Shown: positions 1-64,000 of the stretch, piece by piece
How the letters are laid out: each line of letters opens with the position of its first letter
Numbering within the stretch: the stretch's first letter is position 1
Assembly: GCA_947652115.1 (NCBI GenBank)
Contig: OX393568.1
Location: 15,438,746-15,502,745 of the forward strand
From: Blastomussa wellsi
Taxonomy: Eukaryota > Cnidaria > Anthozoa > Scleractinia > Plerogyridae
Reading direction: 5' to 3'
DNA length: 64,000 nt
The notes under the pieces: model-generated
Told to the model about the DNA's origin: nothing
Seen by the model: the letters and a program-made list of their open reading frames with translations, nothing else
Databases searched by the model: none
Program-made: the position numbers and the translations under genes

Positions 1-38
1 GGTATATTACAAACTCACAACGAGGCCACCTCCCAGTT

Positions 39-110
39 GGCTTGATAGCTCAGTTGGTAGAGCACTGCACGGGTATGGCAGAGGTCATGGGTTCAAATCC
101 CGTTCAGGCC
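39..110 (+). repeat. tRNA-derived SINE-like head
   Basis: The 72 bases fold as a cloverleaf. The acceptor stem pairs with one G-T wobble, the D-arm carries an A box (TAGCTCAGTTGG), and the T-arm carries a B box (GGTTCAAATCC). The anticodon loop reads CGGGTAT and lacks the expected U33, and its stem has a mismatch. A working tRNA is therefore unlikely. I read it as the RNA polymerase III promoter head of a SINE or a tRNA pseudogene. I could not define a tail or target duplication. Confidence 0.6.
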
Positions 111-297
111 TGGATGTTTCTAGGGCTTTAATTTCACAACTGCTTAAGTTGTGTGCATAACTGAGATGATCAATCATATCTTCATATATGCGTTACACTT
201 ATAAAGTTTTCGAGAGCAAACGTAATATATCAATTTCCCAGATGTATGACCTTGCTGTTCAAAGTGGTATTGATCAATTTTGAATATTCTTTTTAAG

Positions 298-3210
298 TTT
301 GCCTAGTGCGAGCGGAACAGCACAGCCCTCTGAATTGCCTGGTGCAGTTAATAGTTTAAGTGTGCACGCGCTGCAAGAAATATGCCCAAGTGCAAGTTTG
401 TCTGAAATACAGAGTGCCCTAGCTGTATCCAATGGTAATGCTGATGAGGCTGCACAGCAGCTTCTAGGTAATGTTTTTACTGCATATTATATACTTTCCG
501 GAGTCCATTGGTTCCCAGCAAAAGTATGTTAATTACACTTCAGTTATCAACATTTTCTTATCATTTCTCTTTCAAACTCTCTTTAACCAACAGGAGCCAC
601 GAGTCTTACTGGTCTGTGTTCCTTGGACAGCGATGATCTTGGTCCCAAAGGATCAGATGACTGTGAAAACTTGTCAGCAGCTGTTGCCCTACAACGGTTT
701 CAAGAAGAAATTATAGAACACGATCAGCCAGCTCAACGTATTACTGTCAGTCGAATGGATGGTATCAATGAGCTGCGGGGAGACATCATGGGGATTTACA
801 AGAATCCCAAAACAAAGCTAAATGTAAACCCAAGGGTGCGCTTTGAGGGTGAAGATGGTGTGGGGTGTGGGCCAGTTCGAGAGTTTTTTGTGAATGCAAT
901 TAAGATCATAGATGAAGGATTCCATTCTTCATGCGGCAAGCCAGTTGTCTTCTTGGAAGGTGAGGCGGACCATCGTCTTCCGATTCATGACCAAGCTCTT
1001 CGTCTTACGGGAGCATTTAAGGCACTGGGGAAGATGATTGGCCATTCCATTTTGCATGGTGGCCCAGGACTGCATGGTCTATCACCAGCAGCAAAACAGT
1101 ACCTTTCAACAGGAAGAGGGCGGTTTGATGATCAACTGCCACCACCCATTGAACTGGCAGATATTGCTGACATAGATTTGCGAAATATGATATCAGAGGT
1201 TAGTTGGATTGTGGAGCTATTGCTAACGAAAACAGTAGTTTTTTGTAGGCATTTTTGGCGCGTTTTGTAACACTAAATGATGCATTTTATTAGGTGGCCT
1301 CCTGAGTTGAAAAATTATCATTGCCTTTGCATTGCTAGTGCCTTTTCCCTTTGCTTACTACAATTGAAACGTGGAGGACAGGGGCAGAGTTCCAATTGAA
1401 TCATAGATAACGTAACCTCCTGTAGAATCTAACATAAACAAAAACGGTACTAAAACATCGCTAAAAACACCCTAAGTAGACATGTCAGTCACATTATAAT
1501 TTTTATGGTTATGCAAATTATTTTTCCATAAATTATTTATTCTCAAGTTGGGTGCTTTACTGCATAGCCAACTTCTGATAAATTCCTTATTTAAAGCTGT
1601 TATTACCAATATTAATGTTACCATAATTATTATTACTATTATTAACATTAATTAACCGTGATTTAACGCATTAACCAGCCAAATATAAAGGCTCCTTTAG
1701 AAAGATGTTGACAAAGATGTTTTTTATTTTACTTTGTAAAATTTATTTTTATAGCTGGATTCCCTGCCCAAGGATCAGAACCCAACCCCAGAAGCACGAT
1801 TCTCCATAGAACCATACCTATTTGAGGCAGGCTTAGATCCAGACAACTTGTATGGTAACCGAAAATTCCTTTTGGATGGATTAATGGTTTTCCATGTCAT
1901 AGACAAAAGACATTTAGAACTGGATGATTTAGCACAAGGTAATAAGTTGTCTTTAATTACGATTATTTTTCATGGTTTTGAAGAGAAGGTGGAATCATTA
2001 GAGTCAGGTAAATGACACTGATACAATGAACAGTCAACAAGGTGCGCCAAGTTAAGTATCGCTCACAGAAAACCAGGATGAGAAATAAAAATATTGAAAA
2101 ATAGATAACAGCAAGAAGTTCTCTACATTTCATGCTAGGTAAGCTCTACAAGCTGCCGCCATTAGGAAAGCCGCCCCACCCCTTAAAAAACACACAAGGT
2201 AAAATAATGGAGGGGTTTAAATGTTTTTGAAAAATCGGACAGATGTATTTTTAGGTCAAGAACCAGGAATAGTGTGTGCAATTATGTTCTGTCGGAGAAT
2301 AAACAATAATGGGTGAACCAATCAGATGCGCATATTTCCAGTAGAAGATGCTGGGTGTCTACTAATGATAGTTTGGTAAAATTTTAAGGTTTGAGATTTA
2401 GTAAATTATTGTTATCTCCTAGGCATGGAGGAAGTTTCACTTATTAGCTTCTTGAGAAGAAGCCCATCCCTTATGAAGGTTGTATTCCCCTGTGAGTCAG
2501 ATAAGGTCATCCTTGCAGAAGAAATTAAAGAGTTGATGACCTTTGAAGACAGAAGGGACAGTGAGCAGAATGAAAGAACTGCACGTTTTTATGAATTCTA
2601 TATTGATGAACTGGAAGCAGGAGTGAAAGGTTAGATAGATATAAAAACAATCTATCAGGTAATGTACTTTTCCTACCCGCATCTCAACGTTATCCTGAGA
2701 CACAAATACTTGCTTTTCTTCAATTTGCTATAACTAAGTACCATTGCCAAAATTTATTGCTTAGTACAGTAATGAATCCAATTTTGAAATTTATTACGTT
2801 TCGTAGTTTTTCAGTTATTATATGTTTCAGTTGGTTTTTAAAATGAAATATACAAAAACCCGGCTGTATTAAATTACATTTTTGCCAAACCCAATCCATT
2901 CCCCCTTAGCCCATCTCAAACTTCAAACTGAAAATAAGAAATCCTTAACAAATGAACTTTCCTTCTTACTTTTCTTCAAGGTGGACCTCAGATGGTGGAT
3001 CTGGTAAACTTTTGGACTGGTGCAAGTACACTCCCAACTGGAAATGATTCACTACTAGTTAAATTTGATGCTGGGTCAAGCACATTGCCCCTAGCTGAAA
3101 CTTGTTTCAGAACTATTGTACTTCCAACAGAGCACTCAACTTACGATGAATTTAGAAAAAACATGGACATAGCTTTAAAGTTTGGATCAAAAGGATTCAG
3201 TTTTACATGA
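298..3210 (+). CDS. HECT-type E3 ubiquitin ligase, 3' exons
   Basis: Five exons are visible at 298-466, 594-1198, 1755-1938, 2423-2629 and 2981-3210, all with AG/GT borders and a continuous frame. The first codes for a CUE/UBA-like helical segment (ALQEICPSASLSEIQSAL). The rest form a HECT domain: N-lobe from about 780, and a C-lobe ending with the AETC catalytic cysteine block, then LPTEHSTYDEF and a terminal FGSKGFSFT before the TGA. HECT ligases accept ubiquitin on that Cys and pass it to a substrate lysine. Upstream exons lie outside the window or were not recognised, so the full protein and its orthology (for example to G2E3-like ligases) remain open. It appears intact and is probably the one resident host gene here. 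Confidence 0.85.
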
Positions 3211-3918
3211 GTCCTGATATTCAAGGTCAAAATTAATGATAGATTACTAAGTCTAAAATTTGATGTTTAAAAGGTTATTAAACCCGTTGATACATATTGC
3301 AATATTTAATCTTTGTTCCAGTTCAGTATTTATACTCTTTTGACAATGAATTTGTCACTCAGAGCAAGTAATTTGAAGAGACAATAATTGAACAATGTTA
3401 TACGGAGTACATGAAAAATAGTGATGATAGTTACAAGTACTACACATTGCCAGTGATCTTATTTTTCGTTCAAGTAAAATTCGCCACACAAATAGTCTCC
3501 TTTGTAGCCGCTATTTAGTTGTTAAATTCTTGACGTTCCTCTCCAAAATGTTTTGAGGATTGTCACGTGATAAGCTGGAATACGGCTAAGCGACGGAATA
3601 ATGTCCGCGATTTGCATAGCTTTACTTATAATAACTGTAACGTTCACAAGGCAATATCCTTATTTGAAAATGTCAGGTTCCAGTTCTCTAATAACAGAAC
3701 ATTCCAGAAAATCCACGTAGACGCATATTAATGGTCACAAGGTATATAATAAATTTGAATTAAAGTTTAAATCAGTGCTGGTCTCGTCAGTAGCAAAAGT
3801 CGCAAACGTCTACTTAATAGATAACTTATGGACTACAACAAAACTCCCGTGTCACTTCTTTACTTATACATGGCGCATAAACAAGGTATGAATCACCAAC
3901 GTTGTCTTTAAAGGCGTT
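3211..3918. other. Non-coding, HECT gene 3' flank
   Basis: AT-rich sequence after the HECT stop codon and before the first transposon terminal block. I see no ORF, repeat or RNA gene. It should hold the 3' UTR and downstream flank of the ligase gene. Confidence 0.5.
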
Positions 3919-3979
3919 ACGCTAGGACACAGCTCAATAGCGAAGCGCACGAGGTCTAAAAATAGATTGCATACTTTTG

Positions 3980-4004
3980 GACCCCCCGCGAGACTCAGAC
4001 AAAC
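3980..4004 (+). repeat. ISL2EU terminal inverted repeat, left inner block
   Basis: This 25-bp block is repeated exactly, inverted, at 10161-10185. A second, 18-bp inverted block lies outside it (3936-3953 and 10204-10221). The spacer between blocks differs in length at the two ends. Confidence 0.85.
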
Positions 4005-4090
4005 ATCAGCGTGTTCTGTGAGAATATAGAGGGCATGTAGGCGAATTTGTCCTTTCCAAAAAGTGATTTAGCCGCCTTGTTTCGCTCAGT

Positions 4091-5656
4091 ATGGTTAGTA
4101 CCAAGCACTGCTGCTGGGGAACATGCAACAGTGATGCCAGATATCCGAATAATCTGCATGAATCGCTGAAACAAATGCTGAAATTAGGTATGAATATATT
4201 TATACCCTTTCCGAAGCCATCGCAAGGAATCGAACGCTGTCAACGCTGGGTTAATGCTTGTTCCCGTGAACATTTTACCGTCGATCAGATTACTAGAAAC
4301 ACATACATCTGTGCTCTACACTGGCCAGGACAGAGAGGTCCAACTGATGAGTTTCCCGATCCCTTGAAAGCAAACCTTACAGCTCAGGAAGTGTTAAAAG
4401 CATCTCGCCCGAAGCGTAAAGCACCTCAGCCGAGAGTCTTGGTAAACAAACGGGCAAAGGAAGACGATTTCGACTCGCACCTTCCTTCGACTTCTTCTGA
4501 GGATCTGTCAGAAGCTGAAAGGAGTACTTTAGAGACTGAGGATGTGTGTACCGACAATAAATTATCTGGTTGGGGTGAAGACGAAAACAACAAAGCAACG
4601 CAAACTGAACTCACCAAACACTAACTGTCAAGTAAGATCGAAACTATTATTTTGAAGAACGAGTTGAAAGCTAAGACCTCTGAAATTTGTGTTAAGGTCG
4701 TGAATAAACTGTCTTACGAAGTGGTTGCAAAAGACTCGAACCACATGAAACATTTTGTTGGATTAACAACCCCTCAGTTCGAGGTTCTGTATGACTTTTT
4801 GAATGATATCTGCCCTTTGGATAGCATAACATATTGGAATGTCGTTGGAAACAGAAATCCTGTGAAAGCCAACCCACCAGCTAACCGTGAAAATGTTTGG
4901 AGCAACAGGGAAAAATTGTTCATTTGTCTTCTGCGACTGAAACGTGGATTCACCATTCAAACATTAGCATTTCTGTTGAGTACCCCTGAAAAGCAAATTT
5001 CTGAATCGACAATAAGGAACATTTTCACTACATTTATCCAACTCATGTTCAAGATCTTTCGGGACATGGAGAACGTAATGTTCCCTTCCAAAGAATTACT
5101 AAAACGATATCACCCTAAAGTCTTCAAGAGCATGCCAAGGGTACGCTGTAGCGTTGATTGTACGGAATGCAGAGTGCAAACCTCCCGTAATTTTGCGAGA
5201 CAAGGTAACACTTTTTCAGCATACAAACATGCTAACACTTTCAAATGTCTTATAGCTGTAACACCGAATGGTGGAGCGTGCTTTGTCTCCGATTTATTCG
5301 AAGGAGACATATCTGATGTCGAAATATTTGAACAAAGTGGAATTTTGAAACACATTGAGCCATATGATGTCATTCTGGCGGACAGAGGTTTCACTGTACA
5401 GCACTTAGTAAATCCCCTTCAGGCACAGATAAACATTCCTGCTTTTCTGAAAGGCAGGAAGAGCTTGAGTGTGGCAGAGGAGTTGTCGACAAGAAAGATT
5501 GCTAAAGCAAGAATACATGTTGAAAGATTTAACCAACGTTTAAAACAATTCAAGCTAGTAGGGAGAACCATCCCCCTATCATTGGCACCACTAGCAACTC
5601 AGATGGTTGTGGTTGCTTGTGGCTTGGTAAATTTTCAGGAAGTTCTTTGTAAGTAA
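4091..5656 (+). pseudogene. THAP-domain DDE transposase (ISL2EU), one in-frame stop
   Basis: A single 522-codon frame is broken only by a TAA at 4622-4624. Residues 1-100 form a THAP zinc finger: CCWGTC start, the WVNAC tryptophan block, ICALHW and a following proline-rich basic linker. After the stop the frame continues into a DDE_Tnp_4-type catalytic domain with VDCTECR (D), ILADRGF (D) and [11 protein letters not shown] (E). The transposase would bind the terminal repeats through the THAP domain and excise the element. No intron is needed because the nine codons after the stop stay open. The nonsense codon suggests a recently inactivated copy, although splicing around it cannot be excluded. 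Confidence 0.85.
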
Positions 5657-5970
5657 TTTGTCAATACCTTTATTGAGAGAATCTTACAGAGAATCTTAAA
5701 TTTTTAGGGCCACTTAGCCAAAATTTGTCCACGAGTGGCTTATAGGTGGTTTGAGAGATTTTAATGCTCATATTAACCATTTTAAAACTGATTTATGTAG
5801 TTTTCATAGATATTTGAACCAGTTGTTAATCAATATTCTTTAAGCAAAATCAACATCTGTACAACATATTTCAACACCGAAATTCAAAGGTTCTGCTAGG
5901 TTGAAATCTGAAGTAAAACTTTTAACAAAGTAATATGTGTCTATAGTGGTAATGAAGTAAGTAAGACAAT

Positions 5971-6077
5971 AAATGCAAGTGCAGCCATTCACTTCTGATA
6001 TAAAGACCTGAAAACAAATTCAGGCTGTGAATTATTTCAGGACTTGGTATCAGAAGTGTATGGCTGCACTTGCATTT
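5971..6077. repeat. Long imperfect hairpin, MITE-like
   Basis: The left arm (aaatgcaagtgcagcc...cttctgata) is the reverse complement of the right arm (tatcagaagtg...ggctgcacttgcattt), with about 28 paired bases per arm. A second, inner inverted pair lies around cctgaa and ttcagg. It may be a small foldback MITE or a structured 3' UTR element of the transposase transcript. Confidence 0.6.
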
Positions 6078-6563
6078 TTTTGTCTTAAAACTTTGAATAA
6101 ATTAATTATTTTAGATGAGAAAAAAGTGAAATATCAGGAAAACTTTCTATCTTGAAACCAGGCTAAAGACTTGTCTTTAAAAACTTTTACCCTTTCAGCC
6201 CTAACATCCACATTTATATTCTCAACATTGATCCCCATACATTTTCGATTAGGTATACCTATGGTGAGAATTATGTCTAACAATCAAAACCTTTTTCACT
6301 TGTTCTCTTCATTTTTTCTTACGACTAATCAAACAGTGTTTCTCTGTAAGGAGTTAAAGGGTTAATCAGTATAAGAATAACAATTTTGTAGTAAGTTATC
6401 TACACAGTCCATTACCTTCATTCTCAATCTATAAGTAACCAATTGGCATGGTCTGATCTCATGCCAGCTCAGTGTTGGCTGTATGTATTGCACAATTCAG
6501 GGTTCTGAATAACTTTTTGAGACAACACATTAGAGCATGTATGAGAACATGGAAACTGTGGCC

Positions 6564-6874
6564 GGGGGGGGGGGGGGGGTAACTCCCAAAGTTGATAGGA
6601 ATGTGCCTCTGTGAAGTGTAGGGTTTTTGATCAGTTTCGTCTAGGATAAGGTAGGGTATAGATATCAGAGAATTTTTTTCTAGACTATATGAGTGACTAC
6701 AAGAGAAATAAAGGATCTCGGAGAATGGCAATTCTGGAATAGGGCAGGAAGCTTTGGCATCCAGTCTAGAAAAGGGTGGCAAAATGCAGCTGAACATGGT
6801 CTAGTATAGGGTAAGTGGTATCAGAGTCCCAGTGGCACATTCCTACCCAAAAATATCCAGAGTACCCCCCCCCC
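6564..6874. repeat. MITE with G-run/C-run ends
   Basis: A 16-base G-run followed by taactccc and, further in, taggaatgtgcc faces an inverted ggcacattccta...gagtacccccccccc at the other end. The inner part (ctagtataggg motifs) has no coding potential. The arrangement is that of a short non-autonomous DNA element nested in the ISL2EU spacer. I could not define a target duplication. Confidence 0.5.
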
Positions 6875-6961
6875 TCAAGGGGTCCTGTGGCCCTAACAAA
6901 ATGCGAACCTGTTATATTGGTATAAAGATCAGTAATATTGGAAACTGTATCTCACTGAGTA

Positions 6962-9900
6962 CTATACTATGTAGAGAACATGACTTAATGAAAATCCTCT
7001 TGGATGAGTGTGAAATAGTGCAAGTCCAGTTTTTCTCTGTCTGGATTCTTGCAGGCCATCATAAATGAGCCAGGTGTTTCCATGGCTAAAAACACAAATA
7101 TAATGATGCCCATTCCAGAGTGTTGCACTGTGGAGGTACAGTACCTTTCCCTGAAAAGTGATGGTTTGTGGTAAATCCTTAATGTCTAGGTTTCTCTTTC
7201 TACTTAGTAGGTCAACAGAAAAAACAAAGAAGTTTTTGAAAGACAAACATGAGCGTGGAAAACTTGTCCTCACCCCAGAACAATGCCAAGACACAGACTG
7301 TGTACCATCATCACGGAGAGTTGTATCTGAATGACATGGTATACCATTTGAAGGCTTGTTGGGAAACCTTCTCTGGCACTGACTTACCCTTGGATTGAGC
7401 CAATCTTGAAGGGAAGTATTAAAAGTGTTTTCTTTCGTAGAAGTGCCAAGGGAGATACCATATGATGTATAAGTGGTAAGCACTGTGGGACATGAAGGTA
7501 AACCACAGCAACTGGTGACAGCAGTAGCCAAAAATGGTTGAATGATTTTAAGCAAATAATCAGCTTCATTTCCATAAAGATCTATAACTCCCTTCTTTAC
7601 TGCTGGTACTGTAGGCACACATTCAAGTTTTGCATCTCCATATTCATGGTGATCTACCAAAGAGAGTGCTGTTTTGATCACATTGCCTGCACCACCAAGA
7701 TCATCAAGATTTATTCTGCCAGATTTTACTAGTGCCTGAAATATCATCAACCAGTTATCAACTGGGCAGGTGTTAGCCAATACTATGCCATGTCTTGTTG
7801 TACCACCCCAAGGTATGACTGCAAGATCAGTAGGTAGAATTCCAATGAAAGCAGGAATACTTGATTCAGAAGTACATGTGGCAAGGAAATTTGCAATGTC
7901 AAGTTCATCTTTTGGGTGTTGTAATGTACAAGTTGCACCTTTTGGCAGGTCACTGTTGGGGGTACCTGGTGGATTAGTGGGGCTTGCTGCAGCTGGTAGT
8001 TCTTGGCTGTCAGGGGCATTGGGTGGTAAAGTAGGGCCTGTTGAAGCTGCTGGTATCCCTGTGTTAAGTGTAGTCAAATACGCGGTGGGCTGTGTTACAT
8101 CTGACGGCAGATCTCTGCTGGGTGTGATCAGTGGTACACTGGCCTTTGTTGCAGCTGTTGGTATAGGGGGTGATACAGTGGGCTTAGTTGTAGGTGGGGG
8201 TTGGTCACTGTTTGATGTGGATTCTGGTTTGCAGACATTGGTGACAAATGGTGACAGAATGTCAAATGCTGGTTGTGTCAATTCATTAAAAAAGTCACTT
8301 GGCAACACAAATGGTAAGAGATCTCTGGGGACCTTCATCTGAAAAATTTCAGGTGCTACAACTCTTTTCCAAAAAGGTGTTAGGACACTTAACATGTCTG
8401 CGATAAATTTTTCATCCCTGTATATCCTTTCTATTGACACTGGTCCATTCTTAGCATACAGCACAAAATCACAGAAGGCTCTTTCTGTTACTAGTAACTG
8501 CATTTGAATTTGATAAAAGTAAGCATGGCTTTTTTTAAGGGTGCACTTGTTATCTTTGATAGAAAAACACTGTCTGTTGATAACATCTTTAGAAATCAGA
8601 CTTCCCTTATCAGTACAAACAGCAGCTATGCTATGTTCCTTGAATAGCTTCAAAGATTTGATCTCTAGAAGTCCATCCTGTCCCAAGAGACCATCAGGTG
8701 AACAAGCAAGAAAGGGAAATTTGGGGTTGACCCACAATCCAGAAGGACTCACATGTTGTTTTGTTTAGGTTTCATATTTGGATATGGCATCTGCCTCACT
8801 CTCTAAACCATATTTCATCCAATAACTTTGCGGTTTGTCACCGTTAGTGTTCCAAATATTGGATGAAATGTATTTCTTTGATGAAGCTGATGCATCGTTT
8901 GATCCTTCCTTGACTTTCTTTCCAGCTTTATATGCATCAAAGCAAGTAGATGCTGTGATTCTAGGCCATCGTTCAGAATACCACTGTTCACTTTTATTTT
9001 GGGGCGTGGTACCTTCCATTTGGCTTAAACAATCTGGAGTAAGATTAGCCATCAAATTGGAAACTTGTTGTTCTAACACAGATGTGTCTTCAAGATTGAA
9101 ATCGTTATAAGTAATAGTTAATTGTGTCTCGCACATTGAAGTTTTCTTCTGGTCTGCAGAAACTGCCTGCAGGTTACGAACAAAGTTGTTGATATGGCTA
9201 ATCGAGACTTTTCGATATTTGGTAGGCCTTGGATCGAAATCGATCACTTCAGTCTTTCTTTTTTTTAACTTTGATGGATACTTCGCCGCTGACAGCCTTT
9301 GTGGGGTTTTCTTTCTTTTTTTACCTTTATTCCACGTGCATTCCTGGCTAGTACAAGGTGTTGTTGTTACTGTTCCGTTCTTATTGACATGATCGACTAG
9401 TGAAAGTAAAACTGCTACAACGTGGCTGCAGCGTCCAAGTTCTGAGGCTTTGCAGGGATCGCATGAAGCATGTATTACTGCTCCGCTTTTTACTGATAGG
9501 ACAACCAAAACATTGTGAGGAAAATCAGTACTCATAGAGGGCCACACATGTGCTTTAACGAAGTAATAATCGTCCGTCTTAGTATCTGTCAAATCATGGA
9601 CGAATCCAGAGTCTACGTATTTACGTCCATTAGAAAATGGTTTGTCTGTCATGTGTCCAATACCGCTAGTAATTTGTTCGTCTGTGTCCTCCCCATGATA
9701 ATTTTGCTCCCCTGGCAAAGTCGGCAAAGATTCAAGAGCATAATGGTAAACATGGCCATAGTTGAATAACGATGGTAAATCCTGCGATGGGAATGCCTTC
9801 CAACCAGACATCGGAATTAGTGGAACATCAGTCGCAGTCTTTGTACTAGATGTAAGACTTTCAGCACTCCTTTCTCGCAAAATTTTAGCTTCAAGCCATT

Positions 9901-10150
9901 TCCCATTGTCTATACTTGAATCGAGGATGTAATGGTTCCCGCCATTTACACAGTCCTTCACACGTGTAAGCAATTCTTCCCTTTTCCCTGTCTGTTTAAG
10001 GCCCCTACACTTTAACCAACGCCTTAATTGCTCTACAGTATAGTTTTCAGGTTCACTCTCAAAAGTACAGCCCGGAACACCGTCATTTTCTGTCAGAATT
10101 GTGGCTTGCGCGCTTGAAGTCCTTGAAGAAACCTTCAAATTTTCCGCCAT
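6962..10150 (-). pseudogene. SAP/SWIM/YqaJ-nuclease protein with USP-like tail, one in-frame stop
   Basis: One frame of about 1,060 codons runs from the ATG at 10150 to the stop near 6962, broken only by a TAA at 8765-8767. Domains in order: a SAP-like motif (YTVEQLRRWLKCRGL) near residue 38; a SWIM zinc finger (CDPC...GRCSHVV) near 235; and a YqaJ/lambda-exonuclease fold with RWPRITAS, GLESEADAISKYE, then SPDGLLG, LLEIKS and QIQMQLLV beyond the stop. A proline-rich linker follows. The C-terminal region carries NTCPVDNWL and GHHYICVFSHGNTWLIYDG, which resemble the Cys and His boxes of ubiquitin-specific proteases. The nuclease is the accessory protein of ISL2EU elements; its role in transposition is not established. 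The protease assignment is tentative. Confidence 0.8.
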
Positions 10151-10160
10151 TCCCGGGTTT

Positions 10161-10185
10161 GTTTGTCTGAGTCTCGCGGGGGGTC
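10161..10185 (-). repeat. ISL2EU terminal inverted repeat, right inner block
   Basis: Exact inverted copy of 3980-4004. The outer 18-bp block (10204-10221) overlaps the last codons of the adjacent integrase-core gene, so the element's end and that gene's end share bases. Confidence 0.85.
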
Positions 10186-10197
10186 TAAATTCTTATG

Positions 10198-10766
10198 ACG
10201 TCACTCGTGCGCTTCGCTATTCTGTTGTAGGCGTATCCCGACGAAACGCAGTGTTTGAATGTACAATTCTTTTCCATTACTAGTGGACAGTGGATCTATA
10301 GTATTCCGCAGAACCACTGTATCCGCTTCAGTTAAAGGATTTCGTGTCTCGGGAACTTGGACATGAGGTAAATCTGGGGACATCAAATCATTAACACTGA
10401 CTCCTCGCCATGTGACGTCCTCGGGAAATCCCCCATGGAACGCGGTGAGGGGTAGGTTAAGATAAAACATCTGAGCAGGAGTTTGATTGTTTTCTGTGGA
10501 AACGGCGTGGTTGTTATGTGCTGCGATGAATTCGCTGATACTCCTGTTTATCCTTGGAAGATATACGTAATGCAAACAAAAAAGGTCCGTTTCATTAAGC
10601 GGATCGAGAAGCCCCTCACTTTCTAGTTGATAGAACTCTTCTCTAAAAACAGACAATTCTTGCTCATTGGCAGCTCGGTTGTGGCGTTCAACGCGCTGGT
10701 TGTGAACCGAGCTTCCTACTATCACAGACCTTGCCTCTTCTCCCCAGGCTTGAATCATATCACGCC
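10198..10766 (-). pseudogene. Integrase-core gene, 3' part of exon 3 (C-terminal half)
   Basis: This open frame codes for the C-terminal half of an rve/DDE-type integrase-core protein. It contains the GSSVHNQRVERHNRA block that holds the catalytic Glu, then LFCLHYVYLPRINRSISEF and a NNHAVSTENNQTPAQMFY segment. It starts abruptly at the AT next to the inverted repeat at 10769. The N-terminal half with both catalytic Asp residues is at 55899-56491 on the same strand. With the 45-kb insertion and one AT copy removed, the frame continues without a lost base. The family is widespread in cnidarian and fish genomes as a transposon-like gene; I do not assign it to a named superfamily. The last residues may derive from the neighbouring ISL2EU terminal repeat. 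Confidence 0.8.
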
Positions 10767-10768
10767 AT

Positions 10769-10785
10769 CCCTTGTAGAAATTCAG
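10769..10785 (+). repeat. EnSpm-like terminal inverted repeat, left
   Basis: Seventeen bases are identical in inverted form to 55882-55898. The AT at 10767-10768 is the candidate target duplication. Confidence 0.85.
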
Positions 10786-10790
10786 CATAT

Positions 10791-11015
10791 TTGAAGTATA
10801 CTTCAAATAGCTGTCAGGCACTAATAAAAGTACACTTCATTTGTACTTAAAGTATACTTCAAGTATACTTTAGTATATTACTAGAAGTATACTTAAAGTA
10901 CTATACTTTTCGTCACTTAAAAGTATACTTGAAGTATACTTATCAGGAAGTATACTTGAAGTATACTTTATGAAAAGCATACTTTAAGTATACTTCAAGT
11001 ATACTTTAATAAACA
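10791..11015. repeat. Subterminal AAGTATACTT array, left
   Basis: At least ten copies of the self-complementary core AGTATACT occur in about 225 bp, often as AAGTATACTT, with a few degenerate forms. The matching array at the other end is at 55641-55881. In En/Spm elements such subterminal motifs bind an element-encoded protein; here the BEN-domain product is the candidate binder. Confidence 0.8.
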
Positions 11016-11187
11016 TACTTCATGATCAACAAATGCACAGGCTGACTCAGTTAGACCAACAGTGCTAATATGATTATTTATTAGTAAATTGCCCTCTTCA
11101 GAATAATAATTAATATATCTTTGAACATCATTTTGAAAAAAAATTAATTGGTTCAATAAAAAATGACACTGTTTGACATGAGAATAG

Positions 11188-11210
<23 letters not shown>

Positions 11211-11232
<22 letters not shown>

Positions 11233-11410
11233 GTATAACAATATAATTTGGTTTTATCAACTGGGTTGATAATGTCAATTGGCCACCGTAAAGAGATTCA
11301 AGTGCTGACGTTTCGAGCGTTAGCCCTTCGTCGGAGCGAATCCCAACTGTTTGACATGGTTTGTCAAACTTTATCTGCCAACAATATTCCATTTATAAAA
11401 TGTTTCAAGA
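11211..11410 (-). repeat. Penelope-like retroelement fragment
   Basis: The block around gacgaagggctaacgctcga on the minus strand matches, as I recall, a sequence common in Penelope-like elements of invertebrates. No reverse transcriptase remains. It lies downstream of the last BEN exon inside the EnSpm-like element. Confidence 0.5.
11304..11338 (-). ncRNA. Hammerhead-ribozyme-like motif (degenerate)
   Basis: Read on the minus strand this segment has the order CGACGAA, a short stem-loop ggGCtaacGCtc, then the GAAAC core and GUC. That is the layout of the minimal hammerheads reported in Penelope-like elements. The conserved CUGANGA box reads CCGACGA here, so cleavage is doubtful. Confidence 0.4.
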
Positions 11411-11789
11411 CTTTTTTTATATATAAGCTATTACAATTAAGATTGATACAAATCAATGTTGTGGCTACATGTATATCTAAACGCAAGAAACTGTCAATTT
11501 ACAACAATTGGGACAGGTTTCTTCAAACTTCAAGTCACTCTAGTTTTAACTGATAGCAGTCCTTCGTCTTGACTTAGCCTCTAAGCAGGTTATTTTGCTC
11601 CTCAGTGCTAACTTGATGCTCCTGTCAGATGTCAAATCCGGAATTTTTTTCAAGGTGTAACCTACAAATCAAAGAAACTTTTAGTCTCTAATGTTTGCAT
11701 CTTCTAGAATGTATAAGCCCCAATATTAGTATGTGAACATAAATAAACGATGAGAATGTTTATCTGCACGATTATTCAGTTTTCATTTA

Positions 11790-11901
11790 ACAATTATCCT
11801 GTGAAATCGCGCGGAATATCGCCTGATACTTAGCCGACGAGGCCGTAGGCCGAGTTGGCTAAAATCAGACGATATTCCGCAAGATTGAGCAGGATAATTG
11901 T
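11790..11901. repeat. 112-bp imperfect palindrome
   Basis: The arms acaattatcctg...gcggaatatcgcctgat and atcagacgatattccgc...caggataattgt pair over about 38 bases each, around a smaller hairpin (gaggccgtaggccgag). It lies in BEN intron 5 and resembles a foldback MITE. Confidence 0.6.
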
Positions 11902-11902
11902 T

Positions 11903-12402
11903 TTATTATTCAACAAACTGTGAACGAAATCCATTTTACACCTAGAAAAAGTGTGGCTAGGCAGCAAAAGGGTTCGTATTCTTTTGGGCTTTTAAAATTC
12001 CATGACTTTCCATGACCTTTTCCATGACTTTCTAAAGTTTTCCAGGACCTAAATTTGACCATTTTCATAGAAATTCTCCAAAAAATATCGTGATTCTGGT
12101 TTGATTGTATTTTATTTTGCGGAAAAAACTGCTAAGGTGGCTAATTTTGTACAATCAATGTCATTTTCCATGACTTTCCATGACCCACACTTAAATTCCA
12201 TGACTTTCCAGGCCTGGAAAATGAAATCATAAAATTCCATGACTCTCCAGGTTTTCCATGACCTGTACGAACCCTGAGCAATGTAAGTTTTCGGACGAAA
12301 CTTGACGACCTACGTATATCGCCAGATATCTGTTATGCACGGATGACAGATATCGCGCGCGATGACCATATATGGGCATCGCGTGAATTTGTTGAATAAT
12401 AA
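11903..12402. repeat. MITE with TTATTATTCAACAAA ends
   Basis: Inverted ends at 11903-11917 and 12388-12402 bracket about 500 bp. A hAT-type MITE (11968-12276) is inserted inside. The right part is rich in short palindromes (agatatc, gcgcgcgatg). No coding potential. Confidence 0.45.
11968..12276. mobile_element. hAT MITE, copy 1 (5-bp duplication)
   Basis: This 309-bp element is made largely of repeated ccatgactttcca motifs. The right end reads gtacgaaccctg; the left end is the diverged inverse (aagggttcgta). AGCAA flanks it on both sides (11963-11967, 12277-12281). Copy 2 at 12714-13025 is closely similar and lies in the same orientation. Five-base duplications fit the hAT5 group rather than classic 8-bp hAT elements. 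Confidence 0.75.
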
Positions 12403-12471
12403 TATAAAATATCAGTCAAAATAACAAGATTCTAAGATTGCGTGATCAATATGTTTTACAGTTGCTATTTT

Positions 12472-13417
12472 AAGGTGGCTGGTAGCAGTTTCAATGACTC
12501 AGTACTACAAATCTTTATCAGTTGCTGCTATAACAATGGTATCAAACAAATACCCAATCATTGCTAAATAAGTTGTGGTTATTTTTCTGACATTACTCGT
12601 TTCCACAGCAACAGCATAAGCTGTTAAAAACACCCTTACATTTAGCTTTAAGTGCATACAACTCACAAACGAGCTCGGTGACCCCTATTTTTTAAACTTG
12701 AGTTATGATCAGCCAGGGTTTGTACTCTATTGGGCTTTAGAAATTCCATGACTTTCAATGACCTTTTCCATGACTTCTCAAAGTTTTCCATGACCTAATT
12801 AAATTTGATCATTTTCATAGAGCGTTTCCAAAAATGATCTTATTTTCCGTTTGATTGTGTATTATCTTGAAAAAAATATGTCTAGATTATTTATTTTGTA
12901 CAATCAACGTCATTTTCCATGACTTTCCATGACCCACACCTAAATTCCATGACTTTCCAGGCCTGGAAAATGAAATCATAAAATTCCATGACTTTCCAGG
13001 TTTTCCATGACCTGTACGAACCCTGTCAGCATGCCAACTAGATACAACTTTTTGCAAAGTTTAAAAAAATTCTGTAGTGTGGATTCATAGCCAAGGCACT
13101 GATCCCACTGACTACAGAATTTTTTAAAACTTTGCAAAAAGTTGTATCTTGCCATGCTGATCATAACTCAACTATAAAAAATGGGGGTCACCGAACTCGT
13201 TTTTTGAGTTATAAGCACTTAAAGCTAAAAGTAAGGGTGTTTTTAACAGCTTATGCTGTTGCTATGGTAACCAGTAATGTCAGGAAAATAACCACAACTT
13301 ATTTAGCAATGATTGGGTATTTTTTTGATACCATTATCGTGGCAGAAACTGATAAACATTTGTAGTAATGACACATCAAAGTGTAAGAGCAGAAAAGTGC
13401 TGGAAACCGCTACCTGC
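12472..13417. repeat. Large foldback element, interrupted by a hAT MITE
   Basis: Sequence from 12472 (aaggtggctggtagcag) to 13083 is repeated in inverted order from about 13111 to 13417. Matching blocks include gataccattatcgt/aatggtatc, gcaatgattgggtat and acaactttttgcaaagttt. The left arm is split by the MITE at 12714-13025. Without the MITE the hairpin would be about 630 bp. No ORF is supported. Confidence 0.7.
12714..13025. mobile_element. hAT MITE, copy 2 (5-bp duplication)
   Basis: This 312-bp relative of copy 1 begins cagggtttgtac and ends gtacgaaccctg. TCAGC flanks both sides (12709-12713, 13026-13030). The duplication falls inside the left arm of the foldback, so the foldback is older. 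Confidence 0.8.
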
Positions 13418-13697
13418 AGTTTGCTTTGTGCAAACAACAGACCAAACAGATGCTGTGAAAATTAATTGTGGAATGAAGTGCATAATAGTAAACCTTACTC
13501 ATTATGTTGTCCAGGATGTCTGCATCCAGGCACTGTTTACCATTTTTTCCTCTTAGACTCTTTCCAATCAGTTCATCGTCTTTGAAAAAACAACTTAGCA
13601 AAAAACAGGCAGTTGCAGTAGCTGATTTTTTGGAGAAGGCTTTGGTGAGCAGACTTTCATAGACATATACTCCTTGTCCTGGAGACAGTTCTATCAT

Positions 13698-14304
13698 CTG
13701 CAAGCATTAAAATATGTATGGAAATGAGATACAAGATATAACACATGTATATAATATATGGATTTGATATGCTCTTGCCACTAAAACATATTACATGTAT
13801 TTATTTTATTAGGTACTGAGATTACATTCAGTGCAAATTATTTTAAACAACTGAACGATTTTGAAGTGTGAGTGAGGTGGAAGATGTGAAAACCCAATAT
13901 GTTACTACAGTGAACTGTCTCTAATGCTGACACCTTTGGAACAAGCTCTAGCCGTCCGCCTTAAAGAGAGTTTAGTTGCAGACAAACAAGTTAAATTCTT
14001 CTTGGACAAGCCAGCCAGCCACATCCTCTTTAGAGAAGCGTCCGCCTAACTGTGGTGCCCACTTTGAGAGAGTGGACCGTATTATTGTAGTTCTAGGAAA
14101 TAGCCACCCCAAAGGTCATTGGAAATACGAGGGAGACCAAAGTTTTTAAAGTAAAGTATGAAGCTAAACTGGAATATCCAGAGGGATGGGAGGGGGGGGA
14201 GATTCAGACCAAAAAGCCTTCCGTGAGGGGGGTATTGATAATTTCTGGAACAACACATAGTTTCTGTAATATACTGTTAGTCCCATTAAAAAAATTACTC
14301 TTAC
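13698..14304 (-). other. BEN gene intron 4
   Basis: Bounded by GTAAGAG after 14305 (minus strand) and TTGCAG before 13697. I see no RNA gene or recognisable transposon inside. Confidence 0.55.
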
Positions 14305-14663
14305 TTGATGTTTTTCGGCAATTGCCTTAGGCACTTTGCTGGGTCTGGGGGCTTCACTCTGCTGAACTGCATTTGTTGCTTCCATCCTACACTGATTAAG
14401 TTGCTCAGTTAGCATTATATTGGACTCTCTCAGCTCCCTATTCTCTGCCAAAAGATGGTGACAATTAGCACAGTCTGGCCCACTCCGCCTTCTTGGGAAT
14501 TTGTTGCTTGTTGAACTTATTGGCAGCGGGTTCACTCTAGGCCTCTTCATGCCAAAAGTTGGTCTCTCATGTGAAGGCGGGGGTGGTCTTATTGCCGTGA
14601 TCAAGGTGGATGCCTCGGTGACATCAATGTCACCTGCCAAGTCCAAGCCACTGTCATCAAGAT

Positions 14664-15240
14664 CTGAACAATAAATATAAAATAAAGATTTGCAGTCAGA
14701 CAACTTGATATCATGTCAAAATCAATTCACACGACTGTGGAACGTACCATGCCTTACGGCCACCTCGTTTTTACAGCCACTTTATTTTGGCCCAAACAAA
14801 TTAATGCTCAGTCAGTTAGGCTAACCTTGTTAATACAGTCACCCCATTAATACAGTCAGATTTTTGCGGCCGGTTGGTGGATGCCGTAACTGGGTTACAC
14901 TGTAACAAATAATAAAATTTTGATTTTGCCCTGCACTAGCTGCATCATGATAACAGTCACACATGCATGTACAGCAAAACAGGTTTGCTTATTTTTTTCA
15001 TGCTGCCTGACTACCTAAACAGCTAAACTTTCCTAGGAATGGTTCTAAGCACATAACGAACTTAGTGTAAAAGTGTCCAAACATTCCCAAGTATGCCAAT
15101 TTTTTTTCATTTTTGCAATGAGGTATGTATAGATATCTTTCCGCATTTGCTAGCCTTGCGACCTCCTTCTAACTGGACAAGAGAAGCGAAGGACTTTGAG
15201 AAAGTACATGTATGCTAGAGTGCAGAAAGCCTATACTTAC
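14664..15240 (-). other. BEN gene intron 3
   Basis: Donor GTAAGTATAG lies directly after exon 3, acceptor TTGTTCAG before exon 4. No feature was recognised inside. Confidence 0.55.
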
Positions 15241-15768
15241 CAAAATCTTCCTCCGCATCTTCTTCACTATCACTCATGCTTGAAGGGACTACTATGCTTT
15301 TTAAGTTGTTGAATAATTCATCCTGTTTTCTTCTTTCATCTCGCTTTTGGTGGTTCTCCTTATTTGCTACATGTACTTCTTCCTTCCTCTTAATTTCTGC
15401 TGCCCTTCTTTCAAGCTCAAGCTGCTTCCTCTTGAGCTCCTTTTCTTTCTCCTCAATCTCTCTCCCTTGTTCGTCAACGACGACAACAGTCTTGTTCAGC
15501 TGTGCTAGCTGGCCAAGAATATTCAAGTCCCTTTCATCTAGGGCCTTCTTCTTCTGCGCCTTTTCTTTTTTCTTCTCCTCTTTTTCCTTATCAGCTACCT
15601 GCTTTTCTTCTTTGGTACCTTTGGGTGCTACAGGGCTTTTTCCATTCTTTTTTACTGCTGGCTCTTTGTTTGCCTTCCCTTTTTGCACTGATCCTGATGA
15701 TGATCCACCCCTTTTCTTCGACGTTGTATCCATAGCATTTTTGGCTTTAATTAACTGGTCTTTATCTT

Positions 15769-16367
15769 CTGTTGAATTAAAAAAACATCAGGCTAAATAA
15801 GTAAATAATCAGTTCTATTGTTTTGAAGCATTGACAAACTGCCAAGGGAAATTGCTCAATGATTTTTGCCAATCATTAACAGACAAATCACAATTAGAGT
15901 CCATAATATTATTTTTACTGCCAGGATCATTGTTTGCTGATAAGAAATGCACACTGTAGCAATCGGCAATTGGCATTGATGGATTTATCATTTTTGATAC
16001 ATAAACAGTGGAACCCCTCCTTATGATCACCACATACAACCACCCTGAACTAAAGTTTCGTCGGACATTTTGACCACTGGCACCCAGTTTATACATGTAG
16101 GACCAGATTTTGATGGCCCATTGATGGTCAGATTAAACTGCAATTCTCTACAGTTGCTATTACTCTATAACCTGTTGCACTGACAAACAGGGAGAACCAA
16201 TTATAGCAATTAAAGTTTGCTCATTACAAAAAATAAGAATTTCATTTATCCATAGACTGTGCATGAAATAGTTTACTGAAGAGTATTGGTGTGGGCCTTT
16301 AACTGGTCAAAATGTTTGCCGTATTTCTTAGGTATTGATAAAACTAAAGGTACACTAGCTGTCTTAC
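15769..16367 (-). other. BEN gene intron 2
   Basis: Donor GTAAGACAG, acceptor TTCAACAG. It contains short open frames with no recognisable similarity. Nothing else seen. Confidence 0.5.
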
Positions 16368-16508
16368 CACTCTCACTAAGTACCACACAGAAGTAGTACT
16401 TCTTGTCTAAATACATAGCTTTGGTTGCACCGTCCTCATCCCTTGTCATTTGGTTTTCCGTCACTATAGTTTTGACATCATCCTCCAGAAATTGAACCAG
16501 AAAATACT

Positions 16509-16982
16509 CTATAAATGGAGATCAATTAATAGCAAAATTAAAGGAATATAAGCTTAATATAGTCACAGCTTTTATATTATTAATTAAGACTTACTGTATC
16601 ATCCTAGCAGGCGGATCATCCGACAAAATCAACGATTTATGACCAAAAAAACATCGTATTCATGCATAATTTGTTTTATTTTTGCTTCGGAAGGAAATAA
16701 TTGTCGAATAACGGGTTTTTGGGACAAAATTTTCGATGGACGGCTCATTTTCCTACCGCCTTTCCAGTGAGAAGCTGTTGCGTCTTAATAAATTAAGCGT
16801 ATGGCAGCCCCATGCAATCAAAGACAGAATTTTAATTCCAATTGTTTTACCTAGATGGCATTTTGTTAATGAAAATAGAACGACCCAATTTTAACTTTGT
16901 AAATTACGTTCATCGACAAATGCTGGCGCGCGCGGGAGAATACGGTACGAGTTAGAACACAGTTTCAATGAATATAACTTAC
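16509..16982 (-). other. BEN gene intron 1
   Basis: Donor GTAAGTTATA directly after exon 1, acceptor TTTATAG before exon 2. It holds a GC-rich stretch (ctggcgcgcgcggg) but no gene. Confidence 0.5.
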
Positions 16983-17024
16983 TTGTTTCGCTGTACTTGA
17001 GTGATGGAGTTGTTTTTCTTTTGT

Positions 17025-17353
17025 ACACACACATAGAAAAGCCTGGTTCTAGCGCAACCAATAGCAGTAAGAGTTAAAAATTAAAATTAATCCTCCCACG
17101 GGTAAAAGTTTTCAACTTTCACCCGTGGGAGGATTAATTTTAATTTTTAACTCTTACTGCTATTGGTTGCGACTAGAACCAGGCTTTTCTATGTGTGTGC
17201 CTCTGAGAGTGAAAACAATTTCTCAAACAAAACAAAACAGAAAAACCAACCTGAAATAGACAGCACTCACCAAACAAAAACAAAAAAATTATTTCGGAAA
17301 AGAAACAACCCAGGGAGAGGGGGAAACAAACAAGAGGATAACAGCTTGAAAAA
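17025..17353 (+). repeat. Polinton left inverted terminal repeat
   Basis: Matches 31736-32079 in inverted orientation down to the run after gataacagcttga. The two copies differ by a block of about 13 bp (an extra aatttttaaaaat on the right) and by the length of the terminal AC run. The outer 172 bp is itself a palindrome centred near 17112. Confidence 0.9.
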
Positions 17354-17394
17354 TAATTTTGTGCCAGAATTATCCACGTATATTAGGAAACAAA

Positions 17395-17700
17395 ATGGCC
17401 GAAGCTGACTATTCAAACGATGTGCACGACGGCTCGACAGAGGCAATTCAAAACCTCCCACCCGAAATTCGTGAGATGATATTGAAAGAATATATATCCA
17501 ACAAGATCCAAGAGAGATGGGATCTGGGTTTTTTTGAAGTTCATTGTGAAATTAAAATGCACCCATTTTGTGAAAAAAATCAACGCATCACAAAAGTTAC
17601 GTCTTGCGGGAAAGTTTGTAGTTTCAGGAAAATTGATTTGTGCAACCTGTGTTTAAAAAACGGAAAGAGGCATATTATCGGCCGCCCTGTCTTTCACTGA
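17395..17700 (+). CDS. Small Polinton protein with F-box-like N-terminus
   Basis: A 101-residue ORF starting at ATG 17395, just inside the left repeat. Residues 16-30 (NLPPEIREMILKEYI) resemble the first helices of an F-box. The C-terminal half has four cysteines (HPFCEKN, SCGKVC, CNLC) that could bind metal. If the F-box reading is right it might recruit a host SCF ubiquitin ligase; that is inference from a short motif. I do not recognise it as one of the standard Polinton proteins. It is the outermost left gene and is transcribed inward. Confidence 0.5.
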   Translation: MAEADYSNDVHDGSTEAIQNLPPEIREMILKEYISNKIQERWDLGFFEVHCEIKMHPFCEKNQRITKVTSCGKVCSFRKIDLCNLCLKNGKRHIIGRPVFH

Positions 17701-17902
17701 AATTTCACAATGTTTTTTTTCGTCCGCTTCACGCATCGCCTCAACAACTTGTTGAGTTATCTGTCTGACATCATTCAGCCAAACTGGAGAAGAAAGTTCC
17801 GCAAAAATAACGAAAAGCATGTGAAATATCGTGATCATTTTGAGTTATGCAGTCAACCTTTAATTATACTTAAAGATATTTTTTTTGTTTTTCCCTCAAA
17901 CT
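17701..17902. other. Polinton intergenic segment
   Basis: Space between two converging genes. No supported gene; it should hold both 3' ends. Confidence 0.4.
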
Positions 17903-18574
17903 TCAGTTCAAATTTGCAATGCTGGGCGCCGCGAGTTTTCTCATAAGCTGTTCTTGAAGCTCTTTTTTTATCTTTTCAACATCAGGCAGTTTACTTAAAG
18001 ATGGTTTTTTTGTGAGCTTTGCTCGTACCTTTTCTTTTAACTCATTGTACTGTTCCAATTCAGAAAGAATAATCTGAAACTCAGAATCACTAATGCGATT
18101 ATCAATTAAAGCCTTGGAAACCAGCTTGTCAACACTCGCACGTTTTGCAAGGCCAAGAGTAACAATCTCCTGATGTTTTGACATTTTTTTGTCAAGTTTT
18201 TTTCCAAAAAGAATCAAAATGGAGGAAGAAACAGAGAAAAAGCCACCCACAACACCTAAGGGTATAGCAACGGGTATCCCAATACCTGTTAGAGCAGACG
18301 CAAGTCCAGCACTAGAAAAAACAGCGCTGAGTCCGCCAAGACCGCCGGAAATCCAGTTAACAGCCGTTTTAGTGCGTTTAAATTTTTTTCGAACAAGCCT
18401 ATAGTGGTCAACCTCTTGAGTCAACTTTGCAGCGATTTCGTTCACCTTTCCAAGGCGAAAGTCTTGGGGCATTTGTTGAGTCATTTGCAAAGACTCATGG
18501 CCTTCAATAACAGGGTATATCCTGCTTTGTTCAACATAAGCAGGAGCGCTCGGTAACACGTTTGATTTTGACAT
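17903..18574 (-). CDS. Polinton membrane-associated protein (223 aa)
   Basis: A polar N-terminus is followed near residues 75-125 by a glycine-rich hydrophobic region (GGLGGLSAVFSSAGLASAL, IPVAIPLGVVGGFFSVSSS) that probably forms two membrane-inserted helices. A basic, Lys-rich C-terminal region with coiled-coil character follows. I have the impression that similar proteins recur in cnidarian Polintons, but no function is known to me. A virion membrane-active or scaffold role is only a guess. It is co-oriented with the minor capsid gene just upstream (32 bp apart). Confidence 0.6.
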   Translation of the reverse strand: MSKSNVLPSAPAYVEQSRIYPVIEGHESLQMTQQMPQDFRLGKVNEIAAKLTQEVDHYRLVRKKFKRTKTAVNWISGGLGGLSAVFSSAGLASALTGIGIPVAIPLGVVGGFFSVSSSILILFGKKLDKKMSKHQEIVTLGLAKRASVDKLVSKALIDNRISDSEFQIILSELEQYNELKEKVRAKLTKKPSLSKLPDVEKIKKELQEQLMRKLAAPSIANLN

Positions 18575-18606
18575 CTTATATTAAAAGCAGATTTTATTTT
18601 TAATTG

Positions 18607-19275
18607 TTAACGTATTTCTAATTCAAATTCAAGAGGGAAACCATTGAAATTTAATAACTCCCCGAGTTCATCTCTAACTGATACTGTCACACCGTTTACA
18701 TATTGACCAGAAGAAGTGTCACGCAAGACATTTGGATCAAAATTGTAAGAGATTTTTTCATACGGTTTGCCTTTCACATCGAATCGAGCCAAAATACTTG
18801 ATCTTTTTCCATTGAGCAAATTCTTTTCCATGTCAACAAGGTCGCAGTGAATAAAATAAGTAGATAGGCTGTGTTTTTTGTTAAATATGAACCCTGATAA
18901 AGTTTCTTCAATATCAAACAGTTTGTCAAATTCCTCGCTGAAATTTATACCAACTCGCCCAAATTTAGAATTTTGAAGAATCAGCACGCCCGCGGGCGTG
19001 TCGGCATCTGTAAAATTTATGTTTTCGTATATTTGTAAGGCTTTCTTTAAAGCTTCAACAAAAGTCTCAATGGTGTAAAAACCGGGTTGTAAATTAGTCT
19101 CAAATTCTCTATAATTTTGCTCTTTATCTATTAACGTGACCGTTCCACCCTTAAAATTAAACCACGAGTTATAAAGCGAACAGCTTAAAAGTCTGATATA
19201 GTTTGGCTGCGTAAGGGGCCGGTGAAAATAAACTGTGTAGTCGTTTGAAGGAGCGATGATTGTGAGCAAAACCAT
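18607..19275 (-). CDS. Minor capsid (penton) protein candidate, single jelly roll
   Basis: The 222-residue protein has no helix-rich region and reads as beta-strand-rich. It contains YIRLLSCSLYNSWFNF near residue 27, LQPGFYTIETFVEALKKAL near 70 and a C-terminal VTVSVRDELGELLNFNGF followed by LEFELEIR. That C-terminal pattern is typical of the single-jelly-roll minor capsid protein that forms pentons in Polintons. Length fits. It starts 40 bp from the divergent 19316 gene, so the two share a promoter region. The assignment rests on pattern recognition, not an alignment. Confidence 0.65.
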   Translation of the reverse strand: MVLLTIIAPSNDYTVYFHRPLTQPNYIRLLSCSLYNSWFNFKGGTVTLIDKEQNYREFETNLQPGFYTIETFVEALKKALQIYENINFTDADTPAGVLILQNSKFGRVGINFSEEFDKLFDIEETLSGFIFNKKHSLSTYFIHCDLVDMEKNLLNGKRSSILARFDVKGKPYEKISYNFDPNVLRDTSSGQYVNGVTVSVRDELGELLNFNGFPLEFELEIR

Positions 19276-19315
19276 TTTGTATTAAATAAAAAAAAATAAA
19301 GTTTAAATAATCGCA
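19276..19315. promoter_or_regulatory. Divergent promoter region (AT-rich)
   Basis: Forty bases separate the start codons of two divergent Polinton genes. They contain ttgtattaaataaa and gtttaaataat, TATA-like in both directions. Confidence 0.45.
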
Positions 19316-20857
19316 ATGCAAGGAGAGTATGGTGATGATTTTGCAAAATATCTTAGCAGAGTGAGAAATAAATCAAGACATGGCACTTCAGAAAGCCAAG
19401 ATGTGAAGAAAGCACCGGTCAGCAAACCACACACCCAAGAAGTGGAAAAAACACCTGTTGTGAAGAAAAAACCTGTTGTGGAATATATTGACGGTTTTCC
19501 AAAATGGCTTACGCAAATCAGTGAAAAAGAAGACTTGCCAATTCCAGCGGTGCCATTCCACGAAGCGGCCCCCAGTTTGAAGAAAATATTTAACAATGAC
19601 GTGAACATATATGTGACACCGGATTGGTTCTTTACCACGCGGTTCCGAGAGGTATTTCAAAAAACAAAGCTGCCTCTGGACCAATCGCCTGGGGAGGATG
19701 GCGCTGACGAGGTGAGGCATTGGCTGGCAACGCCTGACATGAAATATTGGCCACAGCAACTGAATTTTGCCACCTGGTGCGCGACCACGGGCTGCGGAAT
19801 TTCACGGGATATTTTTGATGAAGAGCACACATCTTTGGAACTGCCACCGCAAGTCAGGGCATTTTTTGTTTTCCACGTGTACTTCACGGTCAGACGGATT
19901 TTGTATCAGCTCGGAGGCCCCCAAAACATTTTCGCGTTGCCGGGTGATCCAGCATTTACCCAGAGAAACAATCCTTATGATGTTGCTTCGTACGGAAGGA
20001 TTTGCCATGAATTTGGGATCGAGGTTACGAATGACTTCCGCTTCACGCCCGGCAGCGGGACGTTTCATAATTGGCCAGGCGGGCCGCATTACAAACGCCA
20101 CCCAACAAGCGTCGCATACAACCAATACGACTGGTTTTGCGCGAACCATGCCGAAGGGCTGACATCAGCCGGCTTGAGCCGAATAAACCAGTCGATCGAG
20201 GCTTTCGTGTTCTGCGTTCTCGGCGCACAAGTGGATCAAAGAAGCAGCATCCAGGGCACTGGAGGCCGAGCGCGTGAGGTCCAAAGCCAGTTTCTTCACC
20301 TGTTTGAAGGCGCAGTGATACAGCCAGATTTGTCAGCGTCTGTTCAAAGATACCAACTTGCCATTGACGAGGCGAAAGTCAGGCTGAACCTTGCTTTGTG
20401 CCCGGGCGCATGGCTGATGCCAGGCTACATGGTGATCAACACAGAAAGCGTTATGGGCTACAACAACTTCCTCAAACAAGCTGTGGCGGGGATGAAACTT
20501 GGAATAAACAACCAGATCAACAAGGACAAAAAAAAAGTGACCCATCAACCCATGGATGGAGAGAAATCAAAATACAACCCACCAAGCAGCCACCCTTCGA
20601 ACCCAATTCACAAAGCGGCCACAGCTGAAAGCAAAAAAGATCTGGAGCCTTCTGCCAAAACACCTGCGGCCACAGCTGAAAGCAAAAAAGATCTGGAGCC
20701 TTCTGCCAAAACACCTGCAACAGGGGTGCGGGGTTCACCCCGCGCACAAACGGTTGAAACAGCCAGCACGGACAGTGAGGCTCATGACACGAACAAAACG
20801 GCTCTGATAGTTGGTGTGGTCGCACTTGCGGGTTTGGTGTTTTTGGCGTCCCGCTAA
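19316..20857 (+). CDS. Polinton protein with C-terminal anchor (513 aa)
   Basis: I recognise the type from cnidarian Polintons but know no function. The N-terminal 70 residues are basic and low-complexity. The central 300 residues are a conserved-looking globular domain rich in Trp, Tyr, His and Cys (FATWCATTGCGISRDIF, FHNWPGGPHYKRHP, LCPGAWLMPGYMVINTESV). A low-complexity stretch follows with an exact 51-bp tandem duplication (20615-20716, ESKKDLEPSAKTP). The protein ends in a single transmembrane helix (TALIVGVVALAGLVFLASR). Tail anchoring fits a virion or membrane protein. It ends 4 bp inside the 3' end of the opposing gene. Confidence 0.7.
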   Translation: MQGEYGDDFAKYLSRVRNKSRHGTSESQDVKKAPVSKPHTQEVEKTPVVKKKPVVEYIDGFPKWLTQISEKEDLPIPAVPFHEAAPSLKKIFNNDVNIYVTPDWFFTTRFREVFQKTKLPLDQSPGEDGADEVRHWLATPDMKYWPQQLNFATWCATTGCGISRDIFDEEHTSLELPPQVRAFFVFHVYFTVRRILYQLGGPQNIFALPGDPAFTQRNNPYDVASYGRICHEFGIEVTNDFRFTPGSGTFHNWPGGPHYKRHPTSVAYNQYDWFCANHAEGLTSAGLSRINQSIEAFVFCVLGAQVDQRSSIQGTGGRAREVQSQFLHLFEGAVIQPDLSASVQRYQLAIDEAKVRLNLALCPGAWLMPGYMVINTESVMGYNNFLKQAVAGMKLGINNQINKDKKKVTHQPMDGEKSKYNPPSSHPSNPIHKAATAESKKDLEPSAKTPAATAESKKDLEPSAKTPATGVRGSPRAQTVETASTDSEAHDTNKTALIVGVVALAGLVFLASR

Positions 20858-22104
20858 CTCTGTTTTTTGGTCAAGCGCTCAATCAAAAAGGCGACAACAG
20901 CCAAAATCACAAGCCAGGCGTGCTCAGCCAGAAACCCGAGGACCTTACCAGCAGTTGTGAAAAGAAAAGAAACAATCGAGCCAAGGAGACCTGGAAGGAC
21001 GGACAATATTTTTTTACCGAGGTCTTTTAGCCCGTTTCCCAAAGCTTTGCCGAATGCTTTGACAGCATTGACAACAGGTTTCGTTAAAAGCTTTACGATT
21101 TCCATGATGAGAATACCGGCGGCAATTGAGATCGCTGTCACCGTGAAACCGTATTTTTTGAAGACATTTTTGATTTTTTCTCTGACTCTTTCACGGAAAG
21201 AAAGCCTTTCAAGGTCTCTTTCTCTTTCAGCCTCGATTTGATTTTCTTCATTCACGAGCCGCTCAACGTTTTCACGGGCATGCTCTCTTTCATCAGACGG
21301 GGCATTTTCATCATTAACGATTTCTTTTTGCTTTTCTTTTTCTTGTTGTATTTCTTTTTCTTTTTCTGTCCTTTGTTCTTCATTTTTTTCAAATTCTTGA
21401 AGGGGGATCGATTCAAAATCAATCGACTCGTAATCATTGTTTTCCAACCGTTCAAGTTCTCGCTGGAGATCAGTCCGTTCTGCAATTTGTCTTTTTGCTC
21501 TTTCTCGGGCTTTTTCTCTTTCTGTTGGGCTTTGCTTTTCATCGTCTGCAAATTTTTTATTTTCATAAATGTCTTGTGACAGTGTTCCAATTTTTTCATC
21601 GATTGTTTCTCTTCGACTTTTCCCAAGTTCACGAGTTATTTCTTTTGGAAGTGCAGGATTTATCCGGAATTTATTCGTTTTTGTGTCTCTTGTTGTTAAA
21701 AAATATGTTGTTGTTTTCACACCTTTTTTGGTGGCTCTAAATAAACCGACTTTCACCCTATTGTTTTCCATTCGGACATTAAGATCTTCCAACTTTGCAA
21801 ATGGAAACTCTTTTTTAAGAAAATCATTAGCAACCATGATTGTTGTCAAATCGTTTTTTGGAGGATCAGGCTTTGTAGGATCAGGCAGATCTTCTTCGAT
21901 ATAAGAGGTTTCTGCAGTGGAAGAACTCCTTGACCTTTCCCTCAGACGTTTCAGGCGATCTCTCATTTCTTGTTCTTCAGGAAAACCGGAATCCCCGTCG
22001 CCATGATCAAGATGTTCATATTTCTCATCATCTTTCTCAGCATCTTTCTCATGATCATCATCATGTTCCAAAAGAGGGTCTTTTTCTTCTTCCATCATTG
22101 CCAT
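20854..22104 (-). CDS. Polinton coiled-coil membrane protein (416 aa)
   Basis: The N-terminus is very acidic (DDDHEKDAEKDDEKYEH). A small folded region follows near residues 90-155 (TTIMVANDFLKKEFPFAKL, KKGVKTTTYFLTTRDT). Residues 170-300 form a long Glu/Arg/Lys coiled coil. The last 100 residues contain three hydrophobic segments separated by an amphipathic basic stretch (VNAVKAFGKALGNGLKDLGKK). The last part resembles membrane-active viral peptides, but I cannot name a family. It converges on and overlaps the 19316 gene by 4 bp and is divergent from the major capsid gene. Confidence 0.6.
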   Translation of the reverse strand: MAMMEEEKDPLLEHDDDHEKDAEKDDEKYEHLDHGDGDSGFPEEQEMRDRLKRLRERSRSSSTAETSYIEEDLPDPTKPDPPKNDLTTIMVANDFLKKEFPFAKLEDLNVRMENNRVKVGLFRATKKGVKTTTYFLTTRDTKTNKFRINPALPKEITRELGKSRRETIDEKIGTLSQDIYENKKFADDEKQSPTEREKARERAKRQIAERTDLQRELERLENNDYESIDFESIPLQEFEKNEEQRTEKEKEIQQEKEKQKEIVNDENAPSDEREHARENVERLVNEENQIEAERERDLERLSFRERVREKIKNVFKKYGFTVTAISIAAGILIMEIVKLLTKPVVNAVKAFGKALGNGLKDLGKKILSVLPGLLGSIVSFLFTTAGKVLGFLAEHAWLVILAVVAFLIERLTKKQS

Positions 22105-22163
22105 TGCGAAATATAAATTCTATTTATTTTCAATTTAAATAAAAATGTGCAGCTTTCAATACC
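22105..22163. promoter_or_regulatory. Divergent promoter upstream of the major capsid gene
   Basis: Fifty-nine AT-rich bases lie between divergent start codons, with tataaattctatttatt and caatttaaataaaaa. TATA-like sequences exist for both directions. Confidence 0.45.
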
Positions 22164-23453
22164 ATGTATGTGCAAACAGAAGTTGACGGAAGAAGAGTGG
22201 AACGTGCGGTGCAAACAAACCTTCATCCAGAGCACAGCCAAAAAACTGGCCTCGCGATGAAAGCCGAGCGCGTGGTCAATCGCATCACTTTTGATCGCAG
22301 CGAAGCCAACCCCGGGGAGACCTTATATGTTTACGTGCCCAAGCTGGATCAGAACGAGGTTCTCGTGCCAGGCACGCTCGCACTGGTCTTCAAAATCGAC
22401 TTGGCGGGAGGGGACGCTGACAACTTCCTCGTTCAAAACGTCACCCGCGCCCTGGTCGATAAACTGCATGTGAAGTTCGGCGCGGAAACACTGCAGGACA
22501 CGGATGGATATGACATCTACAAGATCTGGGAGGACCTTTTTCTCTCGCAGGAGGAGCGGGACGACATGCTGCTCGAGGGCATCCAGTCTGAAGACCTCTG
22601 CAAGATCCGCTCAGACTCGGGAGACAAGAAAACCTCGGGTGTTGACAAAGAAAACGCGCTGGAAAAGGTTTACGGGAAAAAATACCGGATCCGCCTGGAC
22701 CACTCAATACTGACCGACCACGGCGTCTTTTACCCCCAAGCGCTCCTCCACGACCTCCTGTTTCAGCTGAAGCTCGCGCCGGCCTCGCAGGTTGTCAAAG
22801 GCTCTGACCCCGATAAACTGAAATACAAGCTGACAAACCTCCAGCTCGAGTTTGAAACAATCAGAAGCAAGACCTTGGCGGACGAGGCTCGCAGCGTTTA
22901 CACCGCGGGAAAGGGGTTCAAATACGACCATGTGGTGCGGCCCGAGGTGGTCAGCTTCAAAAAAGAAGTGGCCTCAAGCGTGACCATCAAATTTAACGCC
23001 CAAAAAAGGTCCCTGAAAGGCCTTCTTCTCCTTTTCGTTGAGCCTTACACTGCAGGAACCCGGGATTCAGAAAAGTACATTAATCCGGCCCTGAAGAAAG
23101 TCGTTGTCACGGTGAACGGCTCGACCAACAAGCTCTTCAACAACGGCCTCGGAATCACGGATACTTGGGCCGAAGTTGACCGCTTTTTCGGAAAGAAAGC
23201 CCAAAAAACAAAGCACATGAATCCGGTAAAGTTTTTCACCGAAGACAGGTTCGGGCTTCTGATTGATTTGCGCACATCGGGGGATCCAACGCTGCATGGA
23301 AGCGGCACGCGGCTTGTGAACACAACACATGGAGTCCAGCTTGAAATCGAGCGGGACCTCATTGGCGCAGGCGATGTGAAATGCCACATCTTTGCAATTT
23401 CGGACGCGCAAATAGACATTAAAAATCAGCAATTAGTTTCAGTGTTGCACTGA
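22164..23453 (+). CDS. Major capsid protein, double jelly roll
   Basis: The 429-residue protein has the features of Polinton PY/major capsid proteins. These are an N-terminal basic arm, NRITFDRSEANPGETLYVYVPKL, the block DTDGYDIYKIWEDLFLSQEE near residue 113 (the helix between strands of the first jelly roll) and alternating beta-strand segments in two halves. The second half includes VTIKFNAQKRSLKGLLLLFV near 275. Trimers of this fold form the hexons of Polinton-like particles. Length agrees with the family. GC content is higher than in the surrounding DNA. The ATPase gene follows 7 bp downstream, an arrangement seen in many Polintons. Confidence 0.88.
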   Translation: MYVQTEVDGRRVERAVQTNLHPEHSQKTGLAMKAERVVNRITFDRSEANPGETLYVYVPKLDQNEVLVPGTLALVFKIDLAGGDADNFLVQNVTRALVDKLHVKFGAETLQDTDGYDIYKIWEDLFLSQEERDDMLLEGIQSEDLCKIRSDSGDKKTSGVDKENALEKVYGKKYRIRLDHSILTDHGVFYPQALLHDLLFQLKLAPASQVVKGSDPDKLKYKLTNLQLEFETIRSKTLADEARSVYTAGKGFKYDHVVRPEVVSFKKEVASSVTIKFNAQKRSLKGLLLLFVEPYTAGTRDSEKYINPALKKVVVTVNGSTNKLFNNGLGITDTWAEVDRFFGKKAQKTKHMNPVKFFTEDRFGLLIDLRTSGDPTLHGSGTRLVNTTHGVQLEIERDLIGAGDVKCHIFAISDAQIDIKNQQLVSVLH

Positions 23454-23460
23454 TCATATA

Positions 23461-24063
23461 ATGGACCCAAACAACATCCCGTTCAACGCTCTCATCGTCG
23501 GGCCGACGAATTCGGGCAAATCAAAGTTTGTGGTGGAACAGCTCCGCGGTCCTTTCCACGGCAAGTTCGACTTCATCACGCTCATCTGCCCGACATTCGC
23601 GCACAACAGGACTTTTCATCGCTTCGCTTTGGCGGACCCGCGTTTCAAAGTTATCATTTGTGAACAGCATTTTGTTGAAGCCTGGCTGAAAGTGGTTTGC
23701 CTTGAATTGGAGGGCACCAATGCGCTCATTATCCTCGATGACTGCGCGGCCTCGAAAGATGTGAAAAAGCGCACGGGCCAGCTGGTCAATCTCGCGTTCA
23801 GCGCCCGCCACACAGGATTCAGCGTGTGGGTGCTCGCCCAAAAGCTGACCAGCATCACAGCCTCTTTCCGCGAAAACGTTGCGGCGCTTGTGCTTTTTTA
23901 CACACCCTCGTGGAAGACAACGAAAGCGGTTTTTGAAGATTACGCCGGCGAACTTTCTCAAGATGAGTACAAAGACCTCATTTCGAGGTTGAAAAAAAAT
24001 AAGTTCTCCTGCCTTGTGTTCGCACTTCGGCACCCGTTCGGAATAAAATTCAAGCTCAATTAA
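23461..24063 (+). CDS. A32-like genome-packaging ATPase
   Basis: Walker A is GPTNSGKS at residues 14-21 and Walker B is LIILDD at 89-94. A sensor-like AFSARHTGFSVWVLAQKLTSI follows. This is the FtsK/HerA-type ATPase clade of Polintons, virophages and large DNA viruses, which pumps genome into the capsid. At 200 residues it is of normal size. It lies immediately after the major capsid gene and overlaps no other gene. The start is the only in-frame ATG near the N-terminus, preceded by gatcatata. Confidence 0.9.
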   Translation: MDPNNIPFNALIVGPTNSGKSKFVVEQLRGPFHGKFDFITLICPTFAHNRTFHRFALADPRFKVIICEQHFVEAWLKVVCLELEGTNALIILDDCAASKDVKKRTGQLVNLAFSARHTGFSVWVLAQKLTSITASFRENVAALVLFYTPSWKTTKAVFEDYAGELSQDEYKDLISRLKKNKFSCLVFALRHPFGIKFKLN

Positions 24064-24085
24064 AAATTCACAACTTATACACAAA

Positions 24086-24658
24086 ATGGCGAACCCATCA
24101 ACACTCGAAATTGATGAACAAGTCTTGACCGACATTGCGGGCTTGCTTGAAGCTGAGGCAACGAGCGCACCGGCTAGCAATTTCCCCGCAGTTGTTTCAA
24201 CGCAGCCCGATATCCCAGCGCTGCGCGAGCAGCTGGCCGTGCTGGTGTCGACAGGAAAATCAAAAGAAGCCATCGGGACGCAGCTTTCACACGACGATGT
24301 GAAGCGCCTCTCTGACAAAGATGTTGAGAAATACATCAAACGCTACCATGCGTACGTGGGCTCCAAGACAACGGACAGTTTGCTCGACGGCTTCCTTTTT
24401 GTTTTGACCAAAGCGGTCGGAATGGTCGTCAAAATCAAAGACATCGAGGCTTATCAAAAAGAAATCAAAAACGACTGGATCATCAACAATCAGCTCTCCA
24501 ACATGGCCGGCAGCACAGCTTTGACTTGCGGCCGTGGTCTCGCTGTGGCCAACGCGGCGATGATCACTGCAAAACACATTGATTTTGATTCTTTCAAGCA
24601 CGAAGCGCAAACGACTGAAATTGCTGAGCTTTCCTCACCAACTGCTGAACATTCCTGA
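24086..24658 (+). CDS. Uncharacterised Polinton protein (190 aa)
   Basis: Mostly helical, with a central SHDDVKRLSDKDVEKYIKRYHAYVGSKTT and a hydrophobic stretch LLDGFLFVLTKAVGMVV near residue 100, then a Gly/Ala segment (ALTCGRGLAVANAAMITAKH). No catalytic motif. It follows the ATPase by 22 bp in the structural-gene cluster, so a virion role is likely, but no function can be named. Confidence 0.6.
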   Translation: MANPSTLEIDEQVLTDIAGLLEAEATSAPASNFPAVVSTQPDIPALREQLAVLVSTGKSKEAIGTQLSHDDVKRLSDKDVEKYIKRYHAYVGSKTTDSLLDGFLFVLTKAVGMVVKIKDIEAYQKEIKNDWIINNQLSNMAGSTALTCGRGLAVANAAMITAKHIDFDSFKHEAQTTEIAELSSPTAEHS

Positions 24659-24711
24659 CCAACTGCTGAATAATTCCTCACAAATTAAACAAAAATTTCT
24701 TTCAATATACC

Positions 24712-25215
24712 ATGGCTGAAGAACAACCGACCGTTGCACCACAAGCAAACCTTGCACCACAGGAAAGCCAAGTGACTTCACAAACGCCGCCAACAAAGCC
24801 CGCCAAAAATCCCAATCGAGTGGCTGCGGGCAAAGCGACTGCTGATAAAACTCGGCAGGCCCGCGAAGCACAGAAAAAAGCCCTTGATGAAGCAAATGGC
24901 AAACTTGCATCAATTGAGAATGCGCAAGCTCAACACCCCGTGGAGGCGACGCCGGAGCCCACCGTGCGGCAAGCCCCACACCCCGCAAAAACCGGTCTCA
25001 GCACAAACGAATGGCTCACACTCGCCGGAATTGGCGTCGCGCTCTTCACGACTTATGTCAAGCGTGAAGACATCCAGCGCTTTTTCACACGGGAACCTGC
25101 AGGGGGGCAAGCCCCACACCCCGTGGAGGCGACGCCAGCACCTGCAGTGGAGCAAGCCCCACACCCCAGGTTGGCGACGCAGCCATCAAGAAATGCCTTT
25201 CGACCGATGGATTAA
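24712..25215 (+). CDS. Single-pass membrane protein with QAPHP repeats
   Basis: The 167-residue protein is Ala/Pro/Gln-rich with a predicted coiled coil (RQAREAQKKALDEANGK) near residue 48. One transmembrane helix (WLTLAGIGVALFTTYV) lies near residue 101. Three QAPHP-type repeats are seen, around residues 83, 134 and 145, separated by VEATPxPxV. The repeats probably arose by local duplication of a unit containing gccccacaccccg. Function unknown; position suggests a virion or envelope-interacting component. Confidence 0.55.
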   Translation: MAEEQPTVAPQANLAPQESQVTSQTPPTKPAKNPNRVAAGKATADKTRQAREAQKKALDEANGKLASIENAQAQHPVEATPEPTVRQAPHPAKTGLSTNEWLTLAGIGVALFTTYVKREDIQRFFTREPAGGQAPHPVEATPAPAVEQAPHPRLATQPSRNAFRPMD

Positions 25216-25237
25216 ATATTTACACAATAAACAAAAC

Positions 25238-25465
25238 ATGAAAATTGACGGTGCCCAAGCTGTTGCATCAGGCGTTGGTATTTTTGCAATCACCTTTGTG
25301 TGGTTCAAACTTGCCTTCGCCTTTGCTGATACAATCATGCTTCTCTGGGATGCACCATTCATTGAAGAAGATGAAGATGAAGATGAGGAATTTCCTGTGT
25401 TGCCAATTTACCCTGACGAGAAACCGCCAAGCTATGCAGATTCACTGGCTGATGAAGATGATTAA
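25238..25465 (+). CDS. Small membrane protein with acidic tail and PPSY motif
   Basis: The ATG at 25238 starts a 75-residue protein. A hydrophobic segment (VASGVGIFAITFVWFKLAFAF) lies near residues 9-29. An acidic run (EEDEDEDEE) and a proline-rich tail ending with EKPPSYADSLADEDD follow. PPxY motifs recruit WW-domain Nedd4-type ubiquitin ligases and act as late domains in several viruses. A membrane anchor followed by PPxY suggests a role in particle trafficking or release. The motif is seen in the sequence; the role is inferred. Confidence 0.55.
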   Translation: MKIDGAQAVASGVGIFAITFVWFKLAFAFADTIMLLWDAPFIEEDEDEDEEFPVLPIYPDEKPPSYADSLADEDD

Positions 25466-25505
25466 TTTCTTTTGAACGTTTATTTTTTTTTCTTTTATAC
25501 CAAAC

Positions 25506-25727
25506 ATGCCTGAAAACAATCTTGTAAAAAACGCCATGGAGGCCGCGACTCTCGTTGGCCTCTCTGCTGGCATTGGGTGGGCTGTCAAAAAAGCGTTCAG
25601 GAGAAGTTTTACAGATGACCCTTCAGATTCTATCGAAAACTTCGCAATGTTCACTGGTGTGATGACGGGCAGCATCTGGCTCAAGAAGTACCTGGAAGAC
25701 CAGAAAATCCTCCCGACCAACGTTTGA
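25506..25727 (+). CDS. Small Polinton protein (73 aa) with two hydrophobic segments
   Basis: Residues 12-27 (EAATLVGLSAGIGWAV) and 46-59 (NFAMFTGVMTGSIW) are hydrophobic, separated by a basic KKAFRRS stretch. Preceded by cttttatacca like neighbouring genes. Not recognised as a known family. Confidence 0.5.
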   Translation: MPENNLVKNAMEAATLVGLSAGIGWAVKKAFRRSFTDDPSDSIENFAMFTGVMTGSIWLKKYLEDQKILPTNV

Positions 25728-25769
25728 ACACCCAAAAATCATTTGAAAAAATGGCGGCAATTTATAATC

Positions 25770-26189
25770 ATGGCAAGTATCGCAATTATGGTTGGCGGTG
25801 CTTTGGTGAACGCAGTGGCTTTCATCGGCGGCAGTTATCTGGCGAAGGCTTTGGATGGTGATGGCCAGGCCTCGCGTGAAGAAATAGAGCGCCACGACCG
25901 AGCTATGGAGGAGTATCAAGCTGCGTACAACAAATTCGTGCGCGACCGCACCAAACGTCTCGACTGGATTGAAACAAACGAGCGCATGAAAGCTGACGCC
26001 AAGCAGGATTTCACAAACACTGACTACGCTTTAAAACTTTACAACCAGGCGCATCCTGAAGAGGCTCCTCTAAAAGAGCCCAAATTTTCGGATTTTTATC
26101 AACCAAGCCAGCGGCAAAAAAATGGTGAACTCATGTTCGTCGGGGCCGGGGCTCTCGCTTTGGGCTACGCTGCTTTCCGGTTCTTTTAA
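25770..26189 (+). CDS. Polinton membrane protein (139 aa)
   Basis: I take ATG 25770 as the start; a longer frame from a TTG upstream lacks support. A hydrophobic N-terminal segment (ASIAIMVGGALVNAVAFIGG) resembles a signal anchor. A charged helical middle follows (DRTKRLDWIETNERMKADAKQDF), then a second hydrophobic segment at the C-terminus (LMFVGAGALALGYAAFRFF). The hairpin topology suggests a membrane protein. I believe related proteins occur in other cnidarian Polintons; function unknown. Confidence 0.6.
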   Translation: MASIAIMVGGALVNAVAFIGGSYLAKALDGDGQASREEIERHDRAMEEYQAAYNKFVRDRTKRLDWIETNERMKADAKQDFTNTDYALKLYNQAHPEEAPLKEPKFSDFYQPSQRQKNGELMFVGAGALALGYAAFRFF

Positions 26190-26210
26190 ACTTTTTTTTA
26201 CCTCTTTTAT
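26188..26210 (+). promoter_or_regulatory. Polinton promoter-like motif upstream of zinc-ribbon gene
   Basis: The 23 bases consist of aaac, a T-run, cctc and tttat, and end directly at the ATG. The same arrangement abuts the integrase ATG at 26360-26382, with only three bases or so different. Looser tttata-type sequences precede other Polinton starts (about 23450, 24075 and 25490). Confidence 0.5.
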
Positions 26211-26354
26211 ATGGATTTCTACTGTGTGTATGAGAAGAAGATCACCCCCAACGTTCGTGGGAGTGAAAGACTCGGAAAAACAAAAAATGGGCAAACCTTT
26301 CTGAAAGTCAAATGCGCCTCTTGCGGGAAAACCAAAACAAGATTCATCTGCTAA
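26211..26354 (+). CDS. Zinc-ribbon mini-protein (47 aa), DUF5679-like
   Basis: Starts FYCVYEKK, has KNGQTFLKVKCASCGKT in the middle and ends TRFIC. This is the layout of the short zinc-ribbon proteins called DUF5679 found in large DNA viruses and related elements: an N-terminal YCV..KK, a KNG segment, then CxxC. Here the first pair is reduced to one Cys (YCVYEKK), with the last Cys at the C-terminus. Flanked by conserved promoter-like motifs on both sides. Function unknown. Confidence 0.6.
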   Translation: MDFYCVYEKKITPNVRGSERLGKTKNGQTFLKVKCASCGKTKTRFIC

Positions 26355-26359
26355 CATTT

Positions 26360-26382
26360 AAACTTTTTTTCGCCTCGTTTAT
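26360..26382 (+). promoter_or_regulatory. Polinton promoter-like motif upstream of integrase
   Basis: Near-copy of 26188-26210, abutting the integrase ATG. The leader would be extremely short if transcription starts inside the motif. Confidence 0.5.
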
Positions 26383-27381
26383 ATGGACACCAAACTCGCG
26401 AAGATATACTACAGCCCTGGCGGTTATTGGAAAGGCATTGCCGCCATCAAAAAACTGGCCGCGGCTGCAAACGTCCCGGAAGACACCGCAAAAAAGTGGT
26501 TGATCCAGCAAGCCCTCTGGCAGATATTCCTTCCGGCGCCGAAGCATATACCTCGACCGAAATTCGACGTGTCCTTACCCAACAAGGTCCACCAGGCGGA
26601 CCTTCTTTTTTTGCCTCACGATAAACTGCCTCGCGGTCGCAAAGTCTGGAAATACGCGCTGAACGTTGTCGACGTGGCCAGCCGTTTCAAAGAGTCCGAA
26701 CCCTTGACCTCGAAAAATTCTGATGAGGTTGCCCAGGCTTTTCAGAAAATTTACAAGCGCGGCCCTTTGAAATGGCCTGAAATGTTGCAAGTTGACCCTG
26801 GGCGCGAATTCATGGGCGCTGTGACGAAAGTCATGGAAAATCACAAAACTTTCATCCGACGCGGGCGCGTCAACATTCACCGCGATCAGGCCATTGTTGA
26901 ACGTTACAACCGCACCCTTGCCGAACGCCTGTTCGGTCACCAGTATGCCGTGGAAATGCGGCTGCCTGAGGGTCAGCGGTCCAGGGCATGGGTGAAAAGA
27001 CTTCCTGAAGTTGTTTCGGCTTTGAACAACGAGGTGACCAGCCTCATCGGAAAGAAACCCGCTGTTGCAATCAAAGAGAAATCTGTTTTTTCGAAACCTT
27101 CGACTGCTTATCACAGACCTGTTGGGAAGGATGAAAAAATCCTGCCGTATCTTGTTCAGGTTCGCCATCTTTACGAACCTGGCGAGCTTGAAGGTGGGGA
27201 AAAAAGAGCCACGGATCCGATTTGGTCTTTGAAAGTTTTCACCATTGAAAAGGTTTTACAAAAACCGGATCAGCCCGTTCTGTACTATTTGCATGATGGA
27301 CCCAAGCGCGGCTTTGTGCGTGAAGAGCTGCAGATTGTCCCAAAAAACACCGTTCTCCCGCCAGCCAGCGTGGACAGTTGA
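26383..27381 (+). CDS. Polinton integrase (retroviral-type, DDE)
   Basis: The 332-residue protein has an rve catalytic core with D73 (HQADLLF), D138 (QVDPGREF) and E173 (QAIVERYNRT). The D138-E173 spacing of 35 is canonical. The N-terminal part is helical (AAANVPEDTAKKWL) without an evident HHCC zinc site. The C-terminal part has an SH3/chromo-like strand-rich region (IWSLKVFTIEKV, YYLHDGPKRGFVREEL). It would cut and join Polinton ends into host DNA, producing the 6-bp duplication seen at this insertion. Intact. Confidence 0.92.
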   Translation: MDTKLAKIYYSPGGYWKGIAAIKKLAAAANVPEDTAKKWLIQQALWQIFLPAPKHIPRPKFDVSLPNKVHQADLLFLPHDKLPRGRKVWKYALNVVDVASRFKESEPLTSKNSDEVAQAFQKIYKRGPLKWPEMLQVDPGREFMGAVTKVMENHKTFIRRGRVNIHRDQAIVERYNRTLAERLFGHQYAVEMRLPEGQRSRAWVKRLPEVVSALNNEVTSLIGKKPAVAIKEKSVFSKPSTAYHRPVGKDEKILPYLVQVRHLYEPGELEGGEKRATDPIWSLKVFTIEKVLQKPDQPVLYYLHDGPKRGFVREELQIVPKNTVLPPASVDS

Positions 27382-27417
27382 ACAAATGAAAATCCAGATT
27401 AAATTTTTTTCTCCAGA

Positions 27418-27699
27418 ATGAAAATCAACGCTGCTTTGATCAATACCGTCTGTTTTTTCTCTTTGGTTTTTCTCGGTTCAGCCATTTATGGTCCGAAAGT
27501 TCTTGATTCTGTACCCTTTTTTATCAATTTTGTTGATGGCCAGCTTGAAAACATCTTTTGGAATTTGCTCAAAATTGCAGTGGCGTTTAATGTGATGCTT
27601 GTTATTGCAAAAATGTCAACAGGAACGCGGATTGAAATCCGCTCACCATTTGGTTTGGGGGAAAAAACTGGCTTGAACAACCAAAACTGGCCAAGTTGA
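27418..27699 (+). CDS. Small Polinton membrane protein (93 aa)
   Basis: A hydrophobic N-terminal segment (TVCFFSLVFLGSAIYG) and a second one (IFWNLLKIAVAFNVMLVIA) are followed by a polar C-terminus. No recognised family. Two transmembrane helices are likely. Confidence 0.5.
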   Translation: MKINAALINTVCFFSLVFLGSAIYGPKVLDSVPFFINFVDGQLENIFWNLLKIAVAFNVMLVIAKMSTGTRIEIRSPFGLGEKTGLNNQNWPS

Positions 27700-27720
27700 A
27701 CAAACAAATGAAATTTCAAA

Positions 27721-27927
27721 ATGGGCCGTGGACGCAACGGTGTTATTGTTCAAACCTCAAGCAAAGGAAAAAAACGCACCATCAAAGAGCTTTCCAATAA
27801 TGCATGCTCTGTTGTTTTTAAAAAACCCTGCCCATCCTGTGAAAAGGAAGTCATTTTTCTTGATCAAGCCATTGTGAATTATTTACAAAGTTTGGACCCG
27901 CGTGAGGTGGCTCAAACATTAAAGTGA
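27721..27927 (+). CDS. Small Polinton protein with CPSC pair (68 aa)
   Basis: A basic N-terminus (GRGRNGVIVQTSSKGKKR) is followed by KPCPSCEKEVIFLDQAIVNYL. One CxxC pair is present plus one earlier Cys. Not recognised. Its 3' end overlaps the 3' extension of the opposing polymerase frame by 16 bp. Confidence 0.45.
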   Translation: MGRGRNGVIVQTSSKGKKRTIKELSNNACSVVFKKPCPSCEKEVIFLDQAIVNYLQSLDPREVAQTLK

Positions 27928-30900
27928 ATGCCTTCCAGAAAAGCCGCCATCTCTTCGAGTTCCTCTTCTGTGAACAGTTTTTTATAACCATATGCTTTTG
28001 TGTGGATCCCGTCTTCCGCAATTCAGCGTTTTGAATCAAACGCGCACAGTGAAATCTTGTTCACGTGCATGCCCCAGATTTCATGCCCTTCGCTCCGCAG
28101 AATGTTCATGCCGTGTCTCATCTGTTTCTTCTCGCCAAAAATCATTTCGCGGTAATGCTCGTGCTTGATTTTTTTCTTGACGACGCACTTTTTCACCCCC
28201 TTTGCCTTTTTTATATTTTTTTCGTCCCCTCGGAGGATGGAATACATTTTTGACCTGAGACAGATGACTTCGTCAATTGGCACCCCCGCGCATTCATCTT
28301 TCATTTTGCCCAGGACCTTTTTGTTGACGTTTGAGTGCAGCGGGTGCTCCTTCGGGTAATCACTCAAGTCATACAATGATTTGTTTCGTGCAACGTCTTT
28401 GTACACGTCTTCTGTTTCGATCTCGAGCAGAAGGCTGTCCGTGTCTGTGTACAAAAGTTCACATTTTGGTCCGTACTGCTTTTTCAGGTGGTTGTAGAAA
28501 AAGTCGTACATGAGGATCTTGCTGTTGTCCAGGATCGTCATGCCCGTGTACACCGGTTTGTTCAGCAGAATTTTTCCTTTGTGCATGTGTATGCCCGCCA
28601 TATCATTTGTGAATTCAACAAACCTTGAGTACAGGGGGCTGGCAACCAGTTTTCTTATTTTGTTTTCTTCATCACCGCGCACGATTTTGATGTCCACACG
28701 TTTGCGCAGGTTCTCCATTGTTTTTCCGAAGACAGAGTTGTTCATGAGCTTGTAGAAGTTCTTTTCAAAGTCGCTTTTTGCTTCTTTTCGGAACTCTGTG
28801 TTCATCATGATGTACGGTTCCATCCAGCGCTCTTGATCGAACTCGAGCACCTTGTGGACTTTTTTCAATTTCATGCCCTGTTTCAGATAAAACTGGAGGT
28901 TCCTGTAATGCAAAACGTAATTGTTTTTGTCTTCAAGCGTCAGCAAAAGCTTCTTGTCTTTGGGGTGTTTCAGACTCAGTTTGTTCATCAAACGATTTTG
29001 ATAGTCTGACATGTCCTCTTTTTTTACCGCCTTTTTTTCCGGTGCAAGCGGATAGCTGTTGTGCTCTTCATGCAGTTCCACCGGATATTCAAGGTCAACC
29101 TCAAGAATCCACCCAGTTTTTGCACCCTCTTTTTTCTTTTGGATTTCTTCTTCAGTCGGCATGACACGTTTCCATTTGAAATTCCTCAATGGCAGGGGCT
29201 TGCACATGGCCCAGCCGTAAAGGTTATTTGCATCGAGATACATGATCCAACTTTTCGGTTTGCTTTCATCGAAGCCTTCACACATTGGGTTGTTGGCTTT
29301 GGCGTGCCTCTTGCTGGCCATTGAAATCCCGCCGCGCATCCCCCTTTCCACAAACAAATGCATGTCGATGTCTGTGAAAAGCTCCAGCTCGACGCCTGTC
29401 ATTTTCAAGAGCGCGTCCCAGCTCAATCCTGGTGATGTGAAATAATGCGCCGGATCAAGCCCATACTGCTTTTGACATAAGTCCCTGAAGTTTTCAAAAA
29501 CATCTGCCAGCAGGGCGACATCCGTTTTCACATAGAGATCGTGATAATCTCCAAGATTTTGGCACTCAAATGTTTCCCAAACTTTCTGTGCGTGCGCATA
29601 TTCAGAATCTGTAATTCCTTCGTCATTCAGTTTGCTGTAAAACTTTTCTTTTTCAGGCAGTTTTGTCTCGTCGAATCTCTCCCATGAATCCATGTACTCA
29701 TAAGGATAGATACCTTTTTGAAACAAAAGTTCGCTTCCGTTTGAAATTCCTGCTGTGTTTTTCAATGCCTCTTTGGGTGTTGCTTTCACAAGTGAATCGA
29801 GGCTCCCCTGCAGAAAATTCAAGCTGTCAATGAAATGCAAACCACCCATGGAAAATGTGATGTACTTTTCCATGTTGTTGGCGATGCATTTCACTTCTTT
29901 TTCTTGCTGCGCTATCGCTTGCATCAAGTGGTGCGCATCATAACCTCTCAGATTGTGAAATACAACTGGAATTGGGAATGTTTTTGGTTTCAACTTCAGT
30001 TTGAAATTACACCAATTGTGTGCGGCTCCGCGGAACTTGCCTGTCAAGTGGCAGTGGTCTTTTACAGCGTCTCTGAAAACTGGTTGGATCAACGGTTTTT
30101 CACAAAATCGGCATTTTTCTTGTTTTTCCGCCGCTTCTTTTTGTTCTTTTGCCAACTTTTTCATGCAAATGAAATCCAGCTTCTTTTGCGCAAACCAGAA
30201 ACATTTTTTGTGAACCTGCCCCAAATATTCGTCTTTGTTTTTGTTCCATGCTGGCAATGAGTCGAGAAAATTTTCTTTCATCAAACTTTTGTTGCATATG
30301 TGGCAGTCTTTTGCTGTTTTGAAATTTTCCCAATCTTCTGGTGTCATCGCAACCGGTTTTTTTTCTTTCACACTTTCTCTCAATTTTTCTTCCTCTTGCA
30401 CGATGTCGTTCAGAAAGTTCCCCACCGCGTTTTGCCCCCTCCAGACTTTTGTGTTCATGATTTTTCCATCACTTCTAACACTCATCCAGGCGTACCCGCA
30501 CGCTTCGTGCCATTCAGTTTTTTCTGTGAAACTTTTTTCTTTGCTCTCTGGCCCTCGCTCGCATGCCGAGATTTTTTTCACAAGTGCCTCAAAATCAGCA
30601 TAAATCACGAACGGGGCCTTCATCTGTTTGTGGAAATTCTGGAATGAAAGCGTGTTTTTTCCTTCTTCCGGCACGTCAATTCTTGTTGGTCTGCCTTCCA
30701 CACCGTTACAATACTTTTTATGCTCTTCAAGCAATTCTTCCCGTGTGAAACGTGTTAAGCACATCTCACAATAGAAAGTTTTATTGTTTATTTTTTTATC
30801 AAACAACAGAGCGTTCACACGTTTAACAAAACAGAAATGCTGAATTTCTCCTGACTCAATTAACATGAAGTTTATCCTTGGCACGTTATTTTTTTTGTCA

Positions 30901-31676
30901 CTTATCCTGTGAACAATCACATTGTCGTTTTCCCAGCCAAAGACGTTTATTGCAAGTTTTTGGTTCTGCTTTTCAAGCTTGTCAATTTGTTTCAACGGTG
31001 TGGGGAAATCGATGCCCGCCCAGTTTACTCCATCTTCGACTGGATATTTGCTTGTTCTTTGCGCGTCTTTTGTTGCTGGGAAAAGTGCTGCTCTGATTGA
31101 CCACTTCAAACATTCGTTGTCTTTGTTTTTCACGTTGACAATTGCTTTCTTTGCCGCGAGTTTTGCTGGGAGTGGAAGCCATGTCCCCGCTCGCAACGGT
31201 TCATATCTCGCGGTATTCACATACGCGACCTTCACTTCATCAAAATTCCATCCTGATCCATTCGCTGACCAATTCTCGATTTCTACGTTGGCCTGGTTGA
31301 TAAATTCTTCGAATTTCTGAGAAAGCTTTTCTTCATCTTTTTGGTCTTTCTTTAAGAAAACATATGGATCGTCATTCTTAAAATAAACTTCTTTTTCCAG
31401 CGTTTCCTTGTTGCCCGCTTCATCCTCAATTTCTCGTGAAAACTTGACTCTCATTCCGAAACCCACTTTCACGTTTTTCAGTGAAACAATTTCATTTTTC
31501 ACCACATTTGTGAACTTTTCTTTATAAAAATTTGCAAAAGTGCGGAGATCTTTGTTGTTTGGGTCATTTTCTCTGAAACTCATCCACCAGACGCGGAGCC
31601 ATTCACGATAGTTCGTTTGTGAAATATCGAAACGTCCATAAGGCATTCCGTTTGGAGCGACGTTAGCTTCAGCCAT
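27912..31676 (-). CDS. Protein-primed DNA polymerase B, in-frame TGA near the C-terminus
   Basis: The frame to the first stop gives 1217 residues. Visible motifs: a Cys/His zinc finger near 302, exonuclease motifs ExoI YADFEAL near 357, ExoII FHNLRGYDAH near 573 and ExoIII YVKTDV near 713, and an HNH-like DHCHLTGKFRGAAHNWCN near 538. Polymerase motifs are A DANNLYGWAM near 812, B NNSVFGKTMEN near 975 and C YTDTDS near 1075. This is the Polinton replicase, which starts synthesis from a terminal protein. A TGA at 28023-28025 is followed in the same frame by 36 more open codons to 27912, and their sequence looks like the family's usual C-terminal tail. The active site is complete, so effect on function is unclear. 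Confidence 0.9.
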
Positions 31677-31735
31677 TTTGTTTCCTATACTATGTCAACA
31701 TTTCTTCAAATGAAAAATAATTCTAGCGCAAATAA

Positions 31736-32079
31736 TTTTTTCAAGCTGTTATCCTCTTGTTTGATGGTTTCCCCCTCTCCCTGGGTTGTTTCTTTTCCGA
31801 AATAATTTTTAAAAATTATTTTTTTGTTTTTGTTTGGTGAGTGCTGTCTATTTCAGGTTGGTTTTTCTGTTTTGTTTTGTTTGAGAAATTGTTTTCACTC
31901 TCAGAGGCACACACATAGAAAAGCCTGGTTCTAGTCGCAACCAATAGCAGTAAGAGTTAAAAATTAAAATTAATCCTCCCACGGGTGAAAGTTGAAAACT
32001 TTTACCCGTGGGAGGATTAATTTTAATTTTTAACTCTTACTGCTATTGGTTGCGCTAGAACCAGGCTTTTCTATGTGTG
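31736..32079 (-). repeat. Polinton right inverted terminal repeat
   Basis: Inverted match of 17025-17353. The outer 172 bp is a palindrome centred near 31995. In both ends the outermost arm lacks one T that the inner arm has (ctagcgcaacc against ctagtcgcaacc on the reading strand). The polymerase ATG is only about 60 bp inside. Confidence 0.9.
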
Positions 32080-32085
32080 TTTTGT

Positions 32086-32107
32086 TTTCTTTCCTTGAGC
32101 CACTCAT
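32086..32107 (-). pseudogene. BEN gene exon 1, 5' piece with start codon
   Basis: The ATG at 32107 begins a 22-base piece (MSGSRKE...). With one TTTTGT and bases 17018-16983 it makes a 64-nt exon ending at a consensus donor. The phase fits exon 2. The Polinton separates it from the rest. Confidence 0.7.
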
Positions 32108-32280
32108 ATCGTCAGATATGTTGTCTCGAAATCTGGAGACAAAGGCACTACTTTCTCAACCGCACTTGGCTGCACTGTCGAGAATATAATGAATATTGTA
32201 TTGAGCAACCGTTTTGCCCGCCAAAATCGTATGACCGTATATGGTATCCCGCAAGATCCCGTATATCCGACTGTACCGTC
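32108..32280. promoter_or_regulatory. Bidirectional spacer between BEN and tnp2 genes
   Basis: The 173 bases separate the two divergent start codons. Two cgtatat-type sequences are visible (around 32237 and 32262). It should hold both promoters. Confidence 0.45.
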
Positions 32281-35200
32281 ATGTCAGCGGTATCAAACAT
32301 GAACAAACAGAAACACGGGAATATGTCCGATAACAGTGCTTCCACTTCTCGTTCTAGTGCTTCAGATTCTTGCAAAAAGAAGCATAAACCACGCGGGCCT
32401 TACAACCAGTATCTTTCTCAACCAGGAGCAAAGATACCGCGAACGACTTTGAAGGAATGGCCGGACAAGAACTTCGCGACTACTATGGATAAGCAGCGGA
32501 TTCTGGATTCTGCAGCGGATGATCTGGAGAGGGTTGATGTTGAATTACCGCACAGCTTGTTACACCAGACTGGTGTTTCTTTTGAACGAGCTTGTTTTGA
32601 ACGTCCTTTTAGCGCATACGAAGCACGTGATGATAACAACGAACAGTCTTTCGAGACTGATCTGAGTGACGGTCCAGAGGGTGACGTCGAAGAAACTACC
32701 AATCCCACTGAGTGGAGATCAGACGAAGCCACGATAGCTGCTGGTGAAGATGAACAAGATGGCATTGAAGAGTATCTCGATGCTTTATGCGCTGATGAAA
32801 GTGCTGACGCCGTCAACACTCAACAGGAAGAGGAGAGATTTGCAGATGTTCCCTTGTACAATGGGGCGCCCATCAGTGTGGCAGTCAGCATGTTGCTCAT
32901 CGTTACATTCGCCATTCGACACAGCTTAACCGGGCTTGCAATTGTTGATTTGCTAACACTTGTTAGCCTTCATTGTGCATTACCAAATCAATTTGCTTCT
33001 TCAATGGACCTGCTAAAGAAATTTTTCATGAAGTTGAAGAATCCGATCGAGTTTCATTATTATTGTACTTATTGCATGGAATATCAGGGATTGTCCATAC
33101 CAGAGGATAAATTGTGTAAGAACAGAAACTGTTTGAAGGATCTAAGCAAGAAAGAGAATTCTTCATACTTCATTATTATTCCACTTATGTGCCAGCTGAG
33201 GGACCTAATTCAAAGTAAGTGGTTTTAATTATTCTCTGTAAATTTGCAATGTTACCCTGTTGGTAACATTGGGCTTTGGTAGACTGTTCACAGCTTCTCT
33301 ATTTTTCCAGATCGCTGCGAGCAAACTGGAACTGAGTGGAAAGAACAAATTTTCACACTGATTTTTTTTTTATTTTGAGGTTTGTTTGTTGTGTCGTCGG
33401 TATGGGACGTTTACTCAATGAGCATATGCAAAGATTTCCTTAATTTCTGTCTCTTATGAAAAGATGAATAGAAAGAGGCTATAGAAAGTTTGCTAGCATC
33501 AATGGATGTGGTGGCAATTCTCCTTGAAATTTCCTCAGTGAATGCCCTCAGAAGAATTTATTTCTTACTTGAGAAGTGTGCATTTGGTGAGATCACAAGC
33601 TACACATGTAACTAATTATTCCACTTCACCAGCTGTGTAGCTGTGTATTACAGACAAACTTATGGACTTGAAATGCGACTGCTGTTGGGTTTGAGACTAA
33701 CATTGTTGCATGTATTATTTTTTTTTAGAGGCAGGCATTCTTGATCTTCTCAAATATCCAGTTACAAGAAGAAAAAGTAATTCAGATGCAATTGAAGACA
33801 TTCAGGATGGATTACTTTACAAACAGCATTTTGGAAGTGATGGCTTTTTTAAAGGTGTTTCAGATGAAAAAAAGAAAGCTGAAATCCATATAAGTTTTCA
33901 GATTAATACTGATGGTGTAGCCCTCTTTAGGTCTTCAAAATACAGTATTTGGCCAGTTTATCTGGTTGTAAATGAGCTTCCACCAAACTGCAGGTATTGT
34001 ACATGTACATTAATATATTGCAATGCATGTTCGTTAAACTTGTATGGCGGAACCCCAATACTACTCTATATAATATTAAGACAATACCTAGACTTGTTAT
34101 TTATTTGTGAGGTTGGGGTTCTACTTTTCAAGGTGAATGCCAATGGACTGATCAGATAAATAATTACACCATTTTGTTGTACAATGTATTTGTTCAAACT
34201 GTGGTGCTTATGGTTGTACTAGAAATGTAGCATTCCATACATTGCTAGAAAGACATTAAGCCTCATTATTTTACTTTCCTGGTAACCTGGTATAGTTTTG
34301 GCTTTAATTAAGATTGATAAAAATAAACTTTCATTTTTTTTAATTCATAGGTTATGTATGTGCATGGACTTGTATATTCCCAAAGTGAACTAACCATTAT
34401 ATACAATTTATTACAAATAATGTTTCAAGTCAATTTTATTGTTTGTCTTTGGTACCCATACTCATGCAAGGGCATGCTAAGAATGGTGCATCAAAATTTA
34501 TTTTGCTGGTTCATGGTTTGGCAAGAGAAGCATTGTGTCTTCTTAACAGTTGCATTGCTTGTTCTTCTTTTAGGTTTTCAAGATCCAACTGCATTTTCCT
34601 TGGACTGTGGTTTGGATATAGCAAACCAGATTTCTTGACATTTTTGCAGCCATTCAGCAAAGAGTTTCAAGATATGTACTCCAAAGGTAGAGTGTATGAG
34701 CATTTATATTATAATTATGCCTTGATATTCAAAAATACATGTATCGATCGTGACATGTTTCATGTACAGTAAGTTTAAGTTTGAAATTCCTGATATATGG
34801 TTGTATCAAAGGCTTTTCTTTAATGCTGTTTTGTATTGCAGTGTATTTATCAAAAAGTCTTGCAAATGTTCTCCACAAAAAATTGCCATTGCTTTATGAG
34901 TGTGTCTTTGTAACTGTGTAGAATTAAATTAATTTTAAATAAAACAGAAATGTCACTCTACATATCTGTTTTAGTTCTACCTGTTCAGGATGAGCCAAAA
35001 TCTCTGTCTGATTGGAACGATAATTATTGGAAATTTTACTCGGGCAAGTAAATCTTTGACACAACTTGTCCAGGGGACAAGCTCATTTCTGGTTGCCAAC
35101 AATAAATAAATGAAAATTACACAAAACATTGCCAAGATGTAAATTTATCCATTAGTGAAAAAAGGAAGGCTCCTACGTGACAAAAGAAATGTGAAGAGTG

Positions 35201-36919
35201 CAACAGATTTCACCATTTTGCAGCCACACTTTGTTTCCTCATGTGGCATCTGTAAAAGACTATGTAAACTACATATTCTTTCTTATGCTTGTCCGAAGGA
35301 CAATTGAATCAATATTTTTTTCTCTTACTCTGCTGTTGTTTGAATTTTTAATTTTAGGAATGGTAATTACAAACAATGGAGGAAAAGACATCACAGTGAG
35401 AGGAATTTTGTTGAGTGCTACTGCAGATGCTCCAGCAAAGTGCTTGATGCAAAACTTTGTACAGTACAATGGTTTTAGTGGGTGCCCCTACTGCTTGGAG
35501 CAAGGAAAAAGTGTGAAGACAAGTGCTAAAGGCCACACCCATGCGTACCCATTCAACAGAGACAACCCAGTAAAGGGTTATGGAACAAATCGTACTAATG
35601 AAAACACCCTGCAGCATGCATATGATGCCCACAAGTCAAAACAAGAGGGAAAGTATTCCCCTGTTTGTGGAGTAAAGGGATATTCATGGTTAATGTTTAT
35701 CCCTGGCTTTGACATAATTAAAGGTGTTGCTGTTGACTACATGCACTGTGTTCTTTTGGGGGTGACCAAAATGCTCATGACATTGTGGTTCGACAAAGCA
35801 CATGTAGCGGAAGACTGGAATGTAAGGAAAAGACTTGATGAAGTTGACAGGCGCTTGCTTAATATTACACCACCCAACTGCATTTCAAGAGCACCAAGAA
35901 GCATTGTGAAGGATTATGCTCATTGGAAAGCTTCCGAATTTCGTTCATTTTTGTTTTTTTATGGCATCCCATGCCTATGGAATATTTTGCCTGATGAATA
36001 CTTTCAGCATTTTACTCTGCTTGTTGAAGCAATCTGGCTTTTAGATCAAATTTCAGTTTCACCTGAGTGTTTACAAAAAGTAGGCAACTTATTGCGACAC
36101 TTCTGTCTCCGAATTGAAGCATTGTATGGAGCCCGGTATGAGACCTTTAATGTTCACTGTCTCCTTCATCTGCACGACTGTGTGAAGAACATTGGACCTC
36201 TATGGTCCAGCTCTTGCTTTTGGTATGAAGACTACAATGGTGACAAAGTAGAACTGCAGGTTGCATTTTCTGTGTGTGTACAACAGAAGATTCCTGAACT
36301 TGTACCTCTCCTACCAAATGGTTCAGCTAGCAAACAATTTTACGAGCACATGACACAGGGACGGTATTCTCTAAAGTGCAAACATGAAAATATACCCAAT
36401 AATGTTTTTGCACTTGGTATAATGTCCCCAGCCTCATTAAGTGCAGTTTTAGCACATTATGTTGAAAGTAAACTGTGTGGACAAATATCCAGAGCATTTA
36501 CATTTAAGCGAATAAAAATAAACAGAGATGTCATTCATAGCAAAAGCTATTTAAACATTTCGCGAAGAAACAGTTACACAGTTGAAGTTAATGATATTGG
36601 GTTTGTTGAAGTTAAGTTGTATGTTAAGGTATTTGTCCAGTGTGGAAATGCTGTATTTTGTACTGATTCATGCAGCTGCAAAACTCCACACTATTTTGGA
36701 ATTGCTGACTGCTGTCTACTGCCAGCAACTGATATCACATTATCTTGCGACAGTTTCACCAACTGTAAACCACAGCATATTATTCCTGTAAGGAGAGAGA
36801 AATGCAGTAATGTAATCTTCCCTGTCACAAGCATCAAAGCTTTGTGTATCTTAGTTGACTGTAAAAGCAACCAGTGCATGTTTGTTTGTAAACTGCCAAA
36901 CAGGTATGAGAAGGACTGA
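32281..36919 (+). CDS. EnSpm/CACTA-like tnp2-type transposase
   Basis: Exons 32281-33214, 33729-33993, 34574-34686 and 35358-36919 join in phase with GT/AG borders to give 957 residues. Exon 1 has a basic low-complexity N-terminus, an acidic linker and a Cys-rich YYCTYCMEY...CKNRNC motif. Catalytic candidates lie in INTDGVALFRSS (exon 2), SATADAPAKC and GVAVDYMHCVLLGVTKM (exon 4), as in tnp2/CACTA transposases. GLWFGYSKPDFLTFLQPF is typical family sequence. The last exon may instead splice at CAG|GTATGA (36904) to an exon now displaced by later insertions. It is the likely transposase for the 45-kb element and shares a divergent promoter region with the BEN gene. Confidence 0.75.
33215..33728 (+). 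other. tnp2 gene intron 1
   Basis: Donor GTAAGTGG, acceptor after a T-run. A second possible acceptor (TTTTTCCAG at about 33311) leads only to a short frame. Nothing else seen. Confidence 0.5.
33994..35357 (+). other. tnp2 gene introns 2 and 3
   Basis: Two AT-rich introns (33994-34573 and 34687-35357) flank a 113-bp exon. No nested gene or transposon was recognised. Confidence 0.5.
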
Positions 36920-36930
36920 TTTTAATACTA

Positions 36931-37148
36931 TTTATGCTCTCTGATTCTAAAAGCTGGATATTTCAGCGGTAGTGCGCAGTATTGGCGGAGCTCTGTTTGC
37001 TGGGAGCGGCGAAAATAAGCGACACCTAATTGGTGATAATTTGGCCGCGCTTGTGGCGTGGCCGTTTATTCTATTATCGAATATACAAAGTGAGAAACTA
37101 TAGCGTAACCAAGTAAGCAGTTCCCAGCAAAGGTGAGGGATTACCCGC
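36931..37148 (-). repeat. 218-bp direct repeat, distal copy (B2)
   Basis: Appears identical base for base to 37414-37631. It starts about 12 bp after the tnp2 stop codon, so the retroelement's 3' border lies there. Confidence 0.9.
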
Positions 37149-37413
37149 AAACTGGGACAAGAAAGATATGACCTAGTCCTGTGGTAGGCAAGGGGAGGAG
37201 GAGGGTAGAATCACGCGACTTGATTGTTGTTGGTAGGAGCCGCCTGTTCTCCCGAAGTGAGCTTGCGGCAAAAGAGGCCTTTCACAGGGCCTTGTCTTGT
37301 TAAGTACGTACCGGTAGATCTAATGTCCCGGATAAGCGGAAATCCCCCGGCCGGGAGCTGGGAATGATATGAATCAAGCAGCATAAATTCATTTATTATG
37401 GTAATAAATTTCC

Positions 37414-37631
37414 TTTATGCTCTCTGATTCTAAAAGCTGGATATTTCAGCGGTAGTGCGCAGTATTGGCGGAGCTCTGTTTGCTGGGAGCGGCGAAAATA
37501 AGCGACACCTAATTGGTGATAATTTGGCCGCGCTTGTGGCGTGGCCGTTTATTCTATTATCGAATATACAAAGTGAGAAACTATAGCGTAACCAAGTAAG
37601 CAGTTCCCAGCAAAGGTGAGGGATTACCCGC
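37414..37631 (-). repeat. 218-bp direct repeat, proximal copy (B1)
   Basis: Identical to 36931-37148; the 265 bp between copies would be A2. Identity implies a young insertion or recent conversion. Confidence 0.9.
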
Positions 37632-37778
37632 CACGGCCCCGGAAGAGGAACGAAGACGGGCAGCCCCACCCGAAGCCAATACTGAGCCTCTACAGAAAAG
37701 GATTTACAAAAGCGCGGATCAATGTGAACGTTGCCCGTAACTAATTAACTATATCGTATTACTTAATAAAAGAAATGT

Positions 37779-38231
37779 AATGCGTAGCCTGTGCGTAAGC
37801 ATCTAACGTTGTTTGTAACTGATTTTTCGGTATCAGTATATATTCGGCTGACGAAATCAGTACAAAGAGCGTGATTTTACATGACTTGTACAAGATAAAG
37901 GAGACGCTTAGCCCATGCGTAAACATCTGTGGTTTATCCTTATAGGCCTATATCTGGCCGGCGAAAATCTTAGCAGTTATGCCGGCGTGACTTTACTTCA
38001 AACTGTATTTAGATACGAGAGGAAGATGCTTAGCCCCTGCGTAAACATCTGCCGTTGTTGGGACGAAATATGTCTTTGTTTATAGAAGAACAAAGCTGAT
38101 GCTTAGCCCCTGCTTAAACATCTGCTTTCGATCTTCAAAAGTTATAAAGGTATATCCGGCGAATTCTACGAAACTCTACTGGCGTTACTTTGCTAATTAC
38201 TTATACATGCTTAGCCCCTGCGTAAGCATCT
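37779..38231. repeat. Five dispersed 8-bp inverted-repeat units
   Basis: Units of about 26 bp start near 37779, 37903, 38024, 38098 and 38206. The fullest reads GATGCTTA-GCCCCTGCG-TAAGCATC: eight-base inverted arms around a nine-base spacer. All lie between the recombinase stop codon and repeat B1. The geometry resembles tyrosine-recombinase core sites. Confidence 0.75.
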
Positions 38232-38301
38232 GAGTAATGTTGTCATATTGAGATTATCATTGCTCTTTCTGCTGCATCGGAGAGATATGGCGAGTGGCCT
38301 G

Positions 38302-39204
38302 TTAAGTGTCAAGAGACGAGCTGGCTAAAGTTGGAGTTCTAATATATCTTAAAAAGGCGGTCGATTTCCATCGGCCGAACGTACGAATTTGAGCATCAGA
38401 CATGCCTTTGGCGGCCGCCCAAGAAGCGGCGCCAATTCGAAAACTATGGCTCTTATAAAGGTTGGTATCTAGACCCGAAAAACTGATGGCCTGACTAAGA
38501 CACTGAGTAAAATACGGCCTAGTAATGGCTGTGTTATTGGGCCAGCAGAACAACGGACCCGCGTTCCGTCCTCGTGCATTCAAATAATCCAAAAGCAAGG
38601 TAACGGCACAAACAGGCTTATCTTTGTATACGGTAATGTCGGTAGGGCGTGACGTATCGCTGTGTTTATAGTTTCGCATCGACAGTTTGATGCCCACTAT
38701 TGAGTCTGCACTATCTTTCAGAAAGAACACCTGCCTAAGCAATAGTAAGTTTGTAGATGACGTGCCCATCGTTATTGTCATCTCTCCTACTCTTAAAGCT
38801 GCGAAAAACGCTAGAGCGAACATCGCACGAATTAGTTTTCTTTGAAAGCACGAAGAAAGTGTCTGCTCACATGCAGAAATTACTTGCTCTAAAATTGGTA
38901 GCGTGATAGGTAATCTGCTATCTAGAGTGGGGTTAATTTTGGCATACCCCTTGAGGGCGCGTTTAATCAGTTCTGCCTTTGTTGGGTCGGGCAATGAAGC
39001 TAAGCGATGTACGTAACCCAGTGCGGAGACATACGTCAGAGTCGTCGCAGCACTGTAATTATTTTCCGCTAAGTATGCGACAAAAAGCGCTAGTGCATCT
39101 GTCGGAATCGGAAATTGTGAAGTGGTTCTGTTCAAGACGTTAATCTCGAAGTGTTGAAAAATCCTCCAAGCCTGTTGGTAGGTTTTTAGTGACGATGTGC
39201 TCAA
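38302..39204 (-). CDS. Tyrosine recombinase (retroelement 1)
   Basis: The 300-residue protein has the catalytic pattern of this class: R in ALRVGEM near residue 140, HxxR in KSHSFRIGAASWAA near 253, and the nucleophilic Tyr in GRWKSTAFLRYIR near 288. The N-terminal half is the helical SAM-like core-binding domain (YQQAWRIFQHFEINVL). It would insert the circular cDNA without making a target duplication. Intact, directly after the RNase H frame. Confidence 0.9.
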   Translation of the reverse strand: MSTSSLKTYQQAWRIFQHFEINVLNRTTSQFPIPTDALALFVAYLAENNYSAATTLTYVSALGYVHRLASLPDPTKAELIKRALKGYAKINPTLDSRLPITLPILEQVISACEQTLSSCFQRKLIRAMFALAFFAALRVGEMTITMGTSSTNLLLLRQVFFLKDSADSIVGIKLSMRNYKHSDTSRPTDITVYKDKPVCAVTLLLDYLNARGRNAGPLFCWPNNTAITRPYFTQCLSQAISFSGLDTNLYKSHSFRIGAASWAAAKGMSDAQIRTFGRWKSTAFLRYIRTPTLASSSLDT

Positions 39205-39391
39205 ACTGCCTGCTAAGAGTCTGGCTAGTGTATTTCCCAGTTGCCTGGTTGTAAATGAGGGGGAATCGTTGTGGGCAACGAATCCATTCCTCTCGTGAGA
39301 GACAAGAACTTCTCTACCTGCAATCGAGAGAGACTATCAGCTAATACGTTGTGCCTCCCGGGTACGTGTCGAGCCCTAAAATATATATTCT

Positions 39392-41062
39392 CAGGGGTGG
39401 ATCCAGCATTTTTCGTGACTAGTTTCCACCAAAATAATTTTTTCCATGACACTTGAAACAATTAGTACAACAATTTGCTTTCAATACCTAAAATTTAGCA
39501 ATTCTTGACTTTTTGGCATTACTAAAAACGATTTTATAAAAAATAATACTTAACACGATCTGTTACCTGTACATAACAAGCAGAAAGCTTAGGTAAGTAA
39601 ATATTGGTGAGGTATTAGCCATGTTTCCAGTACCATCATAAGATTGACCTCTACAATTATCCATGGTCAAACCAAGGTCACGCACTGTATTAATTATCAA
39701 CTCCTTGATTGCGTTACCGGTTGTTTCCTCTCCACAAAGGTAAAAACCAACAAACTCCTCTCGAATATTCTTTGAAGAGTCGACATAGCGGAGGACAAGA
39801 GACAGGTTTTCTTTGTTGGAAACATCCGCTGCCTCGTCAGCCATAACAGAAAACATTCTGCTTTGTTTAACTTCCGCAATGATCTTTGAAGAAATATAAT
39901 TCCCCACGGTCTCGATAATCTCGTTCTGTATCGTTTTCGAACGGTAGGTGGCATTTCTTGGCGCATTCTCGAGGTGCTCCTTAAGTTTTAAATCACCACT
40001 GTCGATACGGAACTCCAGAAGGGCTTGAAAGTTTCCTTGAAGATTTCTGTCATCAGGGTTGTCATCTCGTTTCCCCCTCAACGGAATGTTGTTTTGACCA
40101 CAAAAGATTACAGTTTTCACAATCGATTTCATTTTCTCTCTATTTTCATCGATCTGGGCTTGTATCAACCGGTTCAACTGCTGATCAATGGGGGTAGTTT
40201 GCCTTCTCATTTCACTCAAGAAATTCTGCATTGCCAAAACAGAAAATTTGTGAATTTCTGACTTTCCGCTCGCGTGACTTTCGAACCTGCTACACGCCGT
40301 TGTCCAAAATGTAAGCGGGGATCGGAACAGTTTGTCTAATTTGGCGCCATTTCTGCCACACTCCATTCCGAAACAGACACAAGGAAAACACAAAGCACCA
40401 TCTAAATACTTTGAGTAAACAAGCCAAGGGTATTTCACGAGCCATTCCTGTCGAAACTTTCGCTGCTTTCCAGAAGTTTCTTTCGAAGCCGGAAACTCGA
40501 ACAGCAGATCTGGCTTCCAAACACTTTCAATAAATCGAAACTTTTCAGCATTGGAAAACGAAGCAATGTCTTTATACACAGTACCGATATCAAACGGTGA
40601 ACAATCTTCCTTTCGACAAACAGGCTGACGCTCGACCTGCCCTGAAAGTGACGCCATATTGACTAGTTCACGACTAGTGCACCGCAAACGCAGCATCCAA
40701 TGAGAAGAGACCTTGACTGGTGCACAATCGTGCTCAGCCAATGAAAGAGACTTTTGACTAGTTCACAAGAAACAATTGAAATTTTGCACTAGTGCACATT
40801 TTGAGCAAAGGTCTACGGAGGGGGTAGGGGCAAAGGTCAGGTCAGGCGGTCACAATGGAACGCAAGGTGCTGGTCCGCTGGAGGCTGGCAGAAAATGCAG
40901 TGCAGTTGAAGTCTGGAATTAACAAATTATTACAATGAAACACCTGCGACGAATTTACATCTTCTAGCATGATTTATTTTTCTTAGTATTTATTTTTTTT
41001 TTATTGTTAGATATTTTGACTAGTTTCTGGAAACTAGTTGCACTAGTCTGTATCCAGCCCTG
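39392..41062 (-). mobile_element. hAT element (hAT5-like), 1.67 kb
   Basis: Ends are inverted cagggGtggatCcag and cagggCtggatAcag. ATTCT flanks both sides (39387-39391, 41063-41067), a 5-bp duplication. It contains one truncated transposase ORF. Its insertion splits RNase H of retroelement 1. Confidence 0.85.
39563..40741 (-). pseudogene. hAT transposase fragment (TTF zinc finger, DUF4371)
   Basis: The 392-residue frame has the TTF-type zinc-finger region (YLDGALCFPCVCFG, then HKFSVLAMQNFL) and the start of the RNase H-like core (MFSVMADEAADVSNKENLSLVLRY). It stops after GQSYDGTGNMA, so the remaining core and the dimerisation domain are missing. Related full proteins are roughly twice as long. 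The element is probably an internally deleted copy that needs an external transposase. Confidence 0.8.
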
Positions 41063-42464
41063 ATTCTGGGACAGACATATGAGAACCAACTGCCGTACTA
41101 AAGCTAGCAAACCTTTGTGCTTGGATGTTTGTTTGTTAATGACGTGTACGACGCTTTCGTTATCTGAGTAAAATAATACCCGTTTATTTTTTAATTCGGC
41201 TGCCCACAAGTGTACGCCCAACACAATGGGATAAAGCTCGAGTACGGAAATATCTTGTTGCTTCCATTTATCAGGCCACTTGCCATATGTCCAATGCGTG
41301 CCGAAAATAGTGCCAAAACCGCATGATTGTGCGGCATCCGTGTAAAAGGAAAGGGCACCGGATGAGGTCCAGACATCCTCGAGAAACATTGATTGACAGT
41401 TAAATGATGTTAGAAATTGTTGCCAAATCCTGAGGTCTTTTTTAACTTCTAAAGTAAGGCGGATAAAATGGGTCGGTCTGTTAACGCCTATTGTAAGATT
41501 AATCAACCTGCGTAGAAAAACTCTGCCTGGTTTTATTATGGAGCAAGCAAAGTTTAATAGGCCGATCAATGATTGAAGCTCTTTAAGCGTGACTTTTTTA
41601 CGTGACAAAAAGTGTATTATAACCTCACGGCATTTCTCAACCTTCTCTCGAGGAAGCCTGGCCTCGTGTTTTAAGCAATCTAGTTCTATGCCCGCAAAAG
41701 TAAGGACGTGAGCCGGGCCCACAGTCTTTTCTTCTGCCATAGGGACGCCCAGTTCATGACAAAATTGTAGGAATCTGTTTAATTTTGCGCCGCACGTATC
41801 TAGTGATTTGTCGATGATCAGGAAGTCATCCAAAATGTGTATGATGTCTGGGATTTGCAATTTGTTCTTCGCAACCCATTCCATCGCTGTGCTAAGATCT
41901 TCGAATATTTGGCATGAACTTGAACACCCCATAGGCAGGGTTTTATCATAATACCATTTTTCTTTCCATTGAAAACCCAATAAAGGGTAATCCGAAGGAT
42001 GTACTGGCACGATACGAAAAGCGCTTCTCACTTCGGTTTTGGCCATAGCGCAACCCTTGCCCTGTCTTTGAATAAGGCTTATCGCATCATCAACAGAAGC
42101 ATATTTTACTGTTGAAAATTCGGGTGGGATATTATCGTTTATGGACGCTCCCTTTGGATACGATAAATGATGAATCATTCTGAATTCGCCTGGCGTTTTC
42201 TTGGGAATAACGCCGAGAGGGGAAATACGGAGATTTGCAAGCGGGGGGGTGTCAAAGGGTCCCGCGATACGACCCAATTCTCTTTCTTTGCGTAATTTGT
42301 CATCAACAACGTCAGGATTCTCATAGGCGGACCTTAAATTTGGAGCTGTGGACGTAATTCTGGGACCCTGATAATTGATCTTAAACCCTTCGGAAAAACC
42401 TTTGATTAAACGGTAAGCGATGCGGGAGTTATAGCCTAATAAAACTCGGGAAAGGACGGCTACG

Positions 42465-43598
42465 TTAACCGGTGTGGGAAGCGCTGTTGGTAGGCATGGG
42501 TGGCTGCTTTGTTGTGGGATTACGCCCAGCCGTGGGCTTTTGCTGCTGTTGGCAGCGGAAGATCGGATGGTTGTTGCCACACTTAAAGCAGTGGTGTTTA
42601 AAGGCGCAACCGTTGCAATGAGTCCCGTTATGGAACTTCCAACAGAAACCCTTTGGGAAATTTGATCTAGGCCAAGTGCTGCGATATCGGCCCTGGCCTC
42701 CCCGGTTTGACCCATTTAGCTTTTGTGGTTGGTAGTGTGCTCGAAGCCACAACTCACTGTGAATATTATCCCAAGAAATTTGCTGCTCTTGCCTCAACTG
42801 ACGAAAGTTTTCGTCATAGAAACGCCAATTGGCGGACTGGGCGGCTAAATCACGTACTACAGACCCATATTTCATGAGTGCTGGAGAATCTTGGGGGAAT
42901 CTTTGAGTAAAGATAGAAACGAAAATTTGGAAAGCGGTTGTCCATTGCTCTATAGTCTGGATGGTGGGCCGTTTATGGTTAGGCACCATCGAAAGAACCT
43001 GTTGCCCATTCTCATTACTTTGTAGCTGAAAAGTATAGTTATGGTCGTCTTTATACGTTATTAGCAAATGTGAAAAATCTATAAACTCGTTTGCCCAGAT
43101 CTTATTTCTAATACGCTCTGGTACCCTAGATGCCAGAGGCACAGCACTAGAGATAAAAGAGTTCTTACTGCTGTCGACGGTGGGTTCAGACACTTGTAGT
43201 ATCCCGCCGGTTAACGTCTGGATGTTGGTGCGAACCGCCGCTTGGACGCTGGGTTGAGATGCGGGCTCTGGAGGCGGATCTGGAATAAACTGTATGTTGG
43301 GCTGGTTTACTGGTTGGGGTAAAAGCAGCCCAGTGTCGCGAAGACTCTTCTTCACCGCTTCTGCTATGGCGTCAGCAATACCCTGGAGTGCGCCTTCTGG
43401 AACGCTTGCTTGTTGCTGGTTGGCAGTAACTCCTGCTGACGAAGTTGAGGCGATCTCTTGGTTGGTATTAGCAGGAACCTGGCGAAGCGTTGCTGGATGT
43501 TGTGTGTTGTCGGCAGTCTCGGCAGCGCCGCGCCTACGTTTAGAAACCCGTGTAAGATATGCGTTGTTGACTGCTGGCCTCTTTCCTTTTGGCGGCAT
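42465..43598 (-). CDS. Gag-like protein (retroelement 1)
   Basis: Start chosen at ATG 43598 (MPPKGKRPAVNNAY); an upstream extension includes a hydrophobic artefact over a TA-repeat. The N-terminal part is low-complexity. The central part is helical (TIEQWTTAFQIFVSIF, SPALMKYGSVVRDLA) as in other gag-like ORFs of this group. A C-terminal Cys/His cluster (CWKFHNGTHCNGCAFKHHCFKCGNNHP, shown in part) should bind nucleic acid. It overlaps RT by about 250 nt in another frame. Confidence 0.75.
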   Translation of the reverse strand: MPPKGKRPAVNNAYLTRVSKRRRGAAETADNTQHPATLRQVPANTNQEIASTSSAGVTANQQQASVPEGALQGIADAIAEAVKKSLRDTGLLLPQPVNQPNIQFIPDPPPEPASQPSVQAAVRTNIQTLTGGILQVSEPTVDSSKNSFISSAVPLASRVPERIRNKIWANEFIDFSHLLITYKDDHNYTFQLQSNENGQQVLSMVPNHKRPTIQTIEQWTTAFQIFVSIFTQRFPQDSPALMKYGSVVRDLAAQSANWRFYDENFRQLRQEQQISWDNIHSELWLRAHYQPQKLNGSNRGGQGRYRSTWPRSNFPKGFCWKFHNGTHCNGCAFKHHCFKCGNNHPIFRCQQQQKPTAGRNPTTKQPPMPTNSASHTG

Positions 43599-43751
43599 TC
43601 TGGGAGGGGGTAGGTCTGAATTAATAACACATTTCGCTCTTGGCGCACAGAATAATTCACAGAAGAAACAGATCCAACATAAGGCGTAAAATATATATAT
43701 ATATATATATAAACTACCGCAGGCGAAAAATAAATTTTTTGAAACTAACAA

Positions 43752-44068
43752 AAGTCATGAGGTACACAAAGTATGGAACAAGATAGGTGTTTTCTTTCAT
43801 AAAACACAACGGCAAAACATGATTGGCACAAAGGCAGCCTTTGGCCGCATTGATCATGTAAATGTGCCGTGATTATAAGTGTCAGAACAATGTTCTGGGA
43901 ATAACCGCAGAACGCTTGATAAAATACATCTGACATTCCTCAATGACCACAATGCTGATAGCATAAACACACCCAGAAACGGGTGGACAAGATAAAATAC
44001 CCCAACTAATGACTACGCCTGCGGCATTTATCAAAGGAATTCCCGTCCGAAAAAATATATATCGCAGA
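43752..44068. other. Unassigned segment upstream of retroelement 1
   Basis: No gene or repeat recognised apart from the TA-repeat just inside at 43690-43710. The missing A1 repeat would be expected here but is not seen. Confidence 0.4.
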
Positions 44069-44522
44069 TTTTTTTTTTTTTTTTAATAATTGTAATTATG
44101 ACGCCTGGTAGTGTTGGATCTGTTTCAGTGCATAAAGCAATGCGCCCCGATAGCTGCGGTAGAGAGCCTTGTGTCCCCGCTTGTTAAGGTGAATTCCATC
44201 ACGAACATAAATGTCCCTCGTGGAGTTACTGAGCCCTCGATGGCGCCAAAATTTCACAACGCTAGAATCTGCCAACGTGTCCTGCAGGCACTTGTTTAGC
44301 TTTCTGACATTCCGATTGTATTTCGGAAAGGGGGGATTCCTGCGTGGAATCACCTGGCATAGAACCGTGAATTTGTGTTGGATTTCATGGCGCAGCACGT
44401 CTACGAATGCAGTGATTGTTTCAGCTAATACCTCAGGGTCTGCCGAGGGGTCGCAGAGATCGTTAGACCCTATTTCCAAGACTAAAATGTCTGGTTTTGT
44501 GGCTCTTGCAGCCCTGAGGTCG
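44069..44522 (-). pseudogene. SGNH/GDSL hydrolase C-terminal fragment with poly(A)
   Basis: The minus-strand frame has ATKPDILVLEIGSNDLCD (SGNH block III-like GSND) and the DGIHLNKRGH block with catalytic Asp and His. The N-terminal Ser block is missing; the frame runs into the palindromic Helitron border near 44523. After the stop (44096) come about 11 bases and then 16 As (T-run 44069-44084), as in a poly(A) tail. SGNH domains occur in some Ngaro and CR1-type retroelements, so this is probably a 5'-truncated retroelement end. Confidence 0.65.
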
Positions 44523-44567
44523 TAGCGCAGTAGTTTTTGTAGCTACTGCGCGTGCGCAAGTAGCTAC
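44523..44567. repeat. GC-rich terminal palindromes
   Basis: gcgcagtag and ctactgcgc pair across a short loop. The next 29 bases (44539-44567) form a second near-palindrome gtagctactgcgc/gcgcaagtagctac. These are candidates for the Helentron 5' subterminal structure. Confidence 0.45.
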
Positions 44568-44957
44568 TATGCTATCGGGTTGGATGTATGAGTGTCCACA
44601 TTTTCCGGATTGCTTTCGGAGGATTGCTTCGGAATTACGATCGACTTTCGATTTCTTCGAGGTAGAAACTTTATGTTTTATTCATTCGAGTATTCTGTAA
44701 CAAACTAATACGTTTATTGTTTATTAAGCTCTTACTGTCCTTACTGGTTTTCAATCATGTGGTGTTTATATTTTCTCGAAAAAAATCATCTAGAGTTTAC
44801 CGATCCTTTTCCGGAAAAATGCGATTTCTTTCGGAAATGTTATATGATACTCACCACGGAAAACGTTTGTCAACGTTGGAATCTCAGCTCCTCGTGTTCT
44901 TGACACAACTCACACCGCTAGAGCGAGCTCAATATCTTTATAAGGTAAGAATTTACC

Positions 44958-47900
44958 ATGCTTTCTCACTATTTTGTGCGTATTATTAGACAGAGCATTC
45001 AAGTGTTATGTCCTGTGTTTTCTCATAAAGCGTTTCTTAGTCGTGCCGAAGTTGCCAACAAACTTTGGACTTCAAAAACTGCCATAGGTCGCGACGGTTT
45101 CGAACATGGCCGCCGTCGAGTGATGAATCCAGTAGTGCAGCAGCTCGAAATGCCGGTGAATGCCTTACACGTGCCAGCCAATCAGCCATTCTCCGAGATG
45201 TTACACAATCCTTTGGTTACCGGTTATATTTTTCAGAGAAAGATTAATTCTCTTCGAGGAAAGAAATTTGCCTTTACAGGCAACATGAACTCCCTCCGGG
45301 GAAACAAATTTGCCTCTTTAGGCAACATAAATTTCCTTCGGGAAACAGAACTTGCCTTTTCGGGCAACATATATTCCCTCCGGGGAACTAAAAATGCTTG
45401 TACAGGCAACACGAATTTACTTATGGGAATATTTACAGTATTTCGAGAAAGAATCGAGCCACAAACAGAAACGATTTTTCGAGATAAGCGTGATTATAAC
45501 GCCATGCTTGTCGACTCCATTGTGAACACAGAGAATGAATTTGTTGGCTGTCATGATGAGCATGCAGGAGATGTCACAAATAGCTTGCTGAACACTGACA
45601 TAACCTTGAATGCTGTGACTAACTGTAGTATTGATGATACAGAGGAATTGTTTTATAAATGTGATAGAAATATTCCAGTAAACCATGAAAAGTGTGTTGA
45701 GGTTAGTAATCTGATACGAGCTTGTCGTCGGTCAAATGTCCGTGTGAGGTGCAGGAATAGGGATAGGGAACCATCTAGAGTGGCACTTAAACGGGTGATC
45801 AAATCACTTAAATCGAGAAAATCGAGACTGAAAACCAAGCGTTCTATTAGAAAATCTATACCTGTTTCATCTGTTTTGTACAACATAGCTTCTAACTATA
45901 AACAATGGAGTCTCACCTTTGATAAGAAACAAAACAGCTTCTTTAGTAATTATTTTGAGAGAGGTCTCATTCAAACAATGGAATATAATGCATCAAAAAG
46001 AAATATATTGCTCAGTGGAGATGTTGAGTTGAATCCTGGTCCAACAACTCCACAAATAATTTGTACAGAAAGTCGCAATTCTGTGTTTAACTGCAGATTA
46101 CGTAGACATGGACTAAGAGCACTAGAGGTTGGAGGAATGGGTAATTGCTTGTTTAGAGCCATAGCACATCAATTATATCATGATGCAAATCGACATTTAG
46201 AAATCAGAAGGGCTGGTATTCAGTATTTGCAAAACAATCCTGAGCGATTTATAGAAAGTGCAGTTCTAGATAACACATCTTGGTCGCAATATTTATGTAA
46301 TATGTCTATGGAAGGAACTTGGGGTGATCACATTATTATGCAGGCAATAGCAGAAGCTATGAACTTGAGAATTCATGTTATAGAGTCAAGTGAAAACTTT
46401 GCTGAGTTAACACTGGTTCAAGCGCTAGATTTGTCAGAGACAACAAGGTCTATATATATAGGACACATTGGAGAGATGCACTATGTCTCAACAATAGAAC
46501 TGTTAACTGAAAGTAACTTGCCTGAAAAAGTAAAAAGAAATTTGTTTGAAAATTCTTCTGAAACTGCCTATGCTCGTAAAAGAAAACACACTTCTACTGT
46601 GACAGAAAACCAAATCAACTCAAGTTCTAAAGATGAAAGGAATTCTGCTTTAAATACAGTGTCAAATGAAGACACAAATGCCAGCAATAAGAATAAAAAA
46701 ACAAAAAGTGCATATTTAAAGAGGAAATACAGAGAAGCCAATGCATCCCCAGAGCAGAAATCAAAACGTAATCAGTACCAAAAAGCTTATAGAGGAAAAA
46801 TATCATCACCTGAACAAAAGGCAAAACATAATCAACGTCAAAAAAACTATAGGTCTAGAATGACATCTGAACAAAAGGCAAAATGCAATGAAAAACATAG
46901 GGAATATAAATCAAAAAAGAAACTTGTTTCTATTGAGTCAGCTATCTCAAAGTTCCAGGACATGGCTGCAGAAGGTCCTGTTTATACTTGTTTTTGTTGT
47001 GACCAGCTTTGGTATAGGCAGAGTGTTCTAAAAGCAGAAAACCTGAAAGATATAAATCCTGTTATTCATGAATATTTTGACCAAAGGAGAAACTCAGGTA
47101 ATGCTGAATGGGTTTGCAAAACATGTCAAAGCCATTTAGTGAAAAGTAAAATTCCACCCTGTTCTGTCGTTAATGGTTTGGCATTTCCAGAAAAACCAAA
47201 CTTTTTTGATTTGAATGAATTAGAATGTAGAATACTAGCCCCAAGAATTGCTTTTCAAAAGTTGATGCAAGCACCTAGAGGAAAACAACTAAAAATACAT
47301 GGAAATATTGTGAATGTTCCTGCTGATGTAGCAAGTACAGTCACTATGTTGCCACGGTTACTAAGTGAGACTGCTACAATAAAAGTAAATTTAAAAAGAA
47401 AGCTTCAATATAAGAGTTCTGCATTGTCATTAAATGTAAGACCTCATAAAGTAATGCAAGCAGCAGATTGGCTGATCAGAAATAGCAGTCTTTATAAAGA
47501 TGAAGGCATTGTTTTGAATCCGCAATGGACCAATCAGTATGACAAAGAAATTGAACAACAACATAATATGAATGGCCTTTATAGTGAACAATCTGCAGAA
47601 AGTGCCGAGAACAGTAATAGTCACTCTGAAATAAACACAATAGATGATAGAGATAATGAAAGCGAAAATGAAGATGATGTACCTGCAGGTGTTACTGATA
47701 CTATGTTAACAGGCACTGACTTTTTAGAAGATAATGAGCGCCAGCATATATTCAACATTGCACCAGCAGAAGGCAATATACCCTTAAGTATATTCAGGGA
47801 TAAATATTCAGAGGAGTTAGCATATCCTGGAATATTCCTTGGGCAACCCCGGTCTCTATGCAAGCACATTCACTATAGTGATATATGTAAATCTGAACTA

Positions 47901-50900
47901 AGAAGGTCAGACAGAAGAGCAGCTATGTGTGTAGAGAATATTTTCTTTAAAGCAAAAAAGTTGCAAATGAAAATACTTCTTAGTAAATCAACCATTGCAC
48001 TTAGAAAATGCAAGGGAAACAACAGAAATCTTAATGCACGCCAATTAAAACAGATGGGTGCACTAGATCGATTAATTCGCTTTGATGAAGGATTTAAGTT
48101 TCTTACAGCATTGCGTGGTTCACCTCCATACTTTGAGAAAGCAAAAAAAGATCTGTTTGCCATGATAAGACAACTTGGACCTGCAACACTATTTTGCAGT
48201 TTCTCATCAGCAGAAACACAGTGGACTCACCTTCTTAAAATTCTTGGCAATCTTGTGGATCACAAAGATTATTCTGATAATGAAATTAGCAATCTTAACT
48301 GGGAGGAGAGATGTAGATTGATTCAAAGTGATCCTGTTACCTGTGCCAGACATTTTGATTACCAAGTCAATAAATTCTTAAGTAGTTTTCTTTTGAGTTC
48401 TGCAGAGCCACTAGGGAAAATATCAGATTGGTTTTACAGGGTAGAATATCAGCAACGTGGTTCACCACATATACATATGCTAATCTGGGTGGAGAGTGCA
48501 CCAAAATTCCAGGAGCAAAGTGACAAAGAAGTGATTGAATTTATTGATAAGATAGTAACCTGCTGCAAACCTACTGACAATCCTGAACTACTTCACTTAG
48601 TCAACAGACAGGTTCACCGTCATTCACATACTTGTCGTAAGAATACTAAAAGTGATTGCAGATTCAATTATCCACAGCCTCCCATGAGACAAACAAGGAT
48701 TCTTTATCCTTTAGATAAAGACATGCAACAAAGTGAAATCAAAAGGCATAAAGATACATGGAAAACAATCAAATTTCATCTAGATGAAATGAAAGAAGGC
48801 GAAGAAATTACTTTTGACAAGTTACTCTTGGACCTCAATGTCACAGAGGAAAACTATTTACTAGCTGTGCGTTCCTCAATCAATGCTGCTACTGTTTTCT
48901 TAAAACGAACTCCAAATGAATTAAGAGTTAACAACTACAACCCTGCTTGCCTTCAGGCATGGAGGGCTAACATGGATATTCAGTATGTGCTAGATGTGTA
49001 TGCTTGTGCAGTATATATTGTTGATTATATCTCAAAAGCTCAAAAAGGCATGAGTGAGCTATTGCGAGAAGCTTGCACTGAAGCAAGAAAGGGAAATTCT
49101 ACTATTAAACAGCAAGTTCGAGATATTGGCAGTAAATTTGTAAACAATGTTGAAATAAGTGCTCAAGAAGCTGTGTATATTGTACTGCAATTGCCCATGA
49201 GAAAGTCCTCTCGGCAGGTTGTATTTATTAACACTGCACCTCCTGATGAACGTGTAGAGCTCTTGAAGCCATTAAATGATATCAAAGAAATGGATGATGA
49301 CTGTGAAGAAATCTACACGAGTGGATTGCTAAAGAGATATAGTAAACGTCCAACTCAACTAGAGGATGTAACTCTTGCAGACTGGGTTGCATGGTATGAT
49401 GTAACTGGCAAACCTTATGTAAAGCCATCTAATGATTTAGACACTGATGGCTTGCCATTAGAGAAATGCATCGAACATTATGAGAATGATGATGATGATC
49501 TCAATGATGAAAAGGCTACTAATATCAGTGGCCGTGGTAAAATGAAAAAGAGAAATAAAGCTAGAATAATAAGAAGTGTTTGGTTCAATAAAGAAGCTGA
49601 TCCTGAGAAGCACTATCGTGAACTTTTAATGCTCTATACTGCATGGAGAAATGAAGAAACTGACTTACTTGGTGGATTCTTCTGTTATCAAGACCGTTAT
49701 AAGGCACTGTCTAAACTTATCAAGGAACAAATGAAACAATATGTTACATGTAATGAAGACTTAAATGAGATACAACAAGAGAGAAATAGACTAGAAGAAA
49801 GTTATGATTGTATTGCACCTTTGACTGAAAGTATAGAACAACAAGACTGCAATGAAGGCCAGCAGGACTTACACCCTGACTTCAATGAGAATTACAACCT
49901 ATCAGATGACATAGGGATACCATCTGTTGATTCCAGATCTGAACCATTAATACTTAATGAATTACCAGACAATGAATATAGATGTATGGTACAATCATTG
50001 AATAAAGAACAAAAGGAATTCTTTTATCATGTGCTACACCTGATCAAAACATCTGATGAGCCCTTTTATTCATTTTTGTCTGGAGGGGCAGGAGTAGGCA
50101 AATCACATGTGACTAAAGCCTTGTATCAAGCAGCACTCAAATTCTATAATAGTAGAGCTGGTGATAATTTTGCAGAAATCAGAGTTTTAATGTTAGCACC
50201 TACAGGAAAAGCTGCATATATCATCAAAGGCAATACCATTCACAGTGCATTAGCAATACCAGCCTGCCAGTCACTAAAGACTTATAAACGTCTAGACTCT
50301 AATAGACTCAATTCCCTAAGAACGCAGTTAGGTGGTATTAAACTCGTATTTATTGATGAAATATCAATGGTCGGTAACACAATGTTTAATGTACAAATTG
50401 ACAACAGACTTAAAGACATCAAAGGAAGCCCTTTGCCCTTTGGGGGTGTTAGCATTATAGCTATAGGTGATTTATTTCAGCTACAACCAGTTATGGATGA
50501 TTATATATTCAATGATTTGAAGACAGAATATGGCGTTCTTGCTCCAAATCTGTGGCAGGAACTTTTTAATATGTTTGAGCTAAAAGAAATTATGAGGCAA
50601 AGAGAAAGCAAACAATTTGCTGAATTGCTTAACAGGTTGAGAGAAGGAAAACAGACAAATGAAGACATAAGAGTATTGAGACAACGAATGTTGCAATCCA
50701 ATACCTCCAGTTATCCAATGAATGCTCCTCATCTATTTATACAAAATGCAAAAGTCAATGAATTCAATGACCGAGTACATCATGCTATACAAAACGTAAA
50801 ATACAGTATCAAGGCTCACGACAGTGTGATTGGAGCAACTTCTCAAGATGTCAGAGATAAAATTTTAAAGCAAATACCTCAAGATCCTAGGAAAACCAAG

Positions 50901-52127
50901 CAATTACATGGTTCATTAAACATAGCAGTTGGTGAAAGAACTGAAATTTCATTGAACACCAGAATTGATGATGGCATGACAAATGGTGCTGGTAATGTGA
51001 TAAAGTTGATACAAATTAATCAAACCAACTATCCGTCTGGAATAATTTGGGTTCAGTTTGACCATGATGATATTGGTGCAAAAACAAGGCAGGAAAACAG
51101 ACGTTTATATGTCTCTGGTATTCAGCCTACGTGGACTCCTATAAAACCAGTCACCACACAATTTGCTGTTGGTAGAAACAGAACTGTTCAAGTTGTAAGA
51201 AAACAATTTCCTCTGAGGCCAGCTGCAGCAAAAACAATTCACAGATCACAAGGTGATACAGAAACCAAAATTGTTGTTAATTTTGAAACCAAAAGAGCTA
51301 TTCCTCACATACACTATGTCGGACTAAGCCGTGTAACAGTAATAGAAGGTCTTTACATCACTGACCTTTGTGAAGATAAGATAACTGTAAGTCCTGCTGT
51401 TGAGAATGAAATGGAACATCTTAGAAATGAAGGCAAACTGAAGCTTTCCATTTCTCCTATCTATGCTGCTCCAGAATCATCTATAAAGCTTTGTTTTTTG
51501 AATGCACGTTCTTTGCATAAGCACATTAATGATGTACGTGCTGACATGAATTACTTGAGTACTGATATTAGTGTTTTTTCAGAAACACGATTCCAAATGT
51601 CTGAAAGTGACACCATGTATGAACTTGGAGAATACACCCTCTTTAGAAATGACGCTATTTCACAACACAATGAAAGACCATATGGTGGAACTGCAGTGTA
51701 TACTCGCATTGATTATTATCCGGCGTATCCATACTGCTACAATCAAAATGGCATAGAGATAACAGTTTTGAGGTTTATGGTAATTCCTCATATCATAGTA
51801 ATAGCTATTTATCGCTCTCCATCAATTCCTATTAGACAACTTTGTGCAGCTATAAGAGAACTGTTGGCATTGTCAACAGCAACTTTAAAAGTTTTTATTG
51901 GAGATTTTAATGTTAACTGGTTAAATATAACAGAAAGGTCAACATTATATAATCTCTTTATTACAGAGAATCACTATAGGCAACTAATGTCCTCCTACAC
52001 AACAGATAATAAAACCTGTATTGACCATATCTATACTAATATCGATGAAGATAAAGTAAAGAGCAATATTTGGGAGACATATTTTTCTGACCATAAAGCA
52101 ATTTATGCACTGATTAACGCATTTTAG
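44958..52127 (+). CDS. Helitron protein: 2A, OTU, Rep, PIF1 helicase, endonuclease (2389 aa)
   Basis: An uninterrupted 2389-codon frame. Residues 95-160 hold about four copies of a 14-aa repeat (NSLRGxKFAxxGN). A 2A-like GDVELNPGP ends at residue 362, predicting separation of the N-terminal part during translation. An OTU-like protease follows (MGNCLFRAIAHQLY near 394), then SPEQKAKxNQ repeats, a Cys-rich region and the Rep nuclease: HUH motif GSPHIHMLIW near 1168 and YIVDYISK near 1352. PIF1-type helicase: SGGAGVGKS near 1709, IDEISMV, GDLFQLQP. The C-terminal exonuclease/endonuclease/phosphatase domain starts near 2178 (FLNARSLH, IGDFNVNW, IDHIYTN, SDHKAIYALI). A separate 5' exon (44717-44944) may precede it, but its phase does not obviously fit. 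Confidence 0.92.
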   Translation: MLSHYFVRIIRQSIQVLCPVFSHKAFLSRAEVANKLWTSKTAIGRDGFEHGRRRVMNPVVQQLEMPVNALHVPANQPFSEMLHNPLVTGYIFQRKINSLRGKKFAFTGNMNSLRGNKFASLGNINFLRETELAFSGNIYSLRGTKNACTGNTNLLMGIFTVFRERIEPQTETIFRDKRDYNAMLVDSIVNTENEFVGCHDEHAGDVTNSLLNTDITLNAVTNCSIDDTEELFYKCDRNIPVNHEKCVEVSNLIRACRRSNVRVRCRNRDREPSRVALKRVIKSLKSRKSRLKTKRSIRKSIPVSSVLYNIASNYKQWSLTFDKKQNSFFSNYFERGLIQTMEYNASKRNILLSGDVELNPGPTTPQIICTESRNSVFNCRLRRHGLRALEVGGMGNCLFRAIAHQLYHDANRHLEIRRAGIQYLQNNPERFIESAVLDNTSWSQYLCNMSMEGTWGDHIIMQAIAEAMNLRIHVIESSENFAELTLVQALDLSETTRSIYIGHIGEMHYVSTIELLTESNLPEKVKRNLFENSSETAYARKRKHTSTVTENQINSSSKDERNSALNTVSNEDTNASNKNKKTKSAYLKRKYREANASPEQKSKRNQYQKAYRGKISSPEQKAKHNQRQKNYRSRMTSEQKAKCNEKHREYKSKKKLVSIESAISKFQDMAAEGPVYTCFCCDQLWYRQSVLKAENLKDINPVIHEYFDQRRNSGNAEWVCKTCQSHLVKSKIPPCSVVNGLAFPEKPNFFDLNELECRILAPRIAFQKLMQAPRGKQLKIHGNIVNVPADVASTVTMLPRLLSETATIKVNLKRKLQYKSSALSLNVRPHKVMQAADWLIRNSSLYKDEGIVLNPQWTNQYDKEIEQQHNMNGLYSEQSAESAENSNSHSEINTIDDRDNESENEDDVPAGVTDTMLTGTDFLEDNERQHIFNIAPAEGNIPLSIFRDKYSEELAYPGIFLGQPRSLCKHIHYSDICKSELRRSDRRAAMCVENIFFKAKKLQMKILLSKSTIALRKCKGNNRNLNARQLKQMGALDRLIRFDEGFKFLTALRGSPPYFEKAKKDLFAMIRQLGPATLFCSFSSAETQWTHLLKILGNLVDHKDYSDNEISNLNWEERCRLIQSDPVTCARHFDYQVNKFLSSFLLSSAEPLGKISDWFYRVEYQQRGSPHIHMLIWVESAPKFQEQSDKEVIEFIDKIVTCCKPTDNPELLHLVNRQVHRHSHTCRKNTKSDCRFNYPQPPMRQTRILYPLDKDMQQSEIKRHKDTWKTIKFHLDEMKEGEEITFDKLLLDLNVTEENYLLAVRSSINAATVFLKRTPNELRVNNYNPACLQAWRANMDIQYVLDVYACAVYIVDYISKAQKGMSELLREACTEARKGNSTIKQQVRDIGSKFVNNVEISAQEAVYIVLQLPMRKSSRQVVFINTAPPDERVELLKPLNDIKEMDDDCEEIYTSGLLKRYSKRPTQLEDVTLADWVAWYDVTGKPYVKPSNDLDTDGLPLEKCIEHYENDDDDLNDEKATNISGRGKMKKRNKARIIRSVWFNKEADPEKHYRELLMLYTAWRNEETDLLGGFFCYQDRYKALSKLIKEQMKQYVTCNEDLNEIQQERNRLEESYDCIAPLTESIEQQDCNEGQQDLHPDFNENYNLSDDIGIPSVDSRSEPLILNELPDNEYRCMVQSLNKEQKEFFYHVLHLIKTSDEPFYSFLSGGAGVGKSHVTKALYQAALKFYNSRAGDNFAEIRVLMLAPTGKAAYIIKGNTIHSALAIPACQSLKTYKRLDSNRLNSLRTQLGGIKLVFIDEISMVGNTMFNVQIDNRLKDIKGSPLPFGGVSIIAIGDLFQLQPVMDDYIFNDLKTEYGVLAPNLWQELFNMFELKEIMRQRESKQFAELLNRLREGKQTNEDIRVLRQRMLQSNTSSYPMNAPHLFIQNAKVNEFNDRVHHAIQNVKYSIKAHDSVIGATSQDVRDKILKQIPQDPRKTKQLHGSLNIAVGERTEISLNTRIDDGMTNGAGNVIKLIQINQTNYPSGIIWVQFDHDDIGAKTRQENRRLYVSGIQPTWTPIKPVTTQFAVGRNRTVQVVRKQFPLRPAAAKTIHRSQGDTETKIVVNFETKRAIPHIHYVGLSRVTVIEGLYITDLCEDKITVSPAVENEMEHLRNEGKLKLSISPIYAAPESSIKLCFLNARSLHKHINDVRADMNYLSTDISVFSETRFQMSESDTMYELGEYTLFRNDAISQHNERPYGGTAVYTRIDYYPAYPYCYNQNGIEITVLRFMVIPHIIVIAIYRSPSIPIRQLCAAIRELLALSTATLKVFIGDFNVNWLNITERSTLYNLFITENHYRQLMSSYTTDNKTCIDHIYTNIDEDKVKSNIWETYFSDHKAIYALINAF

Positions 52128-52224
52128 TTGCATTGCAGTATTATTTACTAGGTCAAACAGAATATCTTTCTCTGATTTTATAGCTTACAAGAGACTCCAC
52201 ATTTCCTTTGATTGGCACTTCAGG

Positions 52225-53635
52225 CATGGACACTGCAACAAATTCAAGGTAAGCTCATTATGTTTGAATTCCCTCTCTCTTTATTTCTCTTTATTTCTTT
52301 TTTAAATTTCTCTTTAAAAAATACTTTTTTATTTTTTATTCAGTAGTAGTAACCAAAGAAAGAATGAAGAACCAACAGGTGTAACATCAAAATCTGCATC
52401 GGCAAACCCAGGTGAAGGTGAGAGTGACTTCACTGTTTTTGTTTTTTTTTACTTCTTGTTATAACATTCTTATTTAACTCTTAATAACTCTTAATTTAAT
52501 TAACACACTGCTGTACATAGGGCTGTGATTCAGCATACACTTTTAAACAAGCAACACTGATATAAAAACTGGGCCAACAATGTGATGCATGACATTGAAT
52601 TCCTTTCCCTCTGCAGATAGCTTAACTGGATATGTCCATCAGCTATCAAAAGTGAAAGACGCAAGAAATGAGAAAAAAACAACCTTCTTCAACTTCCTGG
52701 TACAAACATCAGAAACATCATCCCAGTCTGTGGTTTGCTATTCACCGGACAAGAGGAAAGATTTTTTAAACTACCAACAGCAGCATCAGCCAGTTTCCAT
52801 CCTTGGAGGGCAGTTAAGTCCAAACAAGCGGAGCTCATCTAAGATGGATTTCACAGTAAAAAAGAAATCAAAGCTTCAGTCTGTTAAAGTAAACTTCCAA
52901 TACAATCCAAGTTTCGAACACAACCTTACAACAGTCGATAACATATCAAGTCTACTTCCCTTCGACACAGTGGATGTCAAGGTGAAAATCATAAGCAAGA
53001 CAGAAGAGAAACAGAAAGTTATAGTTCATGGAGATCCATGTTTCAAGGTTGATTGTGTTGTGACTGATAAAACTGGAACAATTAGACTAGAAGCTTGGGA
53101 AGCAGCAATTGATGAGCTTCAAAGAGGGAAGTCATATCATATTAAAAATCTCAAGGTAAAAATGTTCAATGACAAAAAGTACATCAACACTAACGAGGAA
53201 TCAATCATTGAACAAATTGATGATATAGTAACAAACACAGATGTGACCACTGGAACGGACTTCCAAGATTCTGTCATCACTGGTAAAGTCATCGCATTGG
53301 ATCTGATTCGCAACCCCTCGTGTCCATTGTGTAATGCCACGAATAATACAGCAAGTGAAGACCAAGAAATCATCAATTGCAAGGGATGCAAATCGACCAT
53401 GCTTTCAGAAAGTCTAGTACCAAAGCTTGTCTGCAAACTATCTATCCTGGTTGACAAGAAGATAACCTCCTATTCTGCATTTAATGATGCATTACAGAGC
53501 TTCTTCATATTAAAGGGCATTGATGCACAGCTTGGCAAGATGTCAGATGGCGAAATTAAAGTTGCTCTTCTAAAAGCTGGAGACCAAACGATGCTGGTTG
53601 ATAAATGTGCCAAGATAGTCACACAGTTCCTCTAA
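52225..53635 (+). CDS. RPA1-like single-strand DNA-binding protein (Helitron accessory)
   Basis: Exons 52225-52248, 52344-52411 (or -52417) and 52617-53635 join in phase. The protein is about 370 residues. It has OB-fold segments (FDTVDVKVKIISKTEEKQ, VDCVVTDKTGTIRLEAWE, GKSYHIKNLKVKMFNDKKY) and a four-Cys zinc site, NPSCPLCNAT then CKGCKS. The pattern matches the C-terminal part of RPA70, which binds single-stranded DNA. RPA-like genes are frequent passengers of Helentrons and would coat the displaced strand. An ATG in exon 1 at 52225 is the best start. Confidence 0.8.
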
Positions 53636-53800
53636 TGGGAGAAATCAAGATAGTTGCGATATTGACTTAAGTCATTGTTTTGTTAGTGCGAGTCATCTAA
53701 TGAAGTACAAGACATTTTGTTTATAGAAACATGTACTTTAATGATGGAACTCACAATGTTATCCCACTGTCTGATGCTTAATGATAAAAATAGCCATTTG

Positions 53801-54000
53801 NNNNNNNNNNNNNNNNNNNNNNNNNNNNNNNNNNNNNNNNNNNNNNNNNNNNNNNNNNNNNNNNNNNNNNNNNNNNNNNNNNNNNNNNNNNNNNNNNNNN
53901 NNNNNNNNNNNNNNNNNNNNNNNNNNNNNNNNNNNNNNNNNNNNNNNNNNNNNNNNNNNNNNNNNNNNNNNNNNNNNNNNNNNNNNNNNNNNNNNNNNNN
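53801..54000. other. Assembly gap (200 Ns)
   Basis: All bases are N. The right border of the Helitron may lie in or near it. Frames reported across it have no meaning. Confidence 1.
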
Positions 54001-54139
54001 ACCAGTATATATATATTATGAGCATAATCAAAATTAAAAGTTTCCCCCATTTATGTTAGTACTTATCATTTTACTATAGGTGCATGATACATATTGTAGC
54101 ATTTTAGGCTGTAGGCTAAATCAATCAACTTTACTGATT

Positions 54140-54455
54140 GTGTGGTCTAAAGAAGTGTGATTTAACGTTAATTGATAAAATGGGATGCAGTTATGTCTAG
54201 TATCACACTTTTGTAAGTGTGATCATACATTAGATCACACTTAATAAAGTGTGATCACACTTGCAATCACACGTTATAAAAAATCACACGTGTGAATCAC
54301 ACTTTTTCACACTTCTTTTTCACACTTTATCACACCACTTTTCACACTAGTGTGAAAAGTGTGATTTAAAGTGTGATTCACACATTTTATAAAAAATCAC
54401 ACGTGTGATCACACTTCGAATCACACGTGTGATCACACATGTGATCACACATTTA
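54140..54455. repeat. Array of TGTGATCACA palindromes
   Basis: The self-complementary core GTGATCAC and its half-sites (tcacac, gtgtga) recur over about 310 bp in both orientations. The style matches the AAGTATACTT arrays but with a different core, so it may be the subterminal region or MITE of another DNA transposon. Confidence 0.65.
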
Positions 54456-54775
54456 TTTTTGCATGGGTTAATAGAAAGGAAGTCATAGAGCAGTTTTCAA
54501 TTGACTGTGTGTTGTAAAACCGAAACCAATTGAAGTTTTATTACTCTGGGCAGTCACAAAGAACACAGACAATCCAATGGACCATTTAAAACTTAGTAAA
54601 GAAATTACATGTAGCTGACTCAAAGCACAGAAAAACATGTGTCAGCAAGTGACGATTGGTTTTGGTTTTACTTCTGGTTGGATGAAAAACTGGTGCAAGT
54701 GTTTTAAGCTAATCAAGTAGCGAAGTGAATGAAAAACCAATTACTTTCGATGGTCATGTGAAAAAAGGCGTTCAA

Positions 54776-55036
54776 GCCTAGTGGCCCATCAGGACGGCGT
54801 TTATCTCCGGTTTCCGTAGCATGAAGCTACTAGCAGTATTTATGGGATGCTAGTCCATCGCAGGGTTACCCCCAGCAGTAAATCCGCCGGTACCCATTTA
54901 TACACCTGGGTGGAGAGAGACACAGAGAGTAAAGTGTACTGGCAAAGAACACAACACAATGACTCCAGCCAGGGCTCGAACTTGGACCAATCAATCCAGA
55001 GTCCAGCACACTAACCATTAGGCCACCGCACCTCCC
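54776..55036 (-). mobile_element. tRNA-derived SINE with long body
   Basis: On the minus strand a tRNA-like head has an A box (tggcctaatggtt, near 55007-55034) and a B box (agttcgagccc, near 54972-54986). The body contains taaatgggtaccggcgg and tgcgatggactagca. As I recall, this body is very common in coral genomes. RNA polymerase III would start near 55036. Confidence 0.75.
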
Positions 55037-55640
55037 ATGTGAAAACCACTCTTTGACTAATAATGTTAAATAAACATATGACTTGTATAAAGTGGGAACA
55101 ATTCTTTTAAATATTGTCTTGGAATTATACCTGTCATTGGTTTACATCTGGTTTGTGAAAAATAATTATTGTTAATTGTACTCATGTCTGGGAAATTGTT
55201 TTGAATGATACTTAGTTGACAACTTGCATTTTATCTAGAAATCCACATAATTTTGGGAAGATGATCTGCTTGTATAATGCCTAAACTAATCAATTATTTT
55301 TTTAATGGTGATTTTAACTTAGTAGATTAGCTGTCAAGCACTTCATTTTGGAAAAATTCCATGTATGCATGTATGCCATTTCTTATAATTTATGTAATGT
55401 ATTGTTTTGCTCACTGCACCAGTTTGTAAAATATGCTGCAAAATACTCACGTTTTGCAGAAAATACAGTTCCTGTTGATTCTCTACCACTGTGATATGAT
55501 ATTATCATAATTTTTCCATTTTTTGAATAGTTGTTGAACTTATGTTAAAAACAGTTTTTTACAATTTCGGTTTTGAATGGTCTGTATTAAGAGATTTCAA
55601 GATTGTAGATTTTTAAATTTACAGGATTATCTGTGCTTAA
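55037..55640. other. AT-rich unassigned DNA inside the 45-kb element
   Basis: No ORF, RNA gene or repeat was recognised. It could be the original right part of the EnSpm-like element. Confidence 0.4.
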
Positions 55641-55881
55641 GAAAAAGTATACTTTAAGTATGCTTTTTTTCAATGGCAACGTTTTAAAAATCCCAAGGTT
55701 TCTAAAAGTATACTTTAAGTATACTTTTGAAATTGAAGTATAAATGAAGTATATTTTCCACAATTTGGTTAATATACTTCGTTTATACTTTTTTTTCGCA
55801 AGTATAAGTGAAGCATACTTCAAATGTACTTCTTTTTTGGAAAGTATATACTAAGTATACTTGAAGTATACTTTAAGTATA
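55641..55881. repeat. Subterminal AAGTATACTT array, right
   Basis: At least six intact AGTATACT cores and several degenerate ones (agtatatt, agtataag) run up to the inverted terminal repeat. Counterpart of 10791-11015. Confidence 0.8.
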
Positions 55882-55898
55882 CTGAATTTCTACAAGGG
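55882..55898 (-). repeat. EnSpm-like terminal inverted repeat, right
   Basis: Exact inverse of 10769-10785, followed by AT (55899-55900). Confidence 0.85.
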
Positions 55899-56721
55899 AT
55901 ACGTCCACATTTTCTCCACCGTGGTCCGTTCTCACACGAAAGGGACGTCCATACTTTCGCACAGCCTGATGATACAATTGAAGCACAGTGCTTGCTCTGT
56001 TGTTCGTGGAGCAGGCACCAAAAACTACCAGCCGGCTATATCCGTCAACGGCATGATGCAACACCATTCGCCATCGTACCAGCTTGTGGTTTCCGTCGAT
56101 GTGCCACACATAATTCGGGCATGGCACCGAGTAAACGCGTCTTCTTATAGGAGGATGAAAACGTGACATGGGACCGTTTGGGTTGTTGTGGTGTATAGCA
56201 CTCCTAACTCTTGATCTTTGAACGTGGAAACCGCGAGCCCTCAGATGACCCATAACCATCGATTCTCCAGCATTCGGATGGCTTCTCGAAATGACTTCGA
56301 CTGCTTGACGAATCTCAGCCTCACTGGCATCTGAAAACCGCTTGTAGTTAATGTTGTAATCGCGGATAGCTTTATATACGGTAGGTCTAGAGACATGTAA
56401 AGCACTGGCAATGTCTGATAGAGGAATTTTTAATTTTAAGAATGCTTCCAACTGCTCTTTGCCGATGGCTGTTCTTGGCCTCCCTTTGGATCTGCAAGAA
56501 GTTAACGTAATGTCAGTAGAACCCCCATTGATGTATACCTCAAGTACTCCTCGGCCGACCATTTCTGGCCTAAGACGGGTACAGGATACATATGACGAGG
56601 GTGGGGTGGGAAAGGGAAGGACAAGAAAGGAGATCTGACACCAAAGAAATGTCGATTTTTTTACAACTTGCAAGGCGAACAGTTCATGTGCTAGTCAACG
56701 ATTTTTAAGGGTCCCTCCCTT

Positions 56722-57321
56722 AGGCCCTGTTCACAAGAGGTAGGGCTAACCCTAGTGCTAGGTTTACCCTAGCAAGAGGGTTACCCTAATACTCCCACGC
56801 TTCTTTTTTGTGACAGACGTGTTTACAAGGTAGGTAGGGTTACCCTTGCGCTAGGGTAGCCTTAGGTGAGCGCTAGAAATACCGGTAAAACAAACGAATT
56901 GTGACTTTAGAAACATCGTATAAGTGAACAGTTTGTTTTAGTTTTGCTTTGGATAGAAAAAATTCAAATAACAGGTTTTTAATTTGGGACAAAATTTTCG
57001 CAATAATTTTGTCGGGGAAGTGTTTATAGTTTTGCCGTCAAATTCATGCAAAACTAAAAAAAAATAACTAGGTTGTGTGTCTGGAATTCTAAGTGAGCTT
57101 AGAAAATGAAATGATTTGAGTGGAACCAAAACTACGTAATTTAGGTGAAAATAAGTTCTGGCAATAAAATCATTACGGATTGCGTGTTTTATTTACCAGG
57201 TTAACTGAAGCGTAACGAGCCAGATATCTGAAAGATTGCTTGTAAACGCGGACTATCTTTTACCCTCTTGCGGGGGAAATCCTAGAACTATGATTACCCT
57301 ACCTGCTTGTAAAAAGGGCCT
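56722..57321. mobile_element. MITE with AGGCCCT ends, 600 bp
   Basis: Inverted ends of about 28 bp (aggccctgttcacaag and its inverse at cttgtaaaaagggcct) with ggtagggctaaccct-type motifs repeated inside. It lies in intron 2 of the integrase-core gene. Target duplication not resolved; superfamily unknown. Confidence 0.6.
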
Positions 57322-57499
57322 TTGATTGAAGCAACTGTTTTTTTAGAGAATGTTAGACTACATTCAAGTTTAGAGACATATAAGAAAGGCTTATTAGGAT
57401 CAAGGAACACTAACATTAAATTTGAAATACACACTTACCTTGGCATTTGGTCCTCGTCATTTTCCACATCTTGCGAAGTTCTTACTGCTTCTTCTTGCT

Positions 57500-57953
57500 G
57501 AATGACAGATGAATTATCAAATTCATTCAATTAATTTTTCTACTATGTAAATTTTTCCACCAGTCGGACAGGTAAATCAGTTTCTCACCTTACTTTGTGA
57601 AATAAAAACAATCATTCACTGTATGTTATTTTAGTATGGCTACCAAAATGACATAAAAAAAGGAAGCAAACACATCTAATTTAACTAACATAGTATTAAC
57701 CATGAGCCGCATGTGTCACGCAATGCGCCAGACAAGCGAAAGGTCCAAAAGTCCTCTTTCCCTCGTAAATATAGTCATAGCTTTCCGCTTAACATGCAAT
57801 CCCCTTAACTAATGATGCAGTGCAACATGTAAGAAATAGATGAGGCGCTTGGAAGACATCAATAATGATGTTTTTGTTAATCACATCGACACACAGGTCA
57901 TCACCCCGGCAGCGACTGGGATGCTTTAGCAGTGATACATCAATGTTACATAC
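57500..57953 (-). other. Integrase-core gene intron 1
   Basis: Donor GTATGTAAC at 57953, acceptor CATTCAG before 57497. No other feature recognised. Confidence 0.5.
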
Positions 57954-58165
57954 CTCTTGTGTCGCAGGAGCAAAACCTGAATTGCCAGGAAGGCTCGGAA
58001 GAGATGCCAAAGCTTCGTCAACCGCCCTTTCTACGGCTCTAGAGACCGCAGAAGCGATTGACCTCGATAGCTCATCCGGTTGTGTCGCCATCTTTGCGAT
58101 TATTCCCGCGCTAATGACCCACGTGCCAAGTCACGCGGTTACTTATTACTTATTAAGTTAAATCA

Positions 58166-58640
58166 TGGTTTTACTGATATCAAATAATGATTTTCATTAT
58201 ATGAAATCATATACTTATGATTTGAAATCAGGATTTATTATATCAAATCATAAACTTATGATTTAAAATCAGAACTTATTGTATGAAATCGTAAACTTAT
58301 GATTTGAAATCAGGATTTACTATATCAAATCATAAACGAATGATTTGAAATCAGGATTTATTATATCAAATCATAAACTTATGATTTGAAATCAGGATTT
58401 ATTATATCAAATCATAAACTTATGATTTGAAATCAATATTTATTATATCAAATCATAAAGGTATGATTTGAAAAAATAATTTATTATATCAAATCATTAA
58501 AGGTATGATTTGAAATCAGAATTTATTATATCAAATCATAAACGCATGATTTTAAATAATAATTTATTATATCAAATCATAAACGCATGATTTGAAATCA
58601 ACATTTATTATATCAAATCATTGGCGTATGATATCATATC
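58166..58640. repeat. 41-bp AT-rich tandem array of palindromic units
   Basis: About eleven copies of a roughly 41-bp unit. Each contains aaatcataaacttatgattt (an inverted repeat) and aaatcaggatttattatatc. Copies differ by a few bases. It lies just upstream of the integrase-core start codon. Confidence 0.8.
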
Positions 58641-59040
58641 AGAAAACTTTATTTAATAAATAACGAAAAAAATGACAAAATAAAGCTAAATCATTTTTTT
58701 TACAAATGGCGCCCCATACTTGCATGCCTACAAATCAATATCAAAATAAAATTGCAATGTTTAATATAATGATTTTCTTGCAATTGAGCAGCACTCCATC
58801 CTCACATGGGCCTCTTGTATTTGCCAGAGCTTTTGTTCCTCATTAATCTTTGTTAGGTGCATTTCTGCATGTGCTACAGTGTATGTAATGAACTGTGTCA
58901 ACCAAAACTTACTTTTTATGATAATGACTGATTCAGTTCTGGTTTTAGAAAGCTACAATGTTTATTGTTTCCAGAGTACAGAGCAAGTGGGCTGCCACTG
59001 GACATAAAAGAAATGAAGTTCTGGAAAGGTCATTATCAGT
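58641..59040. other. Unassigned DNA with an exon-like segment
   Basis: Mostly AT-rich. From 58974 a TTTCCAG acceptor leads into an open stretch (EYRASGLPLDIKEMKFW) that runs into the retroelement border at 59041. It could be an exon of the same unidentified gene as 63868-64000, interrupted by the retroelement. Confidence 0.35.
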
Positions 59041-59151
59041 CAATTGTTTACATTCAAACACAGACAACCGTTTGGGAAAAATTTGGAGCTTTATTGTTAC
59101 ATCGAGAGACAGACGAGTTACATAAACTGAGAACAATAGAACTCCGACACC
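59041..59151 (-). repeat. Split direct repeat B2
   Basis: Copy of 59282-59392 with a few substitutions (tttggg against ttttgg; cataaa against caaaaa). Forms the 3' end of retroelement 2. Confidence 0.85.
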
Positions 59152-59174
59152 TTAAGGGTGGGAGGGAATAAGGG

Positions 59175-59286
59175 TGATCGACTAGAGATTATGACTGAAA
59201 TTTAAGCCTTGATGTTGACATTAAATAGACGGTGTACAAGAATTAACAATTAACTATCATCACTTAAGGTAATGATTTACACAATT
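59175..59286 (-). repeat. Split direct repeat A2
   Basis: Copy of A1 (63384-63495). It shares its last five bases (caatt) with the start of B1. Confidence 0.88.
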
Positions 59287-59392
59287 GTTTACATTCAAAC
59301 ACAGACAACCGTTTTGGAAAAATTTGGAGCTTTATTGTTACATCGAGAGACAGACGAGTTACAAAAACTGAGAACAATAGAACTCCGACACC
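59282..59392 (-). repeat. Split direct repeat B1
   Basis: Copy of B2; adjoins A2 with a 5-base overlap and lies about 105 bp from the recombinase stop. Confidence 0.88.
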
Positions 59393-59497
59393 AAACCCAA
59401 ACGAATCTGTGTTTGAAGAAAATAATAAGAAAATAAGAAAAATAGAGAATAATAAAATGAGAAAGGAAAAAATTTCTATATATAGAGGTAACGCTAG

Positions 59498-60478
59498 CTA
59501 AAGGCCAAGTTGCTGTACAGCATGAGACAGAGCGGTGACAGCGGCCCGTTTTTGATGGTCAGACATTTCGAGATAAACCAGATATGCGTCGCTACGCCAA
59601 TCCCCTTGTAACTTAATAAGTTCTGCGGGAAGACCGCAATCGAAAGCGAAAGTAGCCCCCCCGCGCCGAAAACTGTGGGGAGAAAATACTCGGTGATCTG
59701 CCCCAATGGCCTGTAAACACTTAGTAAGAAAACGCGAAAACTGCGAGTAAGTGATGGCCTGAAGCGACGCTGTACTACTGTCGCGAACTGAAATAAGGGG
59801 GGCACTGGCAGGCACCTGGTTCAACTGAAGATGTGTTCGCAAAGCGGCCACTGGACAAAGAATGGAGCCAGGAATAACTGGCAAAGGAATATGCAGAGTA
59901 CGCTGCGCAAACTGGATTGTTTTGGTTTCAAGGATTTGCAAATATGCAGCGCTCTCGTTAAGAATAAGGTGATTGCGACGTAAAACCTTAACGGATGGAA
60001 CGCTACGCATGGTTTCGACTACTAAATTAGATTTGCGCAGAAAAGAAAAGAAAGCCACGAGAAAAAGGGCCCACATCGCAGCATGTAATGGTTTGCGCAA
60101 ATCGAATAAAAAAACCATGCGGTGCAGCATGAGTGGGGTGATCGCGTGTTTCCTATTTGACTGCATGCCGAGATATCGCTTAGCGCCTTTGATAATAAGC
60201 CAAAAAACATAATGCTGTTCCCAACCCAACTGAAAACCGTAAACTTGATGAAAATGCTTAAGACTGGAAATATGATTTTGGATTGTGCCAAAACGGCGAC
60301 CGACGTAAGCAAGATAGGCGATATAACGTGATACCACAATAGCATCTAAAGGAAATGCGCGAAAATTAAAATTACTGCAAAAACTTAGATAAGCGTTAAG
60401 ATGAGACTGCATATTCTTCTTGGTGGATTCGGCAAAGGCCAAAGATGTGAGATGATCTTTTAGTTGATCAATGACCAC
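59498..60478 (-). CDS. Tyrosine recombinase (retroelement 2)
   Basis: The 326-residue frame is open. It has R in FSFLRKSNLV near residue 147, HxxR in SPHSFRRGGATFAF near 269, and Tyr in GDWRSDAYLVYLEM near 298. The helical N-terminal domain contains TIQNHISSLKHFHQVYGF. It is only distantly similar to the recombinase of retroelement 1, so the two elements belong to different families. Confidence 0.9.
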   Translation of the reverse strand: MVIDQLKDHLTSLAFAESTKKNMQSHLNAYLSFCSNFNFRAFPLDAIVVSRYIAYLAYVGRRFGTIQNHISSLKHFHQVYGFQLGWEQHYVFWLIIKGAKRYLGMQSNRKHAITPLMLHRMVFLFDLRKPLHAAMWALFLVAFFSFLRKSNLVVETMRSVPSVKVLRRNHLILNESAAYLQILETKTIQFAQRTLHIPLPVIPGSILCPVAALRTHLQLNQVPASAPLISVRDSSTASLQAITYSQFSRFLTKCLQAIGADHRVFSPHSFRRGGATFAFDCGLPAELIKLQGDWRSDAYLVYLEMSDHQKRAAVTALSHAVQQLGL

Positions 60479-60569
60479 GATCCTGGGATAATTGCCTAGG
60501 GAGCAACAGAAAAAACGAGAAAAAAAAAATTTACTCTAAGCTATATAAATTTTTATGGTAATATGGCTA

Positions 60570-62167
60570 TTAGGAGACCTGAAAAGTGAAGAAGTTTTCA
60601 GGCACATCAATGAAAGCGTACGTGAGTCCAAGATCACGACAATAAGAGTTAAAGTCCCGTTGATGCTTTTGATGAAGATGCCAGCGGCTTAGAGCGTCAG
60701 GTCAAAAGTTATGTGCGCCTGGAATAAACGATGCACGAATCTCAAAGTCGTGTAATGAGGCGGTGAACCATAGCTGGCGCAAACAACGTTGCATGAAAGG
60801 GTCACGCGTGATGCCAGAGTTAATGACTGTGACTGCCGCTTCATTGTCGCAAGAAACGATGACTCGATGGCGAGCAAGAATGGGAGCCCAGACTCGAATT
60901 GCTACAACGACAACGAACAGTTCTAAGGCAGTAATGTGAGCCGCTTCCTGGGCAATGTGCGATGGAAAAACCACGGAGAAACATTGATCTTGACATGTGG
61001 CCCCGCCGCCAGTGAGACAAGCATCGGTGGAAAATTGAAAATCATCGAAAGCCCAAACATCTGACTTAATGAAGGAAACGCCGTTAAAGAGAGGTAGAAA
61101 AGTGAGCCACCAGTCGATGTCTAGTTTCATGTCTTGTGAAACAGGCGCAGAACGACGAGAAGATGGAAAAGAACGCACATTGTTCAGCAACCTCGACATA
61201 AAAATTTGGCCCGACTTGACACATGCTGTGCCAAAGACAGCTTTCCTAAAAGGGATTGTAATTCTTTAAGACGATACGACGTTCGAGCTTTCCAGTGAGT
61301 CAGTTCAAGTGACAAAGCATCAAGGCGATCACGAGGCACGCGAAGACAAAAGGTGTTAGTATCAACTTCAATACCGAGGCAAATCATGGTTGTTGCTGGT
61401 GGACAGTCCTTTTCGGATGACGCTTGCAAACCGAGACGATCAAATAAAGACTGTAGCTCGTGAAAAGCGTTGAAGGCGGTATCAGAGTGTTCCGCGCCAT
61501 AGAAATCATCCAAATAAACATCGGCTGTGTAACCCCGTTGCGTGAAAATGTAAATAACAGCTGAGGTTGTCCTTTGGCAAATCATAGCGCTGGTTCTCAG
61601 GCCAAACGGGCAGCGAGTATCGAAATACAAGCAGCCGTCAAACGTAAAACCCAGCAAATGATAATCCTTAGGATCAATAGGTATTTGTCGGTATGCGCGA
61701 CGTAAATCCTTTTTATAGAGAAGACAACCCCGTCCGTGTTGAAGAATAAAATGACATAAACGATCAATGCCAGGGAGTCTAAGTTTGTAGGGCTCATTGA
61801 GATAACTGGACACTGAAATTCCGCTGTTAACCGAAGATCCAGGTGGAAAACTTAAATCCATTACGACGCGGCGTTTTGTGGAGCCCCGCTTGGGAACGGT
61901 TTGTAATGGTGAGCACACTAAAGGCTGATGTAGAGGATTGGTGCTAAAAGGGCCAGCAATAGCATGATAGTCAAGTTCAGTGTTAATATAATGTTCCACA
62001 TGATCGGCAAAATTGACAGCAGAAGGATGATTAGATGACGAAGAAGTAGGAGGTGTCGCAGCCGTGTAACTCACTGGCCAGCCGAAACGTAGGAAATCGA
62101 CGACTTGGGAATCGTGGTAAGAGTTCAAGTAAAATTCCCAGGCAGGAATGTTCAGCTGAGTGATCAC
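60570..62167 (-). pseudogene. Reverse transcriptase/RNase H (retroelement 2), degenerate
   Basis: RT spans 62167-61184: VVMDLSFPPGSSVN, motif A KKDLRRAYRQIPID with the Asp present, FGLRTSAMICQ and the YLDDFY active site. The frame then shifts by one in a T-run near 61200. RNase H continues from about 61199 with FSTDACLTGGG, ALELFVVVVAIR and SCDNEAAVTVIN. A TGA at 60699-60701 interrupts the IPGAHN tail, after which the frame stays open to 60570. The shift could in principle be programmed, but the stop argues for decay. Confidence 0.85.
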
Positions 62168-62361
62168 CGGAAGACGAGCTCCAAAGCATTAGGAAACTCC
62201 GATTTGGAAGCCAAAAGGTGTTGCACAACTGCTGTGTTTGTAAAGGAAACAAAAGACGGGTTTAAATCTCTATGATGGGTGTCCGTAAGAGCATTGTCCG
62301 GGAAAATAGCTGAGGTCAATGAGGGCTGGAAGGAGTCCGTAGTCGAGTTGCAGCTCGCGAG

Positions 62362-63350
62362 TCAAGATTGTTCCGAGGCACTGAAGTTAACTTCTGGGAT
62401 GGGAGTGCGCCGTTTAGGACAATGCAGCATAGGATGATCTTTAGAACAAACTCGACATTTGTGATGGCCTGAGTATGAAGAGCTGGAATTGTCGCAGGAA
62501 CAAGAACCAGTGTAATTCCACTGCCGGCAAGCTTTACCCTGAGAAATGTCAGACTTCGAGGAACGAGAATTGGCATCGCCAGAAGGGGATCCGCCCCCAG
62601 CCGAAAAATTCGAGCGTGGCTGAGGAACTGAAGTCCACAAGTCAGAATGCTTGAAGAAAACGGAGGCTGCATCGCGAATCTGTGTGGCATCGCTAAATTC
62701 CAGGCGGCACAACTCGACCTGTTTAGCGATGTGCGCGTAAAAACCTCTCACACTTTCCAAGTATAACTGGAAGCTTTCAGCATCAGCAATTCGAGAAGCT
62801 GAAGCATGACGTCCTTTCGTGCGGCCTCGTAAGGTTTTACCATTTTTAGATAACCGGCAACGAAGTCCGCCATCTCCAGCTTCTCGAATTCTAGTGTTGG
62901 CGCACCTGAACAGAACTCATGAGGCCAGTCGATGGTGCGTTTCTTTCTCGCTGTGCCAGATTTTGAAGCCTCGCCATCGGTGACCTTGTTGTCAATAGGG
63001 GCGGCACGAAGCTTGAGAAGCTCGAGTTCCAGCGCCAACTTGTCCCGCTGCAACTGTACCAGCTGAAGCTCAGTAGAAATAGCTGCATTGGAAGCACGAG
63101 TCACTGGGCTGACGGTGGACTCGGGAATCTGCTTAATCGGCCTTGGAGGAGTTAGAGAAACTCGCGTGGGCTCGGGTGGAGCGACAGGAACATGCGGCGT
63201 CTGCAGGCCTGAAGCGGCGATTTCGCGATCTAATTGATGGATGCGCCTTTGTACGAAGTCGTACTCGAAATCGGGATCGATATTAGGCTTTACTTTGCGA
63301 CTAGTACGTCTAGGAAGAACAGGATCGGAATAGCCTGAAGCTTGAGCCAT
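62362..63350 (-). pseudogene. Gag-like protein (retroelement 2), frameshifted
   Basis: The first frame (63350-62748) starts MAQASGYSDPVL and has a helical Leu-rich region (LQLVQLQRDKLALELELLKL). It closes shortly after LLMLKASSYT. The continuation lies in another frame (62760-62362) with VRGFYAHIAKQVELCRLEF and a terminal Cys/His knuckle, CRVCSKDHPMLHC. One indel near 62755 joins them. A1 lies just upstream of the start codon. Confidence 0.75.
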
Positions 63351-63383
63351 GGTTTTTCGGAGCGTGAACTTAAAGCCGTTCGA

Positions 63384-63495
63384 TGATCGACTAGAGATTA
63401 TGACTGAAATTTAAGCCTTGATGTTGACATTAAATAGACGGTGTACAAGAATTAACAATTAACTATCATCACTTAAGGTAATGATTTACACAATT
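63384..63495 (-). repeat. Split direct repeat A1
   Basis: 112 bp repeated at 59175-59286. It marks the 5' end of retroelement 2. Confidence 0.88.
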
Positions 63496-63867
63496 CTTTT
63501 TTTACAGTTTACAATTTAAATAAAGTAGTAAGACTGTACTTATGAAATACATTATTGTTCCTTAAAACAGCAGATGGCTCAAGCACAGTGTGGGGCTATA
63601 AACAAATTATAAATGATATTATGCAACTTTTCACTTCACATTTTGTAATCTTGTACCTGATATTAGTGAGCTTTTTATCCATCAACATTGCTTGTGTTCT
63701 ACCCTCTTTAAACTTGAGGAATTTTTAGTCCTTGTCTGTATATGTCTATTCTCACACTACTTACCTTGCACCTCAGTGGATCTATGGCAAACATATGATT
63801 ACTTGTATTCTAAGTTGAAATAATATATTTATGAAAATAAACTTCCTAATATTATTTTTGTTTCAGC
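63496..63867. other. Intron-like AT-rich DNA
   Basis: No ORF or repeat. It ends in a strong acceptor (TTTTTGTTTCAG) in front of the exon at 63868. Confidence 0.45.
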
Positions 63868-64000
63868 TGAGGAATTTCAGAAATTGGGTTTTCCAGCTTC
63901 TGAGTTTGTGTTGGAAGGGCTTCTAAATCCAAGTGATGCTGAAGTTTGGGCACCTCTTCCGAGAATTGTAGAGTCTATATTCAACTGTGGACTTAATGGC
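63868..64000 (+). CDS. Partial exon of an unidentified gene
   Basis: After the acceptor the sequence is open to the window edge and reads EEFQKLGFPASEFVLEGLL, then SDAEVWAPLPRIVESIF. I do not recognise the domain. Codon use and splice site suggest a real host exon; the gene continues beyond the window. Confidence 0.5.

Follow-up and report, generated by a model that had tools for sequence, protein, structure and literature searches.

Results

Organisation of the locus

The window, the 64-kb stretch of stony coral DNA analysed here, includes an IS3EU transposase gene that is split by a block at positions 10769-55898. The block was identified as a single animal CACTA-type (TRC) transposon, ~45 kb in scaffold length. 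The following features were located; a strand is given where one was assigned.

1902-3938: left part, within the window, of the IS3EU host transposon (99.0-99.8% to the copy on C16)
3939-10218: ISL2EU transposon, 6,280 bp, with its own ends AGCGAAGCGCACGAG and an AT duplication at 3937-3938 and 10219-10220
10219-10768, minus strand: 3′ portion of the split IS3EU gene for transposase (PF24764 profile positions 83-181)
10767-10768: AT duplication on the left side of the TRC block, closing the 3′ IS3EU gene part
10769-10785, plus strand: left terminal inverted repeat, TRC/CACTA (sequence reading, end-motif scan)
10794-11006: left subterminal array of AAGTATACTT palindromes (motif scan)
11546-16508, minus strand: BEN-like gene of the TRC element
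17025-32079: nested Polinton with terminal inverted repeat (TIR) arms and a 6-bp duplication, TTTTGT, at 17019-17024 and 32080-32085
32200-36919, plus strand: TRC transposase gene, four exons, GT-AG at every junction
36935-54469: block of ~17.5 kb absent from the C5 sister (sister comparison)
~36931-43754, minus strand: retroelement with RT and tyrosine recombinase, inside the 36935-54469 block
39563-40762: DUF4371 piece, inside the same block
44949-53635, plus strand: Helitron/Helentron-like genes, inside the same block
53801-54000: assembly gap of 200 N, inside the TRC element
54470-55881: right TRC end (99.6% over 1,429 bp to the C5 sister copy)
55645-55884: right subterminal AAGTATACTT array (motif scan)
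55882-55898, minus strand: right terminal inverted repeat, TRC, with the AT duplication at 55899-55900
55899-58718, minus strand: 5′ portion of the split IS3EU gene (PF24764 profile positions 1-82), together with the right-hand portion of IS3EU

Ends and arrays of the TRC element

When up to three mismatches were allowed, CCCTTGTAGAAATTCAG matched the window twice, at the two inverted repeats, and at least two such matches occurred in 2 of 100 shuffles. About 0.2 exact 17-mer inverted pairs are expected per 64 kb from composition, and the arms, with the AT and inner bases included, matched at 91% over 43 nt. On their own these ends are suggestive of one element, and the case for a single TRC element draws in addition on position, arrays and gene. 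Sites of AAGTATACTT with no more than one mismatch numbered 25 in the window against 2.35 expected, a count reached in 0 of 100 shuffles, and 21 of the 25 lay in the two end arrays. The ends begin with CCC and differ from the letters CACTA, and the target duplication is 2 bp (AT here, with an empty copy; TG at a complete relative); the combination of CCC ends with 2-bp duplications is the TRC signature in the available parts of the published accounts (PMC1636069, PMC4298943). The block was also considered as an intron, a reading that was dropped, the junctions being CCC..GGG and not GT-AG.

Five other exact copies of the 17-bp end were found in the genome, with AAGTATACTT arrays adjoining all five. 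One of these bounds a complete, un-nested relative (C5b; C5:10016097-10030068) of 13,972 bp, which has both ends, a TG/TG duplication and both genes. The original prediction that the inverted ends, the flanking AT and the arrays define one unit was borne out by these copies, and the single family, its ends and its duplication are established; the ends do not belong to short MITEs, since one copy bounds the 13,972-bp element. The prediction had also given a size of 45 kb with both ends kept. Both ends are present, but the size is a scaffold length, because the 200-N gap, which had been overlooked, separates the two junctions and no single contiguous sequence joins them. A scan for the 17-bp end in IMG/VR (1 match) and in GTDB genomes (17) gave matches at chance level with no arrays nearby; at one of these 18 loci (L015) a lone array word lay ~6.4 kb from the end match.

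The split gene belongs to IS3EU

The product of the split gene matched the integrase core in Pfam (PF24764/PF00665), and the two pieces complement each other along the profile and, as had been proposed, jointly hold the D, D and E residues, which were located by visual inspection of the translations. On removal of the TRC block, only 3 of the 81 join positions tried gave the transposase protein, and these three joins represent one product because the AT can slide. The claim that the gene reads through once the unit and one AT are taken out was confirmed by a public protein (P0123), which shares 401 of 404 residues with the joined product and aligns through the junction with 0 gaps; a search of IMG/VR with P0123 gave no relative. 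The uninterrupted gene expected elsewhere in the same genome was found at C16:12258419-12259633. With both insertions removed, the window aligned to this C16 copy (L038) over 4,213 bp at 99.2%, with 29 mismatches and gap-free junctions, and the alignment of a copy on C1 (L039) also crossed both junctions, establishing the empty target.

The outer ends of IS3EU were first sought inside the window, where none was found because the left end lies outside it, ~3.1 kb ahead of the window start; they were recognised via the C16 copy. The left TIR TATGGGGCGCC is flanked by CTTGCA (locus L060), and the right terminus in the window reads CCCCATA and then CTTGCA. Both the C16 and the window copies carry TATGGGGCGCC at each end, in agreement with TAYGG..CCRTA ends, and the 6-bp duplications are TTTTTG at C16 and CTTGCA around the window copy. 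Owing to three insertions, IS3EU measures ~62 kb here and 7.6 kb at C16. The earlier description of one split gene thus holds in that the gene is real and intact elsewhere, but it is part of a mobile element that also bears ISL2EU, at the stop codon of its transposase.

The ISL2EU neighbour contains THAP+DDE (4067-5656, plus strand) and SAP/YqaJ (10192-6962, minus strand) frames, so that the THAP-DDE and YqaJ pair resides in the neighbouring element. The L038 copy is without ISL2EU and shows no alignment gap there. ISL2EU sits in an A|AT|T target whose AT is duplicated; the target of the 45-kb block does not have this form.

Genes of the TRC element

The exons of the TRC transposase gene lie at ~32.2k-33214 (start uncertain), 33729-33993, 34574-34686 and 35358-36919. 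Homologues numbered 241, the best named relative being from Acropora millepora (82%), and a search of IMG/VR with this transposase gave no relative. Exon 2 scored 19.6 bits against the Pfam cut-off of 28.6 bits for Transposase_21, while a full-length 48% relative (P0026) exceeded it at 35.7 bits, and it is through this relative only that the window transposase is assigned to the putative Transposase_21 type. CPYC, HCLLH and FWYED were read by eye in the translation, in keeping with the C(2)C and H(3-4)H motifs located between the second D and the last E of CACTA/EnSpm transposases (PMC12730594). Directly after the catalytic E region there is an in-frame 27-bp deletion, which the C5 sister does not have, and because of it the window copy may no longer be self-sufficient.

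The BEN-like gene has approximate exons at 16508-16368, 15768-15241, 14663-14305, 13697-13499 and 11662-11546, the last junction having been placed by eye. Its BEN exon and all three relatives scanned missed the Pfam cut-off for BEN. In the window element, as in the 13,972-bp relative, the BEN-like and transposase genes are arranged divergently between the ends.

Nested insertions and sister copies

The ~15-kb Polinton contains a putative integrase (31.0 bits, cut-off 32.6), an A32-like ATPase (35.5 bits, cut-off 22.8), a weak capsid match (E 0.0089) and a protein that we take to be PolB-like from its motifs and that gave no match in the PDB. Polintons duplicate 6 bp of target, and long inverted ends with a 6-bp duplication are present here. 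The repeats of the nested retroelement are identical at 218 of 218 positions. A split-repeat retroelement is expected to have a 5′ repeat, A1, which was absent from the window self-comparison.

A sister on C8 is without the Polinton, position 17024 being joined to 32080 with a single TTTTGT, an empty 6-bp site. A sister on C5 (C5a) is without the whole 17.5-kb block and has 36934 joined to 54470 with ~100 bp between. Since ~84 bp of C5a are missing at the 36934/54470 junction, the block does not represent one clean insertion. Sister coverage is incomplete, C8 having been followed only to window position 35860 and C5a only to 32962, just before a gap. In the same genome, the TRC, ISL2EU and Polinton insertions each have an uninterrupted counterpart, as does the entire retroelement/Helitron block. 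These un-nested sisters prove the nesting, and the growth by nested insertions originally put forward is upheld. Close copies differ by substitutions under about 1%, the TRC sisters by ~0.5% in the stretches compared. The nests lie outside both TRC ends and outside the exons as far as these can be defined, so that the TRC element looks complete though swollen; minus the nested parts its own sequence amounts to about 12.5-13 kb.

Discussion

We are highly confident that a TRC-type (animal CACTA/EnSpm) transposon was pasted into the IS3EU transposase gene with duplication of AT, and that other elements nest inside it. The element would have moved from elsewhere and, on pasting, duplicated the two target bases, its transposase presumably acting at the CCC ends. 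The Polinton and the block of RT/tyrosine-recombinase element, DUF4371 piece and Helitron-like element would have arrived later, or at an earlier address. The AAGTATACTT arrays probably serve to dock a DNA-binding protein that the element itself encodes, most likely the BEN-like protein. In plants, TnpA has an array-binding role. By analogy, coral TRC elements might be two-component, with the BEN-like protein as TnpA counterpart binding the arrays inside both ends and assembling them for the transposase; this idea is tentative, its odds lowered by the BEN scores below the Pfam cut-off.

It could be that the block is the property of ISL2EU, which leaves AT duplications and encodes THAP-DDE and YqaJ proteins (PMC4482050, available part), such frames being present next door at 4067-10192. 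However, ISL2EU is bounded by ends of its own and sits at a separate A|AT|T site, the target of the block does not read A|AT|T, the C5b relative has TG instead of AT, and the block transposase appears to be of the Transposase_21 kind, which together make this ownership extremely improbable. Mis-scaffolding across the N gap, with a distinct TRC fragment or MITE at each junction, is also very unlikely. The gap does lie inside the block, and C8 and C5a show one end each in the stretches read, but the two halves of the target fit together precisely at the duplicated AT and align with a single intact copy over 4.2 kb, the window holds two ends only, and both end types occur on the single 13,972-bp relative.

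A TRC element already loaded with the Polinton, retroelement and Helitron-like element may instead have jumped into IS3EU, the 45 kb moving as a unit. The split halves are nearly undamaged (401/404 to P0123; 29 mismatches in 4.2 kb to C16), which would leave little time for several later nestings. Quick nesting after arrival is equally easy, however, as the retroelement is also young (218/218) and the TRC sisters are only ~0.5% apart, and none of the stretches read showed another copy carrying these nests. We regard the loaded jump as unlikely.

All parts of the locus belong to known kinds, and knowledge of transposition itself is unchanged by the finding; what it offers is an easily read example of transposons lodged within transposons, a striking instance of an ordinary process. 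For TRC elements in a stony coral it provides a worked reference on size, ends and two genes. The window element shares CCC ends, a 2-bp duplication, a spliced Transposase_21-type transposase and insertion into repeats with SmTRC1 and its relatives, as described in the available part of PMC1636069. It differs from the examples there in reaching 45 kb through nesting against 4.5-9.2 kb, in its long palindromic arrays and in its divergent BEN-like gene, of which that part makes no mention. The least ordinary feature is this BEN-like partner gene beside the palindromic arrays, which offer a testable idea on their role.

The IS3EU element has the TATGG..CCATA ends, 6-bp duplications and integrase-core transposase of its kind (PMC12730594, PMC10045372), but with three insertions aboard and the transposase gene split. 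ISL2EU agrees with the available part of its description (PMC4482050) in the AT duplication at A|AT|T, the THAP-DDE transposase and the YqaJ domain, and by Pfam has a SAP domain as well. Long inverted ends and a 6-bp duplication are common to the nested Polinton and to Polinton/Maverick elements, and its putative retroviral-type integrase, A32-like ATPase and PolB-like protein would correspond to theirs; here the element is nested in a CACTA-type transposon, and its PolB and capsid are without strong profile matches. All layers whose age could be measured were young.

Interruption of a transposase gene by the block

The 17-bp inverted ends, flanking AT and inner arrays described in the original prediction were all found where it had placed them, and the inverted arms of the ~45-kb block (10769-55898) were longer than 17 bp, extending over 43 nt at 91%. 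Because an exact inverted 17-mer is expected ~0.2 times per 64 kb from base composition, the ends alone are weak evidence and the decisive element is the split gene. The flanks were joined in 81 combinations, reaching up to 4 bases from the junction on each side, and 3 of these restored the protein, bearing out the exact frame that had been claimed; as the AT can slide, the three joins represent a single product. Coverage of the PF24764 profile was complementary, the right piece reaching position 82 and the left piece taking over at 83.

The joined product was identical to P0123, a public uninterrupted protein, at 401 of 404 residues with 0 gaps. A total of 1,854 homologues was found; 120 were listed and re-aligned, and 92 of the 119 spanning the junction were gap-free across a 32-residue stretch around it, the remainder having gaps, where displayed, some residues past the junction.

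The genome (368 Mb, 124 contigs) was searched with P0123, and the scoring of 103 of 366 candidates gave at least 104 matches. The uninterrupted gene was located as a full-length, stop-free copy at C16:12258419-12259633 (99%), together with a partial copy at C1:19630144-19630923 (P0123 residues 145-404, 98%). Other matches among the candidates scored were the two window halves and 100 at ≤55% identity.

The host IS3EU element and its insertions

A unit of ~7.57 kb that encloses the C16 gene copy has inverted ends TATGGGGCGCC and the 6-bp duplication TTTTTG, while the window copy has its left end ~3.1 kb before the window and its right end at 58718, with CTTGCA flanking both. The extracts consulted of two papers give TAYGG..CCRTA ends and a 6-bp duplication as IS3EU hallmarks (PMC12730594, PMC10045372), and the C16 unit fits these marks. 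Since the C16 unit and the window copy carry IS3EU ends and duplications, the split gene is the IS3EU transposase; the predicted splitting of one integrase-core gene stands, with its identity now that of an IS3EU transposase. The window IS3EU copy holds three insertions:

Across the left window border, including 1-1901: insertion of ~3.9 kb, AAGACATTT repeated at both edges, assigned by eye
3939-10218: ISL2EU element at the stop codon of the IS3EU transposase, with its own ends and an A|AT|T target
10769-55898: the TRC block

The ISL2EU target agrees with the family description in the extract consulted (A|AT|T; PMC4482050). Removal of ISL2EU gave the gene's final residues as in P0123, followed by a stop. 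With the block and ISL2EU both removed, alignment of the window with the C16 locus spanned 4,213 bp (99.2%, 29 mismatches); neither of its 2 gaps (1 and 3 bases) fell at a junction, the 3-base gap being in the gene ~100 bp from the block's junction. The C1 copy crossed both junctions at 99.1% over 2,270 bp.

The SAP and YqaJ stop-to-stop frames of ISL2EU (6962-10192) share one frame, with one stop codon between them. A 41-bp tandem repeat at 58150-58669 lies inside the IS3EU right end and has an inverted counterpart inside the left end.

Genes and identity of the block

The block has two divergent genes of its own:

35195-36919, plus strand: TRC transposase frame (exon 4, ~35358-36919)
Minus strand: BEN-like gene, its BEN match weak at 18.7 bits against a cut-off of 23.2

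The transposase frame had 241 homologues, of which 120 were listed; the best named among these were from Acropora (82%). Four exons aligned to a Montipora relative (48%) that carries Transposase_21 and DUF1258, with GT-AG at every junction, and the exons contain D, D, CPYC, HCLLH and FWYED motif blocks; window exon 2 scored under the Transposase_21 cut-off. In the portions consulted of two papers, TRC, the animal branch of CACTA, is recognised by CCC ends together with a 2-bp duplication and a transposase of the Transposase_21 type (PMC1636069, PMC4298943), and by these same features the block is a TRC element.

The label 'BEN-like' is used because the window gene and three coral relatives (14.4-21.3 bits) all score below the cut-off. 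Four exons of the window gene keep a single frame via GT-AG sites; a further, last exon matches the relatives, its junction being placed by eye. Eleven homologues were found, and the six with a named source were all from corals or an anemone. Judged by homologues alone, the host is probably a stony coral. The gene layout suggests that the BEN-like protein might bind the palindromic arrays. The element kinds in the window are all already known. A full-text search of a limited collection, which says little about print at large, returned nothing for EnSpm, BEN domain and transposon together; two papers matched CACTA with BEN domain, and 'BEN domain' was absent among the matches listed in a wider search.

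A ~115-bp stretch before the BEN-like gene (16625-16735) is 76% alike to one before the IS3EU transposase (56887-57000).

The TRC family across the genome

The exact 17-bp end occurred 7 times in the genome, three times in forward and four times in reverse orientation, against 0 occurrences of a control pattern, and AAGTATACTT copies adjoined all seven, so that the association of ends with arrays extends beyond the window: two ends were those of the window, one was left-type (C8) and four were right-type (two on C5, two on C1). One relative was complete:

C5:10016097-10030068: TRC element, 13,972 bp long and flanked by TG at each end, with a BEN-like gene and a transposase

It has 3 mismatches in its second end and ~77-88% identity to the window in stretches where a feature aligned over its whole length. 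Scoring of 83 of 127 candidates gave at least 86 transposase matches; among those scored, the window and four others reached ≥86% over nearly the whole exon, a C8 piece of 169 residues matched at 98%, and the rest were ≤79%.

Two TRC copies 49 kb apart on C1 (L019 and L020) have identical 30-bp flanks and are both 85.4% to the window transposase, which suggests a segmental duplication or an assembly duplicate.

Nested insertions, mobility and timing

The close TRC copy, or sister, on C8 extends from the left end past the BEN-like gene and into the transposase gene, at 98.5-99.8% identity to the window. It joins 17024 to 32080 with one TTTTGT, and this single copy indicates that it lacks the Polinton (17025-32079). 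The C5 sister (10276083) matches the right end at 99.6% and, counting deletions, the transposase gene at 97.7%, and only ~100 bp separate the two; as the right end runs straight into the transposase gene, this copy lacks the stretch 36935-54469. Within that stretch lie a retroelement whose reverse transcriptase (RT) is accompanied by a weak match to tyrosine recombinase, a DUF4371 piece, and also Helitron-like genes. The stretch is not a simple single insertion, because ~84 bp of the C5 sister are missing from the window there. Neither close sister was traceable end to end. At the level of sequence, nesting is proved by the C8 and C5 sisters. The predicted growth by nested insertions is thus upheld by copies without the nests, but 45 kb is a scaffold length only, since an assembly gap of 200 N (53801-54000) leaves the window without contiguous sequence from junction to junction. 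Without the Polinton and 36935-54469, the block is ~12.5 kb.

The window transposase has a 27-bp in-frame deletion absent from the C5 sister, which has its own 42-bp deletion and a stop; because of its deletion, the window copy may need help to move.

Over the 4.2-kb alignment, 29 sites distinguish the IS3EU copy in the window from the one on C16. In three hand-picked stretches, TRC showed 25 substitutions in 4,088 columns and 19 in 3,776 against the C8 sister (46 and 19 gapped columns besides), and 6 in 1,429 aligned columns against the C5 sister. The 218-nt repeats of the nested retroelement are identical, and the Polinton arms match at 99% over 275 nt and 93.7% over 364 nt. These divergence data are compatible with arrival of the nests either before or after that of TRC in IS3EU.

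Palindromic ATCACACGTGTGAT repeats (54215-54460) lie directly right of the assembly gap, outside TRC sequence. A hAT-like DUF4371 frame (39563-40762) separates the RT portion of the nested retroelement from its RNase H/recombinase portion and is perhaps a nest within a nest. The Polinton PolB-like protein (28023-31694) has a mid-protein endonuclease VII-type match (Pfam 1.5e-06, PHROG 2.6e-08). A second retroelement at 59041-63499 has RT, and its match to tyrosine recombinase is very weak (E 0.11); its split direct repeats (63384-63499 with 59175-59290, 99%; 59282-59392 with 59041-59151, 98%) are arranged as in Ngaro/DIRS elements.
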